Assembly: GCF_025628985.1 (NCBI RefSeq)
Contig: NZ_JAOTEM010000002.1
Span: 1 to 64,000 of the forward strand
Direction: 5' to 3'
From: Chryseobacterium edaphi
GTDB lineage: Bacteria > Bacteroidota > Bacteroidia > Flavobacteriales > Weeksellaceae
Length of the DNA: 64,000 nucleotides
Part shown: in pieces, positions 1 through 64,000 of the stretch
Numbering within the stretch: the stretch's first letter is position 1
How the letters are laid out: every line of letters starts with the position of its first letter
Notes under the pieces: generated by a model
What the model was told of the DNA's origin: nothing
The model's input: only the letters and a program-made list of their open reading frames with translations
The model's database searches: none
Position numbers and translations under genes: made by a program

Positions 1-710
1 TTTTGATGACCCTAATCTCTTATCTCAACACCTAATCTATCCACTCCTGCGCTCCCAGTATCGGGACTGCAAAGATAAAAACTTTTTTTATTCCCACAAA
101 TTTTATTTACACAAAATTTATTGGATTTTTTAAGTTAATTCTATTCAGAGTTTTTTGTTCCTGCCCATCTAAAGGCTCTTCTGCGCTACCTCAAACTTCC
201 GTTTTTCAGTGGGGCAAAAGTAGTACGTTTACTCCTCTACTTCCAAATATATTTAACATAATGTTTAATTTAAATTCATATTCAATCCTAAAGCACTGAT
301 AACCTGAAACAAAAATTTAAACTGAGGTTGGGTAATTCATGGGGAGGTTCGAGAGTTCGAGAGTTGGAGAGTTTTAGGGTTGGAGGGTTGGGGCGTTGTA
401 GGGCTTGGGTTGAAAGATGTGAGTTGGTGATCTATTGTGGCGGGAGTTTACAAGGCTGGGGTTTTGCAGAATGGGTTTTTTGCAGTCGGATGCCACGTGA
501 AATGGTGTTTTAACGTTTAATAAATTTTCGCAAAGGCCTTCGCGGATGAGATTATGTAGTAGAAAGGCTTTCGTAAATCGGAGTACCGGAATGAGGAAGT
601 TTCAAATCAAAATATACGTTTTTTTAACCTTGTAAGGCCGGGATTGTTTTTTTTTGATGAAGGTATCATGGTTTTGAAATTTCTGTTTAATACACATCCG
701 CAACGATGCC

Positions 711-1091
711 GCTCCTACGGAGCTCTCTTTTCCAACTATAAATATTTTCTACAAACATACGCTCCTATTGAGTGCCATGTCTGGAAGAAGTATTATTGTC
801 TACACAGATATTGCTCCTACGGAACTTGACTTCCGGTGGAATCAATTATTCTACAAACATATCGATCGCAAGGAGCTCTTAATTTTTGTGGAATTCATAG
901 AGGCTGTAAACATGGCGCTCCTACGGAGCTGTTTGTTTGGAAGGAGTATTATTGCCTACACAGATATTGCTCCCCGGAGTTTGACGGATATTGTGGGGTG
1001 ATTATTAAAAATATTATACTCACTTTTATACTCCCACGAAATCGATGAATATTGCGAATAGACTATTACAATGCGGAACTCCTACAGAGTT
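711..1091. repeat. Cluster of GCTCCTACGGAGC-type palindromic repeats
   Basis: The 13-base palindrome GCTCCTACGGAGC occurs intact at 711-723 and 917-929. Diverged copies lie at 761-773, 813-825, about 865-877, 969-980 and 1077-1091. Copies are often preceded by a ctacaaacat spacer. A longer direct duplication is visible: 782-826 and 938-981 match closely with a period of 156 bases (both read ...tattattg[tc]ctacacagatattgctcc...). A related pair lies at 49893-49906 and 49946-49958. This is a dispersed, apparently non-autonomous family; its function is unknown. Confidence 0.75.
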
Positions 1092-1269
1092 TCGGTATTA
1101 CAAAATATACGGTTGGTGTACAAACGTTTATGCCTCGAAGCAATTTATGACGATAATTATAAGTGAACCAGAGTGAAAAAATTTATTGAAGTCTAATAAT
1201 GGTAAATTTAGCTGACTGAAAACTTGGATGAATCATACTCTTTGTGGCAAATCGTAATCTGCAGACAAA

Positions 1270-1366
1270 TCCGATAGCCCCGATCGAAACGGCATCCTTT
1301 TTTTGATGGCCGATGCAAAGCAGCGGGCAGCCAAAAAAGATATAGTGGAGAGCGGGATTAAGCTCC
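1270..1366 (+). repeat. Dispersed structured element, copy 1
   Basis: It reads atagccccgatcgaaacggcatcc, then T-rich, a variable centre, then caaaaaagatatagtggag...gctcct. The reverse complement of 54142-54270 has the same conserved flanks (ctagccctgat..aacggcatcc and aaaaaagatatagtgga..gctcct) around a different centre. Conserved arms with a variable tip suggest a structured repeat or RNA rather than a coding remnant. Confidence 0.7.
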
Positions 1367-1401
1367 TGAGAGAAAATCGTCTTGTTATAATATTCCTTTA
1401 A

Positions 1402-1430
1402 ATAAAAATGCCCCTGAAAATTTCAGAGGC
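1402..1430 (-). terminator. Rho-independent terminator after the 1464-2150 gene
   Basis: The minus strand has an imperfect 10-bp stem (GCCTCTGAAA with TTTCAGGGGC, one mismatch) followed by ATTTTTATTT. It lies about 34 bases past the stop codon. Confidence 0.65.
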
Positions 1431-1463
1431 TTTATTGCAGAATTGAGTTTAATTGAGTAAAAA

Positions 1464-2150
1464 TTATTTGGTTTCCTGATATATTATGGTTAAAAATTCA
1501 GCAAAGGATTTTTCTAAACCTACAATATCACCAGATTTTAAATGGAGCGTTCCATCATTCTGACTGCTGTTTCCTAAACGGGCTGAAGAAATTTGATAAT
1601 ATTGATCAGCGTTTTTTGCATTTTTCTGAATTTTGATAGTCGAACCTAAAAGTTTTTTAGTTGAAATTGTATAAACTTCACCACTAACCAAAGGTATTTT
1701 AAAGTAACTGCGTGGCGACAAAATATAATCTTGTCTATTAATACTTATTTTCTGATCTTTTGCGGAAGAAGCAAATAGATATAAATTCCCATCTTCATTT
1801 GAAAATTTATCCGCTGGCAAATAATATAGTTTTAATTTATAATGGGCTACATCAAATTTTTGCGCTTTACCGTCAATACTTTCAAAAGGGTTTACTGAAA
1901 ATGCATTTGCACCGACTTCTTTTGCTTTTTTATAAATCTGAGAGAAAACTGCTGCATCATCTTTTGAATATCCCTGAACTTCAATCTCACCAAGATATTC
2001 TGCGCCGCTGATTTCTTCATTTATATGATAAAAAAATTTGTCTGTGTTAACATTCGTTTTTTCAACCTTCGTCAGATATACGTTTTGTCCAAAAATAAAT
2101 TGCACAGACAAAACAACAATTGCAGTAATAAGATTTTTCATACACTTCAT
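1464..2150 (-). CDS. Secreted protein of unknown function (228 aa)
   Basis: I do not recognise the family. The N-terminus is a clear Sec signal peptide (positive start, hydrophobic LITAIVVLSVQFIFG, then Q), so the mature protein should be periplasmic or surface-located. The start is either the first ATG or the ATG three codons later, which gives a tidier signal peptide. A central stretch KKAKEVGANAFSV resembles small exported stress proteins, but this is weak. It follows rmlD with one base between stop and start and is probably co-transcribed with it. A terminator follows at 1402-1430. Confidence 0.75.
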   Translation of the reverse strand: MKCMKNLITAIVVLSVQFIFGQNVYLTKVEKTNVNTDKFFYHINEEISGAEYLGEIEVQGYSKDDAAVFSQIYKKAKEVGANAFSVNPFESIDGKAQKFDVAHYKLKLYYLPADKFSNEDGNLYLFASSAKDQKISINRQDYILSPRSYFKIPLVSGEVYTISTKKLLGSTIKIQKNAKNADQYYQISSARLGNSSQNDGTLHLKSGDIVGLEKSFAEFLTIIYQETK

Positions 2151-2151
2151 G

Positions 2152-3012
2152 TTATTTGGAAAGTATAATTACACATTCTTCCAAACTGTTTTCCCAATGT
2201 TTTGGATCTATCTTATAAACTTCTTCAATTTTATCAAGACACATTGTACTTCGCTTCGGTCTTTTTGCAGGAGTTGGATATTGTTCTGTCGTCAGCGAAT
2301 TTAATTTTACGGACGATTTTGAAAATTCTGCGATCTTTTTTGCAAATTCAAACCAAGTAGTTTCCGGATAATTTGAGAAATGGAAAATTCCGAAAGTCTT
2401 TTTCGGGTTCTCAATAATTTCCATAATAGCTTCTGCAAGGTCATTTGCATTAGTGGGTTGACCAAACTGATCACCAACAATTCCAAGTTCTTCTTTTTGT
2501 GAGAATAAATTCAGCATTGTTTTCACAAAATTCTTATTGAATTCGGAGTATAGCCATGATGTCCTGAGAATAATTGTTTGAGGATTGGCTTCTAAAGCCA
2601 GCTCTTCTCCTGCTCTTTTAGATTCACCATAAACACCAATTGGGTTTGTGAAATCATCTTCGGAATAATCTAAGTTGGTTTCGCCATCAAATACATAATC
2701 AGTAGAGACATGAATGAAAATAGTTTTATTCTCGGAACATGCTGATGCAAGATTTTCTACACCATAAGCATTTACAGCAAATGCCTTTTCTTTTTCCTGC
2801 TCAGCAAGATCCACTGCGGTATATGCTGAAGCATTGATGCAGAACTCTGGCTTATGTTCAGAGAAAAATTCTTTTATCTGATCTTCATTGGTGATGTCTA
2901 AAGTTTGTGAATCTGTGAAAATAAATTCATAATCCAATTCAAAATCGGTAGCTAATTTTCTGATACAATTTCCTAACTGACCATTGCTTCCTATTACTGC
3001 TATTTTTTTCAT
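2152..3012 (-). CDS. rfbD: dTDP-4-dehydrorhamnose reductase
   Basis: This is a short-chain (extended) reductase catalysing the last step of dTDP-L-rhamnose synthesis, the NAD(P)H-dependent reduction of dTDP-4-keto-L-rhamnose. Visible motifs are the N-terminal nucleotide-binding GSNGQLGN (about residues 8-15), STDYVFDG, the catalytic Tyr/Lys pair in YGESKRAGE, and LRTSWLYS. Its 286 aa is the usual RmlD length. The other rml genes are not in the window. It lies between a thioesterase gene (4 bases upstream) and a secreted protein, suggesting a three-gene unit. Confidence 0.9.
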   Translation of the reverse strand: MKKIAVIGSNGQLGNCIRKLATDFELDYEFIFTDSQTLDITNEDQIKEFFSEHKPEFCINASAYTAVDLAEQEKEKAFAVNAYGVENLASACSENKTIFIHVSTDYVFDGETNLDYSEDDFTNPIGVYGESKRAGEELALEANPQTIILRTSWLYSEFNKNFVKTMLNLFSQKEELGIVGDQFGQPTNANDLAEAIMEIIENPKKTFGIFHFSNYPETTWFEFAKKIAEFSKSSVKLNSLTTEQYPTPAKRPKRSTMCLDKIEEVYKIDPKHWENSLEECVIILSK

Positions 3013-3015
3013 TAA

Positions 3016-3501
3016 CTACGAATTTTTCGCGTTTTGCGATCTTAAAAATTTAACTCTCGGCTGAAAATCCTTCTGCTCTAAATCTACAAAGAATTTGTGG
3101 AAACTATCTTTTATGTCTTGAGGATGAACTTCAGATTTTCTGGTTTTAATATTGAAATAAATTACCGTTACCCACAAAACAGCATGTACAGTTTTCTCAT
3201 CAAGACTTTTCATTAAAATTTCAACCTTTGCAGTTCGATCCTGTATTTCTATAGTTTTGCTGCTGATAACAACCTGCGTATTATATCTTACTTCTCTCAA
3301 ATAAGCAATTTCATTTTGAATGGCAATCCAAGTGCAGCCAGTTTTTTTGGTATATTCTTCGTAAGTAAAACCATAAAATTCTTCTACATGATCTTCTCTT
3401 GCATTGAACATATAGTCGAGATATTTAACATTATTTAAATGCCCGATCGGATCGCAGTCGCTGAATCTAACTTTTACCGTGGTTGAAACTTCTTTTTCCA
3501 T
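3016..3501 (-). CDS. Acyl-CoA thioesterase (4HBT hotdog family)
   Basis: A single-domain hotdog thioesterase, 161 aa, expected to hydrolyse acyl-CoA or acyl-ACP. The family motif is visible near the N-terminus as VRFSDCDPIGHLNNVKYLDY, with the Asp and His-Leu-Asn positions typical of 4-hydroxybenzoyl-CoA thioesterase relatives. Substrate cannot be told from sequence. It leads a minus-strand unit with rfbD and the 1464-2150 gene, and is separated from ompH by a terminator at 3508-3540. Confidence 0.85.
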   Translation of the reverse strand: MEKEVSTTVKVRFSDCDPIGHLNNVKYLDYMFNAREDHVEEFYGFTYEEYTKKTGCTWIAIQNEIAYLREVRYNTQVVISSKTIEIQDRTAKVEILMKSLDEKTVHAVLWVTVIYFNIKTRKSEVHPQDIKDSFHKFFVDLEQKDFQPRVKFLRSQNAKNS

Positions 3502-3507
3502 AGCGCA

Positions 3508-3540
3508 AAAATAAAAAAACCACTCCTAATAGAAGTGGTA
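3508..3540 (-). terminator. Terminator after the second ompH gene
   Basis: On the minus strand a short hairpin (ACCACT with AGTGGT, 9-base loop) is followed by a run of about 12 T/A bases, mostly T. It lies about 30 bases past the stop at 3570 and ends the uppS-bamA-ompH-ompH unit. Confidence 0.7.
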
Positions 3541-3569
3541 GTTTTTATAAATCTTTATAATATTTACTA

Positions 3570-4070
3570 TTAAAGACCTAATTCTTTTTTTACAGCTGGA
3601 GTAGCATCCGGACCTGCTTTGTAAACAAGACCTGTAGAGTTAGCATCCATAATGTAATCATAACCGTTTGCTTTAGCAACTTTAGTTACAACATCCATCA
3701 ATTTTTTCTCGATAGGTTCGAAAAGTAGATCCTGCTTTGCAGTAGCATCTTTTCTCATTTTGTCTTCCATCTGAGCCATCTCTTCCTGAAGTTTCTGCAT
3801 TTCTTCTCCTCTTGCTTTGTTTTCAGCTTCTGTTTTTGTAGGAGCTTCTTTAGTATAAAGAGCATACTTTGTTTGTGCAGCTTCAGCTTTTTTCTTCATT
3901 TCAGCTTGTTTTGCATTTACAAATGTTGTAATTTCTGTATCAGCTTTCTTCTTTTCTGGCATAGCATTAAGAATACCTGCGACATCCAAAGTAGCAATTT
4001 TCTGAGCTTTTGCCATACCTACAGACACAACCATCATCGCTGCTGCAAATAATACACTTAATTTTTTCAT
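3570..4070 (-). CDS. Skp/OmpH periplasmic chaperone, copy 2
   Basis: OmpH-family periplasmic chaperone that holds unfolded outer-membrane proteins on the way to BamA. It has a signal peptide ending near VGMAKAQ, then QKIATLDVAGILNAMPEKKKAD, a Lys/Glu/Ala-rich coiled-coil centre (about residues 45-115) and a conserved end (NGYDYIMDANSTGLVY). At 166 aa it is normal length. It is the last gene of the unit and a paralogue of the gene immediately upstream (4145-4693). Confidence 0.9.
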   Translation of the reverse strand: MKKLSVLFAAAMMVVSVGMAKAQKIATLDVAGILNAMPEKKKADTEITTFVNAKQAEMKKKAEAAQTKYALYTKEAPTKTEAENKARGEEMQKLQEEMAQMEDKMRKDATAKQDLLFEPIEKKLMDVVTKVAKANGYDYIMDANSTGLVYKAGPDATPAVKKELGL

Positions 4071-4144
4071 AACGGGTAATAAATAATTAATTTGTTTTTA
4101 GATTTTAAATTTAAGTAAAAGTTAATTCCGAAAAATAACTTTTA

Positions 4145-4693
4145 TTATTTTTTATTAGTTTTTTTTTCTTTTTCTGTTGTTCCTTTTAGTAAAATATCCA
4201 ATACTTTGTCTGTATAGTCATATCTTTTTTCAAGTGAAATCACATTAATATCGTTGCTTTTATCAAGAACTATACCTAAACCATTCTTCTGAACCATCGT
4301 TCTGATCGCTGCATAAATCTGATCCTGAAATGGCTCTACCAAGTTTGCTCTCAATTGATGAATCTCTCCGGTTTTTCCGAATCTTAAACTTGTCGTGGTT
4401 TTGATGTTTTTATCTAAATCCAAAACTTCCTTTTCTCTCAGCTTTAACTGATCTCCTACTAAAAGAACTTTTTCGTTTTCAAAAGCAGATCTTTTTTTAT
4501 CATACTCAGCCTGCATACTCTGAAGCTCCTGCTCCCAAGTATCAATCTGAGAATTTAGTCTTGCTTCTGCCTCTTTATATTGAGGCATCATATTTAAAAT
4601 GTAATTTGTATCAACCACACCAATTTTTTGTGCGTTGCCGAAACCGAAAAGCAATAATAATGTAAAAGTGAAAAGTGTTTTAAAATTCTTCAT
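4145..4693 (-). CDS. Skp/OmpH periplasmic chaperone, copy 1
   Basis: OmpH-family chaperone, 182 aa, with signal peptide (LFTFTLLLLFGFGNA) and mature start QKIGVVDTNYILNMMP, which is the family signature. A long charged coiled coil (about residues 40-110) follows, then LGIVLDKSNDINVISL. The tail is Lys/Thr-rich. It starts 4 bases after the bamA stop, so translation is probably coupled. Two diverged OmpH paralogues behind bamA is a common Bacteroidota arrangement; division of labour between them is unknown. Confidence 0.9.
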   Translation of the reverse strand: MKNFKTLFTFTLLLLFGFGNAQKIGVVDTNYILNMMPQYKEAEARLNSQIDTWEQELQSMQAEYDKKRSAFENEKVLLVGDQLKLREKEVLDLDKNIKTTTSLRFGKTGEIHQLRANLVEPFQDQIYAAIRTMVQKNGLGIVLDKSNDINVISLEKRYDYTDKVLDILLKGTTEKEKKTNKK

Positions 4694-4697
4694 TGCG

Positions 4698-7238
4698 TTA
4701 TAAAGATTGGTTCATTAAGAAGTGAGTCTTCGTTCCTGACGGTTCTGTTCCAAGAATAGTTTTGTCAAATCCGTATGCGAAATCAAATCCAATCAAACCA
4801 AATGCACCCATGTATACTCTTACACCCACACCAACTGATCTTTTCAACTGGAAAGGGTTGTATTTGCTCCAAGAGTTCCAAACGTTACCTCCTTCAGCAA
4901 AAGTAAGGGCGTAAATTTTGGCAGTCTGGTTCATTGAAATCGGATATCTTAATTCTAACGTAAATCTGTTGTAAATAGTACCTCCACCTTTCTGAGTAAT
5001 ATCATCAACAGTACCACCGTAAGTAGAAGCATTTTCGTAACCTCTCAAAGGAATTAATTCTCTACCATCAAATCTACCTCCGAAAAGTCCTGTACCTCCT
5101 ACATAGAATCTTTCAAATGGCGGCGCTCCCAACTCTTTGTTGTACCCATCCATGAATCCCATTTCAGCAGAAGATCTTAAAACCAATTTACCTACAACCT
5201 CGTTATAAACGTCAGCTTTGAATTTGATTTTGTAGAATTCCATCCACTTATATTTGTCTGTAGGAGCCATTGTTGAATAGTCTTTATTACTAAACAATGA
5301 ATATGGCGGTGTAAATTTACCTGACAATTCAATATTTGAACCTGTTGTCGGGAAAATCGGATCAATACCTGCAGAGTTTCTGCTCAAACCTACATTTAAA
5401 CTTAAGTTATTTGCATTTCCGTATAATTCAGTAGTATCTCCAAATTCGAACGGATAGTTACTGAAGTTATATTTCTGGAACTGAATTCCTGTATATAATG
5501 AGAAATAATCATCCGGCCATTTCAACAATCTGTTTAACCCGACAGTTGCAGAGAAAATATTCAATCTCTGATCCGGACCGCTTACCTGACTGTAATTAAC
5601 TCTTGAGTTATTTAAACTTACAGAAAGTGCAGTTGGTTTTGTTCCAAACAACCACGGCTCAACAAATGATACACCATAATTCTGGAAATACTGTCCCGCC
5701 TGCGCAGTAATTGACAATGTTTGTCCATCACCTTGAGGAACCGGTCTGAAATCTTTAAATTTAAGAAAGTTCTTAAGAGAGAAGTTGTTAAACGTCAATC
5801 CTAAAGTCCCAATAAAGCTGTTACCACCGTAACCTGCCTGTAACTGAACCTGAGAAGATCCTTTTTCTACTAATTTCCAATTGATATCAACAGTATTATC
5901 TTGTTGGTTAGGATTAATTTCCTGCCCAATCTGCTGTGGATCGAAGAAAGACATTCCCGCTAAATCAAAATAAGTTCTCTTGATTTCAGTTTTCTTGAAT
6001 AATTCTCCCGGCTTAGTTCTTAAAGCTCTTAGAATAACGTGGTCATGAGTCGTTGTGTTTCCTTCCCAAGTTACTCTGTTCCACGTAGCTTGCTCACCTT
6101 CGTTGATTCTGATTTCCAAGTTGATGTTATCACCATTTACAGATTTTTCAACCGGTGTAACATTTGAGAAAAGGTAACCGTTATTCATGTATATCGATTT
6201 GATATCTGAATCATCTTCTTTACCTCCGTCTTCACCAACTTTTTTGTTGAATCCTACTGCATCGTAAATATCTCCTTTTTTGTATCCTAAGATTCTCTGA
6301 AGATATTCTGTAGAATAAACCGTGTTTCCGGTAAAACTAATATCACCAATGTAATACTGCTTTCCTTCGCTCAGCTTAACGTTAATCTCGTAATTATTTT
6401 TCTTATTTCTCCAAACAGAATCAGAAACAATTTGTGCGTCTCTGTATCCTAAAGAGTTATAATAACTGATAAGGCTTTGCTTATCTTCTTGATATTTTTC
6501 TTCAATGAATTTAGATGACTTCAAAATACCACCAATTCCGAATCTCTTCTGCTTGGTTTCTTTGAATGCCTTCTTTCTCAATTTTGCATCAGTAACGCTT
6601 TGGTTACCTTCAAACTCGATATGACTGATCTTTACTCTTCTGCCTTTGTCGACATTGATCGTCCAGTCAACCAAATTAGGATCACCTGCATTTACTTTAT
6701 CTTCGATGCTGATTTTTGCATCAGCAAAACCTTTTTTCACATAATCCTTCGGAATATTTGTTTTTAGGCTTGAGATAAGATTCTGAGTGATCTTTGTACC
6801 TGGTTTCAGGTTGTTATCTTTAGCTAATTTTTCATTTTTAGATTTACCAATCCCTTTTCCGACGAATTTTACTTCACCGAGATCCTTTAAATCTTCAAGA
6901 TAAAATTTTAAAACTACTGTTTTACCTTCAATACTTTGAATGTATACTTCTACTTCAGAGAAAGATTGTGTGTCCCAAAGTTTTTTGATGGCACCACTGA
7001 TTTTCTGTCCCGGAATATCTACCTCCTCTCCTTTTGTAAGACCCGTAAATCTTAGAATCTGAGCCGGTGTATATTTTTTTACCCCATCAACAACAATGTC
7101 TTTCAGAGTGTAAGTTCCTGTTTGATTTTCCGCAAGAACAGAGGTTGCATTTACCGCTGTGCTGTCTTGTGGCGTCACCTGTCCATAAAAATGTGCAGAA
7201 GCAGCAAACATAATGATGGGTAATAGTCTAAACTTCAT
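4698..7238 (-). CDS. bamA: Outer membrane protein assembly factor BamA
   Basis: Omp85-family core of the beta-barrel assembly machine in the outer membrane. The N-terminal half is a series of POTRA repeats (for example KISHIEFEGNQSVTDAKLRK, YYIGDISFTGNTVYSTEYL, ATWNRVTWEGNTTTHDHVI), the second half a 16-strand-type barrel with the LRGY version of the VRGF loop motif near residue 731. I start it at the ATG at 7238, which gives a signal peptide ending in FYGQ and an 846-aa protein. The frame is open further upstream to 7409, but that part overlaps uppS and has no signal peptide. It sits between uppS and two ompH genes, a functional chaperone-assembly unit. Confidence 0.93.
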   Translation of the reverse strand: MKFRLLPIIMFAASAHFYGQVTPQDSTAVNATSVLAENQTGTYTLKDIVVDGVKKYTPAQILRFTGLTKGEEVDIPGQKISGAIKKLWDTQSFSEVEVYIQSIEGKTVVLKFYLEDLKDLGEVKFVGKGIGKSKNEKLAKDNNLKPGTKITQNLISSLKTNIPKDYVKKGFADAKISIEDKVNAGDPNLVDWTINVDKGRRVKISHIEFEGNQSVTDAKLRKKAFKETKQKRFGIGGILKSSKFIEEKYQEDKQSLISYYNSLGYRDAQIVSDSVWRNKKNNYEINVKLSEGKQYYIGDISFTGNTVYSTEYLQRILGYKKGDIYDAVGFNKKVGEDGGKEDDSDIKSIYMNNGYLFSNVTPVEKSVNGDNINLEIRINEGEQATWNRVTWEGNTTTHDHVILRALRTKPGELFKKTEIKRTYFDLAGMSFFDPQQIGQEINPNQQDNTVDINWKLVEKGSSQVQLQAGYGGNSFIGTLGLTFNNFSLKNFLKFKDFRPVPQGDGQTLSITAQAGQYFQNYGVSFVEPWLFGTKPTALSVSLNNSRVNYSQVSGPDQRLNIFSATVGLNRLLKWPDDYFSLYTGIQFQKYNFSNYPFEFGDTTELYGNANNLSLNVGLSRNSAGIDPIFPTTGSNIELSGKFTPPYSLFSNKDYSTMAPTDKYKWMEFYKIKFKADVYNEVVGKLVLRSSAEMGFMDGYNKELGAPPFERFYVGGTGLFGGRFDGRELIPLRGYENASTYGGTVDDITQKGGGTIYNRFTLELRYPISMNQTAKIYALTFAEGGNVWNSWSKYNPFQLKRSVGVGVRVYMGAFGLIGFDFAYGFDKTILGTEPSGTKTHFLMNQSL

Positions 7239-7264
7239 TTTATCGTAATCTTTCTTTTCTAAAT

Positions 7265-8014
7265 TTACTGGATTTGTATCTGTTCGCCTGTAAGACCATA
7301 TCTTCTTTCCTTGTTTTGATAATCGACAATACACTGGAAAAAGATGTCTTTTGTGAAATCCGGCCACAGAACATTGAGAAACTGTAGCTCTGCATAAGCA
7401 ATCTGCCAAAGCAGGAAATTGCTTATCCTTATTTCGCCACTGGTTCTAATCAACAAATCTACAGGTGGAAAATCTTTTGTATAGAGATAATTCTCAAATA
7501 ATTTTTCATCAATATTTTCTACATCAACTTTGCCTTCTTTTACGTCGGCGCTGATATTTTTAACGGCATTAAGAATTTCGTTTTGCGAACCGTAACTGAT
7601 TGCCAAAACCAAATTTCCTTTTGTGTTTTCTTTTGTAAGCTCCACAACTTTTAAAAGCTGCTCTTTTACTAATGTTGGTAATTTTTCTAAATTTCCGATC
7701 ACATGCATTCTCAACCCTTTGCTGAAAATCTCTTCTGCTTCCAAAAGCAATGTTTCGGTAAGCAAACTCATCAATGTGTTTACTTCATCAGTAGGACGCT
7801 TCCAGTTTTCTGAGGAAAATGTATATAATGTGAGATAAGGAATATTAACTTCATTACATGCATTAATAGCATTTCTTACAGCATCAATGGCGTTTTTATG
7901 ACCAAATGTTCTTTCTTCTCCACGAGACTTAGCCCATCTTCCATTACCATCCATGATGATGGCTACGTGCTGCGGTAAATTCTCGGAATTTATTTTTTCT
8001 TTAATCAACGACAT
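7265..8014 (-). CDS. uppS: Isoprenyl (undecaprenyl) diphosphate synthase
   Basis: cis-Prenyltransferase that makes the C55 lipid carrier for peptidoglycan and surface polysaccharides. The catalytic Asp22 is in IIMDGNGRWAK; FGHKNA, YTFSSENWKRP and the substrate-binding DLLIRTSGEIRISNFLLWQ motif are all present. Length 249 aa is typical. It precedes bamA by 26 bases and follows the DUF6089 gene by 6 bases, an envelope-biogenesis grouping that is conserved in Flavobacteriia as far as I recall. Confidence 0.95.
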   Translation of the reverse strand: MSLIKEKINSENLPQHVAIIMDGNGRWAKSRGEERTFGHKNAIDAVRNAINACNEVNIPYLTLYTFSSENWKRPTDEVNTLMSLLTETLLLEAEEIFSKGLRMHVIGNLEKLPTLVKEQLLKVVELTKENTKGNLVLAISYGSQNEILNAVKNISADVKEGKVDVENIDEKLFENYLYTKDFPPVDLLIRTSGEIRISNFLLWQIAYAELQFLNVLWPDFTKDIFFQCIVDYQNKERRYGLTGEQIQIQ

Positions 8015-8020
8015 AATTAA

Positions 8021-8914
8021 TTAATCACAATAACATGGTGGTCTTCCGAAAGAATAGGTCAATCCTAAACTAAAGGTATTCATCCAATCTCTTGATTCCA
8101 GGTCTCCAATATTTCTGCTTCCGATAAAAGCAGCTTCTCTTTCTTTAGAAACAGCAAAATAATCTCCTGTCTGTAAAAGCGATCCGCCAGTGGAAGGATT
8201 TAAAATATCTGAGTTATAATTTGATATAACATCTTTCGCAAGTACTTTGCTATGATCTAACTGATCTGTCAAAGCAAGTCTGAATGTAGCTTCTGCAAAA
8301 ATTGCCCAACCGTGGTTGAACTTATACTTTAAACCAACTCCAAAAGGAATATGAGCTACGGTTTTTCTACCAAGTGAATATTCTGTAGTAGTCACAAAAT
8401 CCAGTTCATTGATAGGAGCCTGTGCCACACCATCAGCATTTCTTCTGAAATCATGGTTTAATGTAGCTTTTGGAGCATCAAACATCAAACCTCCAATTCC
8501 GGCAAAAATATATGGACTCACCATACTTAGTTGCTCATTGTTTACCGGAAATAAATTGTATTCGAAAACTACGCTTGCCTCGTATACATTGTTTTTTCCG
8601 TATGAGTTTCTGTTTCTTCTATATTCTTCCTTTGCAGCTTTGTCACTAAACTGAACCTGATTATAACCTAAATCTAATCTTACAGTCTGATGAGGATTAA
8701 AATTAAATCTATATAACAAACCACCATAAAAAGGAACTCCCCAATCTGAAGCTCTATTCAAATCCAATGGCTGCTGCAGAATGTAATTGGTATTCCCTAT
8801 ATCGCCTACTAAATTACTCATGCCAAGACGAATTCCCAATTCATTTCTTTGTGCATTTACACTTACCATTGTACCTAAGAGGGTAAGAAAGCTAAACAAT
8901 AATTTTTTATTCAT
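8021..8914 (-). CDS. DUF6089-type outer-membrane beta-barrel protein
   Basis: A 297-aa exported protein. I choose the ATG at 8914 because it gives a standard signal peptide (KKLLFSFLTLLGTMVSVNA, then Q); an upstream in-frame ATG at 8959 would bury it. The mature part alternates aromatic and polar residues as in a small barrel (GIRLGMSNLVGDIG, VRLDLGYNQVQFS, PFGVGLKYKFNHGWAIFAEA) and ends in SLGLTYSFGRPPCYCD. This matches the family called DUF6089 in Flavobacteriia, found next to uppS. Function is unknown. A -7 box lies at 8957-8964. Confidence 0.8.
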   Translation of the reverse strand: MNKKLLFSFLTLLGTMVSVNAQRNELGIRLGMSNLVGDIGNTNYILQQPLDLNRASDWGVPFYGGLLYRFNFNPHQTVRLDLGYNQVQFSDKAAKEEYRRNRNSYGKNNVYEASVVFEYNLFPVNNEQLSMVSPYIFAGIGGLMFDAPKATLNHDFRRNADGVAQAPINELDFVTTTEYSLGRKTVAHIPFGVGLKYKFNHGWAIFAEATFRLALTDQLDHSKVLAKDVISNYNSDILNPSTGGSLLQTGDYFAVSKEREAAFIGSRNIGDLESRDWMNTFSLGLTYSFGRPPCYCD

Positions 8915-8956
8915 AGAAGAATATGGATTTATGGTTATTTTAAAAATTAATTTTTG

Positions 8957-8964
8957 CAAATATA
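8957..8964 (-). promoter_or_regulatory. Bacteroidota -7 box (TATATTTG) for the uppS-bamA unit
   Basis: TATATTTG on the minus strand fits the TAnnTTTG consensus of the Bacteroidota primary sigma factor. It lies 42 bases upstream of the 8914 start. No convincing -33 TTTG was found at the expected spacing. Confidence 0.45.
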
Positions 8965-9096
8965 AAACATTTTTGTATTAATGATAACCTTAATGTTTCG
9001 TTAAAAATAAATAAAAAAACACAATTTATTATAAAGTAAACGACAAACTGGCAAAATTATTCTTTTTTTAACAGAATGAATCTTTCTTATAAGAGC

Positions 9097-9119
9097 AAAC
9101 CCTCATCAGATGAGGGTTT
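9097..9119 (-). terminator. Hairpin after the Wzc-like gene
   Basis: A 9-bp perfect stem AAACCCTCA/TGAGGGTTT with loop TCAGA lies just past the stop at 9127. No long T run follows on the minus strand, so it is a weaker terminator call than others here. Confidence 0.55.
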
Positions 9120-9126
9120 ATTATCA

Positions 9127-11631
9127 TTAATTTTTTCTGTCTAAATATGCTTTTACAAAATTTCTTATTTTAATAAGGAAAGGTTCTTTATAATTTTTGT
9201 CTTCATCAAAGTATCCATAGCCGTAACCATACCCATAACCGTATCCATAACCGTATCCATAACCGTAACCTTGCTTCACAATATAGTCATTATAAACAAT
9301 TCCTAAATGCTTGATCTCATCATTATGATATTTCTCTGTGATCATTTTAAGCATATACTTTTCCGTATATTCATGACGAACAATATATAAATTGGCATCA
9401 GAATATTTCATTAAATCATAAGAATCCGCAACCAATCCTACAGGCGGTGAATCGATAATAATAAAATCGTATCGTGTTTTAAGCTCTTCAATCAACTTCA
9501 GGTTTTTATCACTCATCAAGAGTTCTGATGGATTTGGAGGAATAGGGCCCGATGTTGCCACATCCAGATTTGGAATCTTTGTTTTATTAATAATCTGGTC
9601 GATAGTCACTTCACCCGTTAAATAATTTGAGATCCCATTTTTATTGTCAATATTGAAATCTCCGAAAATCTTGGGCTTTCTTAGATCCATCCCAAGTAAG
9701 ATGGTTTTTTTGTCACTTAAACCTAAAACAGATGCCAAGTTAATGGAAACATAGGTTTTACCCTCACCACCGACAGAAGATGTAATCAAAATCACTTTAC
9801 TTTTACCATCTTCACTAGCCAAAAATCTCATATTGGCTCTTATCCCTCGGAAAGCTTCTGAAACGGAAGATTTAGGATGATCCAAAACAGTAAGCATATT
9901 TTCGTTGGTATTGTTACCGATAACTCCGAGTAAAGGTATTTTGGTAACAGCTAAAAGCTCTTTTATATTTCTGATTTTACTGTCTAAAAGTCCACCAATC
10001 AAAATAAAAACGAATGGTAACGCCAACAAACCTCCGATGATTGCCATCTTCGTACCTTTTACGTTGGGTCCGATTGGTCCCTGACCCAAATTTTTAGCAG
10101 GGTCAATAACACTGATATCCGGCTGATTGGTAGCCAATCTCATTTTACTTTCGTTTTGTCTGGTAAGAAGACTGTTGTAGGTAGCTTCAATCATATTATA
10201 TCCTCGTTCCGCATCCAAATACTTTCGCTGCTTTTCAGGGTAAGTAGATAATTCGGAATTGGCTTCGGCAACCTGCTGATCAATCTTATTGAGCTGATCG
10301 GTATATACAGTATAAATATTTCGTAAAGATCCTGTTGAGTTCTGTTTTGCATCATTGATCAATCTGTTGATCTCTTTCATCGGTTCAGAATTCGGGGTGT
10401 AGATTGACGCAAGTTCTCTTCTTTTTAGATATAATGCTTTCAATTCCGAAACTGAGGCAGAAAAAAGACCGTCTTCAAATCCGGCAGCAGAACTGCTGAT
10501 CATTTTATCAAAACTTTGTGTCTCTACACTATTTCTGATATTATTAAGTGAAGTCATTTTGCTGAGAATTTCAGCTTTTCTAGCTTCTAAATCTTTTATT
10601 TCCTTTAATGATTTTTCATCACGGTTGTCTATATCATAAAGTTTCTCAGAAGTTTTCAGATAATTAAGAACAGAACCACTGGAATCTAATTTTTTCCGTA
10701 TTCCTGCCAGACTTTCCTTCAAATAGTCTTCAGTATTTTTATCGACAGTGTTTTTGTCGATAAATCTTTTTTTCTGCAGCTCATTAACAGATTTATTTAA
10801 GAAATTAACTGTACTGTTAAGATTAAATCCTGTCTTAGAAATAATCATAATCGTATTGATTTCTTTATCGAAATCTACTCCTACAGTTCCGATAATTCCA
10901 TTTACGGCATCATTTACAGTGGTAAGATTTACGATAATGTTTTCAAGTTTAATTTTTGTAGCTACAGGATTTGGAACCAACCTAAATCTCAGATTTGGAG
11001 ATGTATACCATTCATTGACTTTAATGATCTTATTCGCAGGTCTCGCAAAGCTGTTAATACTTTGGAATCCTTCAAATTCATAAGAGTACAGATTCGTAGA
11101 CTCACCTTCTTCGGGCAAAACCACTTCATAAGAACCGCCTCCTTTAGGAATCAGGGTAATAGGGTAATTGATCTGCTGCATATGCTTTCTGTCAACATCT
11201 AAGAAAACCGGCGAATCATCCTTATCAAGATAAGTTGATTTGATAAGACCTTTTGTCTGATAATTGACAAAAAGATTAAGTTCTTTTACTAAAAATTCAT
11301 TGTGAGATCTTGACAAAAGCATCTTTTTCAGATAAACTCCGTCCTGATTTCCTCCTTGTCCCCAAATGAAATTAATCGACTGATTGGGAGTGAAGTAACT
11401 AGCCGTACTGTTTGATATACTTAAAGAAAGATTTGACGAATAAATATTCTGAGCATAATATTTACCATAAAACCATGAAACACCATAACCAATGAAAAGC
11501 ATTAAAACAAACCAATACCAATTTTTTAAAAGCCTTCTTAAAAAGTGTTCAATATCGAATAAAGAGAAAGACCCAAACTTTTCTTTCTGAACAGCGTTTT
11601 TATCTACCGTAGCATCTTTTCCTGGAATCAT
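9127..11631 (-). CDS. Wzc-like polysaccharide co-polymerase and tyrosine autokinase
   Basis: Inner-membrane protein that controls chain length and export of capsule or exopolysaccharide. It has a cytoplasmic N-terminus, a TM helix (about residues 38-58), a large periplasmic Wzz/GNVR part with coiled coil, a second TM near residue 535 and a BY-kinase domain. Kinase motifs: Walker A SSVGGEGKTY (about 617-626), Walker A' LLGMDLRKP and Walker B FIIIDSPPVG (about 727). The tail carries ten Gly-Tyr repeats (residues 788-807), the presumed autophosphorylation cluster. Length 834 aa. The Wza-like partner is immediately upstream. Confidence 0.93.
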   Translation of the reverse strand: MIPGKDATVDKNAVQKEKFGSFSLFDIEHFLRRLLKNWYWFVLMLFIGYGVSWFYGKYYAQNIYSSNLSLSISNSTASYFTPNQSINFIWGQGGNQDGVYLKKMLLSRSHNEFLVKELNLFVNYQTKGLIKSTYLDKDDSPVFLDVDRKHMQQINYPITLIPKGGGSYEVVLPEEGESTNLYSYEFEGFQSINSFARPANKIIKVNEWYTSPNLRFRLVPNPVATKIKLENIIVNLTTVNDAVNGIIGTVGVDFDKEINTIMIISKTGFNLNSTVNFLNKSVNELQKKRFIDKNTVDKNTEDYLKESLAGIRKKLDSSGSVLNYLKTSEKLYDIDNRDEKSLKEIKDLEARKAEILSKMTSLNNIRNSVETQSFDKMISSSAAGFEDGLFSASVSELKALYLKRRELASIYTPNSEPMKEINRLINDAKQNSTGSLRNIYTVYTDQLNKIDQQVAEANSELSTYPEKQRKYLDAERGYNMIEATYNSLLTRQNESKMRLATNQPDISVIDPAKNLGQGPIGPNVKGTKMAIIGGLLALPFVFILIGGLLDSKIRNIKELLAVTKIPLLGVIGNNTNENMLTVLDHPKSSVSEAFRGIRANMRFLASEDGKSKVILITSSVGGEGKTYVSINLASVLGLSDKKTILLGMDLRKPKIFGDFNIDNKNGISNYLTGEVTIDQIINKTKIPNLDVATSGPIPPNPSELLMSDKNLKLIEELKTRYDFIIIDSPPVGLVADSYDLMKYSDANLYIVRHEYTEKYMLKMITEKYHNDEIKHLGIVYNDYIVKQGYGYGYGYGYGYGYGYGYGYFDEDKNYKEPFLIKIRNFVKAYLDRKN
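9211..9270 (-). repeat. 60-bp in-gene repeat encoding (Gly-Tyr)10
   Basis: The minus strand encodes ten consecutive Gly-Tyr pairs, largely as 12-base units of the form GGTTATGGATAC. In-frame gain or loss of six-base steps by slippage would change the number of phosphorylatable tyrosines without breaking the frame. Confidence 0.9.
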
Positions 11632-11633
11632 AA

Positions 11634-12485
11634 TTAAAGGTTTTTAAGAAGTAGGTAAATTGATAACGCGGTAGTAATTACAGTAACTCCACTTATAAGT
11701 GTTTGTATAGGATCTTTTCCAAAACCGTTAAGAGCTCTTCTCTGTGTGGTAAGAAGTATTTCATCTCCATTTTGAACGTAATAATAAGGTGAATTCATTA
11801 CGTCTTCACGAGTAAGATCTATTTTTGCCACTTTAATACCTTCCGGAAGTTTCCTGTGAACAACAATATTTTTTCGATCTACCGTTCTGTTTAAGCCTCC
11901 ATTTATGGATATTGCTTCTGTAAGTGTTAGTGTATTTTTATGTGCTTTTTTTTCCCCTGTAATACCAACTGTTTCTATATCTCCTAAGATATAATAAGTG
12001 ATACCGTCTATATTCAACCTTACTTCAGATTTTCCTTCCTGAAAATTTTCATTTACTTTTTGTTGAATTTCTTTAGCCAAATCCTCAATAGTTTTTCCTT
12101 CAGCCTTAAGGTAACCTATTCCAAAAACATAAATATCCCCATTAGAATCGACTTTTAACCCATTCGTATAGAGATATGCATTTCCACCTGTTCCACCGAC
12201 ACTCGTCCCGCCCCCTGCAACAGAGACACTTCCGCCACCCGTTGATCCTGAAGCATTTAGACTTGAATAAAATTGAGCAGCATCCCCTTTTGGAGTTGTC
12301 ACAATATTAAGGGTTAACATATCGTTTTTGGTAATTCTGTAAACGGGAATATTGTAAGGAATCAAACCCTCTTCATTGATGACAAGACTCTCACTAGGCT
12401 GCATGTATTTAACATCCTTGGTTGTGATGCAAGAAGTCAGGAAAAAGGGTAAAATTAAAAATAATAAATACTTATGGATTTTCAT
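11634..12485 (-). CDS. Wza-like polysaccharide export lipoprotein
   Basis: Outer-membrane lipoprotein of the polysaccharide export family, forming the exit channel for capsule or exopolysaccharide. The lipobox is LTSC (Cys19). The export domain begins near YRITKNDMLTLNIVT, and a SLBB-like part follows (TYYILGDIETVGITGEKKAHK, then SINGGLNRTVDRKNIVVHRK). A Gly/Ser-rich insertion (about residues 80-105) is unusual inside the export domain. A hydrophobic C-terminal helix ends the protein, as in Wza. It ends 2 bases before the Wzc-like gene and has a -7 box at 12506-12513. Confidence 0.9.
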   Translation of the reverse strand: MKIHKYLLFLILPFFLTSCITTKDVKYMQPSESLVINEEGLIPYNIPVYRITKNDMLTLNIVTTPKGDAAQFYSSLNASGSTGGGSVSVAGGGTSVGGTGGNAYLYTNGLKVDSNGDIYVFGIGYLKAEGKTIEDLAKEIQQKVNENFQEGKSEVRLNIDGITYYILGDIETVGITGEKKAHKNTLTLTEAISINGGLNRTVDRKNIVVHRKLPEGIKVAKIDLTREDVMNSPYYYVQNGDEILLTTQRRALNGFGKDPIQTLISGVTVITTALSIYLLLKNL

Positions 12486-12505
12486 CGTAAATTAAATGTA
12501 GTTTG

Positions 12506-12513
12506 CAAAAATA
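12506..12513 (-). promoter_or_regulatory. -7 box (TATTTTTG) before the wza-wzc pair
   Basis: TATTTTTG on the minus strand fits TAnnTTTG and lies about 20 bases upstream of the 12485 start. This is the same short-leader geometry as at topA and the pigment genes. No clear -33 element. Confidence 0.5.
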
Positions 12514-12518
12514 GAAAT

Positions 12519-13649
12519 TTAATTATTACTTTTTAATTTATTGTTTCTAAGCATATAGATAAAATCCGGGAGATAAGCTCCTAAAAATCCAAGTGATAAA
12601 ACAATTATCAACAAAAGATTGACATCAGTATGTCTTAAACCGTAGGCAACGGCAACAATAAAAAGATAATAAGTTATAATATAGAAACTTGATCTCCTGT
12701 GAGTAAGGTCAAGTTTTAAAAGTTTATGGTGAATGTGATTTTTATCTGCCAGAAAAGGAGATTTTTTGTTCCACAGTCTTACAATAATAACGTTCAGAGT
12801 ATCCACAATAGGTAGAATCAAAATAGCCACAGCAATTACCGGAGCAGACTGCAAATGATATCTTGGAACATAGGGCAACTGTCTGTCTATAAAAATGTCT
12901 ATAAAACAAATACAGGTAAATGCCAGTAAAAAACCCAAAAGCATAGAACCGGTGTCTCCCATGAAGATTTTCGCGGCTCGGAATTTGGATAAATTATAGT
13001 AAAGAAATGCCAATACCGATCCAATAATAATTACTGAAAAGATAACAAGAGGAAAATTATACGGTCCTAAACGATAATAGCTGATTCCGAAAAGTGCGCT
13101 GCAAATCAAAGAATATCCTCCCGCTAAGCCATCAATTCCGTCAATAAGATTGAATGCATTGATTAAAATAATGAAGGTAATAATTGTAAAAATTACACTC
13201 ACAAGATAATTAACCTCATAAATTCCGCAAATTCCGAAAAGATTTCTGATTCTGATGTCTGAACCGATAACGATAAAAACAGAAACAACAATCTGAGCAA
13301 CCAGCTTTTTGTAAGCTCTCATCACTACAATATCATCCATCACACCTACGTAAAGCAGGACAATCAATGAAGCAAAGAGAAATTTATATAAATCAAAAAG
13401 TTCGTAGGCAAAAACCGAGGTGCAGATACCGATAGAATAAAAAATAGCGATACCGCCAAGATTGGGAATTTTCCGCATATGCGAACTTCTCACTCCCGGC
13501 TCATCCATCAGATTTTTTCTTCTGGAGATTTTTGTAATCGTGGGAATCGAGAAAAATGTGATAAAAAAAGAGAACAAAAATCCCAGACCTATTCTTACGT
13601 AAAAAATAGAAATTCCGGAGTTATTCAAGAACAATTCAAAATTCTTCAT
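12519..13649 (-). CDS. WecA/MraY-family undecaprenyl-phosphate sugar-1-phosphate transferase
   Basis: Polytopic membrane enzyme that starts surface-glycan synthesis by moving a sugar-1-phosphate (usually HexNAc) from UDP-sugar to undecaprenyl phosphate. About ten or eleven hydrophobic segments. Family motifs: DEPGVRSSHMRKIPNLGG near the N-terminus, NLIDGIDGLAGG with catalytic Asp residues, KIFMGDTGSMLLGF, and HIHHKLLKLDLTHRR matching the C-terminal His-rich loop. Length 376 aa is typical. It lies upstream of the Wza/Wzc genes and uses the lipid carrier made by UppS. Confidence 0.92.
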   Translation of the reverse strand: MKNFELFLNNSGISIFYVRIGLGFLFSFFITFFSIPTITKISRRKNLMDEPGVRSSHMRKIPNLGGIAIFYSIGICTSVFAYELFDLYKFLFASLIVLLYVGVMDDIVVMRAYKKLVAQIVVSVFIVIGSDIRIRNLFGICGIYEVNYLVSVIFTIITFIILINAFNLIDGIDGLAGGYSLICSALFGISYYRLGPYNFPLVIFSVIIIGSVLAFLYYNLSKFRAAKIFMGDTGSMLLGFLLAFTCICFIDIFIDRQLPYVPRYHLQSAPVIAVAILILPIVDTLNVIIVRLWNKKSPFLADKNHIHHKLLKLDLTHRRSSFYIITYYLFIVAVAYGLRHTDVNLLLIIVLSLGFLGAYLPDFIYMLRNNKLKSNN

Positions 13650-13754
13650 TTTTTTCTATTTTAAGTACTTCACGGGCTTAGTTGTCCTTAAAGTCTTAAC
13701 GAAATCATTGTCAGCAAGTTAAAAACAGACCAACAATTTGCTTTCCATTTGTGT

Positions 13755-14756
13755 TTAAATTAATTTTCTTATCAGTTTTTCCTGTCCGGCAAAGAACAGC
13801 AGATAAAAGATTTTTTTTTTCAGGGGCAAAGATAAAAGATAATTCTTATCAAAACGACTGTAAACCAATATATCTTTAAAATTAATATTCCGTTCTTTCA
13901 TAAAAATCTTGAGATTACGTGACATTTCGTAAAAAACAGCTTCATTTTTTACAAAAGCCAAATAGGCCAAAAAAGTATAAACGCCCTCTAAAATCTGGAA
14001 ATTTTTCAGCTCTTTTTTCTTTGATGCATAAGCTGAAGTTTTAAAAAAAACTTCAACATCTTCCACCGCTCTCAATATATCCAGACCTTTTTCTGTATGA
14101 CTTTTCGAAATTGAATCTGTTCTCTCAAGATATTGATAGTGATAATTCTGCGTCTGCGTCAAAACCCTGCATTCCAGTAAAAGCTGCGGAATCAACTGAA
14201 TATCTTCAAAATGAATTCCTTTTTTAAATCTTTTATTTTTAAAAAGTTCTTTCTTAAATAATTTGTTACATGCAAAATAACTTAAATCCGAAAAGACAGA
14301 AAAATTCTCATTAAGATCAATTTTCTCAGGCATATTGGGAATCTGCGTCAGTTTTTGAGTCACATTTCCAATTTCATCAACCTTTTGAATGTTACAGATG
14401 ACCATTTCTGCATCATGTTTTAAGGCTAAATTTAGCATTTCCTCAAACATGGTTGTTGTAACAAAATCGTCACTGTCAACAAATCCTAAATATTCTCCGG
14501 TAGCTCTGTCTATTCCAAAGTTCCTTGCATCGCTCAATCCGCCATTATCCTTATTGAAAGCTTTGATCTTATCAGGAAATCTCTGAGCGTAATTTTGAAT
14601 TATTTTTTCTGAATCATCTTTACTTCCGTCATTGACCACCAAAATTTCAATATTTTGATATGTCTGATTGACCAGAGAATCAAGACATTTAGCCAAATAA
14701 TTTTCGACATTATAAACCGGAACGACGATAGAAATTTTGGAGGGAACGTTTGTCAT
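13755..14756 (-). CDS. Family 2 glycosyltransferase
   Basis: Cytoplasmic inverting GT-A glycosyltransferase for surface polysaccharide. Motifs: SIVVPVYNVENYLAKCLDSL at the N-terminus, VVNDGSKDDS, NGGLSDARNFGI and the metal-binding FVDSDDF (DxD-type). The C-terminal third is basic and hydrophobic, consistent with membrane association. Length 333 aa. Its start is 3 bases past the stop of the arginase-like gene, so both are probably co-transcribed. Donor and acceptor cannot be inferred. Confidence 0.9.
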   Translation of the reverse strand: MTNVPSKISIVVPVYNVENYLAKCLDSLVNQTYQNIEILVVNDGSKDDSEKIIQNYAQRFPDKIKAFNKDNGGLSDARNFGIDRATGEYLGFVDSDDFVTTTMFEEMLNLALKHDAEMVICNIQKVDEIGNVTQKLTQIPNMPEKIDLNENFSVFSDLSYFACNKLFKKELFKNKRFKKGIHFEDIQLIPQLLLECRVLTQTQNYHYQYLERTDSISKSHTEKGLDILRAVEDVEVFFKTSAYASKKKELKNFQILEGVYTFLAYLAFVKNEAVFYEMSRNLKIFMKERNINFKDILVYSRFDKNYLLSLPLKKKIFYLLFFAGQEKLIRKLI

Positions 14757-14759
14757 CGT

Positions 14760-15830
14760 TTAGCTTTTTGTAAATCTTGCGCTCAGCCAGCCTTTTTTAG
14801 CTTCATCAAAATCTTTTCTTGAGCACGGGATACAGTTTTCTATATTTTCATCATCCCCAAAATACCAGAGATTACTGAATGTATCACGTTTGAAAGCATA
14901 TTGTCGGTCTTCTATCAAGACGTAAAACATTTCGTAATATCTTTCCTTAGGATGCGATTGCTGAATGTTGATTCCCTCAATCAGATACCAGATCATTTGT
15001 GCCAAAAGCTGATGATTGAGCTGATTTTCAGAGTAAATATTATAATTAAAAATCCCTACAGATTTCAGATTTTCACTTAATCCGATTTCTTTCATGTAAG
15101 CACAGATTTCTCTTCTGTTTAAACCGTTCACTTGCGGATTCATTGAAAAAGCATCACTGAAACTTTCGATAGCATCACAATTTACCGTTACCAGATCGGC
15201 TTTTCTGAAAAAAGGTTCGGTTCGTTCTGTTGAATTCATCATTTCAGCCAAACGAATGATGTCAAACTCAACTTCTTTGATCAGTTTCACAGAATCAGCC
15301 TCATTCAGATGTTTCTGATACCCTAAATGATGATAATTTTTGATTGAGAAATTTTTTGAACTTAAAATTTTGCTTAAAAAAGTATGCTCGTCAATTCCTT
15401 CGCCCTGTTTTAATGAAATAATATTACTGATCTGAGTATAATTAATATTTTGCTGATGAAAATTTAGTCCTGAAAATAATGAAAAAGCAAAATCATTAGA
15501 ACCTCCAATAATCACAGGAATGGCTCTTTTTGAATGACAAGCCGACAAAACTTCCTGCAAAATATAATGCGAATCTTCCACCGATTTCCCTGAAACCAAA
15601 TCTCCCAGATCAACTATCGGAATTTCAAAATCCAGTTTTGAAAGCTGATAAAATTCTTTTCTGATTGCCGTAAAATCCTGCACCTCTGCATCACCTTTTG
15701 CACCTCTGTAATCGGAAACGAAAAGCAAAACAATGCTGTCTTCTTTTATTTCTTTGGTAATCTGATCGCCAATCTGCCAGTTTTCTGTCCTGAAATTTCT
15801 TGGGGAAATGATAAAATCTTCAAAATTCAT
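14760..15830 (-). CDS. Arginase-fold protein with degenerate metal site
   Basis: The overall pattern fits the ureohydrolase (arginase/formimidoylglutamase) fold: IPVIIGGSNDFAFS (residues 104-117) stands where GGDHS is expected, ISNIISLKQGEGID where DAHxD is expected, and ADLVTVNCDAIESFSDAF where the SxDxDxxDP motif is expected. Most Mn ligands are therefore absent. Bacteroidota carry a diverged arginase-like clade annotated as formimidoylglutamase, and this seems to be a member. A catalytic role is doubtful. 356 aa; tightly linked to the downstream GT2 gene. Confidence 0.7.
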   Translation of the reverse strand: MNFEDFIISPRNFRTENWQIGDQITKEIKEDSIVLLFVSDYRGAKGDAEVQDFTAIRKEFYQLSKLDFEIPIVDLGDLVSGKSVEDSHYILQEVLSACHSKRAIPVIIGGSNDFAFSLFSGLNFHQQNINYTQISNIISLKQGEGIDEHTFLSKILSSKNFSIKNYHHLGYQKHLNEADSVKLIKEVEFDIIRLAEMMNSTERTEPFFRKADLVTVNCDAIESFSDAFSMNPQVNGLNRREICAYMKEIGLSENLKSVGIFNYNIYSENQLNHQLLAQMIWYLIEGINIQQSHPKERYYEMFYVLIEDRQYAFKRDTFSNLWYFGDDENIENCIPCSRKDFDEAKKGWLSARFTKS

Positions 15831-15847
15831 TGTATAATCACTCTTAA

Positions 15848-16300
15848 TTACTTTACTTCAATATATTTAGGTTCAACCTTCCAAATTCTATATTCAATAT
15901 CCATATTTTTTGGAATATAGAAAGTGTACGGTATTACTGACCTATATTCTTCTATCTTTGGAAAGTTATATACTTTTTTATCAATCTTCTTATTAGAACA
16001 ATTGCCATTTTTAAAACTTAATATTTCTATGTTGGGATTGCTTAGTTCATAGTAAGCATATCTTGCTGGTGGAACTAAGAATTTCGTTTCAAGTTTTGCA
16101 TTTAAGCTAGCATTCTCACAATCATACAATTTCATATTTGAAACTAGAAATATTTCTATCTTAAAATCTTTATTATCAATTTTTGAAGGCAATTCAATAT
16201 CTACTTTTTTATATCCATCTTTTGCTTCAGGATATTCAACTTTTTGAGAAAAACAAAAACATACAAATAATAATAAAAACAAGGTGTAGTATTCTTTCAT
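15848..16300 (-). CDS. Small secreted protein, unknown function (150 aa)
   Basis: Not recognised. I choose the ATG at 16300 because it yields a clean signal peptide (YYTLFLLLFVCFCFS, then Q); an in-frame ATG exists 7 codons upstream. The mature protein starts VEYPEAKDGYKKVDIELP and has beta-rich, Lys-rich composition with two cysteines (near CENAS and NGNCSNK). It is 17 bases upstream of the arginase-like gene. Confidence 0.7.
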   Translation of the reverse strand: MKEYYTLFLLLFVCFCFSQKVEYPEAKDGYKKVDIELPSKIDNKDFKIEIFLVSNMKLYDCENASLNAKLETKFLVPPARYAYYELSNPNIEILSFKNGNCSNKKIDKKVYNFPKIEEYRSVIPYTFYIPKNMDIEYRIWKVEPKYIEVK

Positions 16301-16367
16301 CAAATATATTTCAGCAAACATACAAAAAACCCTATAAACTTAGACTTGTTGTAATATTCATTAAAGC

Positions 16368-16396
16368 AAAAAACCGTCAATTAATAGTTTAACGGC
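16368..16396 (-). terminator. Terminator after the beta-propeller gene
   Basis: On the minus strand a hairpin with near-matching arms CCGTTAA/TTGACGG is followed by TTTTTTG. It lies about 30 bases past the 16424 stop and before the 16300 start. Confidence 0.6.
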
Positions 16397-16423
16397 TTGT
16401 ACGAGTATTTTAGAATTACTCTT

Positions 16424-17509
16424 TTAACCCCTCAAAATCTCAAACACAAAAGCTGTAGAAGTTTCAAACGCTCCGCCTTGCGTTGCACCAATTAAGAACT
16501 GAGGTCTTTTCCCATCTTTACTCATCAAAATCATTGGGCGTTCTAATCTTCCGAATCGCTTTAAATGTTTTGCTGGTTCAGGTTCCTGAATATAATGCTT
16601 CATTTCAAGATAAGCGATTTCAGGTTTCGTCCATTTAAGTCCATCTTTTGTCGTTAAATGCAAACCATATTCGTGATTATAAAATCCCATATCACGAGCA
16701 ACCATATGAAATTTTCCGTTTTGTTTCCAGACAAATGCATCTTCCAACTGCGCATTATTAGGCAAAGAAGAAAAATCGATCACAGGATTTTCAGAAACTT
16801 TTTTATAAGGTCCCATTGGAGAATCTGCTTTTGCCAAACCGTATTTTCTGTTTCCTCTGATTGGTCCTTTTTGAGTTTCATACTCTTTAGTGTTCCAGGA
16901 TTTGTAAAACAGCCAAAATTTGCCGTCATTTCCTTTTACAAAAGCGGGATTTGTGGTACAATGATCGTCCCAAGAACCTTCTTTCCCCGGAAGAAGCAAT
17001 GGTTGATCCGGTCTTATCCATTCTCCGTCAAGACTTTTTGAAGTCGCCAATCCGATTCTTTTGGTATTTGTTTTTCCGTTGGAATTTCCCATGAAGAAAA
17101 GGTAATACTGATCGTCCACTTTTTTAATTAGCGGATTGTGACAGGTTGTTGCATCCCAAAATTCACCACCTCTCGGAGTGAGAATCACTTGTTTATGCTG
17201 AAATTCGTCAAATGGCGAATTGGCTTCTGCTCGGCATATCTCAGAACCGTTGAGCCAGCCTCCCATTCCTTTTTCTTTTTTCCATCGGGAATAAAAAAGA
17301 TGAACTTTTCCGTCTTCACCCCAAATTGGCGAACTGCACCAAATGTAATAGCCTTCCAACGAAAATTTTCTTCCGATGGGCTTTAAATTGAAATAAGGTT
17401 TGTCTGAAAAATTTAATGCATTCGTAAATGATGAGCCCAAAATTACCGCCATCATTCCTAAACCAGAAATTTTTAAAAAATCTTTTCGTGTGTATTCTGA
17501 CTGGCTCAT
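16424..17509 (-). CDS. Exported five-bladed beta-propeller glycosidase-like protein
   Basis: Resembles the GH43/GH32/GH117 beta-propeller superfamily: repeated blades with YYIWCSSPIWGEDGKVHLFY, FWDATTCHNPLIKKVDDQYY, GSWDDHCTTNPAFVKGNDGK and QLEDAFVWKQNGKFH, where the acidic residues are candidate catalytic groups. The N-terminus SEYTRKDFLKISGLGMMAV resembles a Tat signal but has Arg-Lys instead of Arg-Arg, so the route is uncertain. Length 361 aa. Substrate unknown; an alpha-galactosidase/sucrase-like or neoagarooligosaccharide-type activity are possibilities. Confidence 0.75.
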   Translation of the reverse strand: MSQSEYTRKDFLKISGLGMMAVILGSSFTNALNFSDKPYFNLKPIGRKFSLEGYYIWCSSPIWGEDGKVHLFYSRWKKEKGMGGWLNGSEICRAEANSPFDEFQHKQVILTPRGGEFWDATTCHNPLIKKVDDQYYLFFMGNSNGKTNTKRIGLATSKSLDGEWIRPDQPLLLPGKEGSWDDHCTTNPAFVKGNDGKFWLFYKSWNTKEYETQKGPIRGNRKYGLAKADSPMGPYKKVSENPVIDFSSLPNNAQLEDAFVWKQNGKFHMVARDMGFYNHEYGLHLTTKDGLKWTKPEIAYLEMKHYIQEPEPAKHLKRFGRLERPMILMSKDGKRPQFLIGATQGGAFETSTAFVFEILRG

Positions 17510-17750
17510 TGTATATGATTTTCAGCTAATATAGAAGAAAAGCAGTGAAATAGTGTCCTGCAGTCTACGGTTTTGCTGTAAGCTTTAAATCAATATAAAA
17601 CAATCTGCCAATGTTGATGATCAATAGTACATCTCATGATATTTTTTTATATTTGATTAAATAATTACTTGAAACAAAATTTAGTAAACTCTACTGATGT
17701 AGTGGATGAGTAAATGTTTATTTCGCTAATAGACACATTACAGAAAAAAA

Positions 17751-18869
17751 ATGTACAATAAAAAAACAGATTTATTATTTTATTTATCCCCACTATTTTT
17801 ACTATTATCTCTATTAGTTCAATGGAATGTAAAAGATTACTGTAGCCATGATTCCCAATTTTATTTTAGCTTTGCTGAAAAATTACCAATAGTATCTGAT
17901 TCTCTTTATCCTATATTTTATCCAATCCTTCTTAGAATTACCAATTTAGTATTTAACAATTACCTAATTTCCTATAAAGCGTTAACCATTTTTGCGTTTG
18001 GTCTCTCTTTCCTTATAGTAAAATATTACAATTTTTTTTGGAAAGAATTTTTCTGTCTGTTGAGCTTCACTTCATTCTTTAAAATTGCACCATGGGCCTG
18101 GAGTGAGATTATAATGGTTCCTTTATTCATCATGTATATGGTAGTAAATTATCAATTACTAACGAGTCAAGGTCAAAGGGATAAAAAATTGATTGCACTC
18201 AATATATTTCTTTTACTTATAATGGCAATTACAAAATATAGTTCAATTTTTATTTTAGCATCCATTATGCCTTTTTGTCTGTATTTGTTCTTTAAAAAGA
18301 GTAAAGAAAAAGCCAAAGATTATGTAATTATTTTTTTAAGCGGATCTATTTTAGTATTCATCTATTTATTGCTGAATAAATACAATACAGGCGAATTTAT
18401 GGGAATCAGATCAGCACCAGATTTTGGAGGTAAGTTTAACATTAGATTGTCATTGTCATTTATTCTATTTAATCTAAACCCATTTTTTCATGGAAGGCAA
18501 GATCATCTTTTAGGTTTCATAAATTTTGAATGGCAGACTGCCTATGTTATCAGTACACTACTTTTAATAGTATGGTGTTATTTAATCCGGAAAAGTTTGA
18601 TAAGTGGTTACAACAATAAAATGATTATGTTCTGCCTAAGTTCTTCCTTAACCTTTTTGGGATTAACAATATATTCTTATTTAACAACAAGAATTGACGT
18701 TCTTGACTTTAGGTTGTTATTACCATTCTATTTTTTCTTTTTTTCTTCTCTAATATTTTCAGTGAAATCACACACACCACAAAAGGATGTAATTCTACTA
18801 CTCATTTTATCTTTATCAATTACCATCAATTTTTCTTCTATCATCATGGCTAATTATAACTTTTTATAA
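17751..18869 (+). CDS. Polytopic membrane protein, GT-C glycosyltransferase-like
   Basis: A 372-aa protein with roughly nine to ten hydrophobic helices. The first periplasmic loop, after the first helix, is NVKDYCSHDSQFYFSFAEKL, with an Asp-Ser/Asp-x motif in the place where GT-C (ArnT/PMT-like) enzymes carry their catalytic acidic residue. That is the only functional hint. It stands alone on the plus strand between minus genes and is strikingly AT-rich compared with neighbours, suggesting recent acquisition. Confidence 0.6.
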   Translation: MYNKKTDLLFYLSPLFLLLSLLVQWNVKDYCSHDSQFYFSFAEKLPIVSDSLYPIFYPILLRITNLVFNNYLISYKALTIFAFGLSFLIVKYYNFFWKEFFCLLSFTSFFKIAPWAWSEIIMVPLFIMYMVVNYQLLTSQGQRDKKLIALNIFLLLIMAITKYSSIFILASIMPFCLYLFFKKSKEKAKDYVIIFLSGSILVFIYLLLNKYNTGEFMGIRSAPDFGGKFNIRLSLSFILFNLNPFFHGRQDHLLGFINFEWQTAYVISTLLLIVWCYLIRKSLISGYNNKMIMFCLSSSLTFLGLTIYSYLTTRIDVLDFRLLLPFYFFFFSSLIFSVKSHTPQKDVILLLILSLSITINFSSIIMANYNFL

Positions 18870-18951
18870 TGATCCATGGTAAGACGGCGTTAATTTTTCA
18901 GGTTGAAAATAGCAACGTTTGCATAGTCAGAAATGCTTAGAACCAGTAACA

Positions 18952-20100
18952 CTATTTTTTCATCTGCGTCACAGAATAAAAAAATCTTTCTACCGAATAC
19001 ATTGACAATTGTCCTGCAGGACCATTCAAATTATACTCAAAACCATGAGTTCCCCACGGAATCGTGAGCAAATAGTTTTTCACGTGATGTTTATCCAATT
19101 CTTTTTTCATCATTTCACTTTGAATATGCCAAACGTGTGCATCAAGAGAACCATGCGCAAGCAAAGTCGGAGTTGTTTTTGAGTTGATGTGAAATAAAGG
19201 TGATTCTGCAATATATCTTTCGGGAACTTCTTCTGGAGTGCCTCCTAAAAAATCCCGCTGCACTTCTCTTGAATCCATGATTAAAGGATTGTCAGGATTT
19301 TTATAACTCCACGGCATATTGATAGCTCCGTAAAATGCGGCAACACCTTTCACTCCGTTTTCTTTTCCTGTATAAGCCATCGTTAATACAATTGATGCGC
19401 CTGCAGATCTTCCCATTAGAACAAAATTAGTGGTATCGACTTTCAATTCAGTTGCATGTTGACGTATCCATGTGAATGCAGAATGCAAATCTTCCTGTTG
19501 AGCCGGACTGGGAAATTTGGGAGCCAATCTGTAATTAATGGTTGCTACCTGATAACCTGCATTGGCAAAATAATTATTGGCTGCAGCTATTTCACTGTTA
19601 TCTCCTCGTTTCCATGAACCACCATGTACAACGATGAGACACGGACGAACACCGGGAATTGCTGAAGGAGTAAAATTCAAAGTAAGATCAACGCCTGAAG
19701 GTTTTGCAAAATGATACGTTTTAAAGGGAATCTTTTTCGCTCCGTTTCCTGTAAACATTTGAAAAAAACTATATGGTTTCCCCTGATGAAAACCTTTCAT
19801 ATCAGAATCTTTCACTCCAAACGAATTTTCAAGGTCTTCACTCAAATGGCTTCCCACATTATATGCTCGTACAATCGGTGAAGTGAGTATCACAAAAGTT
19901 ATTATACTTATGATCATTGAAACCGTTCTTAATTTTTTGGAATACCAACTCCAAATCAATAAAATCAATGAAACCAACATGAAAACCCAGGGAAACTCCG
20001 GTATTGCAATACCTCCATACCATGTACTTTGGCTTGGTACAGGAAAGAAATTTACAAGAGAAAGGATGAAAAGGATGATAATGAGAATGAAACGAAGCAT
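18952..20100 (-). CDS. Membrane-anchored alpha/beta hydrolase (esterase/HSL type)
   Basis: The first about 90 residues form three hydrophobic helices, then comes an alpha/beta hydrolase domain. The oxyanion motif is VVHGGSWKRGD, the nucleophile elbow LMGRSAGASI (Ser232), and the likely acid and base lie in AHGSLDAHVW and WGTHGFEYN. This is the carboxylesterase/hormone-sensitive-lipase pattern. Length 382 aa. Substrate unknown. It is divergent from the hydrolase at 20318-21250. Confidence 0.85.
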   Translation of the reverse strand: MLRFILIIILFILSLVNFFPVPSQSTWYGGIAIPEFPWVFMLVSLILLIWSWYSKKLRTVSMIISIITFVILTSPIVRAYNVGSHLSEDLENSFGVKDSDMKGFHQGKPYSFFQMFTGNGAKKIPFKTYHFAKPSGVDLTLNFTPSAIPGVRPCLIVVHGGSWKRGDNSEIAAANNYFANAGYQVATINYRLAPKFPSPAQQEDLHSAFTWIRQHATELKVDTTNFVLMGRSAGASIVLTMAYTGKENGVKGVAAFYGAINMPWSYKNPDNPLIMDSREVQRDFLGGTPEEVPERYIAESPLFHINSKTTPTLLAHGSLDAHVWHIQSEMMKKELDKHHVKNYLLTIPWGTHGFEYNLNGPAGQLSMYSVERFFYSVTQMKK

Positions 20101-20211
20101 AGTTATTTATGGTTTTAAATAACATACGATTTAAATGTATGATCAGATTTTAATAAGAAAAGAATGGTTGACAAACGTTTTTCGATGGATAGGAAAATGA
20201 TTATATTTGGT

Positions 20212-20219
20212 TGAATAAT
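20212..20219 (+). promoter_or_regulatory. Possible -7 box (TATATTTG)
   Basis: TATATTTG fits TAnnTTTG and lies 98 bases upstream of the 20318 start in the divergent gap. No -33 partner was recognised, so this is tentative. Confidence 0.3.
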
Positions 20220-20317
20220 AAGAGAAAACAAATTTCCCCTTAAAAAAAAGTGGATTGCAATTCCACAAACATCATCGCAAAACTTTACTATACCAATCAA
20301 GACCGAATAAACTAAAA

Positions 20318-21250
20318 ATGACAATGAAAACCATAAAAAAATTACCTGTTATTAAAAATACTCTAAACACAAAACAATTATGCACAAATCTCCTGCTGAT
20401 ATTATTCCTTTTTACTACAGTCACTCGCATCTTAGCAATTCCTCCAGACTTCACCACCAAGAACATAAAATTCCTAAGCGAAGGAGATTCCCTAGCCGGA
20501 ACAATTTTTAAGCCTGATCATATTTCTGCGGCAGTTGTAATGGTTCATGGTTCCGGGCAGGAAAAAAGGATGACAGAATTTGCAACTCTTCTGGCTAAAA
20601 ATGGGATTGCTGTTTTAACTTACGACAAACGTGGGGTCGGAGAATCTGGCGGTATCTATGCCGGACCCGAAGTAGGAACCAATAATGTGGACGCTGCCAA
20701 TCTTAATCTTTTATCTCTGGATGCGAGTGCCGCGGTGAATGTATTATCTAAATATTTATCAAACAATCAAATATCGATAGGCTTAATTGGAGCAAGCCAA
20801 GCCGGATGGATTATTCCGCTGACTGCAGAAAAAAACAGTAAAGTAAAATTTATGACTATATTCAGTGGAGCGTTAATAACCGTGAAAGAGCAACTTAGGT
20901 TTCAGTTTTACACCAACGGAAACTCAAAATTTTGGGATACTCACACAGAAGAAGATGCCCGCAAACATACCATGACCGACCCCGACAAATACGAATTTAT
21001 TGACACAGATCCAATCGATGTTCTGTCAAAATTATCAGTTCCGGGACTATGGATTTTTGGAGGGAAAGACATTCAGGTACCCGTAAATTTATCTATTGAA
21101 CATCTCAATACGTTAAAATCCAAAGGCAAACGCTATGAGTATAAATTATTTCCGGAATTAGGTCATAATACGGCATTCTCGGACGATGAAACGCCTATGA
21201 AAAATGCTGTCAAATGGATGAAAAATATTAAAATACAGAAGGTCAAATAA
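20318..21250 (+). CDS. Exported alpha/beta hydrolase
   Basis: Serine hydrolase of the alpha/beta fold. I use the ATG at 20318 (or the one two codons later) because the frame from 20255 adds a basic non-signal segment. The protein then has a signal-like hydrophobic stretch (NLLLILFLFTTVTRIL). The catalytic core shows VVMVHGSGQEKR, YDKRGVGESGG, GLIGASQAGW (nucleophile), WIFGGKDIQVP (acid) and FPELGHNT (His). About 310 aa. Likely periplasmic; substrate unknown. Confidence 0.85.
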   Translation: MTMKTIKKLPVIKNTLNTKQLCTNLLLILFLFTTVTRILAIPPDFTTKNIKFLSEGDSLAGTIFKPDHISAAVVMVHGSGQEKRMTEFATLLAKNGIAVLTYDKRGVGESGGIYAGPEVGTNNVDAANLNLLSLDASAAVNVLSKYLSNNQISIGLIGASQAGWIIPLTAEKNSKVKFMTIFSGALITVKEQLRFQFYTNGNSKFWDTHTEEDARKHTMTDPDKYEFIDTDPIDVLSKLSVPGLWIFGGKDIQVPVNLSIEHLNTLKSKGKRYEYKLFPELGHNTAFSDDETPMKNAVKWMKNIKIQKVK

Positions 21251-21375
21251 TGTTTTTCACTGTTGCCATACAATTTTATCATAAGCTTCTTCTTATTTTG
21301 CGGATTTATAATTAGTCAACTTACATAAAAAAAGAATTCAAATCTGTTCGGTCGCTAAAGTATTACGTTAGAATG

Positions 21376-21564
21376 CTCAACTGTTTTGGTGAAAGCTTCA
21401 AGCGCTCAGAGATAGTGTTCAAGCGTTCACTTGAGACAATCAACGGGTTTGTTGCAACGTTCAGGTGTTTCGTTAATGCATTCAACCGTTACGAAGAAGC
21501 GTTCAACCATTCCGTTGAGACAATCAACCACTTCGAAGAGGTAATCAAGCAGTCCGAAGAGGCA
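21376..21564 (+). repeat. 21-bp tandem repeat, nine diverged units
   Basis: Nine contiguous 21-base units start at 21376, 21397, 21418 and so on, with the core [ta]TCAAnCnnTnnGnnGAg[ac]. An open frame at 21373-21651 (92 aa) reads them as heptads (for example EAFNHSV, ETINHFE, EVIKQSE, EAIKYNL), but the start context and tail are unremarkable. There are no spacers, so it is not a CRISPR array. It could be a small coiled-coil protein gene or a non-coding minisatellite; I leave the coding status open. Confidence 0.75.
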
Positions 21565-21688
21565 ATCAAGTACAATTTATTAATTTTCAGTACTTTACAA
21601 CACTTTGATATCTTTGAATTTCAGCACTCATCAATAAAAGGTAGTTTGTGATCGCTTTTAGATGGATTGGGTGTTTATGGATAATTAT

Positions 21689-21696
21689 TATATTTG
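21689..21696 (+). promoter_or_regulatory. Possible -7 box (TATATTTG)
   Basis: TATATTTG lies 129 bases upstream of the LprI-like gene. A nearly identical context (attnttatatttgaat) recurs at 22869-22876 before the 23030 gene, which supports a shared promoter type. Confidence 0.3.
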
Positions 21697-21825
21697 AATT
21701 ATTAATAACATCCAACAAAACTTTCGCTAATCCTTGCACTTTTAGGCGGATAAACGAAACGTTGTTGTGCTGATAAAGATGTTGTCTGACATAGAACCAA
21801 AAATACGCAAAACCAAAAAAAATTT

Positions 21826-22230
21826 ATGATACAAAAATCAATAACTATAATCATTATTATACTTTCCTTTAATTGTAATTCACAAACACTAAAAACAATT
21901 GAAAAAATTGAAACCTCTTATCAAAATTGTTTAGATAAAGGAGATAATATGAAAGGTTGCTCTGTTGAATATTACAAAAAAGCCGACAGCTTACTTAATG
22001 TTGTTTATATGAAACTAAGGTTAAAACTCAGCGTTGAAGAACAATCAAGTTTAAAAACGGAACAATTGGAATGGTTAAAAAAGCGTGACAAATATCTCCA
22101 AAAAGTCTATTCAGAAACTAAAAAAGAAGGCGATTTTATTGAAGGAAGTAATGATTTTGATATGATTGTTATTGACAAAAAGGCGGAATTTGTTTTTGAG
22201 AGAGTAAAAGTACTTATTAAAAGAAAATAA
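21826..22230 (+). CDS. LprI-like (DUF1311) exported protein
   Basis: A 134-aa protein with an N-terminal hydrophobic segment (ITIIIIILSFN) followed by CNSQ, so it may be a lipoprotein, although the residues before Cys are not a classical lipobox. The mature part fits the LprI/DUF1311 pattern: paired cysteines (YQNCLDKG, KGCSVEYYKKAD), then LNVVYMKLRLKLS and EWLKKRDKYLQ. In mycobacteria LprI inhibits lysozyme; that role here is inference only. Confidence 0.75.
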   Translation: MIQKSITIIIIILSFNCNSQTLKTIEKIETSYQNCLDKGDNMKGCSVEYYKKADSLLNVVYMKLRLKLSVEEQSSLKTEQLEWLKKRDKYLQKVYSETKKEGDFIEGSNDFDMIVIDKKAEFVFERVKVLIKRK

Positions 22231-22403
22231 ATCTACGTCACACAACAGCCGTTTGACAAGATTGCGAATTTTGTGGTAAATTCACGTTTACATTTCGCAT
22301 GAAATTTTATCTTAGCCGAAAGAATTCAGTTCCGAAGTTCGCAACCTCGCCAAGCGTCGGAACGTTTTACGACATGCGCCAAATTTGCGAATAAAAACTA
22401 CAA

Positions 22404-22778
22404 ATGAAATACTATAACTTACATATAAACTGTAAAAACAAAGAAACATATAAAAAGATTACTAATCTTTTGGGAGTAAAACCTATAGTTTTTGACGAAT
22501 CAAAGCACGAAGAATTTGAGACTTGGACTTATCAGCTAACTCAAAAGGAAAAAGATAAGCCAATCGATTTTATTAATATGTTCTTAGATATTCTTGAGCC
22601 AAATTTTGTTGCACTCAAAAAACTTGATATAGAAAAAAGTGACATCCTTTTTTGGCTCGTTTACGAATACAAACATCAATGCAATATGGAATTTCATCCC
22701 AAAGAAATGTTAAGACTTGGAAATAGTGAAATATGTTTAAATATCGACTGTTTTGACGAGAATAAAGTGGAAACTTAA
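22404..22778 (+). CDS. DUF4279-like small cytoplasmic protein
   Basis: A 124-aa protein without signal or membrane segment. The pattern LLGVKP near the N-terminus, ETWTYQL, then FLDILEPNF, DILFWLVYEYKHQCNMEFHP and LNIDCF resembles DUF4279, a family often found near polymorphic toxins as possible immunity proteins. No toxin gene is visible beside it. The assignment is from memory of the pattern and is moderate. Confidence 0.55.
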   Translation: MKYYNLHINCKNKETYKKITNLLGVKPIVFDESKHEEFETWTYQLTQKEKDKPIDFINMFLDILEPNFVALKKLDIEKSDILFWLVYEYKHQCNMEFHPKEMLRLGNSEICLNIDCFDENKVET

Positions 22779-22868
22779 AGCCAAATCCTTCGCTGGTGCG
22801 AGTGGGAAGCTCGCGCAGCCGAAAAGATTAGTATTTTTGTCTGGACTGACAAACTGAGGATTATTGTT

Positions 22869-22876
22869 ATATTTGA
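22869..22876 (+). promoter_or_regulatory. Possible -7 box (TATATTTG)
   Basis: TATATTTG in a context like that at 21689-21696, 153 bases upstream of the 23030 gene. Tentative. Confidence 0.3.
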
Positions 22877-23029
22877 ATCTAATAGCAAAACAAGATTCAC
22901 AAAATCCTCATATTTTGTTTAGATAAATACATTTTTTGCTACCATCATAAAAATGTTGTTCAAAATTTAAAAATTCTCAAGAAAGTATCTATTTAAAAAT
23001 GGATGCATTCTTCTTAAATCATAAATATT

Positions 23030-23389
23030 ATGGAAATTGAAAAATTAAAATACGATCATAATTATCTAGGCGCTTTAAATGCCAGAGTAAATTGGATTGC
23101 AGGAGGTAATTTTGATGGCTACATTTATAGAGTTCATCTACGCTTTTTAAAAGAAAACAATAAGGTTATCAAAACGATTAAGATTGTTGACGATTCTCGG
23201 TATGATGACAAAGCTTATGATAAAGACGTTCATGGTACATTTTCGGAAACCGACAAAGGAACTATATCATGTAAATTTGAGAACTTTGAAATGAGAGGGA
23301 AAATTTTAGGAGGTAAAAATGAATTTATTGTCTTTTCTGTTCTTTCTACTGGAAATAATGAAGAAATGACAGAATGTTATGAAATATAG
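23030..23389 (+). CDS. Hypothetical protein (119 aa)
   Basis: Not recognised. Soluble, beta-rich, charged; no signal peptide. Features are DGYIYRVHLRFLKENNKV, GTFSETDKGTISCKFENFEM and a C-terminal TECYEI. It lies in an AT-rich accessory stretch with decayed genes downstream. Confidence 0.6.
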   Translation: MEIEKLKYDHNYLGALNARVNWIAGGNFDGYIYRVHLRFLKENNKVIKTIKIVDDSRYDDKAYDKDVHGTFSETDKGTISCKFENFEMRGKILGGKNEFIVFSVLSTGNNEEMTECYEI

Positions 23390-23455
23390 TTTAAATTCTG
23401 AAAGTTGAAAGATGAAAATTGATTTGACTTCAAATAAAACTATTATTTACAAGAA

Positions 23456-24005
23456 ATGAAAAGGATTATATTTAAGTTTTGGCTTATAAAAGTTAATAAG
23501 TATGACGTTATTCGTTGCTTATAGAGTAGTAATTGCAGAGACAAATCAAGTTGATGGAAATTTTCTTGAATGGTTTTTACAAATTTGATATATCCTGTTA
23601 AACTTAGCTTATTCATTGATATATCTCATCGCAATGGCTTTTTGTTCGTTTGCAATTTTTCTAAATCTAATAGCTAAAATTAGAAATAATTTTTTTCTGT
23701 CGTTATTAACATTTTTAGGAATACCATTATTATGTGTAATTTTTATAATGATTAACATATTCACCGACAGCATTTTATACAATAACACGGTTACTATATT
23801 CAGAAATCTTGTTATTTTTCAATAATCTATCTGTTTTTTTACAACTTTAGAATTTATATTATTCAGAAAAAGAATTAACAAAATCCGAGCTGAGCGAATA
23901 AAAGCTATAGGTAACCCGTGACTTCAGTCATATGCTAAAAAAATAAAAGAGCTAGCATTACAAAATCTGCGCTATCAGAAATTGAACAGTAAAAACGAAA
24001 AATAA
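23456..24005 (+). pseudogene. Decayed gene for a small membrane protein
   Basis: A single frame runs from an ATG at 23502 to the TAA at 24003 but is interrupted by stops at about 23586 (TGA), 23823 (TAA) and 23919 (TGA). Read through, it gives a coherent protein: a short N-terminal part (FVAYRVVIAETNQVDGNFLE), hydrophobic helices (LIYLIAMAFCSFAIFLNL, FLGIPLLCVIFIMINIF), a third helix past the second stop (ICFFTTLEFILF) and a basic tail (RKRINKIRAERIKAIGNP, then KKIKELALQNLRYQK). A different-frame ATG at 23456 (MKRIIFKFWLIKVNKYDV) may be its original start. The surviving open piece is 23616-23825. Confidence 0.6.
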
Positions 24006-24230
24006 AATTGGAAAGCGGAGATAAAATATCGGAATTACTTGAAATGTGTTACTATGGTTACATTGATCAAGTTAAACGATTACTAGAAGAAGGCATTGAC
24101 ATCAACAAATTGGACACAATGGAATTTCTCCATTGGAAGCAGCTAAACAAGGAGAAAATGATGACATAGTTGACTACCTTTTAAGTATGGGAGCAAAAGA
24201 AAGATCAAATTCTTTAGTAAAAATAGATTA
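24006..24230 (+). pseudogene. Frameshifted ankyrin-repeat gene fragment
   Basis: Two frames give the halves of one ankyrin repeat protein. The first reads SELLEMCYYGYIDQVKRLLE then EGIDINKLDT; the second reads NGISPLEAAKQGENDDIVDY then LLSMGAKERSNSLVKID and a TAA at 24228-24230. The join lies at about 24117-24121, where loss of a single A would explain the shift. An in-frame stop at 23990 and no ATG before the first repeat suggest the 5' end is also damaged. Together with the preceding decayed gene it marks a degraded island. Confidence 0.65.
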
Positions 24231-24287
24231 AACAACCGCTTTCGAGTCTTTAAACATTGGCATAGAAATAGTTAAATTCCACAATAA

Positions 24288-24320
24288 ACAAAACCCCTTT
24301 TGAAATCATCAAAAGGGGTT
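24288..24320 (-). terminator. Rho-independent terminator after topA
   Basis: A perfect 12-bp stem AACCCCTTTTGA (24292-24303) / TCAAAAGGGGTT (24309-24320) with a 5-base loop is followed on the minus strand by TTTTG. It lies 22 bases past the topA stop. Confidence 0.85.
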
Positions 24321-24341
24321 AATATTTAAGTTTAAAACTAA

Positions 24342-26912
24342 TTATTTCTTAGCAGCTGGTTTCTTAGCCGGAGCTTTCTTCGCTGTAGTAGCTTTTTTGG
24401 CGGCTGGCTTTTTCGCTGCAGGTTTCTTTTTCTCGGCAAAAGCTTTAGGATCCTGTGCAGTGATCCATTTTTTAACCTCATCAAGAGAGACTTCTTTCAG
24501 CTCATCAGATTCATATTTGGTGTCATCCTTTTTCTTTGGAATTTTGAACATGGCTTTTCCAAATTTGATGAAAGGCCCCCATCTTCCGTTTTCAAGAGAG
24601 ATTTTCTCTTTTTCCCACTGCTGGATGTATCGGTTGGCTTCTTTTTCTAATTTAGCTTCTACCAGTTCATTAATATCGCTTTGCGAAAGGTTGTCAAAAT
24701 CATATCGCTTCGGAACATTGATAAAAATGCTTTGATATTTGATGAAAGGCCCGAATCTCCCGGTTCCTTTGGTAATTGGTTCACCCTTGAAGTTGGCGAT
24801 AGGTGCGTCGGCTAATTTCTTTTCAGCAATAATTTCTTCCGCACGATTTTGATCGATAGAAAGCGGATCTTCGCCTTTTGGAATACTAATGTAAGTTTCG
24901 CCCCATTTCACATAAGGCCCGAATCTTCCGACACCAATTGTTACTGACTGATCTTCAAAATCTTTTAATTCAAAAGGTAATTTAAACAATTCCAAAGCAT
25001 CCTCTAAAGCGATGGTTGCAATGTTTTGGCCGGCCATTAACGATGCGAAAATTGGCTTTTCTTCATCATCTTGTTCTCCGATCTGAATCATTGGTCCGAA
25101 TCTTCCGATTCTTGCGTAAATGTTTTTCCCTGATTTTGGATCAACTCCTAAAAGACGTTCTCCGTTCGCACGGTCTGCATTTTCTTCTACATCTTCAATT
25201 CTTGGATGGAATTTTGAGTAGAAATCGGTCATCATTTCTTTCCACTTCTGATCTCCGCTTGCAATGTGATCAAAGCTTTCCTCCACTTTCGCCGTGAAAC
25301 CATAATCTAGAATCTCAGCAAAATTATTGGTCAGGAAATCATTCACCACCTCACCAATATCGGTAGGAATAAATTTATTTTTGTCGCCCCCGAATTTTTC
25401 TTCAAGAACTTCTTTTTTGATTTTATCTTTTGCTAAAGAAATTTTCACCACTTCACGAGTCTGTGGTTCCAGTTCTTTTTTATCTACATACTCACGGTTT
25501 TGAATCGTCTGAATCGTCGGCGCATACGTTGATGGACGACCAATTCCCAATTCTTCAAGTTTTTTCACCAACATTGCTTCGGTAAATCTTGCTGCCGGTC
25601 TTGTGAATTTTTCTGTAGCGGTAATTTTTTTATAGTCTAAAACTTCACCTACTGTAACTTTCGGCAATAGTTTTTCGTTATTTTCCTCGTCTTCGTCTTC
25701 AGTTTTTACAATTCCATAAGCTTTTAGGAAACCATCAAAGATGATTACTTCTCCTTGCGCTTCAAAATGCTGTGGAAGTTTTGCATTTCCAATTTCGATT
25801 ACGGTTTTCTCAATTTTAGCATTCGCCATTTGAGAAGCCAATGTTCTTCTATAAATTAACTGATATAATTTACTCAACTGAACATCACCAATCGATTTTA
25901 CAGAAAAATCTGTTGGACGAATCGCTTCGTGAGCTTCCTGTGCCGAAGCCGATTTGGTGGTATATTTTCTTGGAGCTGAATATTCTGCTCCGTATTCTGT
26001 TGTAATTTGATTTTTGGCACCGTCAATCGCTTCCTGAGAAAGGTTTACCGAGTCGGTTCTCATATAGGTAATAAAACCTTCTTCGTATAATCTCTGAGCG
26101 AGACGCATGGTATTGGTCACATTATAACCTAATCTGGAAGAAGCTTCCTGCTGCAATGTAGACGTAGTAAATGGTGCAGAAGCAGAACGTGTTCCGGGTT
26201 TGGTTTCAACATTCAGAACTTTAAATTCTGTCGTTCTTGCTAATTCTAAGAATTTTTCTGCATCCTCCTCTTTATCGAAATCTTTCTTAAGTTTGGCACC
26301 GATTTCCTGATCTGCTCTATTTAAGAAAACCCCGTCCAGTTTGAAACTTGCTTTTGGTGTAAACTGACGAATTTCCTTTTCTCTTTCAACTACTAATCTT
26401 ACTGCAACCGACTGCACTCTTCCTGCAGACAATCCCGGTTTTACTTTTTTCCAAAGTACCGGAGACATTTCGAAACCTACAATTCTGTCTAGAACTCTTC
26501 TTGCCTGTTGTGCGTTAACTAAGTTCTGATCAATATCTCGTGGATTTTCTATTGCCTTAAGAATAGCATTTTTGGTGATCTCGTGAAAGACGATTCTTTT
26601 TCTGTTTTCAGGTTTCAGTTTTAATTCATCTGCCAAATGCCATGCGATAGCTTCACCTTCACGGTCCTCATCGGAAGCAAGCCAAACCATTTCGGCTTTC
26701 TTTACGGCAGACTTTAATTCTGTTACCAATTTCTTTTTATCGGCGGAAACTTCGTAATCCGGACTGAAGGTGGCGAGGTCAATTCCCATTCCTTTTTTTG
26801 GAAGATCACGGATGTGTCCGAAGCTCGATTTGACTTCGAAATCCTTCCCTAAATATTTCTGAATAGTTTTTGCTTTTGCCGGAGACTCGACGATTACTAA
26901 ATTTTTCGACAT
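24342..26912 (-). CDS. topA: DNA topoisomerase I
   Basis: Type IA topoisomerase relaxing negative supercoils. The N-terminal Toprim domain shows LVIVESPAKAKTIQKYLG and SDEDREGEAIAWHL (metal-binding acidic residues); the catalytic Tyr283 is in EGFITYMRTDS. Instead of zinc fingers the C-terminus has several Topo_C repeats (GRFGPFIKY-type), then a Lys/Ala/Pro tail of about 30 residues resembling eukaryotic H1 tails. Length 856 aa, complete. A -7 box (TACTTTTG, 26927-26934) lies 14 bases upstream. Confidence 0.96.
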   Translation of the reverse strand: MSKNLVIVESPAKAKTIQKYLGKDFEVKSSFGHIRDLPKKGMGIDLATFSPDYEVSADKKKLVTELKSAVKKAEMVWLASDEDREGEAIAWHLADELKLKPENRKRIVFHEITKNAILKAIENPRDIDQNLVNAQQARRVLDRIVGFEMSPVLWKKVKPGLSAGRVQSVAVRLVVEREKEIRQFTPKASFKLDGVFLNRADQEIGAKLKKDFDKEEDAEKFLELARTTEFKVLNVETKPGTRSASAPFTTSTLQQEASSRLGYNVTNTMRLAQRLYEEGFITYMRTDSVNLSQEAIDGAKNQITTEYGAEYSAPRKYTTKSASAQEAHEAIRPTDFSVKSIGDVQLSKLYQLIYRRTLASQMANAKIEKTVIEIGNAKLPQHFEAQGEVIIFDGFLKAYGIVKTEDEDEENNEKLLPKVTVGEVLDYKKITATEKFTRPAARFTEAMLVKKLEELGIGRPSTYAPTIQTIQNREYVDKKELEPQTREVVKISLAKDKIKKEVLEEKFGGDKNKFIPTDIGEVVNDFLTNNFAEILDYGFTAKVEESFDHIASGDQKWKEMMTDFYSKFHPRIEDVEENADRANGERLLGVDPKSGKNIYARIGRFGPMIQIGEQDDEEKPIFASLMAGQNIATIALEDALELFKLPFELKDFEDQSVTIGVGRFGPYVKWGETYISIPKGEDPLSIDQNRAEEIIAEKKLADAPIANFKGEPITKGTGRFGPFIKYQSIFINVPKRYDFDNLSQSDINELVEAKLEKEANRYIQQWEKEKISLENGRWGPFIKFGKAMFKIPKKKDDTKYESDELKEVSLDEVKKWITAQDPKAFAEKKKPAAKKPAAKKATTAKKAPAKKPAAKK

Positions 26913-26926
26913 CCTCTAAATTTTTG

Positions 26927-26934
26927 CAAAAGTA
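26927..26934 (-). promoter_or_regulatory. -7 box (TACTTTTG) for topA
   Basis: TACTTTTG on the minus strand fits TAnnTTTG and ends 14 bases before the topA ATG, so the leader would be only a few nucleotides. No clear -33 TTTG. Confidence 0.5.
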
Positions 26935-27262
26935 AAGCTTTTTTATTATATGAATTTTTACAACGTTATTTTATTGTAATAATTATCAAGGTAAAAAGTG
27001 AATTTATTACAATATATATTTTAAAAAGGTCATTTCTGACAAAATATTAAATGCTGATTTACATTTAAAAGTAAATAAAATTTTATAAGAAAATATCTTT
27101 GTATTGCTGATTACTAATCAATTTAGTTCTCATTTATATTATTGAAATAAATGATTAAATCTAAAAATCCATACTATAATAGATTTTATCTTTAGGAGTG
27201 TTTTACATTTTAGATAAGGTATGAGTTCTTGCTACTCATAATACTTGTAATTATTTTAATTT

Positions 27263-27301
27263 GATAAAAAAAAGAAACAAAATAGATCAACTATTTGTTT
27301 C
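27263..27301 (-). terminator. Rho-independent terminator
   Basis: On the minus strand GAAACAAATAG pairs with CTATTTTGTTTC (one bulge), followed by eight T residues (27266-27273). It lies about 33 bases past the stop of the gene at 27334. Confidence 0.8.
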
Positions 27302-27333
27302 ATTTTATGATTTTTATATTTTCATTGAATACT

Positions 27334-30300
27334 TTATCTTTTAATGATTTTCACAACGGTCTCAGAATTATTTACTCTAATCAGATAAACTCCTGAAACC
27401 AATGAAGAAACATCTGTCTGAGTATTTTCAAACTTGCCAGATTTCACCAATTGACCGGAAGCATTGTAAATCTGATAGTAATAATCTTTTACGTCATTGG
27501 CTCTTACATACAATACATCCTTCACAGGATTGGGGAACAATGTAATTTTGTTTTCTTTTGCAATCTGAGAAATCTCTTTTTCTGTAAAAACGTTTGAAGC
27601 TTTTACAGTCGCACCCGGCGTTACAGGAATTGCAGGAATAGGACCTGCCTCGTTCCCGTTCTGGTCATATTTTACTTTTACACAACGGCAATTCATTCCA
27701 AAATAAGGATCATTATTATCATGAAAAGCAATCAACGCATTTGAAGATGCGTTAAAAAGCAGATTGATTGGTCTTCCAAGATAATTTGAATTTAAAGCAG
27801 CCGTCCAAACTCCCGGATATTGAAAATTATTTACATCAAATGTTCCCTGCGCAGTTTGATTAGATATTACACTTCTAAATCCACGAGATCCCGAATTTGG
27901 ATAATTTCCAATAGAATAACTTGCATCATTAAATGTATATCCGATGGTTGAAGCAGTTGAATTCTGAACTCTTACTCCTGTAAAATCATTAATAATACTG
28001 TAGCCGGTTGCTACCTTTTTATCTTTTTTATACCACGGCGAAATTCCATAATCCCGGTTTGTGATAATTGCTACCCCTGTAAGATCTGGAATTCTCCAAC
28101 CTTCCGGACAAGGATCAAAGGGAGATTTTTTACCACCTCTTCCCCATCTGTCTGCTGCAACGTTTGGCTCATTGATCAACCAGTCTGTTCCATTTGTATA
28201 ATTAGGAACGACTGAATTGTATGGGGCAAAACTGCTGGGAATCATGTAAACCAGTGGATTTTTAACAGAATAAGATAATACTTTAGCTATTTTTTCTGAC
28301 GTTTTATCTGTAGTTAAAACATTTGCATTAGAACCATTCGTGTAAGTATCGTACGGAATGATGTAAGATCCCGACAAATTATTATAAACAGCTGGAGTCA
28401 ATGTAGTATAAGCAACCGCGCCGTTTGTATTTACATTTCCTAAAAATATATCGTATGGTGCACGATTGTCTGCAAACTGAAATGACGGAATAGGATCTTT
28501 TCTTCCCCATTGATATTGTAAACCTGTAGAAGCTCTGATTTTTTCGTATTCTGCAACGGTAGGCGAAAGAGGATTTGCAATCACAGGAAACGCATCAGTT
28601 GCTCCCAGATTTCTATCCATAAATTCGGTTTTTAAAATATCACCTCGAGAAGTATAATTTATGTAATTTGAGGCAGCCGCGTTCGGTATTTCGGTTGCAT
28701 AATTATATGATCCTACTGCTGTATCTGTCACCCAAACATGCCATGACCAATACACAGGATTTGAAATACTTCCGTTATGCAAAGTTATTACTGCATTCCC
28801 GCTCTGATTGGGGTTCAAGGCTACAACAATTTTAGAATTAGCAAGTCCAGAAACCGAACCTGGAGAAGGATTTGTTACCGTAACGGCATTAATTAAACCT
28901 GTATTAGTAGACCATAAAACATTCGCTTTAAGATCGCTGAAGTTAGCAGGATTTAAAATATCAGGATTATTCAGAAGCTGACTCTGAACTGAGAAAGCTT
29001 TTGTAACGGGAATTTCAAGTGTGGAAGATGTTGCAGATTTTACGATTTGATATGTATTTGGATTGTTTAGACCTTCAACATATTCCGTATTTGCATTTAA
29101 ATATTGTGTTGGGAAATCATATCCGTTAACTACATATAAAGGATCTTTAATACATCTGCAACCGTTTGCATCTGAAGTTTCGGCAGTTGAGGTCGGTTTA
29201 TACCAATACCTTCCTTTAATTGTAGGATTTGCGGCATCTGGTGTATCATTCTGGTATCTGTCGGGAACCATAAATAAAGCTCTTGCACTTATCGCAGGAG
29301 TTGTGTCAAAAAATCGTGTCAAAGTGGCCGTCCATAAAGCTACATGATGCTGATCTGTATATTGTCCTCCTTGCGCATCAATTGCAATCAAGCCTGTTCC
29401 TGGAAAAACTCCCATATTGTAGCCTCCTGCATTTGACAGATCAAAACCAACATTTTGATATAATTTAAAACCAGTCATAAATGCAGGAACATTGGTGTCA
29501 TTTGGTTTAATAATATGATATCCGTTGGATTCGAAAGCACTTTTACCTAAAGTTGTCTGTACTCCGAAAGGCGAATAATCAATTCTGATATCGTCAATAT
29601 AAGAACCTGAAGCTAAATTTGGCACCAACATCGAAGGAATTCTCCACCCATTCGGACACGGATCAAAAGGCGATTTATTACGATATGGTGCATTACTGCT
29701 AAAAAAATTGTAATTCGTTGGTAATAATCCTTTTGAATTATCCGACCAAAGATTCAGTTCGGTTAATTTACTGTCAGCAACACCTGGAGATCTTCCAAAC
29801 CAGTTGACCATCAGGTTCGGATTGTTATTATAGTAAGCCAGTCCTGAATTGTCATCTTTATTCACATAAATTAAACTCAGCGGATTTTTTACTGAAAGCT
29901 GAAGATTATTATCTAAAGTTGCATTTGAAAGCAGTACAAATTTTCTCAAAACATCAAAATTGACTGCATTGGTAAAATTTTTAGCGCCTCTATGTCTTAC
30001 TCTTCCGATTGACCCTGAAACTTCATAAAAATCATCACCTTTCATGACTAATGGTGGAATAGGATCTTTTCTTCCCCATTGATAAAGAAGTCCACCACTT
30101 CTGTTCCATTCTCCGCCTGTGTTGGTATTGGTAATGGCTCCCAAATTTCTGTCCATCCATTTCCAGTCGGCATCAGGAATATTTTCTATTACACCATTAC
30201 TTCTCTCTCTTCTAACACCTGCAAAACTCTTATAGGTTGACCCATTGGTCGGATCATCTGTCACCCAAATATGCCAAGACCAGAAAATCTCACCATTAAG

Positions 30301-30792
30301 CCTGAAAGCCACAACAGCATTCCCTTTTTTAGCTTTATTGATCATGACTTTAATTTTCCCGCTCTCTCCGGAATCTACTACTTCAAGGCTATAATTAGAT
30401 CCGGACTTAATAAGACCCGGAACATCTTCCCAAAGAACATCCGCGCTTACTTTACCTTTTATCGCTCCTGCACTTGCCAGATATTTGTAACTGCGCCACA
30501 TTTCATAAGCTTTTTTTACAGGAATATACAATCCTTCGCCATTTTGCGCAGGGTCAAAAATATAACTGTTGGGTGCTTTTGTCCAGTCGAGAACCGGAGC
30601 TGCTGTTCGTGATTGTTCAGATGCTGATTCGTTTGCAGAGATTTTAACTAAAGTATCTTTTTTTGTGAAGCTGTAAATTCCTTCTTTAGTTTTAATAAAA
30701 TCTTTCTCTCTTTCTAAATTGTTTTTAGAATACACATTTAAAGAAACTAAGCAAAATATTGCTATTAGATTCTTACACATTTTACTTTTCAT
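27334..30792 (-). CDS. Type IX-secreted protein with duplicated FISUMP-like module
   Basis: A 1152-aa exported protein. The N-terminus is a signal peptide (NLIAIFCLVSLNVYS) and the last about 70 residues are a type IX sorting domain (ITLFPNPVKDVLYV ... LVSGVYLIRVNN ... VVKIIKR). Two homologous modules are visible: DRNLGA (about 214 and 728), YQWGRKDPIP (about 239 and 763) and SPFDPCP[NE]GWRIP (about 377 and 894), each ending in a GCRC[IV]K-type Cys pair. This resembles the Fib_succ_major (FISUMP) family. Each module is preceded by a short beta domain with WSWHVWVTD-like motifs. Surface location is likely; ligand unknown. A terminator follows. Confidence 0.85.
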   Translation of the reverse strand: MKSKMCKNLIAIFCLVSLNVYSKNNLEREKDFIKTKEGIYSFTKKDTLVKISANESASEQSRTAAPVLDWTKAPNSYIFDPAQNGEGLYIPVKKAYEMWRSYKYLASAGAIKGKVSADVLWEDVPGLIKSGSNYSLEVVDSGESGKIKVMINKAKKGNAVVAFRLNGEIFWSWHIWVTDDPTNGSTYKSFAGVRRERSNGVIENIPDADWKWMDRNLGAITNTNTGGEWNRSGGLLYQWGRKDPIPPLVMKGDDFYEVSGSIGRVRHRGAKNFTNAVNFDVLRKFVLLSNATLDNNLQLSVKNPLSLIYVNKDDNSGLAYYNNNPNLMVNWFGRSPGVADSKLTELNLWSDNSKGLLPTNYNFFSSNAPYRNKSPFDPCPNGWRIPSMLVPNLASGSYIDDIRIDYSPFGVQTTLGKSAFESNGYHIIKPNDTNVPAFMTGFKLYQNVGFDLSNAGGYNMGVFPGTGLIAIDAQGGQYTDQHHVALWTATLTRFFDTTPAISARALFMVPDRYQNDTPDAANPTIKGRYWYKPTSTAETSDANGCRCIKDPLYVVNGYDFPTQYLNANTEYVEGLNNPNTYQIVKSATSSTLEIPVTKAFSVQSQLLNNPDILNPANFSDLKANVLWSTNTGLINAVTVTNPSPGSVSGLANSKIVVALNPNQSGNAVITLHNGSISNPVYWSWHVWVTDTAVGSYNYATEIPNAAASNYINYTSRGDILKTEFMDRNLGATDAFPVIANPLSPTVAEYEKIRASTGLQYQWGRKDPIPSFQFADNRAPYDIFLGNVNTNGAVAYTTLTPAVYNNLSGSYIIPYDTYTNGSNANVLTTDKTSEKIAKVLSYSVKNPLVYMIPSSFAPYNSVVPNYTNGTDWLINEPNVAADRWGRGGKKSPFDPCPEGWRIPDLTGVAIITNRDYGISPWYKKDKKVATGYSIINDFTGVRVQNSTASTIGYTFNDASYSIGNYPNSGSRGFRSVISNQTAQGTFDVNNFQYPGVWTAALNSNYLGRPINLLFNASSNALIAFHDNNDPYFGMNCRCVKVKYDQNGNEAGPIPAIPVTPGATVKASNVFTEKEISQIAKENKITLFPNPVKDVLYVRANDVKDYYYQIYNASGQLVKSGKFENTQTDVSSLVSGVYLIRVNNSETVVKIIKR

Positions 30793-30950
30793 ATTTATAC
30801 AAATGATGCTTTCAAACAGTTTTCAAATTTTAAACCAAACCAAACAATAATTGATTTATTTTAAATATAACTAAAATATAAAATAGTTATATTGACAAAT
30901 AATTAAACCTTGTTCAATTTTAACAAAAAATTCATTTTATTGATTTGCGA

Positions 30951-30958
30951 CAAAAGTA
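30951..30958 (-). promoter_or_regulatory. Possible -7 box (TACTTTTG)
   Basis: TACTTTTG on the minus strand, 158 bases upstream of the 30792 start. It fits TAnnTTTG but is further from its gene than the others. Confidence 0.35.
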
Positions 30959-31080
30959 CAATATTCTAAGAATAATATTCTATGCGTAAAGTCAATTTTT
31001 CTTAATATTTAAAAAAAATTAAAAGTGAATGGAAAAGAAAGATTTTTGATATAAAAAAACCTAAAAATTGTGACTAAAAT

Positions 31081-32220
31081 TTAAGGTAAAATGTAATTTT
31101 TGTAGAGATCAATTGTGAATCTACCACCGATAATGTTTTTAAAACTTGCAAAAACAATAAAATTAAAAAGTACGAGAGCAATAATGAAAGTATAAATCCC
31201 TCTTTTTGTATTTGACGAAACCACATACATTGCATTTGGAATAATGATATATGAAAAGCCAATAAAAGCTCCTGCCATTCTTGATGAAAAAATAGGATTG
31301 TTCCGGAAGATGAAATACATACAAATACCCAACACAGCATAAACTTTGTGGTACTCGTAATACGGATATTTCTCCATCATTTTATCATCGAATACAAAAA
31401 GAAAGAATGTAAGGATCATCATCATTGCTTCTGGTATACCAAAACCCCCGTTTAACCTTTGAACGGATTCATCCATATAACCATTAAAACCTTCTACCAG
31501 CATACTCTCCGAAGCCATATTGGTTAAGAAATCACCGAAAATCCTGTAAACCTCGAATGGAGAAGCAAAAATTGATGAAATAATTAAAATCAACATCATC
31601 ATTCTGTTCATCGGAAAACGTACCAACCAGTACATCGGTATAAAAAGATAACAGACATTATGTATCCCGGACGCAATAAACATCCAAAAAAGATATAGAA
31701 GAAGTTTACGTTCTTTGATAAAACGTATTGCAAAATAGACAATAAAAGTTCCTAAGTTTTGCCTGATCTGCCCACTTTCCCCAATAAAAAAGTTTGGAAT
31801 AAACATAAATAATGTAAAAGTAAACGGATAAAAAGTGTTATCATCAGTATACTCCACTTTGAAGAAAATCGCAAATATGGCAATTACAAGCGTGAGAACA
31901 TAATAAGGCGCATTAAAAACATTCAGTAAAACTTTATTGATCAAAGCATACAGCCATTCGAGATCAACATTTTCCGAACCTTCTAAATGAAGCGCTTTCA
32001 AAAAAATATTTATATACTCCTTCGTCCCGGAATAGATATAAATCATTTTATAACTTCCGTAATCCGGACCTACATTATCACGAAGTCCTGCAATGATTAC
32101 TAAATAAATTGCAAGAAACCAAAACCATTTTTTTTCTACTTTATTACCAAAAACCTCTTGTATGCTAAAAAAAAGCATATATATCATGGCAAATATATAA
32201 TAAGGATGTAATAAACTCAT
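31081..32220 (-). CDS. EpsG-family membrane protein, likely polysaccharide polymerase-type
   Basis: A 379-aa polytopic protein (about ten hydrophobic helices) with the EpsG pattern near the N-terminus: FWFLAIYLVIIAGLRDNVGP followed by DYGSY. EpsG proteins act like Wzy polymerases or flippase partners in exopolysaccharide synthesis. It overlaps the upstream membrane protein gene by 4 bases (ATGA), so the two are translationally coupled. No glycosyltransferase gene is adjacent here. Confidence 0.8.
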   Translation of the reverse strand: MSLLHPYYIFAMIYMLFFSIQEVFGNKVEKKWFWFLAIYLVIIAGLRDNVGPDYGSYKMIYIYSGTKEYINIFLKALHLEGSENVDLEWLYALINKVLLNVFNAPYYVLTLVIAIFAIFFKVEYTDDNTFYPFTFTLFMFIPNFFIGESGQIRQNLGTFIVYFAIRFIKERKLLLYLFWMFIASGIHNVCYLFIPMYWLVRFPMNRMMMLILIISSIFASPFEVYRIFGDFLTNMASESMLVEGFNGYMDESVQRLNGGFGIPEAMMMILTFFLFVFDDKMMEKYPYYEYHKVYAVLGICMYFIFRNNPIFSSRMAGAFIGFSYIIIPNAMYVVSSNTKRGIYTFIIALVLFNFIVFASFKNIIGGRFTIDLYKNYILP

Positions 32221-33227
32221 GGCTTGATGATAAGGTTTTTGAAATCATGACTAGCCACAATAGCTCCCGTAAGTATAAGAGGTAAAAAAAGCCTGACCTC
32301 CCAAAAAAGCCCAACTAGAGTAATCATGAAAAGATATGGCAACGAAAAAAATAAATACTTTTTAAAAACCATTCTGCTTTCATCATTTTCACATAGTTTA
32401 AACATAAAGTAAAGTGCAATTACAGAAAAAACAAATCCCGCAAGATTAAATGGGCTTGTAAAATTCTGAATTATATAAAATCCCTCAACGAAGGTAGTTT
32501 CATCATGATTTAGTACAACTCTTAATCCCATATAAGGAAGCAAAAACGCCAAAATCAAAGGTATTACCTTCCAAATAAACTTAAGATTCTTTCGCTTCAA
32601 CTCATAGATATTAAAAAAAACCGCTGCAAAAAAAGCAATATTAAGACACGCTGTTTCTCGTACAAACGTTGAGGCAGCAACTAAAATAACCAATCCGTAA
32701 AAGAATATTTCTTTTTTTGAATGAATATATTTCAGCGTTAGCAAAACTCCGGTGAGATAGCAACACAAAGCGATCATATCACAATTGGAAGGAGTATATT
32801 GGGTTATAATAATAAAAAACATTAGCAAAAGATGGATTAATCTTTTTACATTAACATTTGCAATCAAAGAAACCGGAATAAATTTTATAATCACATTTAA
32901 TATGACAGCATTTAAAATCAGAAAAAAAAGATTCATCAGAAAAAGACCATGATAAAAAGGTGTCCCGTTTTTGAGAATAAGATTTTTAAAAGAAGAAAGA
33001 TGATTACTCATCATATATTCCATAAAATCTGTCATATAAACACTAAGCTGATTGGGAATCACCCTGTAAGAATATACGGACGAAAATAGAAAATCAGGAG
33101 GTCTTTCTGATGTTTTAAATCTCGTATAGGAAGATTCGAACCCATAATAAGACATTGCAAACAACAAAATCGGAAGTATTACTATAAACAGAAATCCGTT
33201 TAATTTTTCATCAAAATTTCTCAACAT
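32217..33227 (-). CDS. Polytopic membrane protein of unknown function
   Basis: A 336-aa protein with about nine hydrophobic helices. The first periplasmic-type loop contains YYGFESSYTRFKTSERPPDF and SVYSYRVIPNQLSVYMTDFM. The helices around NCDMIALCCYLTGVLLT and FVRETACLNIAFFAAVFF resemble GT-C or O-antigen-ligase-like proteins, but I cannot place it in a family. It is coupled to the EpsG-like gene. A -7 box lies at 33298-33305. Confidence 0.65.
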   Translation of the reverse strand: MLRNFDEKLNGFLFIVILPILLFAMSYYGFESSYTRFKTSERPPDFLFSSVYSYRVIPNQLSVYMTDFMEYMMSNHLSSFKNLILKNGTPFYHGLFLMNLFFLILNAVILNVIIKFIPVSLIANVNVKRLIHLLLMFFIIITQYTPSNCDMIALCCYLTGVLLTLKYIHSKKEIFFYGLVILVAASTFVRETACLNIAFFAAVFFNIYELKRKNLKFIWKVIPLILAFLLPYMGLRVVLNHDETTFVEGFYIIQNFTSPFNLAGFVFSVIALYFMFKLCENDESRMVFKKYLFFSLPYLFMITLVGLFWEVRLFLPLILTGAIVASHDFKNLIIKP

Positions 33228-33297
33228 ACTTGGTTGTTTCCCGATTAAGAATGATTTTGTGTTTAAAAAATATTGGTCAGCATCAAGGGAACTTTTG

Positions 33298-33305
33298 CAA
33301 AAGTA
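33298..33305 (-). promoter_or_regulatory. -7 box (TACTTTTG) inside a 14-bp palindrome
   Basis: The palindrome ACTTTTGCAAAAGT (33291-33304) sits in the divergent gap. On the minus strand it yields TACTTTTG, a TAnnTTTG match 70 bases upstream of the 33227 start. Confidence 0.4.
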
Positions 33306-33392
33306 AAAGATTTTTTCATTTTAAATAGAATATTTTATTGATTTTCAGCGAAAACTTATCACAAATGTTTTAAAACTACTTAATAAAAAAAT

Positions 33393-33400
33393 TAAATTTG
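33393..33400 (+). promoter_or_regulatory. -7 box (TAAATTTG) leading the flexirubin locus
   Basis: TAAATTTG fits TAnnTTTG and ends 22 bases before the ATG at 33423. This is the likely start point for the first pigment transcript. A -33 TTTG at canonical spacing is not obvious. Confidence 0.5.
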
Positions 33401-33422
33401 CAAACTTGATTTTCTGAAACTC

Positions 33423-36400
33423 ATGCATCGCTTTTTCATCTTTTTATACTATCTGATTGCCAAAAACAGAGTTTTATCTATTGCTGTAGCTTTGGGTTTA
33501 GCAACAATGTGTCTATTTTTTGCCTCTAAAATCAATTTTGAAGAAGATATCAATCAAATTATTCCGAAAAGCGAAAAATCTGATCTGACTGCGAAAGTTC
33601 TCAAACAACTTAATTTTTCAGACAAAATTATTGTCATCATCGAAAAAAAATCGAAAGACGACAATTTCCAGTTATCTGAAACAGCTGATCAATTTTTGGA
33701 AAAAACAAAACCTTTACAGAAATATATTGGCTCAATTCAGGGAAAAGTAAATGATAATGAGATTTCAGAAACGTTTGATTTTGTCAATCAGAATCTCCCT
33801 TTGTTTTTAGACGAAAACGATTACAAAGAAATTGAAAGAAAACTACAAAAAGACAGCATTGCCAAACAGGTTGAGAACAATTATGTATCTCTGGTCTCAC
33901 CAACGAGCTTGGTAACGAAAGATTTCATTAAAAAAGACCCTTTGGGAATTACTTTTCTTGGAATTAAAAAACTGAATGCTTTAAACATCAGCAAAGATTT
34001 TAAACTCGAAGACAATTACGTCGTGACCAAAGACGGAAAAAACCTTCTGCTTTTCATTGAACCGAAAAACAAAAGCAACGACACCAAAAACAATGAAGCT
34101 TTTGTCAATCGACTCAATGAAATAAAAGACAACATCAACAAAGAATTCAAAGGTAAAACCGAACTGAGCTATTTTGGCTCACCAGTAATTGCGGTTGCAA
34201 ACGCTCAGCAAATCAAGAAAGACATTCAAAATACGGTCATTATTTCGATGACGGTTTTATTGATTTTGCTGATGTACTATTTCAGGAATTTTTTCACCCC
34301 GATTATCGTTTTTCTGCCGACTTTATTCTCTGTTTTACTAGCATTGATGGTTTTGTATTTTATTAAAGATAAGATTTCAGCCATTTCACTAAGCGTAGGT
34401 GCAATTTTAATTGGAATCACAATTGACTATGCCCTTCACATTCTCACGCATTACAAACACAATAACAATATTGAGGAGCTTTACAAAGAAATCACCCAAC
34501 CGATTATCCTGAGTAGTGCAACCACGGCGGTTTCATTTTTATGTCTGGTTTTTGTGCGTTCTGAAGCGTTGAAAGATCTGGGACTTTTTGCCTCAATTAC
34601 GGTTTTGTTTTCTTCGGTTTCGGCATTGATCATCGTTCCGCAATTGTATCATCCAAAAGAGAAATCAGGTAAAGTAAGCACCAACTTCATTGACAAAATC
34701 GGGCATTATCCTTACGAGAAAAATAAACCTTTGATTATTGGCTGCTCTTTGATCATCATTGCATGTTTGTTTGGTTTCAGACACGTTGGTTTTAATGAAG
34801 ATATTGGCGATTTGAATTACATTCCGAAAGATTTAAAAATAAGTGAAGCCAAGCTTGAAAAATTGTCAGACATTACTTCAAAATCAATTTACACGATTTC
34901 TTACGGAAATTCTGAAGAAGAAGCTTTAGCAAGAAATTCAGACTTGAGCCAGTTTTTGGAAAAAGAAAAAAAAGAAGGCAAAATTTTAAGCTATAATTCG
35001 CTTGGGAATGTTGTTTTATCTAAAGAAGACCAGCAAAAAAAAGTAGCAATCTGGCAAAATTTCTGGAACGAGAATAAGAAGAACTCCACAATTTCCGAAT
35101 TGGTTTCGAATGGGAACAAATTCGGTTTCAACAGTTCGGCTTTTGACCAGTTCAATGAAAATTTAAATAAAACCTACTCCACTTTAAGTCTCAAAGATTA
35201 CGAAAAAATAAAAGCGCTTCAAATCTCAGAATTTCTGAGTCAGGAAAATGGTTTTTACACCGTTTCGAATGTGGTAAAAGTAGATGAAAAGAAAAGAGAT
35301 GCTTTCATCAAAGACGTTGAAAAAAAGCACGACGCTATTGCCATCGACCGTCAACAGATGAACGAGAACTTTTTAGGTTTGCTGAAAAGAGATTTCAACA
35401 CGCTCATCAATTATTCATTACTGGCAATTCTTTTAACAATCATTGTCTTCTTCAGAAATTTTGAATTAACAATGCTTACAATGTTTCCGATTATCTTGAC
35501 TGGAGTTGTTACGGCGGGAATTTTATATTTCTTAGGATTAGAATTAAATATTTTCAGCACAGTTGTTTGTACGTTGGTTTTCGGAGTTGGTGACGATTTC
35601 AGTATTTTCCTGACACAGGCCATGCAAAAAGAACATACAACCGGGAAAAACGAACTTCCAACATACCGAATTTCAATTATTCTGGCGGTTTTCACAACAA
35701 TTCTCTCTATCGGTTCTTTAATTTTCGCAAAACATCCGGCTTTACATTCATTAGCTTTAGTCGCTTTGATCGGAATGCTTTCGGTAATCATTATTACCTC
35801 AACTTTATATCCGTTTTGGTTTAGATTTTTAATTATTAACAGAACTAAAAAAGGACTTTCTCCAATTACTTTCAGATTGTTTTTACATTCTGTGATTCTC
35901 TTTATTTATTATGGTTTGGGTGGATTAATATTTTCGGTAATTGGAAGTATTTTCGTAAAAAATTCAAAAGGAAAAACGTTAGAGATTATTAAATTGATTT
36001 TAGCTAAATTTTTAACGTCTGTATTGTACGGAAATCCTTTTGTGAAAAAGAAAGTGATCACCAATCCCAACGAAGATTTTAGTAAACCTGCAATTATTAT
36101 TGCCAATCACACTTCGTTTCTTGATACTTTGGCGATTGCGATGGCAACCCACAAAATTGTGTATCTCGTGAATGATTGGGTTTATGATTCTCCTGTTTTC
36201 GGTAAACTGGTAAAAGCTTTGGGATTTTATCCGGTTTCTCAAGGTATCGAAAATGGAAAAGAAAAGTTAAAGGAAAAAATCGACCAGGGATATTCATTAG
36301 TCGTTTTCCCTGAAGCAGAAAGATCTTACACGAATGACGTGAAACGTTTTCATAAAGGTGCTTTTTACTTAGCCGAAGAATTTGGTTTAGACATTTTACC

Positions 36401-37076
36401 ATTATACATACACGGAAATTCTGAAGTTTTGCCTAAAGGTGATTTCATTATTTACGATGGCGATATTATCGTAAAAGTTGGCGAAAGAATTAGCAAAAAT
36501 GATTTGTCATTTGGAACGACTTATAAAGAGCGTGCTAAAAACATCAATTATTATTTCAGAAATGAATTTTCTAAGCTTAGAAATGAGATTGAAGACGAAA
36601 ATTATTTTAAAAAGAAATTATTTTTAACTTATCTCTACAAGGAAACCGAAGTTGTAAAAGAAGTTAAGCAGGATTTTAATAAAAACAAATCGGTTTATTT
36701 TGAACTGAATCAGCATATTCCAAAAGATGCAAATATCCTGCATATCGCAGATGATTTTGGACAGAAAGACATTCTTCTGACGCTCCAACAAGCCGGAAGA
36801 AGAGTTTTCAGTTTTATTAAAAGTGAAGAGAAAAGACAGATCGCAGAAAATAATTATATCGTTAAAACAAGAAAGATAAATTACATCAAAAACACCTCTG
36901 AAATCACCAAAGACATTGATTTTCTTTTGGTCTCTGATGCTAAATTTAATATAAAAGAAATCCCCCAACTTCCGAAAACTGTTATTTTTGTGAACACAGA
37001 AAATATTGTTTTTACAAACTCTTCATTTAACTTAGTGTTCACTTCTGAATCAATAAGAGTATTCAGACACGAATAA
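33423..37076 (+). CDS. MMPL transporter / lysophospholipid acyltransferase / methyltransferase-like fusion
   Basis: A 1217-aa protein that joins three functions. Residues 1 to about 840 are an RND/MMPL exporter with about 12 helices in two halves, each with an Asp-containing helix (GITIDYALHILTHY near 337 and FGVGDDFSIFL near 720). About 870-1050 is a PlsC-type acyltransferase: HTSFLD (H896 and D901, HX4D) and VVFPEAERS (E964). The tail (about 1080-1217, DANILHIADDFGQKD onward) looks Rossmann-like and matches the class I methyltransferase end of trifunctional proteins annotated in Flavobacteriia. It heads the pigment locus and probably moves and acylates an aryl-polyene or flexirubin intermediate. 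Confidence 0.85.
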   Translation: MHRFFIFLYYLIAKNRVLSIAVALGLATMCLFFASKINFEEDINQIIPKSEKSDLTAKVLKQLNFSDKIIVIIEKKSKDDNFQLSETADQFLEKTKPLQKYIGSIQGKVNDNEISETFDFVNQNLPLFLDENDYKEIERKLQKDSIAKQVENNYVSLVSPTSLVTKDFIKKDPLGITFLGIKKLNALNISKDFKLEDNYVVTKDGKNLLLFIEPKNKSNDTKNNEAFVNRLNEIKDNINKEFKGKTELSYFGSPVIAVANAQQIKKDIQNTVIISMTVLLILLMYYFRNFFTPIIVFLPTLFSVLLALMVLYFIKDKISAISLSVGAILIGITIDYALHILTHYKHNNNIEELYKEITQPIILSSATTAVSFLCLVFVRSEALKDLGLFASITVLFSSVSALIIVPQLYHPKEKSGKVSTNFIDKIGHYPYEKNKPLIIGCSLIIIACLFGFRHVGFNEDIGDLNYIPKDLKISEAKLEKLSDITSKSIYTISYGNSEEEALARNSDLSQFLEKEKKEGKILSYNSLGNVVLSKEDQQKKVAIWQNFWNENKKNSTISELVSNGNKFGFNSSAFDQFNENLNKTYSTLSLKDYEKIKALQISEFLSQENGFYTVSNVVKVDEKKRDAFIKDVEKKHDAIAIDRQQMNENFLGLLKRDFNTLINYSLLAILLTIIVFFRNFELTMLTMFPIILTGVVTAGILYFLGLELNIFSTVVCTLVFGVGDDFSIFLTQAMQKEHTTGKNELPTYRISIILAVFTTILSIGSLIFAKHPALHSLALVALIGMLSVIIITSTLYPFWFRFLIINRTKKGLSPITFRLFLHSVILFIYYGLGGLIFSVIGSIFVKNSKGKTLEIIKLILAKFLTSVLYGNPFVKKKVITNPNEDFSKPAIIIANHTSFLDTLAIAMATHKIVYLVNDWVYDSPVFGKLVKALGFYPVSQGIENGKEKLKEKIDQGYSLVVFPEAERSYTNDVKRFHKGAFYLAEEFGLDILPLYIHGNSEVLPKGDFIIYDGDIIVKVGERISKNDLSFGTTYKERAKNINYYFRNEFSKLRNEIEDENYFKKKLFLTYLYKETEVVKEVKQDFNKNKSVYFELNQHIPKDANILHIADDFGQKDILLTLQQAGRRVFSFIKSEEKRQIAENNYIVKTRKINYIKNTSEITKDIDFLLVSDAKFNIKEIPQLPKTVIFVNTENIVFTNSSFNLVFTSESIRVFRHE

Positions 37077-37091
37077 TAAATTTTAAAAGCA

Positions 37092-37099
37092 TATTTTTG
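37092..37099 (+). promoter_or_regulatory. Possible internal -7 box (TATTTTTG) before darA
   Basis: TATTTTTG fits TAnnTTTG and ends 19 bases before the darA ATG, in the 42-base gap after the MMPL fusion gene. It would allow darA-darB to be expressed separately. Confidence 0.4.
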
Positions 37100-37118
37100 T
37101 AATCCATAAAGAATATTA

Positions 37119-38033
37119 ATGCAGAAAAACGTACTTGTTCTCTATTATACACAGACGGGTCAGCTGGAGGATATTATGAAAAATATTGCCCAGCCGTTTG
37201 AAGATAAAAAAGACGAATATTTAGTCACTTACTACAACATTCAGCTGAAAGAGGATTTTCCTTTCCCTTGGTCGAGTGATGTTTTTTTCAATACTTTTCC
37301 AGAATCTTATTTGCAGATTCCGAGCGAGATTCTTCCGCCACCGGAAAATGTGCTAAACAAAAAATATGACCTCATCCTTTTCGGATATCAGGTTTGGTAT
37401 CTGACTCCGTCAATCCCTATTATTTCTTTTCTGAAAAGCAGTTATGCTGAAGGTTTATTAAAAGACACTCCAATTGTTACGGTTTCAGGTACCCGAAATA
37501 TGTGGATGCTTTCTCAGGAAAAATTAAAAGTATATTTAAAAAATCTGAACGCCAAATTAGTTGGAAATATTGCTTTGGTAGACAGACACGATAATTACAC
37601 CAGTGTTTTAACGATTCTGCGTTGGTTAACAACCGGACAAAAAGAAAAGTCGGGATTGCTTCCTGCCGCAGGAGTTTCTGATGAAGAAATCAATGGAGCG
37701 GGTAAATACGGAAAGATTATTGAAAATCATTTTGAAAACAATGATTTTGCAAATCTTCAGCCTGATTTGGTGAAAAACGGAGCCGTAGAAATCAGACCTT
37801 TTTTGGTACGGGTAGAGAAAGTAGGCAATAAAATCTTTACGGTATGGAGTAATCTGATTATGAAGAAAAAAGAAAAACGCCCATTGCTGATAAAATTCTT
37901 TAAGGTATATTTGATGGCAGCAATTTGGATCATTTCACCAATTGTGTTGGTTTTTCATATATTATTAGCACCCCTTTTGTGGTCTAAAAGACAGAAACAA
38001 AAAGAATATTTACAAGGAATTAATTTAAAATAG
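37119..38033 (+). CDS. darA: Dialkylresorcinol condensing enzyme DarA
   Basis: A 304-aa protein with a flavodoxin-like N-terminus (VLVLYYTQTGQLEDIM, phosphate-loop-like) and the family blocks EDFPFPWSSDVFFNTFPESY, LILFGYQVWYLTPSIPI and VTVSGTRNMWMLSQEK. The C-terminus is basic and hydrophobic (YLMAAIWIISPIVLVFHILL), suggesting membrane contact. It matches the DarA proteins of flexirubin clusters, which act with DarB to cyclise and aromatise the resorcinol ring. The stop is one base before the DarB start. Confidence 0.88.
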   Translation: MQKNVLVLYYTQTGQLEDIMKNIAQPFEDKKDEYLVTYYNIQLKEDFPFPWSSDVFFNTFPESYLQIPSEILPPPENVLNKKYDLILFGYQVWYLTPSIPIISFLKSSYAEGLLKDTPIVTVSGTRNMWMLSQEKLKVYLKNLNAKLVGNIALVDRHDNYTSVLTILRWLTTGQKEKSGLLPAAGVSDEEINGAGKYGKIIENHFENNDFANLQPDLVKNGAVEIRPFLVRVEKVGNKIFTVWSNLIMKKKEKRPLLIKFFKVYLMAAIWIISPIVLVFHILLAPLLWSKRQKQKEYLQGINLK

Positions 38034-38034
38034 A

Positions 38035-39174
38035 ATGCACGACGTATTTATAACAAAAGCTTCAACATACTTGCCGAATGAGCCGGTTTCGAATGACGAA
38101 ATGGAAAGCTATCTTGGCTTAGTAAATAATACACCTTCTAAAGCGAGAGCTTTAATTCTAAGGAACAATAAAATCAAAACAAGATATTACGCTTTAGATA
38201 AAAACGGAAAATCTACGCATACCAACGCTCAGATCACAGCAAAAGCTATTGAAGGACTGTTTGATGAGAATTTTAAAAAAGAAGATATGGAACTACTGTC
38301 TTGCGGAACAACTTCTGCAGATCAGATCCAGCCTTCTCACGCATCAATGGTACATGGCGAACTGAATATCGGAAAGTCTGTAGAGATCAATACCTCAACA
38401 GGACTCTGTAATTCAGGAATGAATGCATTGAACTATGGTTTCTTAAACATCAAAGCAGGGATCAAAGAAAATGCAGTCTGTGTAGGTTCTGAAAGAATGT
38501 CTGCATGGATGACCGCAGATAAATTCAATCACGAAGCTGAAAACCTCAAACTTCTGGAAGAAAGACCAATCGTAGCTTTTAAAAGAGAATTTTTAAGATG
38601 GATGCTTTCTGACGGAGCCGGAGCATTTTTACTGGAAACCAAACCAAGAGAAAATGAAGTTTCTTTAAAAATAGACTGGATCGATTTTTATTCTTACGCT
38701 CACGAAATTGAAGCCTGTATGTATTCGGGTTGTGAAAAGCAGGAAGACGGAAGCTTAAAATCATGGGCAGAATATCCTGCTGAAGAATGGTTGAATCAAT
38801 CTATTTTTGCTTTAAAACAAGATACTAAAATTTTAGATAAATACATTTTGGTAAAGGGAGCAGAAAGTCTGAGATCATCTTTCGACAAACATCAGCTTGA
38901 TCCTGAAACTGTTGACCATGTTTTGGCACATATTTCTTCCGGATATTTCAAAGAAGGTCTGAAAGAAGAATTTGCAAATGTAGGACTTGATTTCCCTTGG
39001 GAAAAATGGTTTTATAATCTTTCGGAAGTCGGAAACATCGGAGCAGGATCTATATTTATTGCAGTTGAGCAGCTTATGAATTCAGGAAAACTGAAAAAGG
39101 GAGAAAAAATTCTTCTTTGTGTTCCGGAAAGTGGAAGATTCGCTTATTCTTGTGCTTTACTAACGGTTTGCTAA
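38035..39174 (+). CDS. darB: Ketosynthase III-like enzyme DarB
   Basis: FabH-type ketosynthase that condenses two acyl chains to give the 1,3-cyclohexanedione precursor of dialkylresorcinol. The triad is visible: Cys125 in STGLCNSG, His299 in LAHISSG and Asn334 in GNIGAGS. The N-terminus YLPNEPVSNDEMESYLGL and RALILRNNKIKTRYYALD are typical of DarB/StlD. Length 379 aa. Its TAA overlaps the ATG of the next gene (TAATG), indicating translational coupling with the dehydratase. Confidence 0.92.
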   Translation: MHDVFITKASTYLPNEPVSNDEMESYLGLVNNTPSKARALILRNNKIKTRYYALDKNGKSTHTNAQITAKAIEGLFDENFKKEDMELLSCGTTSADQIQPSHASMVHGELNIGKSVEINTSTGLCNSGMNALNYGFLNIKAGIKENAVCVGSERMSAWMTADKFNHEAENLKLLEERPIVAFKREFLRWMLSDGAGAFLLETKPRENEVSLKIDWIDFYSYAHEIEACMYSGCEKQEDGSLKSWAEYPAEEWLNQSIFALKQDTKILDKYILVKGAESLRSSFDKHQLDPETVDHVLAHISSGYFKEGLKEEFANVGLDFPWEKWFYNLSEVGNIGAGSIFIAVEQLMNSGKLKKGEKILLCVPESGRFAYSCALLTVC

Positions 39175-39605
39175 TGGAATTTACATTACCCAATTCTGAT
39201 CAGAGTTTTGTAGAGAGCCTGATTCCGCAAAAATTTCCTTTTGTGATGGTAGGTGAAGTTTCAGAATATTCTGAAAGCCATGTAATCTCAGGATTCACGA
39301 TCAAAGAAGACAATATATTTGTACATGAAGGAATTTTTCAAGCTTCGGGATTGATCGAACATCAGGCTCAAAGTGTAGCTCTTCATACCGGTTATAAGTA
39401 TTTTCTTTTAGGGAAAGATGCTCCAACAGGTTACATTGGTGCCATTAAATCTTTTGAAGCAAATGCTTTACCAAAAGTTGGTGATCAATTGATAACTGAA
39501 GCTACCATATTAAATGAAATGTTGGGCGTAACTTTAGTGGAAATTATCACTAAAATAAATGACACCGTAATTGCAAAATCGCAAATGAAAACTGTTGTAA
39601 AATAA
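39174..39605 (+). CDS. Hotdog 3-hydroxyacyl-ACP dehydratase-like protein, first copy
   Basis: I start it at the ATG overlapping the darB stop, giving 143 aa; the frame is open to 39117 but that part lies within darB. It has the FabZ/ApeP hotdog pattern: IPQKFPFVMVGEVSEY, DNIFVHEGIFQASGLIEHQA with the conserved Glu, then PKVGDQLITEA. Expected to dehydrate 3-hydroxyacyl-ACP during polyene or fatty chain synthesis. It resembles the next gene (39752). Confidence 0.82.
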   Translation: MEFTLPNSDQSFVESLIPQKFPFVMVGEVSEYSESHVISGFTIKEDNIFVHEGIFQASGLIEHQAQSVALHTGYKYFLLGKDAPTGYIGAIKSFEANALPKVGDQLITEATILNEMLGVTLVEIITKINDTVIAKSQMKTVVK

Positions 39606-39615
39606 ATTAAAAACA

Positions 39616-39717
39616 ATTCGTCAGTTCGAGTAAAATTCTGCAAGAATTTACATTGAGAACTTTAGCAAATAAACTTTTCAATATGATTTTTTTAAAATCT
39701 ACCCGAAGTGACGAAAT
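39616..39717. repeat. REP-like palindromic element, copy 1
   Basis: The ends are inverted: ATTCGTCAGTTCGAGT (39616-39631) and ACCCGAAGTGACGAAAT (39701-39717). They enclose about 70 bases, so the whole can fold as a long hairpin. A diverged relative lies at about 40274-40371, on the other side of the next gene. Confidence 0.65.
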
Positions 39718-39751
39718 GTATAATTAAAGTTTTTTTTAGAAGAAAATTTAA

Positions 39752-40195
39752 ATGGAGTTAAAAGAAGAAAACATCATCAACATTCACCATTTTTTACCTC
39801 ATCGTGAACCGATGTTGATGGCAGATTATATTCTTGAGCTTACTCCGGAGAAGGTGATTACTTCTTTTGAAATTACTTCAGACAATATCTTCGTTCAGAA
39901 CGATCAATTTGTAGAAGCTGGTCTTATCGAACATTCTGCGCAAACCTCATCCTCCATTCTCGGGCAAAGTTTTTTCGCAAATCCTGAGTCAAATACTAAA
40001 GTCATCGGTTTTATCACCAATATCAAAAAGATTGAGATTTTCGCTTTACCGAAAGTTGGCGATAAAATCATCTCTAAAGCTTCCTTGATTTCTCAATACG
40101 AAAACATCTGCCAAATTTTCTGCGAAACTTTTTTGGATGATGAATTGTTGATTCGGACGGAGATTAGTCTATTTATTCAGGAATTGAAATCGTAA
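39752..40195 (+). CDS. Hotdog 3-hydroxyacyl-ACP dehydratase (ApeP-like), second copy
   Basis: A 147-aa single hotdog domain starting ENIINIHHFLPHREPMLMAD, where LPHREPML is the ApeP/FabZ signature. NDQFVEAGLIEHSAQTSSS and LPKVGDKIISKASL follow. It should act as the dehydratase of the aryl polyene or resorcinol chain synthesis. It is the last gene of the first pigment segment and is flanked by REP-like elements on both sides. Confidence 0.85.
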   Translation: MELKEENIINIHHFLPHREPMLMADYILELTPEKVITSFEITSDNIFVQNDQFVEAGLIEHSAQTSSSILGQSFFANPESNTKVIGFITNIKKIEIFALPKVGDKIISKASLISQYENICQIFCETFLDDELLIRTEISLFIQELKS

Positions 40196-40273
40196 ACAAT
40201 TTTTTGTTTTAAAATATATAAGCTGACTTTTTGAGTTGGCTTTTTTGTTAAGCTATACTTCTACCTTATTACA

Positions 40274-40371
40274 CCGTCGATCTTGAAAAAATCGTATCGA
40301 AAATTTTTGATAGGTTGTTTTTTGTTCACGGATTCTTGATACATTTTTCTTCGAAAATACTCGAATTGACG
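40274..40371. repeat. REP-like palindromic element, diverged copy 2
   Basis: The right end ACTCGAATTGACG (40359-40371) matches the reverse complement of 39619-39631 in 12 of 13 positions. The left end (near ccgtcgatcttgaaaaaat) is more decayed. This places one element on each side of the 39752 gene. Confidence 0.5.
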
Positions 40372-40393
40372 CAGCGACTAGATAATTTAAGTT

Positions 40394-40401
40394 TATATTT
40401 G
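40394..40401 (+). promoter_or_regulatory. -7 box (TATATTTG)
   Basis: TATATTTG ends 14 bases before the ATG at 40416 and fits TAnnTTTG, implying a separate transcript from here on. Confidence 0.45.
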
Positions 40402-40415
40402 ATCAAAATAAAGTT

Positions 40416-40685
40416 ATGAGCGTTAAAGTAAGATTTTATTCCTACGATATAGAATTTGAGTTTGAAAACTCTGTAGAATTTCCTGTTGCACCTGCAATTG
40501 GAGATGAGGTGAATCTGATTTCATTTTTTAAATATAAAACTTCTGAAAGATTAGAATACGTCAACAACATGGAAGATCTTTATCTTTATGAAAATGCTTT
40601 GGTGACTGAACGTACCTGGTGCAAAGACATAGATAAAGATGAGGTTTATTTATTGGTTCATTTAAAGTATAAAAGGAGAAAGTAA
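40416..40685 (+). CDS. Hypothetical protein (89 aa)
   Basis: Not recognised. A small soluble, beta-rich protein (VKVRFYSYDIEFEFENSVEF, then DEVNLISFFKY) with a basic end (HLKYKRRK). No signal peptide. It has its own -7 box and is not a known pigment gene. Confidence 0.6.
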   Translation: MSVKVRFYSYDIEFEFENSVEFPVAPAIGDEVNLISFFKYKTSERLEYVNNMEDLYLYENALVTERTWCKDIDKDEVYLLVHLKYKRRK

Positions 40686-40735
40686 TTCGTACAAATACAA
40701 TTAATTATTCTTTACAAAATTATAAAGAAAACCCA

Positions 40736-41260
40736 ATGAAAACCCCACCCTATTCTACTTTCCCTACACTCTCAAACGAAAAAATATTGCTTAGAAGTAT
40801 CAGATCTGCAGATATGAATGATCTTTTGGAAATATCTTATTACGATGCAGTAAAGGCGACAACAGTAGAGACAGCAATTGAAATGCAAGATAAAATAGAC
40901 CAAGATTATATTAATGGAAATTCTATTCATTGGGGAATTGCAGATAAGATTACCAATCAGATTCTAGGAACTTGTGGTTATTATCAAGGATTTGAAAATG
41001 AAGGTGGAGAATTGGGTTGCGTTCTACTTTCTCACTCAAAAGGAAAGGGTTATATGACACAAGCATTATCATTAGCAAGCGATTTTGGAATTAAGGAAAT
41101 GGGGCTTAAACGAATTTGGGCAATAACAGATCGAGATAATCATCCGGCTGTTAAACTTTTAGAAAGACTTAATTTTAAAAAAATCAGTAATCCCAAACTT
41201 CAAGATCATGAGGTTGAGTTTGAATTGATGAGCGTCAATCTTATGAAAGCGAGTGTTTAG
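40736..41260 (+). CDS. GNAT acetyltransferase (RimJ/RimL type)
   Basis: A 174-aa GNAT enzyme transferring acetyl from acetyl-CoA to an amine, possibly a protein N-terminus. Motifs: LRSIRSADMNDLLEIS, HWGIADKITNQILGTCGYY, the CoA loop ELGCVLLSHSKGKGYMTQAL, and RIWAITDRDNHPAVKLLERL typical of RimJ/RimL. Substrate unknown. It lies in the block that separates the two pigment segments. Confidence 0.88.
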   Translation: MKTPPYSTFPTLSNEKILLRSIRSADMNDLLEISYYDAVKATTVETAIEMQDKIDQDYINGNSIHWGIADKITNQILGTCGYYQGFENEGGELGCVLLSHSKGKGYMTQALSLASDFGIKEMGLKRIWAITDRDNHPAVKLLERLNFKKISNPKLQDHEVEFELMSVNLMKASV

Positions 41261-41320
41261 TAGTTTTAAATACAACCGAAAACAAACAAAGCTATCCATC
41301 ACTGAGCAACTTTTATTTAT

Positions 41321-42694
41321 TTAAAAATATGCTGATAATTTAAGTCCTATCGACACATAATTAATTTTCTCTTTTGCATAATCATCATTAAGATCATCAC
41401 TTAGATCGTCATCATTTTGTAGAATTTCATTAAAATGATACGTGATTGTTGATTGAGTCTGATTATAATCTGCGTATAAAGTGATACCCAATTCAGGATT
41501 AAATTTATAAGTTAAAGCAGCTCCACTATTCCATCGGAAACTGCTGGATGGTTTGTATTCTGCGACCTGAAATTCGTTATTCGGCAAATCGAAAAGCTCG
41601 CTTTTAACAATTACTTTTCCACTTGCGGGTGAAGAATATCCGGCGGTGGCTTTTAATGTTAATTGCAGTTTTTCTGAAAATTCATGAGAATAATAAGGTC
41701 CGATTCCAAAATTGAGAAACCCCAGAGATTCTGTCGTCACATCAAAATTTCCCAATTCTTCATCAAGCGGAAATTCCACCGGCTTTACAGGGAAGCTGCT
41801 GAAACTGAAATCTCCGCCGATTCCCCAATTTTTAGAGAAAAAATAAGCGCCTTCAATTCCTGTTTCAAAACCGACTTCTTTTTTATCGCTCAACTCAGAT
41901 TCTTTCAGAAAATTCGTCGTCGAGAGAGCGGTTCCCAATTTTAATGAAAGAAAAGACGGGTTTCCGTTTCCTTCAATACCAGCCAACATTCCTAAGTTAT
42001 CACCTTTATTTTTATAAATTTTATCAATAAAAAAATATCCTAATTCTGTAGAAATAATCCCGATCCCCGCTCCCGCGAGAACGTCTGAGATCCAATGTCG
42101 ATTATTTAAATTTCTCCCTAATCCTGTAATTGCAGCCGCGCTATAACCTCCGATACTGTACGCAGAATTGACCAAACCGTATTCTTTATGCAGGAAACTT
42201 GCATTAGTAAATGCCATAGAGGTATGACCTGAAGGGAATGAGTTTTTGCTGGATCCGTCGGGACGTTCAACTTTTGCAGTGTATTTTAACGAATTTACAA
42301 GAAGCCCCATGATTCCTATACTTGCAGCGTAAGAAAGTGTAGCTCTTCCGATATTATTCCGACCTTTTACTCCTGCCAGTTTCAATCCGTAAACTGCAGC
42401 AGTCGGCGCATATTGAAGATAATTATCATATCCTACTTTGAAAGTGGGAATATATCGGTTTCTGATCTCCCGAATATTTTTTCTCTCACCCCATGTTGCA
42501 GCTGAAGCTGTGAAAAACAGAACCGGAGCCGTAGACTTCTTCACCCATTCTCTCCGGAAAAATGATGTCTGCAAATTAGCTTTTGCTTCCTGAACTGATG
42601 ATTGAGAATTTGTATCTAGAGAAAGGCTGTCTTGCGCTTTGCAAAATGATGAAGATACGACACATATCAAAAAACCAAATAATCTGTTTCTCAT
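41321..42694 (-). CDS. PAP2 phosphatase fused to a C-terminal outer-membrane barrel-like domain
   Basis: A 457-aa exported protein. After a signal peptide (MRNRLFGFLICVVSSSFCKA), residues about 60-225 are a PAP2 lipid phosphatase: KYTAKVERPDGSS, NSFPSGHTSMAF and NNRHWISDVLAGAG match its three motifs. The last about 200 residues alternate as beta strands (GIGGDFSFSSFP, FGIGPYYSHEFSEKLQLTLK, LTYKFNPELGITLYADYN) and end in Phe, the outer-membrane barrel signature. Substrates may be undecaprenyl or lipid A phosphates. It is convergent with the GNAT gene. Confidence 0.85.
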   Translation of the reverse strand: MRNRLFGFLICVVSSSFCKAQDSLSLDTNSQSSVQEAKANLQTSFFRREWVKKSTAPVLFFTASAATWGERKNIREIRNRYIPTFKVGYDNYLQYAPTAAVYGLKLAGVKGRNNIGRATLSYAASIGIMGLLVNSLKYTAKVERPDGSSKNSFPSGHTSMAFTNASFLHKEYGLVNSAYSIGGYSAAAITGLGRNLNNRHWISDVLAGAGIGIISTELGYFFIDKIYKNKGDNLGMLAGIEGNGNPSFLSLKLGTALSTTNFLKESELSDKKEVGFETGIEGAYFFSKNWGIGGDFSFSSFPVKPVEFPLDEELGNFDVTTESLGFLNFGIGPYYSHEFSEKLQLTLKATAGYSSPASGKVIVKSELFDLPNNEFQVAEYKPSSSFRWNSGAALTYKFNPELGITLYADYNQTQSTITYHFNEILQNDDDLSDDLNDDYAKEKINYVSIGLKLSAYF

Positions 42695-42896
42695 GGTTGA
42701 ATAATTTTAAATTTTGCGTCAATAATGCACAAACAATATGTATGCAATAACAATAATCAGATTTTTGAATGAAAAATTAGATTTCTATGCAATTCAATCT
42801 TAATTTTAATAAAATTAAAAAAAATAAATAGTAGTTTTATATCTACTAAAAAGTATTTCCGGTTATTTAAATTTATTAGAAAATTAAAATCATTCT

Positions 42897-43616
42897 ATGA
42901 CTATATGTAAAAACTGCGGAAACTCATTTGAGGGAAACTACTGCAATCAATGCGGACAGTCGGCGAAAACCAAGCGAATCAATCATGAATTTCTATGGGA
43001 GGATATCCAACATGGGCTTTTGCACTATGATAAAGGAATTGGATATTCTTTAAAAAAGCTGTTTGAAAAACCCGGTTATATCATTCATGATTACATCGAA
43101 GGAAAACGAGTCAATCATTTCAGGCCTATTTCTATGGTGATCATCCTTGCAACGATTTATGCTTTAATTTATCATTTATTAGATTTAAATAATAGATCTG
43201 CAATAGACGAATCTTCAGGTCTTATATTAGAAAAGATTTTCGAGCATTACTACTGGTTCGTTGTTGCCACCATTCCTATGTATGCATTGACTACCTATAT
43301 CATGTTTAAAAAAACAGGTTATAATTTTTATGAATTCATAATTTTTGAAGCATTTAAAACTTCTCAAAGACTGGGTGTTCACATTCTGTTTCTACCAGTT
43401 TTATACTTTGTAAAGGACAAGTCTGGTTTTAATATTATTACTAACATTCTTTTCTTGATTGATTTTATTCTGATTTTTTGGACGAATAAACAATTTTTTA
43501 ATAAAATGATTTTGAAGAAAGTATTCCTGAGAAGTTTTGTGAGCTACTTGATGTATTTAATCTTGGCAATTCCTCTGGTCGGAATAATTCTCTTAGCATT
43601 TGGATATGATGGTTAG
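42897..43616 (+). CDS. DUF3667 membrane protein with N-terminal zinc ribbon
   Basis: A 239-aa protein beginning with a four-cysteine ribbon (ICKNCGNSFEGNYCNQCGQS), followed by the conserved RINHEFLWEDIQHGLLHYDK, LFEKPGYIIHDYIEGKRVNH and FRPISM, then five or so hydrophobic helices. This is the DUF3667 family, common in Bacteroidota and of unknown function. Confidence 0.85.
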   Translation: MTICKNCGNSFEGNYCNQCGQSAKTKRINHEFLWEDIQHGLLHYDKGIGYSLKKLFEKPGYIIHDYIEGKRVNHFRPISMVIILATIYALIYHLLDLNNRSAIDESSGLILEKIFEHYYWFVVATIPMYALTTYIMFKKTGYNFYEFIIFEAFKTSQRLGVHILFLPVLYFVKDKSGFNIITNILFLIDFILIFWTNKQFFNKMILKKVFLRSFVSYLMYLILAIPLVGIILLAFGYDG

Positions 43617-43686
43617 ATAAATTGAATAAGACGCCATAACATATAAAAAATTGAATTCCTTTATAGTTTTATTAAAATCTCTCATT

Positions 43687-44451
43687 TTAAAATCTATATC
43701 CGCCACCAATCTGGGCAAAAATATTATGCATTGGGAAACTTATACCGGTAAAGGAGGACGGAAAAGCAGATCCCAATCCCCATTGCAGGCTCAGATCAAG
43801 AGAAAATCTTTCGCAAATATCTCTTTTGACACCGGCATACAGACCATAATCAAACTTTTTTATTTTGTCTGAAAAGTCAAAAGTTGCGGATGAAATCGTT
43901 ACTTTCTCACCTTTAGAACCTCCATTTCTGATGTAGCCGTCTGAAACATTTCCCTGAAATTCGGACTTTAAAAGAAATGCAAAATATCCTCCCAACCTGT
44001 AATGCCATTTTTTTCCTGGAGTAAACTGCACAAAGACAGGAGTTCCGAGATATAGATTCTTGGCTTCTGTATAATTAGTTCCTGTAAAGTCACCTTCAAA
44101 TGAAGCCGCTTCAGGACCTTCTCCCTCTTGAATCATCGTATGAAAGTACAGCACACTGTCTTTTACTTTCATTCCCTTGTATTCGATTCTCGGATTGATC
44201 CCAACACTCCATTTTTTATGAAATTTATACAAACCCTCCAACCCTATAGACGGATTGAAGTCCGGATTATAACTTTTGACCTTCCGTATATTATTTGGTA
44301 AAGGAATTGGCGTCAATCCACCGACATTGAGACCCGCCGTCACTCGGAATTGAAATTTCTTGACACTGTCTTGCTTATTTAAATCCTGTGCATTCAATTT
44401 AAAACTCAGCATAATAACAATAGCTATTGTAAGGTAAAATATTTTTTTCAT
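43687..44451 (-). CDS. Outer-membrane beta-barrel (porin-family) protein
   Basis: A 254-aa exported protein with signal peptide (LTIAIVIMLSFKLNA) and alternating beta strands: FRVTAGLNVGGLTPI, WSVGINPRIEYKGMKV, HYRLGGYFAFLLK, FSLDLSLQWGLGSA, ending IFAQIGGGYRF with the terminal Phe. It fits the PorT/outer-membrane beta-barrel family. It is the last gene of a four-gene minus unit with a PCMD lipoprotein and two other exported proteins (1-base gap to the PCMD gene). Confidence 0.82.
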   Translation of the reverse strand: MKKIFYLTIAIVIMLSFKLNAQDLNKQDSVKKFQFRVTAGLNVGGLTPIPLPNNIRKVKSYNPDFNPSIGLEGLYKFHKKWSVGINPRIEYKGMKVKDSVLYFHTMIQEGEGPEAASFEGDFTGTNYTEAKNLYLGTPVFVQFTPGKKWHYRLGGYFAFLLKSEFQGNVSDGYIRNGGSKGEKVTISSATFDFSDKIKKFDYGLYAGVKRDICERFSLDLSLQWGLGSAFPSSFTGISFPMHNIFAQIGGGYRF

Positions 44452-44452
44452 A

Positions 44453-45499
44453 TTATTTTGCTATGATCCTTAAACTGTCAACCGTCAATTTGCTGCCAAT
44501 CGCACCACGATACTGATCACCTTGATAACTTGATGAAGCTACAATAGCAACCATCAGATTATTCCCCGGAGTTTTGCCGGGAATATAGTTGAAAGGAACT
44601 TCAAATCGTGTAAACGCTGTAGGAGAAGTATTATTCGGAAGTTCAGCTCTTGCTACTACTTGGTCTGACGTGTTAATGTTTGTTCCGTTTAATCTTGTTG
44701 GCCCGTTATACAAAACTGCGTACAGTGAGAATCTGTCAGTCTGTCCAGATACTGCATTTCCATTCTGATCCTGAAAAGTTGTTCCGGGTGCATACTTGTA
44801 ATATCCCGTGAATTTATCCGGCAATTCAAAATAAGGTTGCCCAAATTCCGTGGCAGCCAATGGATTAATAAGTGCCTGATTAGAATTAAAGTCGCCCAAA
44901 AAGAATGATCCCGGAATCAATTTAATCCCTAAAAACTCTGAAAGTGTAGTTCCGGGAATGGTACGCATTTCTGCAGCTTTAGTTCCGTTCAAACCGTTGA
45001 TTGTGGATTTTGTAGGATATGCATCTGCTTGCTGAGCAACACCAGCCAAAGCTGCACCAGGATTTCCTGACGACCAAAGCTGAACATTATTATCAAGCGG
45101 ATATTCATATTTATCTGTAGAATTGGCCGTCCATGTTTCAAAGTTGAAGGTCCAGTTTCCTATTTCCACTACTTCAATTTCGTAGGTTTTCTGATTCTCA
45201 CCCGATTCTGACTGTACAGTATAGAAAACCGGCTGACTAAAATTAATGAGCGTTCCGGAAGCCGGACTTACCGTTGCACCTTTTGACAACTTTAATGTAG
45301 GCGAAACTCCACTTTGATAAGCATCCGGTTTCAAATAGATCAAAATTTTACTGTTTGCCTGATCAATGATGGTAGATGATGATAGAAATTGTGCATCAAT
45401 TGTAAATTCTTCAATATCAGCTTCTGGATTCAGCGGAGCCTCCCGAATGCACGAAATTGCAGATAAACAGGCTATGATGAGATAAAGGAAATTTTTCAT
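44453..45499 (-). CDS. PCMD-domain lipoprotein
   Basis: A 348-aa lipoprotein (lipobox LSAISC). An N-terminal Ig-like domain (SKILIYLKPDAYQSGVSPTL, then YEIEVVE) precedes the PCMD (putative carbohydrate metabolism) domain: WTFNFETW, LWSSGNPGAALAG, GTKAAEMRTI, KFTGYYKYAPGTTF, and VAIVASSSYQGDQYRGAIGS then LTVDSLRI. This domain is typical of Bacteroidota surface lipoproteins, probably glycan-binding. It is upstream of the barrel gene at 43687, a likely partner. Confidence 0.85.
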   Translation of the reverse strand: MKNFLYLIIACLSAISCIREAPLNPEADIEEFTIDAQFLSSSTIIDQANSKILIYLKPDAYQSGVSPTLKLSKGATVSPASGTLINFSQPVFYTVQSESGENQKTYEIEVVEIGNWTFNFETWTANSTDKYEYPLDNNVQLWSSGNPGAALAGVAQQADAYPTKSTINGLNGTKAAEMRTIPGTTLSEFLGIKLIPGSFFLGDFNSNQALINPLAATEFGQPYFELPDKFTGYYKYAPGTTFQDQNGNAVSGQTDRFSLYAVLYNGPTRLNGTNINTSDQVVARAELPNNTSPTAFTRFEVPFNYIPGKTPGNNLMVAIVASSSYQGDQYRGAIGSKLTVDSLRIIAK

Positions 45500-45521
45500 T
45501 TGAATAATTTAAGATTAAAAA

Positions 45522-46028
45522 CTACTGCAATTTTCTCACGGAAACATCTGGAGCCTCTCCTTGTGGAACAATGAAAATTCCGGTTTCACTTACGGTATCT
45601 CCCGGATCAAGATAATACCCAGCAATCACAGGAATTACCGAACTTTCATATTTCCCGTCTTTATTGTATGCCCAGTATGTAACATTGAGATTGTGTGGTT
45701 TTGGCTTTAAATCAATTTTTTTTGAAGTCAGTTTAGCCCCGGTTGCATTAATGCAATTAACTTCAACCAAGCCGATATTCATAACAATTTGAGGAGCATT
45801 AGCTAATCTCATATTGATGCTTTTACCACTATTGTTGGTTACCGTTGCAGAAACTTTATAGCGGTCAAAATTTTTTCCACCGACACTGACAGATTCTTTG
45901 TTTAGAATATTAAACGTAACAGCCAAACCGCTCACATCTACCGTTGCGCCATCAGTAATCTTCTGACCGTAAAATTTAGTTAATGAAAAAAGCACAAAAA
46001 AGAGTGCCATGAATATTGATTTTTTCAT
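45522..46028 (-). CDS. Exported protein of unknown function (168 aa)
   Basis: Signal peptide MKKSIFMALFFVLFSLTKFY then GQK. The mature protein looks like an immunoglobulin-type beta sandwich (VDVSGLAVTFNILNKESVSV, YKVSATVTNNSGKSINMRLA, GDTVSETGIFIVPQGEAPDV). Not recognised. It lies 22 bases before the PCMD gene. Confidence 0.7.
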   Translation of the reverse strand: MKKSIFMALFFVLFSLTKFYGQKITDGATVDVSGLAVTFNILNKESVSVGGKNFDRYKVSATVTNNSGKSINMRLANAPQIVMNIGLVEVNCINATGAKLTSKKIDLKPKPHNLNVTYWAYNKDGKYESSVIPVIAGYYLDPGDTVSETGIFIVPQGEAPDVSVRKLQ

Positions 46029-46039
46029 AGTAATGATTT

Positions 46040-46666
46040 TTAGAATGAATATGTTTTTGAGGTATTGTTATCAAAAATTTTCACGGCATTGCTTTCCGGA
46101 ACTTCTTTTGTAGGTTTGATCATTGATGGATTTGATGGATATTTTCCGCTTTTATTGGTCAAAATTTTCCAGTCGTTTCCATCCTGAATCCAGAGAACTT
46201 TCCAGCCATTTTCCGTCTTCGAATCAATAGTTATCGGAGTTCGGGTAACGGTGAATTTACTGATTAATTTCAAATCGCTATCTAAAAGCACCAATGTACA
46301 ACCTCCTGAACCGCAGAAATAAGGCGTAAAAAAGTTGATGAAAACCTCTTTTTTATCATCATTGTTCAAGTCTATCTGATACAGATTAAATTTTCTCGCA
46401 GACGCATCTATTATTTTTAGGTCTTCAGGTTTTAAATATTGTGAAGTGATGAAATCTTTTATTTTTAGCGCTAAAGAATCTTCGACGGTATTGCTGTCGA
46501 AAGAAGGTTTGTTAGAGATTTTAGATTCAGGGATTAATGAAGAATCCTGTACCGCTTTTTGGGCATCTATATTCGTGGTTTTTTTATCTTTAGGCTTATT
46601 GCAGCTAATGATTCCCAATAACGATGTAATGGAAAGTATATTGAAGATGTAATTTGGTGATTTCAT
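46040..46666 (-). CDS. Lipoprotein of unknown function (208 aa)
   Basis: Lipobox-like LLGIISC (Cys22), then a Ser/Lys-rich linker (about 23-60) and a folded part: DFITSQYLKPEDLKIIDASA, YQIDLNNDDKKEVFINFFTP (FG-GAP-like Asp-rich turn) and YFCGSGGCTLVLLDSDLKLI with a Cys pair. Not assigned to a known family. It leads the four-gene minus operon 43687-46666. Confidence 0.7.
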   Translation of the reverse strand: MKSPNYIFNILSITSLLGIISCNKPKDKKTTNIDAQKAVQDSSLIPESKISNKPSFDSNTVEDSLALKIKDFITSQYLKPEDLKIIDASARKFNLYQIDLNNDDKKEVFINFFTPYFCGSGGCTLVLLDSDLKLISKFTVTRTPITIDSKTENGWKVLWIQDGNDWKILTNKSGKYPSNPSMIKPTKEVPESNAVKIFDNNTSKTYSF

Positions 46667-46825
46667 ATCAATACATTTTTACAGAATAAAATTAAATAAT
46701 ATTTTGACATTATTATCGTATTATGCGAAAAAAATGTTAATTTTTATTAAATCTATTGCAATTTAATATTTAATGAAAATAAAATGATACAAGTGTTATT
46801 TTGTTAATCCTTTCCAATAAACTAA

Positions 46826-46857
46826 ACAAAAAAAGTGAAGCATTTCTGCTTCACTTC
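46826..46857 (-). terminator. Rho-independent terminator after the M16 peptidase gene
   Basis: A perfect 10-bp stem AAGTGAAGCA (46833-46842)/TGCTTCACTT (46847-46856), loop TTTC, is followed on the minus strand by seven T residues overlapping the stem base. It lies 26 bases past the stop at 46882. Confidence 0.85.
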
Positions 46858-46881
46858 AAACAATTTATATTAATAAAAAAA

Positions 46882-49794
46882 CTAATATCCGAAAATTTCT
46901 TCAAGGGTCACTTCTTTGAACTCACCCATTTTATTTATGGATTCCATATTCAGGTTTTCTTTCTTCCCGATGATGGCGGTGTTGTACTTCAATGGTTTGA
47001 TACCTGAATTATAAAAGCTTGTCAGTTGAGGCAGACTTAATGTCTGAATCTCAGCATAGATATCTTTTCTGATATCGTAATCAACGCCCAGTTTTTTCAA
47101 TGCCAGTTGATTGTAGAAAATATTGGTTCTGTTGATTCTGTTTGATGCAATCTGCTTCAAAGCCGAACCTTTAGAATTCTCAAACTGCGCCGGAATTTGT
47201 GGAAAATCTGCCATCAGATCATTCATTGCGCTTACAGCAAGAGGTAATTTGTTGGCCTGAGTTCCAATGTAGTTGGTCACATAATTCGGATGATCTTTTT
47301 CAGAAGCAGTCGCATAAGACACATAAGCCGAATAAGCCAATGACTTACTTTCTCTGATCTCCTGGAAAACGATAGACGACAATCCGCGACCGAAGTATTC
47401 GTTGAATACGTTTACTTTCCCAAAGTTAGCTAGGTCAACATTCTGAGCTTTTGCTACTTTAGCCATTTCCATCTGCACCATGTCATAAGCTGTGAAATAC
47501 ACTTTACCTTCTGTCATAGGTTCTGCATATACTTTAGCTTTTGCAGGCTGCATTTTTGTATCGGCAATGAATGGTTTTACTGCTTTTTCCAAGCCTTTCT
47601 GATCTTCTCCGTAAATGAAAATCTCGTAAGGATATTGGTTTAAGGTCTTTATTTTAGACATTAGTTCATTCACGTTGATGCTTTCCAGACGCTGCTTAGA
47701 AATAATATCTGTCATTCTTGAATCTTTCCCATATTTCGCATAATTGGAAAGTGCAGCCATAATTCTTGTTTTGTCTTTTTTGGCAACTTCTCTTGATTCA
47801 AGAATTGTTTTTACCGTCTGATCGTAGACTGCTTTATCGGCTTTCACGTTGGTCATCCAGTGGTTTAACAATTCTACCCCTTTCTTCATATTGCTTTCCA
47901 GTCCGCTTAAAGTAATGATGGTTTGGTCGTTTGAAGTTCTGAAGCTGTTTGAAATTCCTAATTTGTAGAATTCTTCTTTCAGCTGTTCAGGAGTATATTT
48001 ATCGGTTCCAAGATATTGTAGAACACTTACGCCAAGACTCAATTCTTTGTCATTATCTGACCCGAAAGGGAAAATATAATTGACCTGAGCAACTTCATTG
48101 TATTTGTTTTTAACGAAACTTACCCTTTTATCCTTAATTTCAGAAGTAGCGATTGCTGTTTTGTAATCAATAAACTGAGGTTTGATGTCTCCTGCTTTTG
48201 TTCCTAAAATATCTTTAAGGAAAGGCGACTGCGCTTCTCTGTTCAATTTAATTGGTGTGATCGCCGGATTCTGTACACGTACCAATTTATCATTGACTCC
48301 TTTTTCTTTATAAACAACTACGTAATTGTCTTTGAAAAACTCATTCGCAAATTTTACAATATCAGCTTTGGTGATTTTCTCATAATCATTGATCTCATCC
48401 AATTCCTGCTGCCAAGTTCTTTCGTTGATGTAAGCTTTATACAGCGTTGTAGCCAGACCGTCTGCAGTTTCCCAACCTTTCATACGCTGTACTTTCATAT
48501 CGTTGATGATTGCTTTCATCATCCAATCCGGAAACTGACCTTTTTTAATTAAATCTAACTGATCCAACAATAATTTTTTAGCCTCATCAAAACTTTGTCC
48601 TTCTTTAGGAACCACATATAATGTAAATGCTCCGTATGTTTTATAAGGAGATTCGTAAGCTCCTGCGCTTAATACTTTTTGCTTTTGGCTAATATTTAAA
48701 TCAATTAAACCAGCATCACCGCTATTGCTTAAAATTTCACCAACCATACTTGCCAATCTCGCATCTTTGGTTCCGTAAGAATCAGATCTCCAAGCCATCG
48801 TCATTCTCGGTGCAGAAGGACTTTTTACAGTTCTTGTCACCACCTGAGTCATCGGCTGCTCAGAAACCATTTTCTTCATCGGAAGTTCTTTGTATTTGAA
48901 CGACCCGAAATATTGATCAACTAATTTTATCGTTTTGTCGAAATCTAAATCTCCTACTAAAACTACCGCCATATTATTAGGCACATAATATGTGTCAAAA
49001 TACTTGTGAATCGCGACCATTGATGGACTCTTCAAATGTTCCGAAGTCCCGATTGTAGTCTGCTGACCGTTTGGATGTTTTGGGAAAAGTGCTTCCATTA
49101 AAGCATAATTTACCAATCGACTGTCATTATCCTGAGCTCTGTTGAATTCTTCATAAACCGCTTCCAATTCTGTATGGAAAAGTCTTAAAACCAATTCAGA
49201 AAAACGTTCTTTTTCAACTTTCAGCCATTTTTCAAGCTCGTTTGCTGGAATATTATTTTTGTAAACTGTTTCGTCTAACCAGGTATGAGCATTGGTTCCT
49301 GTTGCTCCCAAAGATGAAATTGCTTTATCATATTCATTAGCAATCGCATACTTTGAAGCTTCCTGAGAAACTTCATCGATCTTTTTGTAAAGTACTTTTT
49401 TCTTTTCAGGATCTTTTTCTGCTTTGTGCAGTTCGTAAAGATCAGAAATCTGCTGCAACAGCACCTTTTCTTTTGCCCAATCCTGAGTTCCCAAATGAGA
49501 AGTTCCTTTGAAAACCATGTGTTCAAGGTAATGCGCCAATCCGGTATTATCGCCTGGATCATTGTTTGAACCCGTTCTTACAGGCACATACGTCTGAATT
49601 CTGGGAGCATCGTCATTCTTTGCGAGATAGACTTTCAGTCCGTTTTTTAAAGTATAGACTCTCACTCCTGCAAGATCATTTTTTACAGTTTCATATGTAT
49701 AACCCTGACTGTCGGTCACGGTTTGTGTATCAAATTTCTGCGCCATTGCACTGATCATGAAAAAGAATGAAAGAGAAATAAAAACTTTCTTCAT
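46882..49794 (-). CDS. M16 family (insulinase-like) zinc metalloprotease
   Basis: A 970-aa exported protease. Signal peptide KKVFISLSFFFMISAMA, then Q. The zinc-binding HxxEH is HYLEHMVFKGT (about residue 88), with a distal Glu in ELEAVYEEFNRAQ. The whole has the double M16 layout (two N/C-terminal half pairs), usual for a fused pitrilysin-type enzyme. Probably periplasmic, degrading peptides. It is unrelated to pigment synthesis and sits in the intervening block. Confidence 0.92.
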   Translation of the reverse strand: MKKVFISLSFFFMISAMAQKFDTQTVTDSQGYTYETVKNDLAGVRVYTLKNGLKVYLAKNDDAPRIQTYVPVRTGSNNDPGDNTGLAHYLEHMVFKGTSHLGTQDWAKEKVLLQQISDLYELHKAEKDPEKKKVLYKKIDEVSQEASKYAIANEYDKAISSLGATGTNAHTWLDETVYKNNIPANELEKWLKVEKERFSELVLRLFHTELEAVYEEFNRAQDNDSRLVNYALMEALFPKHPNGQQTTIGTSEHLKSPSMVAIHKYFDTYYVPNNMAVVLVGDLDFDKTIKLVDQYFGSFKYKELPMKKMVSEQPMTQVVTRTVKSPSAPRMTMAWRSDSYGTKDARLASMVGEILSNSGDAGLIDLNISQKQKVLSAGAYESPYKTYGAFTLYVVPKEGQSFDEAKKLLLDQLDLIKKGQFPDWMMKAIINDMKVQRMKGWETADGLATTLYKAYINERTWQQELDEINDYEKITKADIVKFANEFFKDNYVVVYKEKGVNDKLVRVQNPAITPIKLNREAQSPFLKDILGTKAGDIKPQFIDYKTAIATSEIKDKRVSFVKNKYNEVAQVNYIFPFGSDNDKELSLGVSVLQYLGTDKYTPEQLKEEFYKLGISNSFRTSNDQTIITLSGLESNMKKGVELLNHWMTNVKADKAVYDQTVKTILESREVAKKDKTRIMAALSNYAKYGKDSRMTDIISKQRLESINVNELMSKIKTLNQYPYEIFIYGEDQKGLEKAVKPFIADTKMQPAKAKVYAEPMTEGKVYFTAYDMVQMEMAKVAKAQNVDLANFGKVNVFNEYFGRGLSSIVFQEIRESKSLAYSAYVSYATASEKDHPNYVTNYIGTQANKLPLAVSAMNDLMADFPQIPAQFENSKGSALKQIASNRINRTNIFYNQLALKKLGVDYDIRKDIYAEIQTLSLPQLTSFYNSGIKPLKYNTAIIGKKENLNMESINKMGEFKEVTLEEIFGY

Positions 49795-50095
49795 AGTAGA
49801 ATTGATTAAATCATTTTAATTAAATGATTAGTGTAGAAAAAGGTTAGTTTTGTTACAGTTGAAGAACATTTGTAATAACCGGTCTAGACTTCCACTTCTA
49901 CGCAGCTCTCCTTTAATTACATTTAATTTTTCCTACAAACGTTTTGCTCCAATGGAGCAGTTATTATTTTAATTAAATTTTTTCTCAGCTTTAAATCATC
50001 AGTAATCTTAATATTGTAATATGTTTTAATGAAATATACACTCGCTGGGAATAGATTTTGCACTCGGTTACTTAATAATCCAATAAAAATATCTT
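49795..50095. other. Gap with GCTCC-type palindromes
   Basis: About 300 bases between the M16 gene and the VOC gene, which face apart. It holds degenerate GCTCC-type repeats: CACTTCTACGCAGCTC (49893-49906) and a palindrome GCTCCAATGGAGC (49946-49958) preceded by ctacaaacgtttt, the same family as 711-1091. No gene is supported. Confidence 0.65.
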
Positions 50096-50482
50096 ATGAA
50101 AAGTAAAATGATTTGGGCAAACTTTGCTGTAGAAAATCTTGACCGTACCACAGAGTTTTACAATGCATTAGGATTTAAATCTAATGGTCGCTCCAATGAT
50201 TTGACCAGCTTTTTCTTTAGTGACAACAATTTTGTGATTCATTTTTTCCTAAAAGATATTTTGGAGAAAAATACAGATCTCAAATTTTTTAACAATCCGA
50301 ATTCCAATGAAATTATTTTCACTTTATCTGCGGAAACAAAAGAAGAAGTTGATGATTGGGCAGACTCTGTGAAAAACGCCGGCGGAAAAATAGAATCTGA
50401 ACCGAAAGAATTTGGTGACAATTATTACGGATTTACTTTCTCAGATCCTGATGGACACAAGTTCAATGTATTTATGATGTAA
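50096..50482 (+). CDS. VOC-family (glyoxalase/dioxygenase fold) protein
   Basis: A 128-aa single VOC domain: KMIWANFAVENLDRTTEFYN, LGFKSNGRSNDLTSFFF, then EEVDDWADSVKNAGGKI and YYGFTFSDPDGHKFNVFMM, with the C-terminal Asp-Pro-Asp-Gly-His motif. Several metal-ligand positions (His in the first strand) are not obvious, so it may be a binding protein rather than an enzyme. Confidence 0.85.
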   Translation: MKSKMIWANFAVENLDRTTEFYNALGFKSNGRSNDLTSFFFSDNNFVIHFFLKDILEKNTDLKFFNNPNSNEIIFTLSAETKEEVDDWADSVKNAGGKIESEPKEFGDNYYGFTFSDPDGHKFNVFMM

Positions 50483-50657
50483 TTAAATATCAAATCAAGA
50501 TGAATTACTAAAAATTTGTCTTAAATACTGGCAATTATCATCAATACATTCCAGTATCCTATGTCCTGCATTTTTATTATTTTAGCGCATTGGAAAAACA
50601 ATTAGAAAGTAGAAGAAAAAACTTCATCTACTTATCATAAACATCAATATTTTTTGG

Positions 50658-51062
50658 GTGAAAAAACAAGACATTCCACAAGACGAAAGTAATTTGCAGT
50701 CAGCAAATATGACCGAAATGTTATATGTGACTGATGAAAATAACAATTACACCACCGCGCAAAGCATCGGTTGGGAAGCCAAAAAAGCAGCCTTAGATGA
50801 ATCTATGGCGCTCATTAACGAAAGAATTGAAGAAGCCAAACAAAATGTGGCGAATAATGTCGTGAGCCCAATCATCTATTTTATGGAACTCAACAAAATG
50901 GATTTGCAGGTTCTTGCAGCATACGTCGGAAAGTGGCAATGGACAGTCAAACGACACGCAAAACCGACTATATTTAAAAAACTCAGCGATTCTACTTTGA
51001 AAAAATACGCCGACACGTTCGGAATTTCGGTAGATGAATTGAAAAATTTTGACGGGAAATAA
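50658..51062 (+). CDS. Small HTH-like protein at the head of the second pigment segment
   Basis: A 134-aa protein starting with GTG at 50658. The first part (MTEMLYVTDENNNYTTAQSI, GWEAKKAALDESMALINERI) is amphipathic; the C-terminal half (ELNKMDLQVLAAYVGKWQWT, KRHAKPTIFKKLSDSTLKKY, ADTFGISVDELKNF) has the helix spacing of an HTH_3/XRE domain. I recall similar proteins in flavobacterial pigment clusters. It may be a regulator, but DNA binding is inference. A strong terminator-like hairpin follows at 51073. Confidence 0.6.
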   Translation: MKKQDIPQDESNLQSANMTEMLYVTDENNNYTTAQSIGWEAKKAALDESMALINERIEEAKQNVANNVVSPIIYFMELNKMDLQVLAAYVGKWQWTVKRHAKPTIFKKLSDSTLKKYADTFGISVDELKNFDGK

Positions 51063-51072
51063 TGAAATAAAT

Positions 51073-51107
51073 AACCCCTTCAGAGTTTTGAACTCTGAAG
51101 GGGTTTT
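51073..51107 (+). terminator. Strong hairpin terminator inside the pigment locus
   Basis: A perfect 15-bp stem AACCCCTTCAGAGTT (51073-51087)/AACTCTGAAGGGGTT (51091-51105), loop TTG, is followed by TTAAA. It lies between the 50658 gene and the BtrH-like gene. It sets the BtrH start after it, at 51121, and would insulate or attenuate the downstream genes. Confidence 0.7.
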
Positions 51108-51120
51108 AAAGAAACAACGA

Positions 51121-52116
51121 ATGAAAATAAATTTCGAACACCATCAGACAGCCCACTGCGAAAACGGTGTTGCCTCCAATTTACTTCTAAACAGAGGTTT
51201 AAAACTCAGCGAACCAATGATTTTCGGAATCGGTTCGGGATTGTTTTTCGTGTATTTGCCTTTTCTAAAAGTGAATTTTGCGCCGGGTTTCAGTTACCGA
51301 CCAATGCCGGGAGCTATTTTCAGTAAAGCCGCAAAAAGGTTAGGAATTAAAATCAAAAGAATTAAATTTTCAAATCCGAAGGAAGCGCAAGCTGCTTTGG
51401 AGAAAAATTTAGAACAAAATATCCCGACAGGTTTGCAGGTTGGCGTTTTTAACTTGACTTATTTTCCTGAAGAATATAAATTCCATTTCAACGCCCACAA
51501 CTTAGTGGTTTACGGAAAAGAGGACGGAAAATTCCTCATCAGCGACCCTGTGATGGATTTCGCAACCACTCTGACCGAAGCCGAACTTGAAAAAGTCCGT
51601 TATGCCAAAGGTGCACTCGCTCCAAAAGGTCATATGTATTTCCCGACACACATCCCTGAGAATGTTCATCTGGAAGAAGCTATCAAAAGAGGGATAAAGG
51701 ACACCTGCAAAAATATGTTGGCTCCAGTTCCGATTATCGGAGTCAAAGCAATGCGTTGGGTGGCGAAAAGCATCCCGAAATGGGCGGAAAAAAAAGGAAC
51801 AAAAGTGACCAACCATTACCTCGGACAACTCATTAGAATGCAGGAAGAAATCGGAACCGGCGGTGGCGGATTCAGGTTTATTTACGGCGCTTTTTTACAG
51901 GAAGCGGCAGTGATTCTAAAAAATGAAGAATTAAAAGAATTATCTAAAGAAATTACCGCAATTGGTGACCTTTGGAGAGACTTTGCTGTGGATATTGCAA
52001 GAGTTTACAAAAACAGAAATTCGAAAAGCGATATTTACAATCAGCTTTCAAAATCGATGTTGCATATTGCCGATTTGGAGGAGGCGTTTTACAAGAAATT
52101 GAGAAAAGCGATATAG
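51121..52116 (+). CDS. BtrH-like acyltransferase with Cys-His-Asp triad
   Basis: A 331-aa protein of the BtrH N-terminal-domain family. In butirosin synthesis BtrH transfers an ACP-bound acyl to an acceptor through a cysteine. The start is the ATG at 51121, since the open frame from 51049 runs through the terminator hairpin. The papain/C39-like triad is visible: Cys13 in TAHCENGVAS, His126 in FNAHNLVVYG, Asp142 in LISDPV. The C-terminal half (about 180-331) is helical and cationic. Placement between the regulator-like gene and the ABC transporter suggests it works on the ACP-bound polyene, perhaps forming the flexirubin ester bond. This is inference. Confidence 0.75.
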   Translation: MKINFEHHQTAHCENGVASNLLLNRGLKLSEPMIFGIGSGLFFVYLPFLKVNFAPGFSYRPMPGAIFSKAAKRLGIKIKRIKFSNPKEAQAALEKNLEQNIPTGLQVGVFNLTYFPEEYKFHFNAHNLVVYGKEDGKFLISDPVMDFATTLTEAELEKVRYAKGALAPKGHMYFPTHIPENVHLEEAIKRGIKDTCKNMLAPVPIIGVKAMRWVAKSIPKWAEKKGTKVTNHYLGQLIRMQEEIGTGGGGFRFIYGAFLQEAAVILKNEELKELSKEITAIGDLWRDFAVDIARVYKNRNSKSDIYNQLSKSMLHIADLEEAFYKKLRKAI

Positions 52117-52117
52117 T

Positions 52118-52870
52118 TTGGAGAATATCATCGAAATAAAAAACCTCTACAAGAAATACAAAAACTCGGAAGATTTTTCGGTTAATGATATCTCTTTGAA
52201 CATCGATAAAAACGAAATCTATGGAATTCTCGGTCCCAACGGAGCGGGGAAAACCACTTTGATTTCTATGCTTTCAGGTTTGATTAAACCAACCTCAGGA
52301 AGTTTTACCATCAACGGTTTGTCGCCTAGAAAAGATAATTCGAAAATCAAACAAATCATCGGCGTTGTTCCTCAGGAATATGCGCTCTACCCGACTTTGA
52401 CAGCGAAAGAAAACCTTTTGTTTTTCGGAAGTCTGTATGGTTTGAAGAACGGTTATCTTCACAAAGCCATCGATGAAGCTTTGGAATTGATGGGCTTAAC
52501 GAAATTTGCCAACAAAAAAGTCGACCAGTTTTCAGGCGGAATGAAACGCCGTTGCAATCTGATTGCCGGAACACTTCACAACCCGAAAGTTTTGTTTCTG
52601 GACGAGCCGACCGTTGGCGTTGATGTTCAGTCGAAAAAAGCGATTATTGATTATCTTTTAGATTTAAATAAAAAAGGAACGTGCATCATTTACACGTCAC
52701 ATCACCTTTCTGAGGCTGAGGAATTCTGTACAAAAATCGCCATCATCGACCACGGGAAAATCCACGCGACAGGGACTCCTGAAGAATTGGTGGAAAGAGT
52801 TGCCAATGCGGAAAACCTGGAGGATGTTTTCATTTCATTAACCGGAAAAGAATTGAGAGATGTTGTATAA
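52118..52870 (+). CDS. ABC transporter ATP-binding protein
   Basis: A 250-aa ABC ATPase that starts with TTG at 52118, one base after the previous stop. Walker A is GPNGAGKTT, signature FSGGMKRR, Walker B VLFLDEPTVGVD, H-loop YTSHHLSEAEEF. It pairs with the ABC-2 permease downstream (11-base overlap). The pair likely exports a pigment precursor or a lipid. Confidence 0.92.
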   Translation: MENIIEIKNLYKKYKNSEDFSVNDISLNIDKNEIYGILGPNGAGKTTLISMLSGLIKPTSGSFTINGLSPRKDNSKIKQIIGVVPQEYALYPTLTAKENLLFFGSLYGLKNGYLHKAIDEALELMGLTKFANKKVDQFSGGMKRRCNLIAGTLHNPKVLFLDEPTVGVDVQSKKAIIDYLLDLNKKGTCIIYTSHHLSEAEEFCTKIAIIDHGKIHATGTPEELVERVANAENLEDVFISLTGKELRDVV

Positions 52871-54122
52871 ATTGTGGAGAAGTTTCATCAAGGAAATTCA
52901 GTTACTGAAGAGAGATTCCGGCGGAATTGTCATTATTTTCCTGATGCCGTTGCTGTTGATTATTACGATTACTCTAATTCAGGATTCGACATTCAAAAAT
53001 CTGGAAGGTTCGAAAATACCGATTATTTTCATTGACAATGATAAATCTGAAGTTTCTAAAGTCATCAAAAAAGAACTGGAAACAAGCAAAACATTTGAAC
53101 TCGTTACGGATTACAACGAAAAATTGGCTGAGAAAGTTGTGTTTACGGGTGATTATCAGATGGCCATCGTCATTCCAAAAAATCTGACGAAAGATTTAAA
53201 TTCAAATATCGATTCTAAAGTTCAGACTATCGTAAGCTCGTTTGGCCTGGAAACCGATTCAACTTCGACAAAAACCGTTGCTTCAAAGGCAAAAGACATT
53301 CATCTCTATTTCGACCCCGCCACCAACGCAGGTTTCAAAAATTCTGTGATGAATGCCATCAACAAAATGGTTTTTGAAATCGAAAATAAAAAAATCTACA
53401 AAGCCTTCCAGGACCAACTCGGAACAACAGAAGACCTTGAAAATAAAAGTCTGATTACCTTTAAAGAAATCACGCCGAACAAAGGCAACGAAGAAGTAAT
53501 GCCGAATTCCGTGCAACACAACGTTCCTGCGTGGGCGCTGTTTGCGATTTTCTTTATTGTGGTGCCGTTGTCGATTAATTTAGTCAAAGAAAAAAGTCAG
53601 GGAACGAGCGTTAGAGTTCGCGTGAGCCCGACGCCGTATTACATTCATATTTTAGGAAAAACATTCACCTATCTCATCATTTGCGTCATCCAGTTTTTGC
53701 TGATGGTTGCAGTGGGAATTTGGCTTTTCCCTTTGATGAATTTACCTCAGTTTGATGTTTCAGGAAAAATGTTTCACCTTCTCATTGTCACTCTTTTTGC
53801 AGGATTGGCAGCGATTGGATTTGGAGTTTTGATTGGAACCGTTTCCGACACACAGGAACAGTCGGCACCGTTTGGAGCGACTTCGGTTGTGGTTTTGGCG
53901 GCGATTGGCGGAATCTGGGTTCCGGTTTTCCTGATGCCTGAATTTATGCAGAAAATTGCGCAGTTTTCCCCGATGAACTGGGGACTGAATGCGTACTACG
54001 ATATTATTTTGAGAAACAGCGGCATTGGCGAAATTGCCAAAGAACTGATTTTCTTATTTTTATTTTATATTGCGATGGTCAGCATTTCTTTATTGTATGA
54101 GAGGAAACAAAATAGTGTTTGA
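52860..54122 (+). CDS. ABC-2 type permease
   Basis: A 420-aa ABC-2 membrane protein: one N-terminal helix (GIVIIFLMPLLLIITITLI), a large extracytoplasmic domain (about 40-220) and five C-terminal helices (for example WALFAIFFIVVPLSINLV, FLLMVAVGIWLFP, IGFGVLIGTVSD, VVVLAAIGGIWVPVFLM). Overlaps the ATPase gene, so they form one transporter. It belongs to the exporter type often found in aryl polyene clusters. Confidence 0.9.
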   Translation: MLYKLWRSFIKEIQLLKRDSGGIVIIFLMPLLLIITITLIQDSTFKNLEGSKIPIIFIDNDKSEVSKVIKKELETSKTFELVTDYNEKLAEKVVFTGDYQMAIVIPKNLTKDLNSNIDSKVQTIVSSFGLETDSTSTKTVASKAKDIHLYFDPATNAGFKNSVMNAINKMVFEIENKKIYKAFQDQLGTTEDLENKSLITFKEITPNKGNEEVMPNSVQHNVPAWALFAIFFIVVPLSINLVKEKSQGTSVRVRVSPTPYYIHILGKTFTYLIICVIQFLLMVAVGIWLFPLMNLPQFDVSGKMFHLLIVTLFAGLAAIGFGVLIGTVSDTQEQSAPFGATSVVVLAAIGGIWVPVFLMPEFMQKIAQFSPMNWGLNAYYDIILRNSGIGEIAKELIFLFLFYIAMVSISLLYERKQNSV

Positions 54123-54434
54123 TTCAACACTGTAAAGATTTTTAGGAGCCGGGAACCTGCTGTCCACTATATCTTTTTTGTCATTGCGAACAACGTTAAC
54201 CAAAAAATTGAACTTATCAGCAATCGCAATGACAAAAAAGGATGCCGTTCCCATCAGGGCTAGGGATTCCGTGGGAAATTCACGTTATATCAAGTCTATC
54301 ACGAATTAAAAATTTGTCAAAGTTTGGAACTTTGGCAAAGTCGAATAAAATGAATTTATAACAGAATATATTTGATTATAATTGGTGACCTTTGTGAAAA
54401 CCTTTGTGCCCATTGTGGTTAAAAACAAAACAAA
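54123..54434. other. Gap holding a dispersed structured element
   Basis: About 310 bases. It carries copy 2 of the dispersed element (54142-54270) and then AT-rich sequence. I see no gene; the short frames are fragments. Confidence 0.65.
54142..54270 (-). repeat. Dispersed structured element, copy 2
   Basis: On the minus strand it matches copy 1 (1270-1366) at both flanks. Its centre has a perfect 16-bp inverted repeat, TTTTTTGTCATTGCGA (54174-54189) / TCGCAATGACAAAAAA (54224-54239). The conserved arms and different tips indicate a structured repeat. It lies between the permease and thioesterase genes. Confidence 0.75.
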
Positions 54435-54854
54435 ATGCAGTCTAAAAATTTAACTTGTACCGAAGAAGTACGCGTCCGGTTCAACGAGACAGACCCGCTT
54501 GGAATCGTCTGGCACGGGCATTACATCGTGTATTTTGAAGACGGAAGAGAAGCTTTCGGAAGACAGCACGGTTTGACCTATCTCGATATTCAGAACGCCG
54601 GATTTGTAACACCGATTGTGAAAAGTACGTGCGAGCATTTTCTTCCCCTGAAATATGGCGAAACATTCAACATTGTAACGACTTTCATCAATTCTGTTTC
54701 GGCAAAACTAATTTATAAATACGAGATTTTTAATCAGCAAAATCTATTGGTTTGCAGTGGAGAAACCATTCAGGTTTTTCTGGATTCTGAAAATAATTTA
54801 TGCCTGTACAATCCCGAGTTTTTTCAGATCTGGAAAGATAAAATGGGATTATAG
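54435..54854 (+). CDS. Acyl thioesterase (4HBT hotdog) of the pigment locus
   Basis: A 139-aa hotdog thioesterase. The signature VRFNETDPLGIVWHGHYIVY contains the catalytic Asp and the HGHY stretch. YEIFNQQNLLVCSGETIQVF closes the fold. In aryl polyene clusters such a thioesterase (ApeK-like) is common and may release acyl chains or proofread the ACP. Distinct from the thioesterase at 3016. Confidence 0.87.
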   Translation: MQSKNLTCTEEVRVRFNETDPLGIVWHGHYIVYFEDGREAFGRQHGLTYLDIQNAGFVTPIVKSTCEHFLPLKYGETFNIVTTFINSVSAKLIYKYEIFNQQNLLVCSGETIQVFLDSENNLCLYNPEFFQIWKDKMGL

Positions 54855-54910
54855 TTGGCGATTGGCTATTAGCTTTAGGCTTTTTAAAATATGAATCGAA
54901 AATTTCATAA

Positions 54911-56047
54911 ATGAACAGAGAAATTTACATTACAGATTATAGCTGCGTCACGCCTTTGGGTTTTGATTTGGAATCAAACTGGAACGCACTTTTGGAAGGA
55001 AAATCCGGCGTGGCTTTACATAAGGTCATAGAAAATCACGAAGCTTTCTTTGTTTCTAAAATTGATTTCGAGAAATTGGAAGAGGAATTCAATAAGCACT
55101 TCGACAATCAGGATTTCACAAGACTTGAAAAAATGTTTTTGTTGAGTCTGAAACCTTTAGTTGAGAGACATTCGATTTCAGATGACAGTGCTTTTATTCT
55201 TTCAACGACTAAAGGAAATATCAGTTTATTAAAAAACGAAACTACTTTACCGGAAGGCGTTTATCTTTCAAAATTAGCTCAGAAACTGGCTGATTTTTTT
55301 GGATTTAAAACCAAACCGATTGTTGTTTCAAACGCTTGTGTTTCCGGAGTGATGGTGATTTCTGTGGCGAAAAATATGATTCAGGCAGGAAAATACAAAG
55401 ACGCTTTCGTCGTTGCCGGAGACGAGATTTCTGAATTTGTAATTTCGGGTTTCAATTCTTTTCAGGCTATTGGAAGTGAACCTTGCAAACCTTACGACAA
55501 AAACCGTAATGGAATTAATCTGGGCGAAGCAACTGCAAGTGTTTATATAACTTCAGAACTAAATGAGAACGAAGAATTTAAGTTTAAAATTCTGGGCGAC
55601 TCAGCAATTAATGATGCCAACCACATTTCCGGACCATCAAGAACCGGCGACGGATTGTTTGCCAGCATTCAAAATGCAATGAAAGAAGCCAAAGTTTCTT
55701 CAGACCGAATCAATTTTATTTCCGCTCACGGAACGGCAACGCTTTACAACGACGAAATGGAAGCCATCGCTTTCAACCGAATGGATTTGCAAAATGTTCC
55801 TCTGAACAGTATGAAAGGCTATTACGGACATTGTCTAGGCGCATCAGGTTTATTGGAAAGCATTATTTCTATGGAATCGGCTTTGAGAAACACTTTAATT
55901 CCATCTAAAAACTTTGAAGAAATGGGCGTTTCGCAGGATTTGAATATTATTAAAGAAAATCAACCTGCAGAAATTAAATATATTTTGAAAACCGCCTCGG
56001 GTTTTGGAGGTTGTAATGCAGCGGTGGTTTTGGAGAAATTACCTTAA
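54911..56047 (+). CDS. Beta-ketoacyl synthase, KAS I/II type
   Basis: A 378-aa condensing enzyme with a full triad: Cys143 in SNACVSGVM, His273 in SAHGTATLYND, His307 in YYGHCLGASG. It is somewhat shorter than FabF (about 410) with a reduced N-terminal region. Likely decarboxylative elongation or initiation in pigment synthesis. It lies just downstream of the thioesterase and upstream of the Uma2 and toxin-antitoxin insertion. Confidence 0.88.
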   Translation: MNREIYITDYSCVTPLGFDLESNWNALLEGKSGVALHKVIENHEAFFVSKIDFEKLEEEFNKHFDNQDFTRLEKMFLLSLKPLVERHSISDDSAFILSTTKGNISLLKNETTLPEGVYLSKLAQKLADFFGFKTKPIVVSNACVSGVMVISVAKNMIQAGKYKDAFVVAGDEISEFVISGFNSFQAIGSEPCKPYDKNRNGINLGEATASVYITSELNENEEFKFKILGDSAINDANHISGPSRTGDGLFASIQNAMKEAKVSSDRINFISAHGTATLYNDEMEAIAFNRMDLQNVPLNSMKGYYGHCLGASGLLESIISMESALRNTLIPSKNFEEMGVSQDLNIIKENQPAEIKYILKTASGFGGCNAAVVLEKLP

Positions 56048-56098
56048 GAATAGGATTGAGAAAATATCATTAAATTTGTTTTGACTAATTCTGATTCT

Positions 56099-56698
56099 AT
56101 GGAAAATTTTGTAACAGATATTAATGATTTAGATTTAAAAAAAACTTACACTTATAGTGATTATATTTTATGGAAATTTAAAGAAAGAGTGGAATTGATT
56201 AAAGGAAAAATTTTCAAAATGAGTCCTGCGCCCAATGTATCTCATCAGGAAATTTCACGAAATATCAACCGCGTTCTCGACCATTATTTTTTTGATAAAT
56301 CCTGCAAAGTATTTTATGCTCCTCTTGATGTTTTACTTACTGATAAGAAAAAATCGTCTGAAGAAAACGAAATCTACACCGTGGTGCAGCCAGATCTATG
56401 TGTGATTTGTGATTTGCAAAAAATTGCTGACGGCAAAAAATGCGTTGGTGCACCAGATTTAGTTATTGAAATTCTATCGCCCGGCAACTCTAAAAAAGAA
56501 ATGGATTCAAAATTTGACCTCTATCAGGAAGCAGGTGTTTTAGAATATTGGTTAGTATATCCTGAAGAAAAATCCATTAATATATTTATTCTGAAAGACA
56601 ACAGATACATAGGTCTAAAACCTGTTTCTGAAGGACAAATCTTAACCTCCCATATCTTCCCTGAATTACAAGCGGATATGGATAAAATATTCATTTAA
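56099..56698 (+). CDS. Uma2 family PD-(D/E)XK nuclease-like protein
   Basis: A 199-aa Uma2 protein. I use the ATG at 56099; an upstream TTG in frame at 56081 is less likely. Key pieces: TYTYSDYILWKFKERVELIK, NVSHQEISRNINRVLDHYFF, VVQPDLCVICD, VGAPDLVIEILSPGNSKKEM with the Asp and Glu/Lys of the PD-ExK core, and FDLYQEAGVLEYWLVYPEEK. Physiological role unknown. It is unrelated to pigment synthesis and interrupts the locus. Confidence 0.88.
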   Translation: MENFVTDINDLDLKKTYTYSDYILWKFKERVELIKGKIFKMSPAPNVSHQEISRNINRVLDHYFFDKSCKVFYAPLDVLLTDKKKSSEENEIYTVVQPDLCVICDLQKIADGKKCVGAPDLVIEILSPGNSKKEMDSKFDLYQEAGVLEYWLVYPEEKSINIFILKDNRYIGLKPVSEGQILTSHIFPELQADMDKIFI

Positions 56699-56761
56699 CA
56701 AATGTTTATCAAAGATCTTTTTTAGATTTTACTGAAAAAAAAACTTGCAAAAAGCATAAAA

Positions 56762-56777
56762 TAATTTTGTAATTTTG
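56762..56777 (+). promoter_or_regulatory. Overlapping -7 boxes (TAATTTTG twice) before the toxin-antitoxin pair
   Basis: TAATTTTG occurs at 56762-56769 and 56770-56777, ending 21 bases before the antitoxin ATG. Both fit TAnnTTTG. A TTG at 56745-56747 lies 22 bases before the second box. It suggests the pair has its own promoter. Confidence 0.45.
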
Positions 56778-56798
56778 ATAGAATTAAAGTTTTAGGAA

Positions 56799-57059
56799 AT
56801 GGAATCTACTTTAGAAATCAGAAAAAGAATTCACGAATATATTGACGATGCAGATGAGCGTATTCTCCGTATTTTCAATGCAATCATTGATGCAGAAGAA
56901 GAGGAAGAAGAAGATTACGAATTAGAAGCTACCGAGTATCCCGAAGTTCCTGAATATGTATATGACAGAATTGAGGAAGAACGCAAAAAGTATTTAAATG
57001 GTGAGCTAAAAACTTCTTCTTGGGAAGAAGTTAAAGAAAGATTGATGAAAAAATTATGA
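56799..57059 (+). CDS. Antitoxin of a RelE/ParE-type toxin-antitoxin pair
   Basis: An 86-aa acidic protein. The pattern STLEIRKRIHEYIDDADERI, then LRIFNAIIDAEEEEEEDYE and a C-terminal LKTSSWEEVKERLMKKL resembles the addiction-module antitoxin family seen beside ParE toxins in Bacteroidota. The long acidic run would bind the basic toxin. Its TGA overlaps the toxin ATG (ATGA), as expected for a pair. Confidence 0.8.
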   Translation: MESTLEIRKRIHEYIDDADERILRIFNAIIDAEEEEEEDYELEATEYPEVPEYVYDRIEEERKKYLNGELKTSSWEEVKERLMKKL

Positions 57060-57343
57060 CTTATCACCTTTCCCTATCACCAAATGCTGAAGCTGATTTG
57101 CTTGAATCAGCATTATGGTACGAGAGCCGACAAATTGGACTGGGAGAAAAATTCACAAAAAAGGTTGAAGGTTATCTCTTTAGAATTCAAAATAACCCAT
57201 TGCACTTTCCTCTGAAGAAGGGAAATTTGCGTGAGGCATATATTCAAAAATTCCCTTTTGTTATTATCTATGAAATTGTAGAAAATGAAATTGTGGTTTT
57301 CGCCATTTTCAACACTCATCAAAATCCAACAAAAAAGCCTTGA
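57056..57343 (+). CDS. RelE/ParE-family toxin
   Basis: A 95-aa basic protein: HLSLSPNAEADLLESALWYE, KFTKKVEGYLFRIQNNPLHF, EAYIQKFPFVIIYEIVENEI and VVFAIFNTHQNPTKKP show the RelE/ParE fold and its C-terminal pattern. Such toxins cleave mRNA at the ribosome or poison gyrase. It is coupled to the antitoxin. Confidence 0.87.
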   Translation: MTYHLSLSPNAEADLLESALWYESRQIGLGEKFTKKVEGYLFRIQNNPLHFPLKKGNLREAYIQKFPFVIIYEIVENEIVVFAIFNTHQNPTKKP

Positions 57344-57360
57344 AATTTTGAAAATCCTCA

Positions 57361-57900
57361 ATGAAGAAAACACATATCTGCACCATAGAAAGCTCAAAAA
57401 TAATCCTCAACGAACAAATTATTTTTGAAACCCAAACCGAAAATTTCTCAGATTTCGCTAAAGAAGCATACAAAACTCTAGAACTGAATTATCCAAAATT
57501 TCACAAGATGGATAATCTCAGCAAACTCGCTTTTCTGGCATCCGAAATGATTCTGAAAAACGATGACCAAAGCAAAACCGCATTGGTTTTTGCCAACAAA
57601 TCCTCAAGCCTCGACACCGATTTTAAATATCAGGAAAGCATCAATTCTCAGGAGAATTATTTCCCGAGTCCTACCGTTTTTGTTTATACTTTGCCTAATA
57701 TTTGCGTCGGTGAAATCAGCATCAAGCATAAAATGCAGACCGAAAATGCTTTTTTCGTTTTAGATGAATTCGATGAAGAATTTTTGAATTCATACGCGGC
57801 ACAGATTCTGCAATCAGGGAAAGCTGAAAAAGTCTTGTGTGGCTGGGTCGAACTATATCAGGAAAGTTATAAAGCTTTTGTATATTTGCTAACTACGTAA
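57361..57900 (+). CDS. Ketosynthase-fold fragment without catalytic residues
   Basis: A 179-aa protein whose pattern [40 protein letters not shown] and [18 protein letters not shown] resembles about half of a thiolase-fold condensing enzyme. No Cys in a nucleophile elbow and no His motifs of KAS enzymes are visible. I recall similar 3-oxoacyl-ACP synthase-like fragments upstream of the ACP in flavobacterial pigment clusters. It may be a scaffold or partner for the following ketosynthases. Confidence 0.6.
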
Positions 57901-57990
57901 TTTAACAATATAACAGTACAACAATGTAACAATAATTGTCAGTCTAAAATTGGTAAACTGATAAAGTGAAACATTGGTAAATTAAAAAAT
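57901..57990. repeat. Short AACAATGTAACAAT-type repeats
   Basis: The gap before the ACP gene is made of imperfect copies of a 10-14 base unit (taacaatataacagtacaac, aatgtaacaataattg, acattggtaaatt). The same family appears in the gap after the ACP gene. Confidence 0.6.
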
Positions 57991-58248
57991 ATGGAAGATT
58001 TAAAATTAGAATTAAAAACAAAAATCATAGAAGTTCTTAATCTTGAAGATGTTGCAATAGAGGAAATCAAAGATTCAGATCCACTTTTCGGTGGCGGTCT
58101 TGGATTAGATTCTATCGACGCTTTGGAATTAATCGTACTACTTGACAAAGACTACGGAATCAAATTATCTGACCCGAAAAAAGGAAAAGAAATCTTCCAG
58201 TCTATCGAAGTGATGGCAAAATACATCGAAGAAAACAGAACAAAATAA
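57991..58248 (+). CDS. Acyl carrier protein
   Basis: An 85-aa ACP. The phosphopantetheine site is Ser41 in LGLDSIDALELIV. Flanking features are the helix I pattern (DLKLELKTKIIEVLNL) and DKDYGIKL. It carries the growing aryl-polyene chain for the KS pair downstream. It is flanked by intergenic repeat clusters. Confidence 0.93.
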   Translation: MEDLKLELKTKIIEVLNLEDVAIEEIKDSDPLFGGGLGLDSIDALELIVLLDKDYGIKLSDPKKGKEIFQSIEVMAKYIEENRTK

Positions 58249-58251
58249 TTC

Positions 58252-58321
58252 AATCTAACAATGTATCAATCTAGCAATGTACCAATATTGTTACACTGTT
58301 AAATTGATACATTGGTACATT
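58252..58321. repeat. Nested CAATGTA-type inverted repeats
   Basis: AATGTACCAAT (58276-58286) pairs perfectly with ATTGGTACATT (58311-58321), and ATGTATCAAT (58261-58270) pairs with ATTGATACAT (58303-58312). Two hairpins share the same centre, and both contain the AATCTAACAATGTA-type unit seen at 57901-57990. The element ends 9 bases before the KS start. Confidence 0.7.
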
Positions 58322-58329
58322 ATAAAAGG

Positions 58330-59529
58330 ATGAGTCAAAAAATTGCCATTACAGGGATGGGCATCATTTCCTCCATTGGTAACAATGTCGGGGAAAATTT
58401 TATTTCGCTGACGACCGGTAAGCACGGCATTTCAGACATCGAACTGTTTGAAACACGCCACGCCGGAAGCATCAAAACAGGCGAGATAAAACTGTCTAAT
58501 GAAGAACTTGCACATAAACTTCAGTTAAAGGAAGACAATAATGTGACAAGAACTGCTTTATTGGGGATGGTTGCCGCAAAAGAAGCTGTAGAAAGCGCCG
58601 GAATTTCAAATATTAACGAATATAAAACCGGACTCATTTCCTCCACCAGCGTTGGCGGGATGGATGTTACTGAAAAATATTTCTACACCTACGAAGATTT
58701 TCCTGAAAAGCAAAAATACATCGACGCTCACGACGCAGGAAATTCATCATTGGCAATTGCAGAATTGTTGGGTCTGAAAGGAATGGTTTCCACCATCAGC
58801 ACGGCCTGTTCGTCTGCAGCCAATGCAATTATGATGGGCGCTAAACTGATTAAAAACGGTGTCCTTGACCGTGTGATTGTTGGCGGAACAGATTCACTTT
58901 CGAAGTTCACTTTGAATGGTTTTAATACGCTTATGATTTTGACGGATTCTTACAACACACCATTCGACAACGACAGAAAAGGTCTGAACCTGGGCGAAGC
59001 AGCCGCTTTCCTGGTTTTAGAATCTGATGAAATTGTCAAAAAAGAAAATAAAAAAGTCCTCGCTTATCTTTCCGGTTACGGCAACGCCAACGATGCGCAT
59101 CACCAAACCGCCTCTTCGGAAAACGGACAAGGTGCTTTCTTAGCAATGGAAAAAGCTTTGAAGGTTTCAGGTTTAAAAAAAGAAAACATTGATTATATTA
59201 ACGTTCACGGAACGGCGACACCGAATAATGATTTGTCTGAAGGCATTGCAATGATTCGGATTTTTGGTGAAAACCAGGTTCCGGAATTCAGTTCTACAAA
59301 AGCTTTTACAGGTCATACATTGGCGGCGGCGGCGGGAATTGAAGCGGTTTATTCGATTTTGGCGATGCAGAACAATGTAATTTTTCCGAATTTAAATTTC
59401 AAAAACAAAATGGAAGAATTTGATTTGACGCCGGTTACCGAACTAAAAGAAAAAAACATCAACCACGTACTTTCCAACTCATTTGGATTTGGAGGAAACT
59501 GTTCAACTTTAATTTTTTCTAAATTATGA
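58330..59529 (+). CDS. Beta-ketoacyl-ACP synthase (KS of a KS/CLF pair)
   Basis: A 399-aa FabF-like condensing enzyme. I start it at the ATG at 58330 because the frame open from 58312 is inside a repeat. The triad is Cys160 in STACSSAANA, His293 in NVHGTATPNN and His329 in FTGHTLAAAAG, in near-standard FabF spacing. The nucleophile elbow and substrate loop are complete. It overlaps the next gene by 4 bases (ATGA), as expected for a ketosynthase/chain-length-factor heterodimer such as ApeO/ApeC. Confidence 0.93.
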   Translation: MSQKIAITGMGIISSIGNNVGENFISLTTGKHGISDIELFETRHAGSIKTGEIKLSNEELAHKLQLKEDNNVTRTALLGMVAAKEAVESAGISNINEYKTGLISSTSVGGMDVTEKYFYTYEDFPEKQKYIDAHDAGNSSLAIAELLGLKGMVSTISTACSSAANAIMMGAKLIKNGVLDRVIVGGTDSLSKFTLNGFNTLMILTDSYNTPFDNDRKGLNLGEAAAFLVLESDEIVKKENKKVLAYLSGYGNANDAHHQTASSENGQGAFLAMEKALKVSGLKKENIDYINVHGTATPNNDLSEGIAMIRIFGENQVPEFSSTKAFTGHTLAAAAGIEAVYSILAMQNNVIFPNLNFKNKMEEFDLTPVTELKEKNINHVLSNSFGFGGNCSTLIFSKL

Positions 59530-60590
59530 GTGCAGTTTACATCAACAGTGCCGCCTGCATCTCGGTTCAGGACACTTTAAACGAAAATTTATTCGAAACT
59601 TTAAAACCTGAAAATTCAGTTCAGATTTTAAAAGCCATCGAGCCCAATTATAAGGAATTCATTCCGCCCGCGATGAGCCGGAGAATGTCTAAAACGGTTA
59701 AAATGAGCTCCGTAGCTTCCACGAAAGCTTTACAGAAAGCAGGAATTGAAAAACCCGATTCTATCATCGTCGGAACTGGAATGGGCTGTTCTCAGGATTC
59801 CGAAAAGTTCCTGAAAAATGTTTTGGAAAACAATGAAGAATTTCTGACACCAACGTTTTTCATCCAATCTACACACAACACAGTTTCAGGACAGATTGCT
59901 CTGGGATTGCAATGTCACGGCTATAATTTCACGTACGTCAACAGTTCATCTTCACTGGAATTTTCAATGCTGGATGCGAAACTTCAGATTTTGGATGGTG
60001 AGGCAGAAAATGTTCTTGTCGGTTCAACAGATGAACAAACGGACAGAACGATGGAGCTCTACAAATTGAGCAATTCCATTAAAAAAGAAGAAAATCTTCC
60101 GGTTGATTATTTAAATTCAACGACGCAAGGTGTGATTTGGGGCGAAGGTTCAAGCTTTTTTGTTTTAGGAAAAGAGAAAACTGAAAATTCTTATGCTCAA
60201 CTAAAAGATATTAAAATTGTTAATACATTAGAATTAGACGAAACTGAGAAATTTATTGAAGATTTTTTAGCTAAAAATAATTTGAAAAGCGAAGATATTG
60301 ACGCTCTGATTTTAGGTTTCAGTGGAGATTCAGAGTCGGATATTTATTATAAAAACGCATCGGAATTATTTCCAAATTCATCGCTACTTTATTACAAACA
60401 TTTGAGTGGAGAATTCAATACGGCGAGCGGTTTTTCAACATTTATGGCTTGTCAGATTTTGAAAAATCAAGTGATTCCGGAAGTGATGAAAATTAATGAG
60501 GTGAAAAAGGAAAGCATCAGAAATATTCTTCTCTACAATCATCTCAGAGGAATTGACCATAGTTTGGTTTTGCTGGAGAAAGCTTACTAA
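59526..60590 (+). CDS. Chain-length-factor-like KS (Cys replaced by Ser)
   Basis: A 354-aa ketosynthase homologue in which the nucleophile elbow reads NFTYVNSSSSLEFSM; the Cys is replaced by a Ser at about residue 140. The second and third His motifs are also eroded (only YYKHLSGEFN is partly like GHTLAAA). This is a chain-length factor, presumably inactive alone and paired with the KS upstream, as for the ApeC partner of ApeO in aryl polyene synthesis. Confidence 0.85.
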   Translation: MSAVYINSAACISVQDTLNENLFETLKPENSVQILKAIEPNYKEFIPPAMSRRMSKTVKMSSVASTKALQKAGIEKPDSIIVGTGMGCSQDSEKFLKNVLENNEEFLTPTFFIQSTHNTVSGQIALGLQCHGYNFTYVNSSSSLEFSMLDAKLQILDGEAENVLVGSTDEQTDRTMELYKLSNSIKKEENLPVDYLNSTTQGVIWGEGSSFFVLGKEKTENSYAQLKDIKIVNTLELDETEKFIEDFLAKNNLKSEDIDALILGFSGDSESDIYYKNASELFPNSSLLYYKHLSGEFNTASGFSTFMACQILKNQVIPEVMKINEVKKESIRNILLYNHLRGIDHSLVLLEKAY

Positions 60591-60612
60591 ATTCAGTTAT
60601 AATTAAAAGTAA

Positions 60613-60669
60613 GTTTGTCATCCGTAGGAATCTCGACGACATTGTTTAGATTCGTACGGAAGGACAAAC
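60613..60669. repeat. GTCATCC/GGAATCT-type hairpin element
   Basis: Long imperfect inverted repeat: GTTTGTCATCCGTAGGAATCT (60613-60633) against AGATTCGTACGGAAGGACAA at 60648 onward (to 60669). The first arm resembles the GTCAT..GGAATCT family of dispersed repeats in Bacteroidota. It fills the gap between the CLF and deacetylase genes. Confidence 0.6.
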
Positions 60670-60703
60670 AGACCGTTAAAGGTTTAATCCAAAAACAATA
60701 AAG

Positions 60704-61459
60704 ATGAAACATTATCCATTTATTATCTTTTATCTTTTTCTTAATGTATTTACTTATGCATTCCAAGGAACAATTTGGGTTTACGTGTTTTGTTTCATCC
60801 TATTTTCAGCAGTTGTAGTTTGGGGTTCATTTGACATTCAGTTGGGATATTTTGTTAACAGTTTTACCCATAAACGAACAAAAATCAAAGAAGTTGCTTT
60901 GACTTTTGATGACGGACCGACAGAATTTACTCCGAAATTTTTAGATTTATTAAAAGAAAATAATATAAAAGCTACATTTTTCTGCATCGGAAAACAGATT
61001 GAAAAATATCCTGAAACTTTCCAAAGAATCATTGCAGAAGGTCATACGGTTGGTAATCACACTTTTTCACATTCCAATAATACCGGCTTTTTATCAACTT
61101 CAAAAATGATTGATGAAATTGAAAAATGTGATGATGCAATGTTGAAAATTGGCAATATTAAAACCGATTTGTACCGTCCTCCTTTTGGTGTAACCAATCC
61201 CAATATTGCCAAAGCCATTAAGAAAACAAATAAAAAAAGCATCGGCTGGAATGTCCGTTCGCTGGACACGGTGATTACGGATGAGAAGAAAATTTTAAAG
61301 AAAGTAACCAAAAATTTAAAGAAAGGAAGCATTATCCTGCTTCACGATACTTCTGAGAAAACGTTCAATGTTTTGGTTGAATTATTGTTATTTTTGGAGC
61401 GTGAAAAATATTCGACTTTCACGATTGATTCAATTATTAAATCAGAAAACAATGTTTAA
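60704..61459 (+). CDS. NodB-family polysaccharide deacetylase-like protein
   Basis: A 251-aa protein with two N-terminal hydrophobic helices (FIIFYLFLNVFTYAF, IWVYVFCFILFSAVVVW), followed by a NodB domain: LTFDDGPTEF (Asp69-Asp70), HTFSH (His119/His123), YRPPFGV, SIGWNVRSLD and ILLHD. This is the zinc-dependent CE4 motif set. Its presence in a pigment locus is typical in Flavobacteriia; the substrate is unlikely to be peptidoglycan and is unknown. Confidence 0.88.
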   Translation: MKHYPFIIFYLFLNVFTYAFQGTIWVYVFCFILFSAVVVWGSFDIQLGYFVNSFTHKRTKIKEVALTFDDGPTEFTPKFLDLLKENNIKATFFCIGKQIEKYPETFQRIIAEGHTVGNHTFSHSNNTGFLSTSKMIDEIEKCDDAMLKIGNIKTDLYRPPFGVTNPNIAKAIKKTNKKSIGWNVRSLDTVITDEKKILKKVTKNLKKGSIILLHDTSEKTFNVLVELLLFLEREKYSTFTIDSIIKSENNV

Positions 61460-62078
61460 AAATACAGCTTTCTTCGCCTTTTTATTAATTTCAGGTTTTG
61501 TTTTTGCCCAAACTACGGCAATGACTAGTGCCGAATCCAAAGCATTTGTGACAAAAATTTCCGCTGAAACAAAGGAAATCAAAACTTTGCAAAGCGATTT
61601 CGTTCAGACAAAAAAAATGGATTTTTTAGATAAAAATATTGTCACACAAGGCAAAATGTCGCTAAAATCTCCAAATACATTGAGCTGGAAATACACAAAA
61701 CCTTATCAGTACAGCATTATCTTTAAGGAAAACAAAATTTTCATCAACGACCAAGGAAAAAAATCTTCCGTTGATGCAAAGAGCAAAACTTTTGAAAAAA
61801 TAAATAAACTGATTGTCGGAAGTTCAAACGGAAAGATGTTCAGCGATCCTGAATTTTCTGTGGTTTATATGAAAAATTCAAGTTCGAACATTGCGAAATT
61901 TACTCCGAAATCTGCGCAGTTGCTGAAGTACATTAAGCAAATTGAACTTCATTTTCCTAAAAATCAATCGACAGTTTCTCAGGTAAATATGACCGAGGCT
62001 TCGGGCGACACAACAAATATTGTTTTTAAAAACACCAAAATCAATGCGCCGATTCCTGCTTCTGAGTTTTCTTTATAG
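61452..62078 (+). CDS. LolA-like outer-membrane lipoprotein carrier
   Basis: A 208-aa exported protein. The start is the ATG at 61452, which overlaps the deacetylase stop and gives a signal peptide (TAFFAFLLISGFVFA). The LolA pattern is clear: LQSDFVQTKKMDFLDKNIVT, QGKMSLKSPNTLSWKYTKPY, IFKENKIFINDQGKK and NSSSNIAKFTPKS. In aryl polyene clusters LolA-type proteins likely carry the lipid product to the outer membrane. Confidence 0.88.
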   Translation: MFKNTAFFAFLLISGFVFAQTTAMTSAESKAFVTKISAETKEIKTLQSDFVQTKKMDFLDKNIVTQGKMSLKSPNTLSWKYTKPYQYSIIFKENKIFINDQGKKSSVDAKSKTFEKINKLIVGSSNGKMFSDPEFSVVYMKNSSSNIAKFTPKSAQLLKYIKQIELHFPKNQSTVSQVNMTEASGDTTNIVFKNTKINAPIPASEFSL

Positions 62079-62679
62079 TTCGCTTTTATTGCTAATGTTT
62101 TCGTGCAAAACGTACCAGCTGAAAGATGCAAAACCAATTTCAAACTCCGCAAAAGAGGTTGAAAATCTATACTTTAGTTCAAAAGAGGATTATGTTTACA
62201 AATGCCAAATGGAAGTTTACGGCAATGACATCAGCGGAATTCTTATTATTAAAAAAATCTCCGAAACCACGCATAGAGTCGTGATGACCTCAGATTTTGG
62301 AAACAAAATGATTGATTTTGAGATTTCCGAGAATGACTTCAAACTCAATTATGTCTTGGCAGATTTAGATAAAAAAATGGTCATTAATTTTTTAAAGAAT
62401 GATTTTCAGGAATTGCTGAGACAAAAATACCCTGTCGCCGAAAGTTTTCAAGATGAAAACTCAAATATTTTCAGGTCAGAATTAGACAAAAAAAATTATT
62501 ACTTATCTTTTAGCAAATCAAATTCTCTCCTCACGCAAATTGTTTACACCAAGAACAAAAAGGAGAAGATCAATTTTAGTTTTGATGCGAAAAAACCTAC
62601 TTTTGCAGAAACGATCAATCTTCAGCACAAAGATTTTAAGATCAATATCAAACTATTTCAAATCACTGAAACTGAATAA
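62044..62679 (+). CDS. Lipoprotein of unknown function (aryl-polyene-type)
   Basis: A 211-aa lipoprotein using the ATG at 62044 (an upstream in-frame ATG at 62020 is less likely). Lipobox LLMFSC. It overlaps the LolA gene by 35 bases. The mature part is beta-rich with YKCQMEVYGNDISGILIIKK and KINFSFDAKKPTFAETINLQ. It resembles the DUF3261-type lipoproteins of aryl polyene clusters (assignment moderate). It may be the outer-membrane receptor for the LolA cargo. Confidence 0.7.
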   Translation: MRRFLLLSFLYSSLLLLMFSCKTYQLKDAKPISNSAKEVENLYFSSKEDYVYKCQMEVYGNDISGILIIKKISETTHRVVMTSDFGNKMIDFEISENDFKLNYVLADLDKKMVINFLKNDFQELLRQKYPVAESFQDENSNIFRSELDKKNYYLSFSKSNSLLTQIVYTKNKKEKINFSFDAKKPTFAETINLQHKDFKINIKLFQITETE

Positions 62680-62681
62680 TT

Positions 62682-63062
62682 ATGCAGACTATCCTTACAG
62701 ACTTTTATACTTTAGAATCCTACGACAAATCAGAAAACGGAAGTTATATTGCAAAAATTTCTCTTAATAAAGATCATGATATTTTCAAAGGTCATTTTCC
62801 TGGAAATCCTGTGACACCAGGAGTTTGTATGATGCAGATTGTGAAAGAATTAACGGAAGAGTTTACCGGACAAAAATTGTTTTTGAAATCAGCTTCCAAT
62901 GTAAAATTCATGGCAATTATTAACCCTTTTGAAACACCAAGTCTTACGATGCAACTTGATATTAATGAAGGTGAAAATGAAATCAAAGTAAAAAACACGA
63001 CTTCTTTTGGCGAGACTATTGCATTGAAGATGTCAGTTAATTACAACAAACAGACATCATGA
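62682..63062 (+). CDS. FabZ/ApeI-like 3-hydroxyacyl-ACP dehydratase
   Basis: A 126-aa hotdog protein with the FabZ active-site loop GHFPGNPVTPGVCMMQIVKE (His in GHFP, Pro-rich turn, then Gln/Glu). It should dehydrate the 3-hydroxyacyl-ACP that yields the polyene double bonds. It is the third hotdog dehydratase of the locus and the most standard one. Confidence 0.9.
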   Translation: MQTILTDFYTLESYDKSENGSYIAKISLNKDHDIFKGHFPGNPVTPGVCMMQIVKELTEEFTGQKLFLKSASNVKFMAIINPFETPSLTMQLDINEGENEIKVKNTTSFGETIALKMSVNYNKQTS

Positions 63063-63544
63063 AACTGATATTATCTTTATTGACAGGCTTATTTTTATTT
63101 CTCCAAAGCTCAGATCTGGAAGCTTTGAGAAACAGCTATTCAAAAGCAAATTTGTCCGTCGAAGGTGCTAAAGATTTCATTGAATTGGCGGAAAAAAAAT
63201 CTTCTTCTGATCCTGTAATTTCTGCCTACAAGGCTGCATCCCAAATCCTTGAAGCTAAAGTCACCACGGAGAAAAATAAAAGAAAAACATTTGTAAAAGC
63301 TGGTGCATCAAGTCTGGAAAGTATTGTTAAAGCCAATCCCAATAATGCTGAATTAAGAGTAATCAGAATGAGCGTTCAGGAAAATATTCCTAAAATTGTA
63401 GGATATTCGAAGAACCTTAAGGAAGATAAAACTTTTATTTTAAACAACTACAGCAAGCAAAATTCTGCTTTGAAAAGCTATATCAAAAAATTTGCACAAC
63501 AGTCTAAAACCATGACTGCCGCAGAAAAAAATTCGTTGAAATAA
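63059..63544 (+). CDS. Small exported protein of the pigment locus
   Basis: A 161-aa protein with a short signal peptide (LILSLLTGLFLFLQS). The mature part is helical and Lys-rich (YSKANLSVEGAKDFIELAEK, TFVKAGASSLESIVKANPNN), resembling TPR-like helical hairpins. Not recognised. It overlaps the dehydratase gene by 4 bases (ATGA) and ends one codon before the GT2 start, so it belongs to the same transcript. Confidence 0.7.
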   Translation: MKLILSLLTGLFLFLQSSDLEALRNSYSKANLSVEGAKDFIELAEKKSSSDPVISAYKAASQILEAKVTTEKNKRKTFVKAGASSLESIVKANPNNAELRVIRMSVQENIPKIVGYSKNLKEDKTFILNNYSKQNSALKSYIKKFAQQSKTMTAAEKNSLK

Positions 63545-64000
63545 ATGACATTTTCTGAAGTACAAAATGCAATTGACAAGAGGAAAATCTGCGTTTTGGT
63601 TCCTACTTACAACAACGAGAAAACTCTGAGACGAGTCATTGACGGTGTGTTAGAGTATACTAAAAACATTATCGTTGTCAATGATGGATCAAGTGATTCA
63701 ACTTTAGAAATTTTAAAAACTTATCCGCAAATTTCCACGATCAATTTACCTGAAAATAAGGGAAAGGGAAACGGACTGAAAATTGGTTTTAGAAAAGCTA
63801 AAGAATTGGGTTTTGATCACGCAATTACCATCGATTCAGACGGACAGCATTATCCGGATGATATTCCTGTTTTTGTGAAGGCTTTATTGGATGAAGAAGA
63901 AGATATATTGCTCATAGGAAACCGAAATATGTCGCAGGATGGCATTCCAAAAAAAAGCAGTTTTGGGAACCGTTTCTCTAATTTTTGGTTTTGGTTTGAA
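63545..64000 (+). CDS. Family 2 glycosyltransferase, truncated by the window end
   Basis: The gene starts at the ATG at 63545, right after the previous TAA. The first 152 codons encode ICVLVPTYNNEKTLRRVIDG, IIVVNDGSSDSTLEIL, NKGKGNGLKIGFRKAKELGF, TIDSDGQHYPDD and IGNRNM, the GT-A core of DPM1-like enzymes with the DxD-type motif. It runs off the window. Related glycosyltransferases occur in flexirubin and aryl polyene clusters. Confidence 0.85.
   Translation, partial: MTFSEVQNAIDKRKICVLVPTYNNEKTLRRVIDGVLEYTKNIIVVNDGSSDSTLEILKTYPQISTINLPENKGKGNGLKIGFRKAKELGFDHAITIDSDGQHYPDDIPVFVKALLDEEEDILLIGNRNMSQDGIPKKSSFGNRFSNFWFWFE

Follow-up and report, generated by a model that had tools for sequence, protein, structure and literature searches.

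A flexirubin operon in Chryseobacterium that probably opened once with a new promoter-like box and gained other genes later

Introduction

How did the flexirubin locus of Chryseobacterium edaphi come to be interrupted by 10.46 kb that separates DH2 from darG? Flexirubin serves as a taxonomic marker in Bacteroidota. The stretch of DNA analysed here, which we call the window, comprises positions 1-64,000 of contig NZ_JAOTEM010000002.1 (assembly GCF_025628985.1). The original prediction held that the genes on both sides form one pathway and that those between them entered by recombination between dispersed palindromic repeats flanking the split. Our sample consisted of 110 distinct darB loci, 5 of them unscored.

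Results

Gene content on both sides of the interruption

The gene content of both parts is as originally described, and the Pfam and NCBIfam matches agree with it (Table 1), although the DarA-like protein has no match in either. From 51049 to 63544 the order is BtrH-like, an ABC pair, TE, KS1, (Uma2, a small gene pair), KSx and ACP, followed by KS2, CLF, deacetylase, LolA, LolB2, a FabA-like protein and a 161-aa protein. The flexirubin-specific LolB2 scores above the NF053540 cut-off, as does FlxA, a tyrosine ammonia-lyase, above that of NF053541, the latter lying outside the window at about 74757-76277 of the contig. Because curated models match DarB on the left and DarG, LolB2 and FlxA on the right, both parts are predicted to serve one flexirubin (dialkylresorcinol-aryl polyene) pathway, and this element of the original prediction was borne out. 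Upstream of the MMPL fusion gene, a TTAAATTTGC-type element is present in 13 of 17 aligned loci.

As a separate observation, two features of the right part had been absent from the original gene list, the Uma2 gene and a pair of small genes at 56081-57343; the pair is putatively RelB/RelE, labelled by look alone.

Table 1. Coordinates of genes and elements at the interrupted locus (window positions)
Feature	Position	Strand	Basis or remark
MMPL transporter/acyltransferase fusion, first dar-part gene	33423..37076	+	Pfam MMPL, Acyltransferase
DarA-like	37119..38033	+	position and originally given name; syntenic in relatives
DarB, dialkylresorcinol ketosynthase	38035..39174	+	NCBIfam NF053539, 631.7 bits, cut-off 550
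DH1, FabZ-like dehydratase	39177..39605	+	weak FabZ similarity, below cut-off; syntenic
Palindromic element, 13-bp ends of CGTCAGTTCGAGT type	39619..39713	.	fold z -5.9 vs shuffles
DH2, FabZ-like dehydratase, last dar-part gene	39752..40195	+	weak FabZ similarity; C-terminal Ser
Terminator-like hairpin and T-run after DH2	40220..40248	+	fold of 40193-40260 z -2.4
Second, degenerate palindrome copy	40276..40371	.	alignment to first copy above all 300 shuffles
Variable genes: 89-aa protein, GNAT, PAP2-barrel, DUF3667, four-gene envelope-type operon	40416..46666		Pfam; operon on minus strand
M16 protease	46882..49794	-	at spot in 51/92 loci
VOC/glyoxalase protein	50096..50482	+	at spot in 9/92 loci
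Conserved promoter-like box	50558..50590	+	TATTTTAGC at 50578-50586; ends 71 nt before darG start
DarG, first right-part gene, GTG start	50658..51062	+	NF053545 equivalog, above cut-off
Remaining right part within window: BtrH-like through 161-aa protein	51049..63544	+	
GT2/DUF2062	63545..64000	+	runs past window; complete in next contig stretch

The joined junction is ancestral

Strains that join the dar part directly to darG do exist: DH2 and darG are joined, at -4 to 92 bp, in 40 of the 110 loci, with an antisense M16 gene between them in 51 and a small gap in 14. Outside Chryseobacterium, and with Epilithonimonas excluded from the count, 11 of 13 scored loci run from DH2 (or DH1) straight into darG, and none of the 13 carries a block gene there. 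The joined state is therefore ancestral and the intervening genes are secondary, as had been proposed. To the left of darG, L121 and L123-L125 have either DH1 or a gene that matches DH2 weakly (32-33%). L128 was left unscored by the script, though about 0.4 kb separates the start of its DH2 from that of darG; L075 stops at a contig end, and L061, L115 and L117 were inspected by hand.

The interval itself is highly variable, measuring 11.1, 8.2, 7.7, 6.7, 5.6, 5.3, 4.9 and 1.2 kb in the nearest relatives of the window, so that, with size and content differing even within this clade, the idea of one insertion has to be given up. Among the 92 scored Chryseobacterium/Epilithonimonas loci, only M16 and the 89-aa gene (30/92) are widespread at this spot, each of the remaining eight block genes being there in 2 to 9 loci. 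Content thus varies between conserved flanks, making the junction an accessory-gene insertion hotspot at which later additions were independent. Elsewhere in the sample the locus is found inverted (G118) or relocated (G075), and M16 sits away from the junction in 3 Epilithonimonas genomes examined. By Pfam, no integrase or transposase is encoded in the block, whose ten proteins include three without any match, and there is no tRNA anywhere in the window that could be a target beside the block.

Palindromes do not flank the split

Two of the three predicted palindromes are indeed related, those at 39619-39713 and 40276-40371 sharing their 13-bp ends, though the fold of the second reaches a z of only -1.25. 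Both lie left of the block, one on either side of DH2, so the split is not flanked by them. The third, at 49893-49958, contains a short 7-bp hairpin and is a sequence unrelated to the other two, whose self-complementarity is matched by 2 of 300 shuffles and whose fold (z -0.96) is not better than shuffles. The end motif is dispersed, with 12 genome occurrences at one mismatch or fewer against 1 for the control; among 40 of 80 candidates scored, the genome has no other close full-length copy of the palindrome at 39.6 kb, and the best longer match reaches 69% and covers query positions 13-97 (E 0.003). A scan of the 110 loci found paired ends only at DH1|DH2 (10 loci) and at DH2|o89 (6 loci), with at most 2 mismatches allowed per end, a setting under which the degenerate second copy in the window itself escapes, and with many loci extending only about 10 kb beyond darB. 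In a general repeat search, run with no control, no strong pair spanned the split among the matches listed, which comprised 20 direct families out of at least 60 and 25 inverted pairs out of 224.

That a single 10-kb insertion arose between dispersed palindromes is accordingly very improbable. Two related copies near the left edge and a dispersed end motif speak for it, but both copies sit on the left around DH2, the third palindrome is unrelated, and the variation in block size and content among close relatives is against it. Also against it, PAP2 and PCMD are located elsewhere in a few relatives and have no match in most of the 25 genomes searched. Repeat-mediated insertion was further disfavoured by the confinement of paired ends, in the loci scanned, to the surroundings of DH2.

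A promoter-like box shared by all split alleles

The box before darG is present in all 63 split Chryseobacterium-group alleles examined and in none of 29 joined ones (shuffle control: mean 1.8, maximum 5 of 63), a count that uses a relaxed pattern, loosened after the alignment had been seen. The first, stricter pattern gave 49/51 M16, 10/14 gap and 0/40 joined alleles. The relaxed box also occurs upstream of MMPL (6/81 loci) and TE (3/86 loci). The box before darG may act as a promoter. After DH2, a scripted search for a hairpin plus T-run, with no shuffle control, was positive in 45/51 M16 and 10/12 gap alleles; its 0/29 in joined alleles carries no information because the joined interval is too short.

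The 51 M16 copies found at the junction belong to a single family, and M16 is probably the oldest intruder there. Together with the box common to the 63 split alleles, this makes the first opening look like one event. If separate lineages had instead each received an insertion at this permissive junction, that would accommodate C. carnipullorum L178, where some 9 kb of largely different genes separate DH2 from M16, and L041/L039, which lack M16 and carry roughly 1.06 kb of other sequence; yet the common box and the single M16 family make such an origin of the split quite unlikely.

Exchange across the genus boundary

Between C. piscicola and E. tenax, each read within one contig, identity is 71-81% before darG; it rises to 96-100% at the darG ATG, holds that level over about 10 kb and has dropped again, to about 79%, roughly 20 kb further along. 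The darG start is the left edge of the tract. This pattern indicates that the half from darG onward was exchanged between Chryseobacterium and Epilithonimonas. The window's own right half is closest to E. lactis at the protein level (97%). In a right-half tree of 35 closer loci chosen by hand, 9 Epilithonimonas loci are scattered (AU p 4.9e-5). The left-half tree, of 47 loci, leaves Epilithonimonas together except for one MAG inside, L027, named Chryseobacterium; the left-half AU test against Epilithonimonas as one clade gave p 0.047 with that MAG inside. In the main tree, built from locus genes that themselves recombine, split alleles do not form one clade (9 changes, AU p 3e-10). The locus has a mosaic history, and insertion, rearrangement and exchange have all taken place at DH2|darG.

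When the 15-gene locus is divided into two blocks, the cut that fits best falls after DH2. The distance-matrix correlation is even lower at DH1|DH2 (0.27) than at DH2|darG (0.33), so the latter is not the sole break, and MMPL groups with the right half. DH2|darG as the only weak boundary was set aside, as this correlation did not single it out. A strict discordance filter was passed by only one pair of loci.

The DH2 ends also differ: a C-terminal Ser is found in 52/63 split versus 2/29 joined alleles, 22/29 of the latter ending in N, Q or H, and joined alleles among split ones therefore look unlike simple excisions. A split already in the Chryseobacterium/Epilithonimonas ancestor, followed by many clean deletions without exchange, would fit the basal locus L050, which is split, and the homology of the box throughout. 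Such deletions, however, must repeatedly have recreated a spacing of, in most cases, -1 to 12 bp and left N, Q or H in place of the split-type Ser, and the near-identical inter-genus tract stays unexplained; we regard this course as unlikely. The scattered joined alleles are, we infer, better explained by exchange than by repeated precise loss.

One example of a joined allele among split ones is L042 beside L039/L041. Identity between L041 and L042 is even (93-97%) to the left and right of their differing junctions, which leaves room for no more than a short replaced tract.

Discussion

We propose, with a probability of roughly 80%, that an ancestrally joined locus was opened together with a promoter-like box, gained genes, and had its haplotypes exchanged thereafter. 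The order of these events is reconstructed from the comparison of present loci. The ancestral locus was a single gene run with darG immediately after DH2. In the Chryseobacterium lineage a segment would then have opened the junction, adding a terminator-like hairpin behind DH2, in most cases an antisense M16 gene, and the promoter-like box before darG, through which the right half may have become its own transcription unit. This opening probably happened once, with the other genes arriving afterwards. In the window's clade several gains, almost all of them on the stretch from DH2 to M16, would have enlarged the spot to about 10 kb. Horizontal exchange with its left edge at the darG start would later have redistributed the open and joined haplotypes.

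We put forward more tentatively, as a possibility rather than our expectation, that DH2|darG marks a modular boundary, where a promoter of its own made the polyene/export half exchangeable between Chryseobacterium and Epilithonimonas, with crossovers at the conserved darG start, while the resorcinol half stays. If true, the split turned half a pathway into a portable unit that also tolerates the inversion and relocation noted above. Half of the cluster crossing a genus boundary near-identically means that pigment genes can mislead taxonomy and that the pathway halves have different histories. A large survey describes flexirubin clusters as largely genus-specific (PMC10734526). Because related species show the locus joined, opened, enlarged, inverted or relocated, how an operon breaks yet keeps working becomes a directly testable question.

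Among the literature matches listed, judged by titles and abstract starts, nothing concerned a split or exchange of flexirubin genes. The 37-kb cluster of Flavobacterium johnsoniae UW101, which includes darA/darB, resembles the window's locus in pathway and in holding dar and polyene genes in one cluster (PMC3992019), and LolA2/LolB2 belong to the flexirubin operon (PMC11885536); it differs in that an opened DH2/darG junction, M16 and a second promoter are unreported in the available parts of these two sources. In Chitinophaga pinensis the dar and polyene genes are described as physically separate, in two distant clusters (PMC3992019), which can be seen as an extreme form of the split, but with distant clusters, no local insertion and a phylogenetically far host. 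The Epilithonimonas clusters (L020, L023-L026, L029, L031, L034, L119, L120) have the window's gene order from MMPL to CLF, as fetched, and differ in that DH2 and darG are joined in 10/10. Operon fission and accessory-gene hotspots are familiar in bacteria, with insertions at junctions and variable cargo between conserved flanks. Compared with that general pattern, the split haplotype here has a traceable promoter-like box, and the split junction appears to double as an exchange boundary.

The pigment locus in the window

The window comprises bases 1-64000 of contig 5 in a genome of 4.12 Mb, and among the best 80 of 144 matches in the DarB scan its nearest named darB relatives are Chryseobacterium, at 94-95% protein identity. 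The pigment locus lies in two parts, a first at 33423-40195 and a second starting at 50658, with 10,462 bp between the stop of the dehydratase gene DH2 and the start of darG. The gene content originally assigned to both parts is correct, and because NCBIfam models match genes in the left part, in the right part and farther along the contig (see table), the two belong to one pathway, as had been proposed. The darG start codon is GTG in the window and several relatives with a split locus (an antisense M16 protease gene, M16, or a gap between DH2 and darG), and ATG in the joined alleles inspected, where DH2 abuts darG.

The Uma2 gene and its neighboring small gene pair, which by look alone we take to be RelB/RelE-like, mark another variable junction, in relatives present, absent or different.

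Features in and near the pigment locus
Feature	Position	Place	Basis
DarB		left part	NCBIfam model
DarG	50658-51062	right part	NCBIfam model
LolB2		right part	NCBIfam model
FlxA tyrosine ammonia-lyase	contig ~74757-76277	past window end	NCBIfam model
Flavo-1 RNA	1272-1363 (+)		RF01705
Flavo-1 RNA	54149-54265 (-)	inside pigment locus, between ABC permease and thioesterase	RF01705
Uma2 + small gene pair	56081-57343	between KS1 and KSx	
ACP gene flanked by imperfect inverted repeats of TAACAATGTA type	57898-58322		

The joined arrangement

We compared 121 darB loci, consisting of the best 80 of 144 named DarB-scan matches, 20 close relatives, 20 further loci (16 picked to represent other genera) and the window; 110 were left once identical darB copies were dropped. 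Scored by script, DH2 (or DH1) lies at most 100 bp from darG in 40 of the 110, M16 is present at the junction in 51, 14 lack M16 but have a gap of 144-1214 bp, and 5 were unscorable, fractions that are not population frequencies, the sets having been ranked by DarB similarity or hand-picked. Outside Chryseobacterium and Epilithonimonas, 13 of 14 loci were scored: 11 are joined (spacing -4 to 48 bp), two have 192-298 bp between DH2 and darG, and none of the 13 holds a gene of the intervening block at this spot. All 10 fetched Epilithonimonas loci are joined (-1 to 92 bp). In L129-L132, which are from other genera, the spacing is -4 and the darG ATG overlaps the DH2 stop. Because the other-genus loci are mostly joined and the fetched Epilithonimonas loci entirely so, the single gene run is ancestral and the block derived.

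Another junction, BtrH|ABC, has been opened up by ~2-6 kb in certain loci from genera g5, g10, g13 and g17 (L121, L122, L126, L127, L134). The MMPL/acyltransferase gene lies at the far locus end, after a 161-aa gene and not ahead of darA, in L129-L133 (genera g21, g28); MMPL distances track the right half in the window's group. Two loci of g10 (L123, L124) carry two unlike adjacent darB genes, with ~54% and 80% identity to that of the window.

The split haplotype

A ~30-nt box ending TATTTTAGC or a near form stands at most 120 nt from the darG start in all 63 split Chryseobacterium-group alleles (51 with M16, 12 without), and in 0 of 29 joined alleles tested. With shuffled upstream sequences the mean was 1.8 and the maximum 5 of 63, and seven other locus genes are preceded by such a box in 0-6 of 26-91 loci each; a stricter first pattern matched 49/51 M16, 10/14 gap and 0/40 joined alleles. 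We infer that the box is a promoter, and a single opening event would have brought darG a new transcription start. Ser is the last residue of DH2 in 52 of 63 split alleles compared to 2 of 29 joined ones, and a terminator-like hairpin lies 3' of DH2 in 55 of 63, a count made without a shuffle control. The M16 copies found at the junction belong to a single family, in which three Epilithonimonas copies from elsewhere in their genomes nest. Among 26 genomes searched, mostly selected for a spot without M16, an ortholog (85-96%) occurs in 8, five at the locus and three in Epilithonimonas elsewhere; in the remaining 18 the best matches are paralogs at 64-66% or weaker.

Two rearranged loci, under the heading REARRANGEMENT, are both placed among the split alleles, as one would predict were the right half no longer dependent on read-through from DH2. 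G118 adjoins C. aahli in the tree with support 81, and its counterpart of window 49.9-71.3 kb is flipped with respect to the dar genes. In G075, M16-darG and the dar genes share one 3.13-Mb contig but are separated by ~2.4 Mb, and next after the dar genes come what we take to be accA- and gltX-like genes.

Growth of the block

The original prediction was of one ~10-kb insertion by recombination between dispersed palindromic repeats. In 92 scored Chryseobacterium/Epilithonimonas loci the block genes are at the spot in these numbers: M16 51, an 89-aa gene 30, VOC 9, DUF3667 4, a 168-aa gene 4, PAP2 3, OMP 3, and GNAT, PCMD and a 208-aa gene 2 each. The closest genome by DarB (G133, 98%) has the whole block except GNAT, 11.1 kb, and other members of the window's clade have 1.2-8.2 kb. 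The DH2-M16 interval exceeds 1 kb in 17/51 loci, the M16-darG interval in 1/51. C. carnipullorum (L178) has ~9 kb of largely other genes at the spot, among them ~194-aa proteins of a tandem family (L178:5163-9463). Block genes were partly found elsewhere in relatives: across 25 genomes PAP2 is at the spot in 2, elsewhere (69-78%) in 4, weakly matched (41-50%) in 2 more and without match in 17, and PCMD occupies the spot in G133, matches at 94% on a different contig of G059 and at 34% in G010, and has no match in 22. The block yielded no integrase, transposase or tRNA. As for the palindromes, 39619-39713 and 40276-40371 are indeed members of one genome-dispersed family whose inverted ends measure 13 bp; 49893-49958 does not belong to it and has nothing notable but a short hairpin. 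Paired ends surround DH2 in the window's clade and in a handful of neighbouring loci; over the stretch that each of the 110 loci covers, none were seen at other places. One insertion between repeats is not borne out, and the block is an accumulation.

Probable exchange across genera

On the locus tree (103 loci scored, two outgroup gaps omitted) split and joined states require 9 changes, and a tree constrained to keep every split allele in one group is rejected (AU p 3e-10). Half-locus trees used hand-picked subsets of closer loci. In the left-half tree (DarB, DH1, DH2; 47 loci) Epilithonimonas falls together apart from one MAG, L027, inside it (AU p 0.047 against one clade); in the right-half tree (ABCm, TE, KS1, KS2, CLF; 35 loci) it is scattered among Chryseobacterium, which takes 8 changes, 5 or more of them forced (AU p 4.9e-5). 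The clearest pair, C. piscicola and E. tenax, shows 71-81% nucleotide identity as far as DH2 and 96-100% from the darG start codon onward for ~10 kb, then one 79% window, 98-100% for ~3.5 kb, ~3 kb unlike, 87-99% over 3 kb and finally ~79%. The tract lies on one contig in each genome, and its divergent patches argue against contamination. Among the other pairs inspected, identity also jumps at DH2|darG in window/G290 (74 to 93%), L006/L020 and L015/L020 (both 76 to 94%), L110/L119 (75 to 91%) and L116/L023 (75 to 88%), several of which may reflect one older event. The jump is blunter against E. lactis L026 (window 74, 83, then 92%; L012 71, 81, then 92%) and L029/L026, a pair within one genus, lacks it (82, 79, then 88%). 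For the 35 loci that have the full set of 15 genes, the best two-block division falls after DH2 (within 0.665, between 0.464); the DH1|DH2 correlation is poorer even than that of DH2|darG. The darG start is conserved across aligned alleles, and no homology between split and joined alleles is evident ahead of it, so a homologous crossover cannot extend farther left; these two features may be enough to explain the left edge of the exchanged tract.

Taken together, the observation of a split pigment locus is sound and its explanation changes. The operon probably opened at one junction, a promoter-like box would have made the right half independent, the block grew by accretion, and halves of the locus were probably exchanged between genera. 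No description of such an arrangement was found among the papers listed in the literature searches, some of whose lists were cut short and which reach few subscription journals. The pathway itself is known; what is new is its arrangement.
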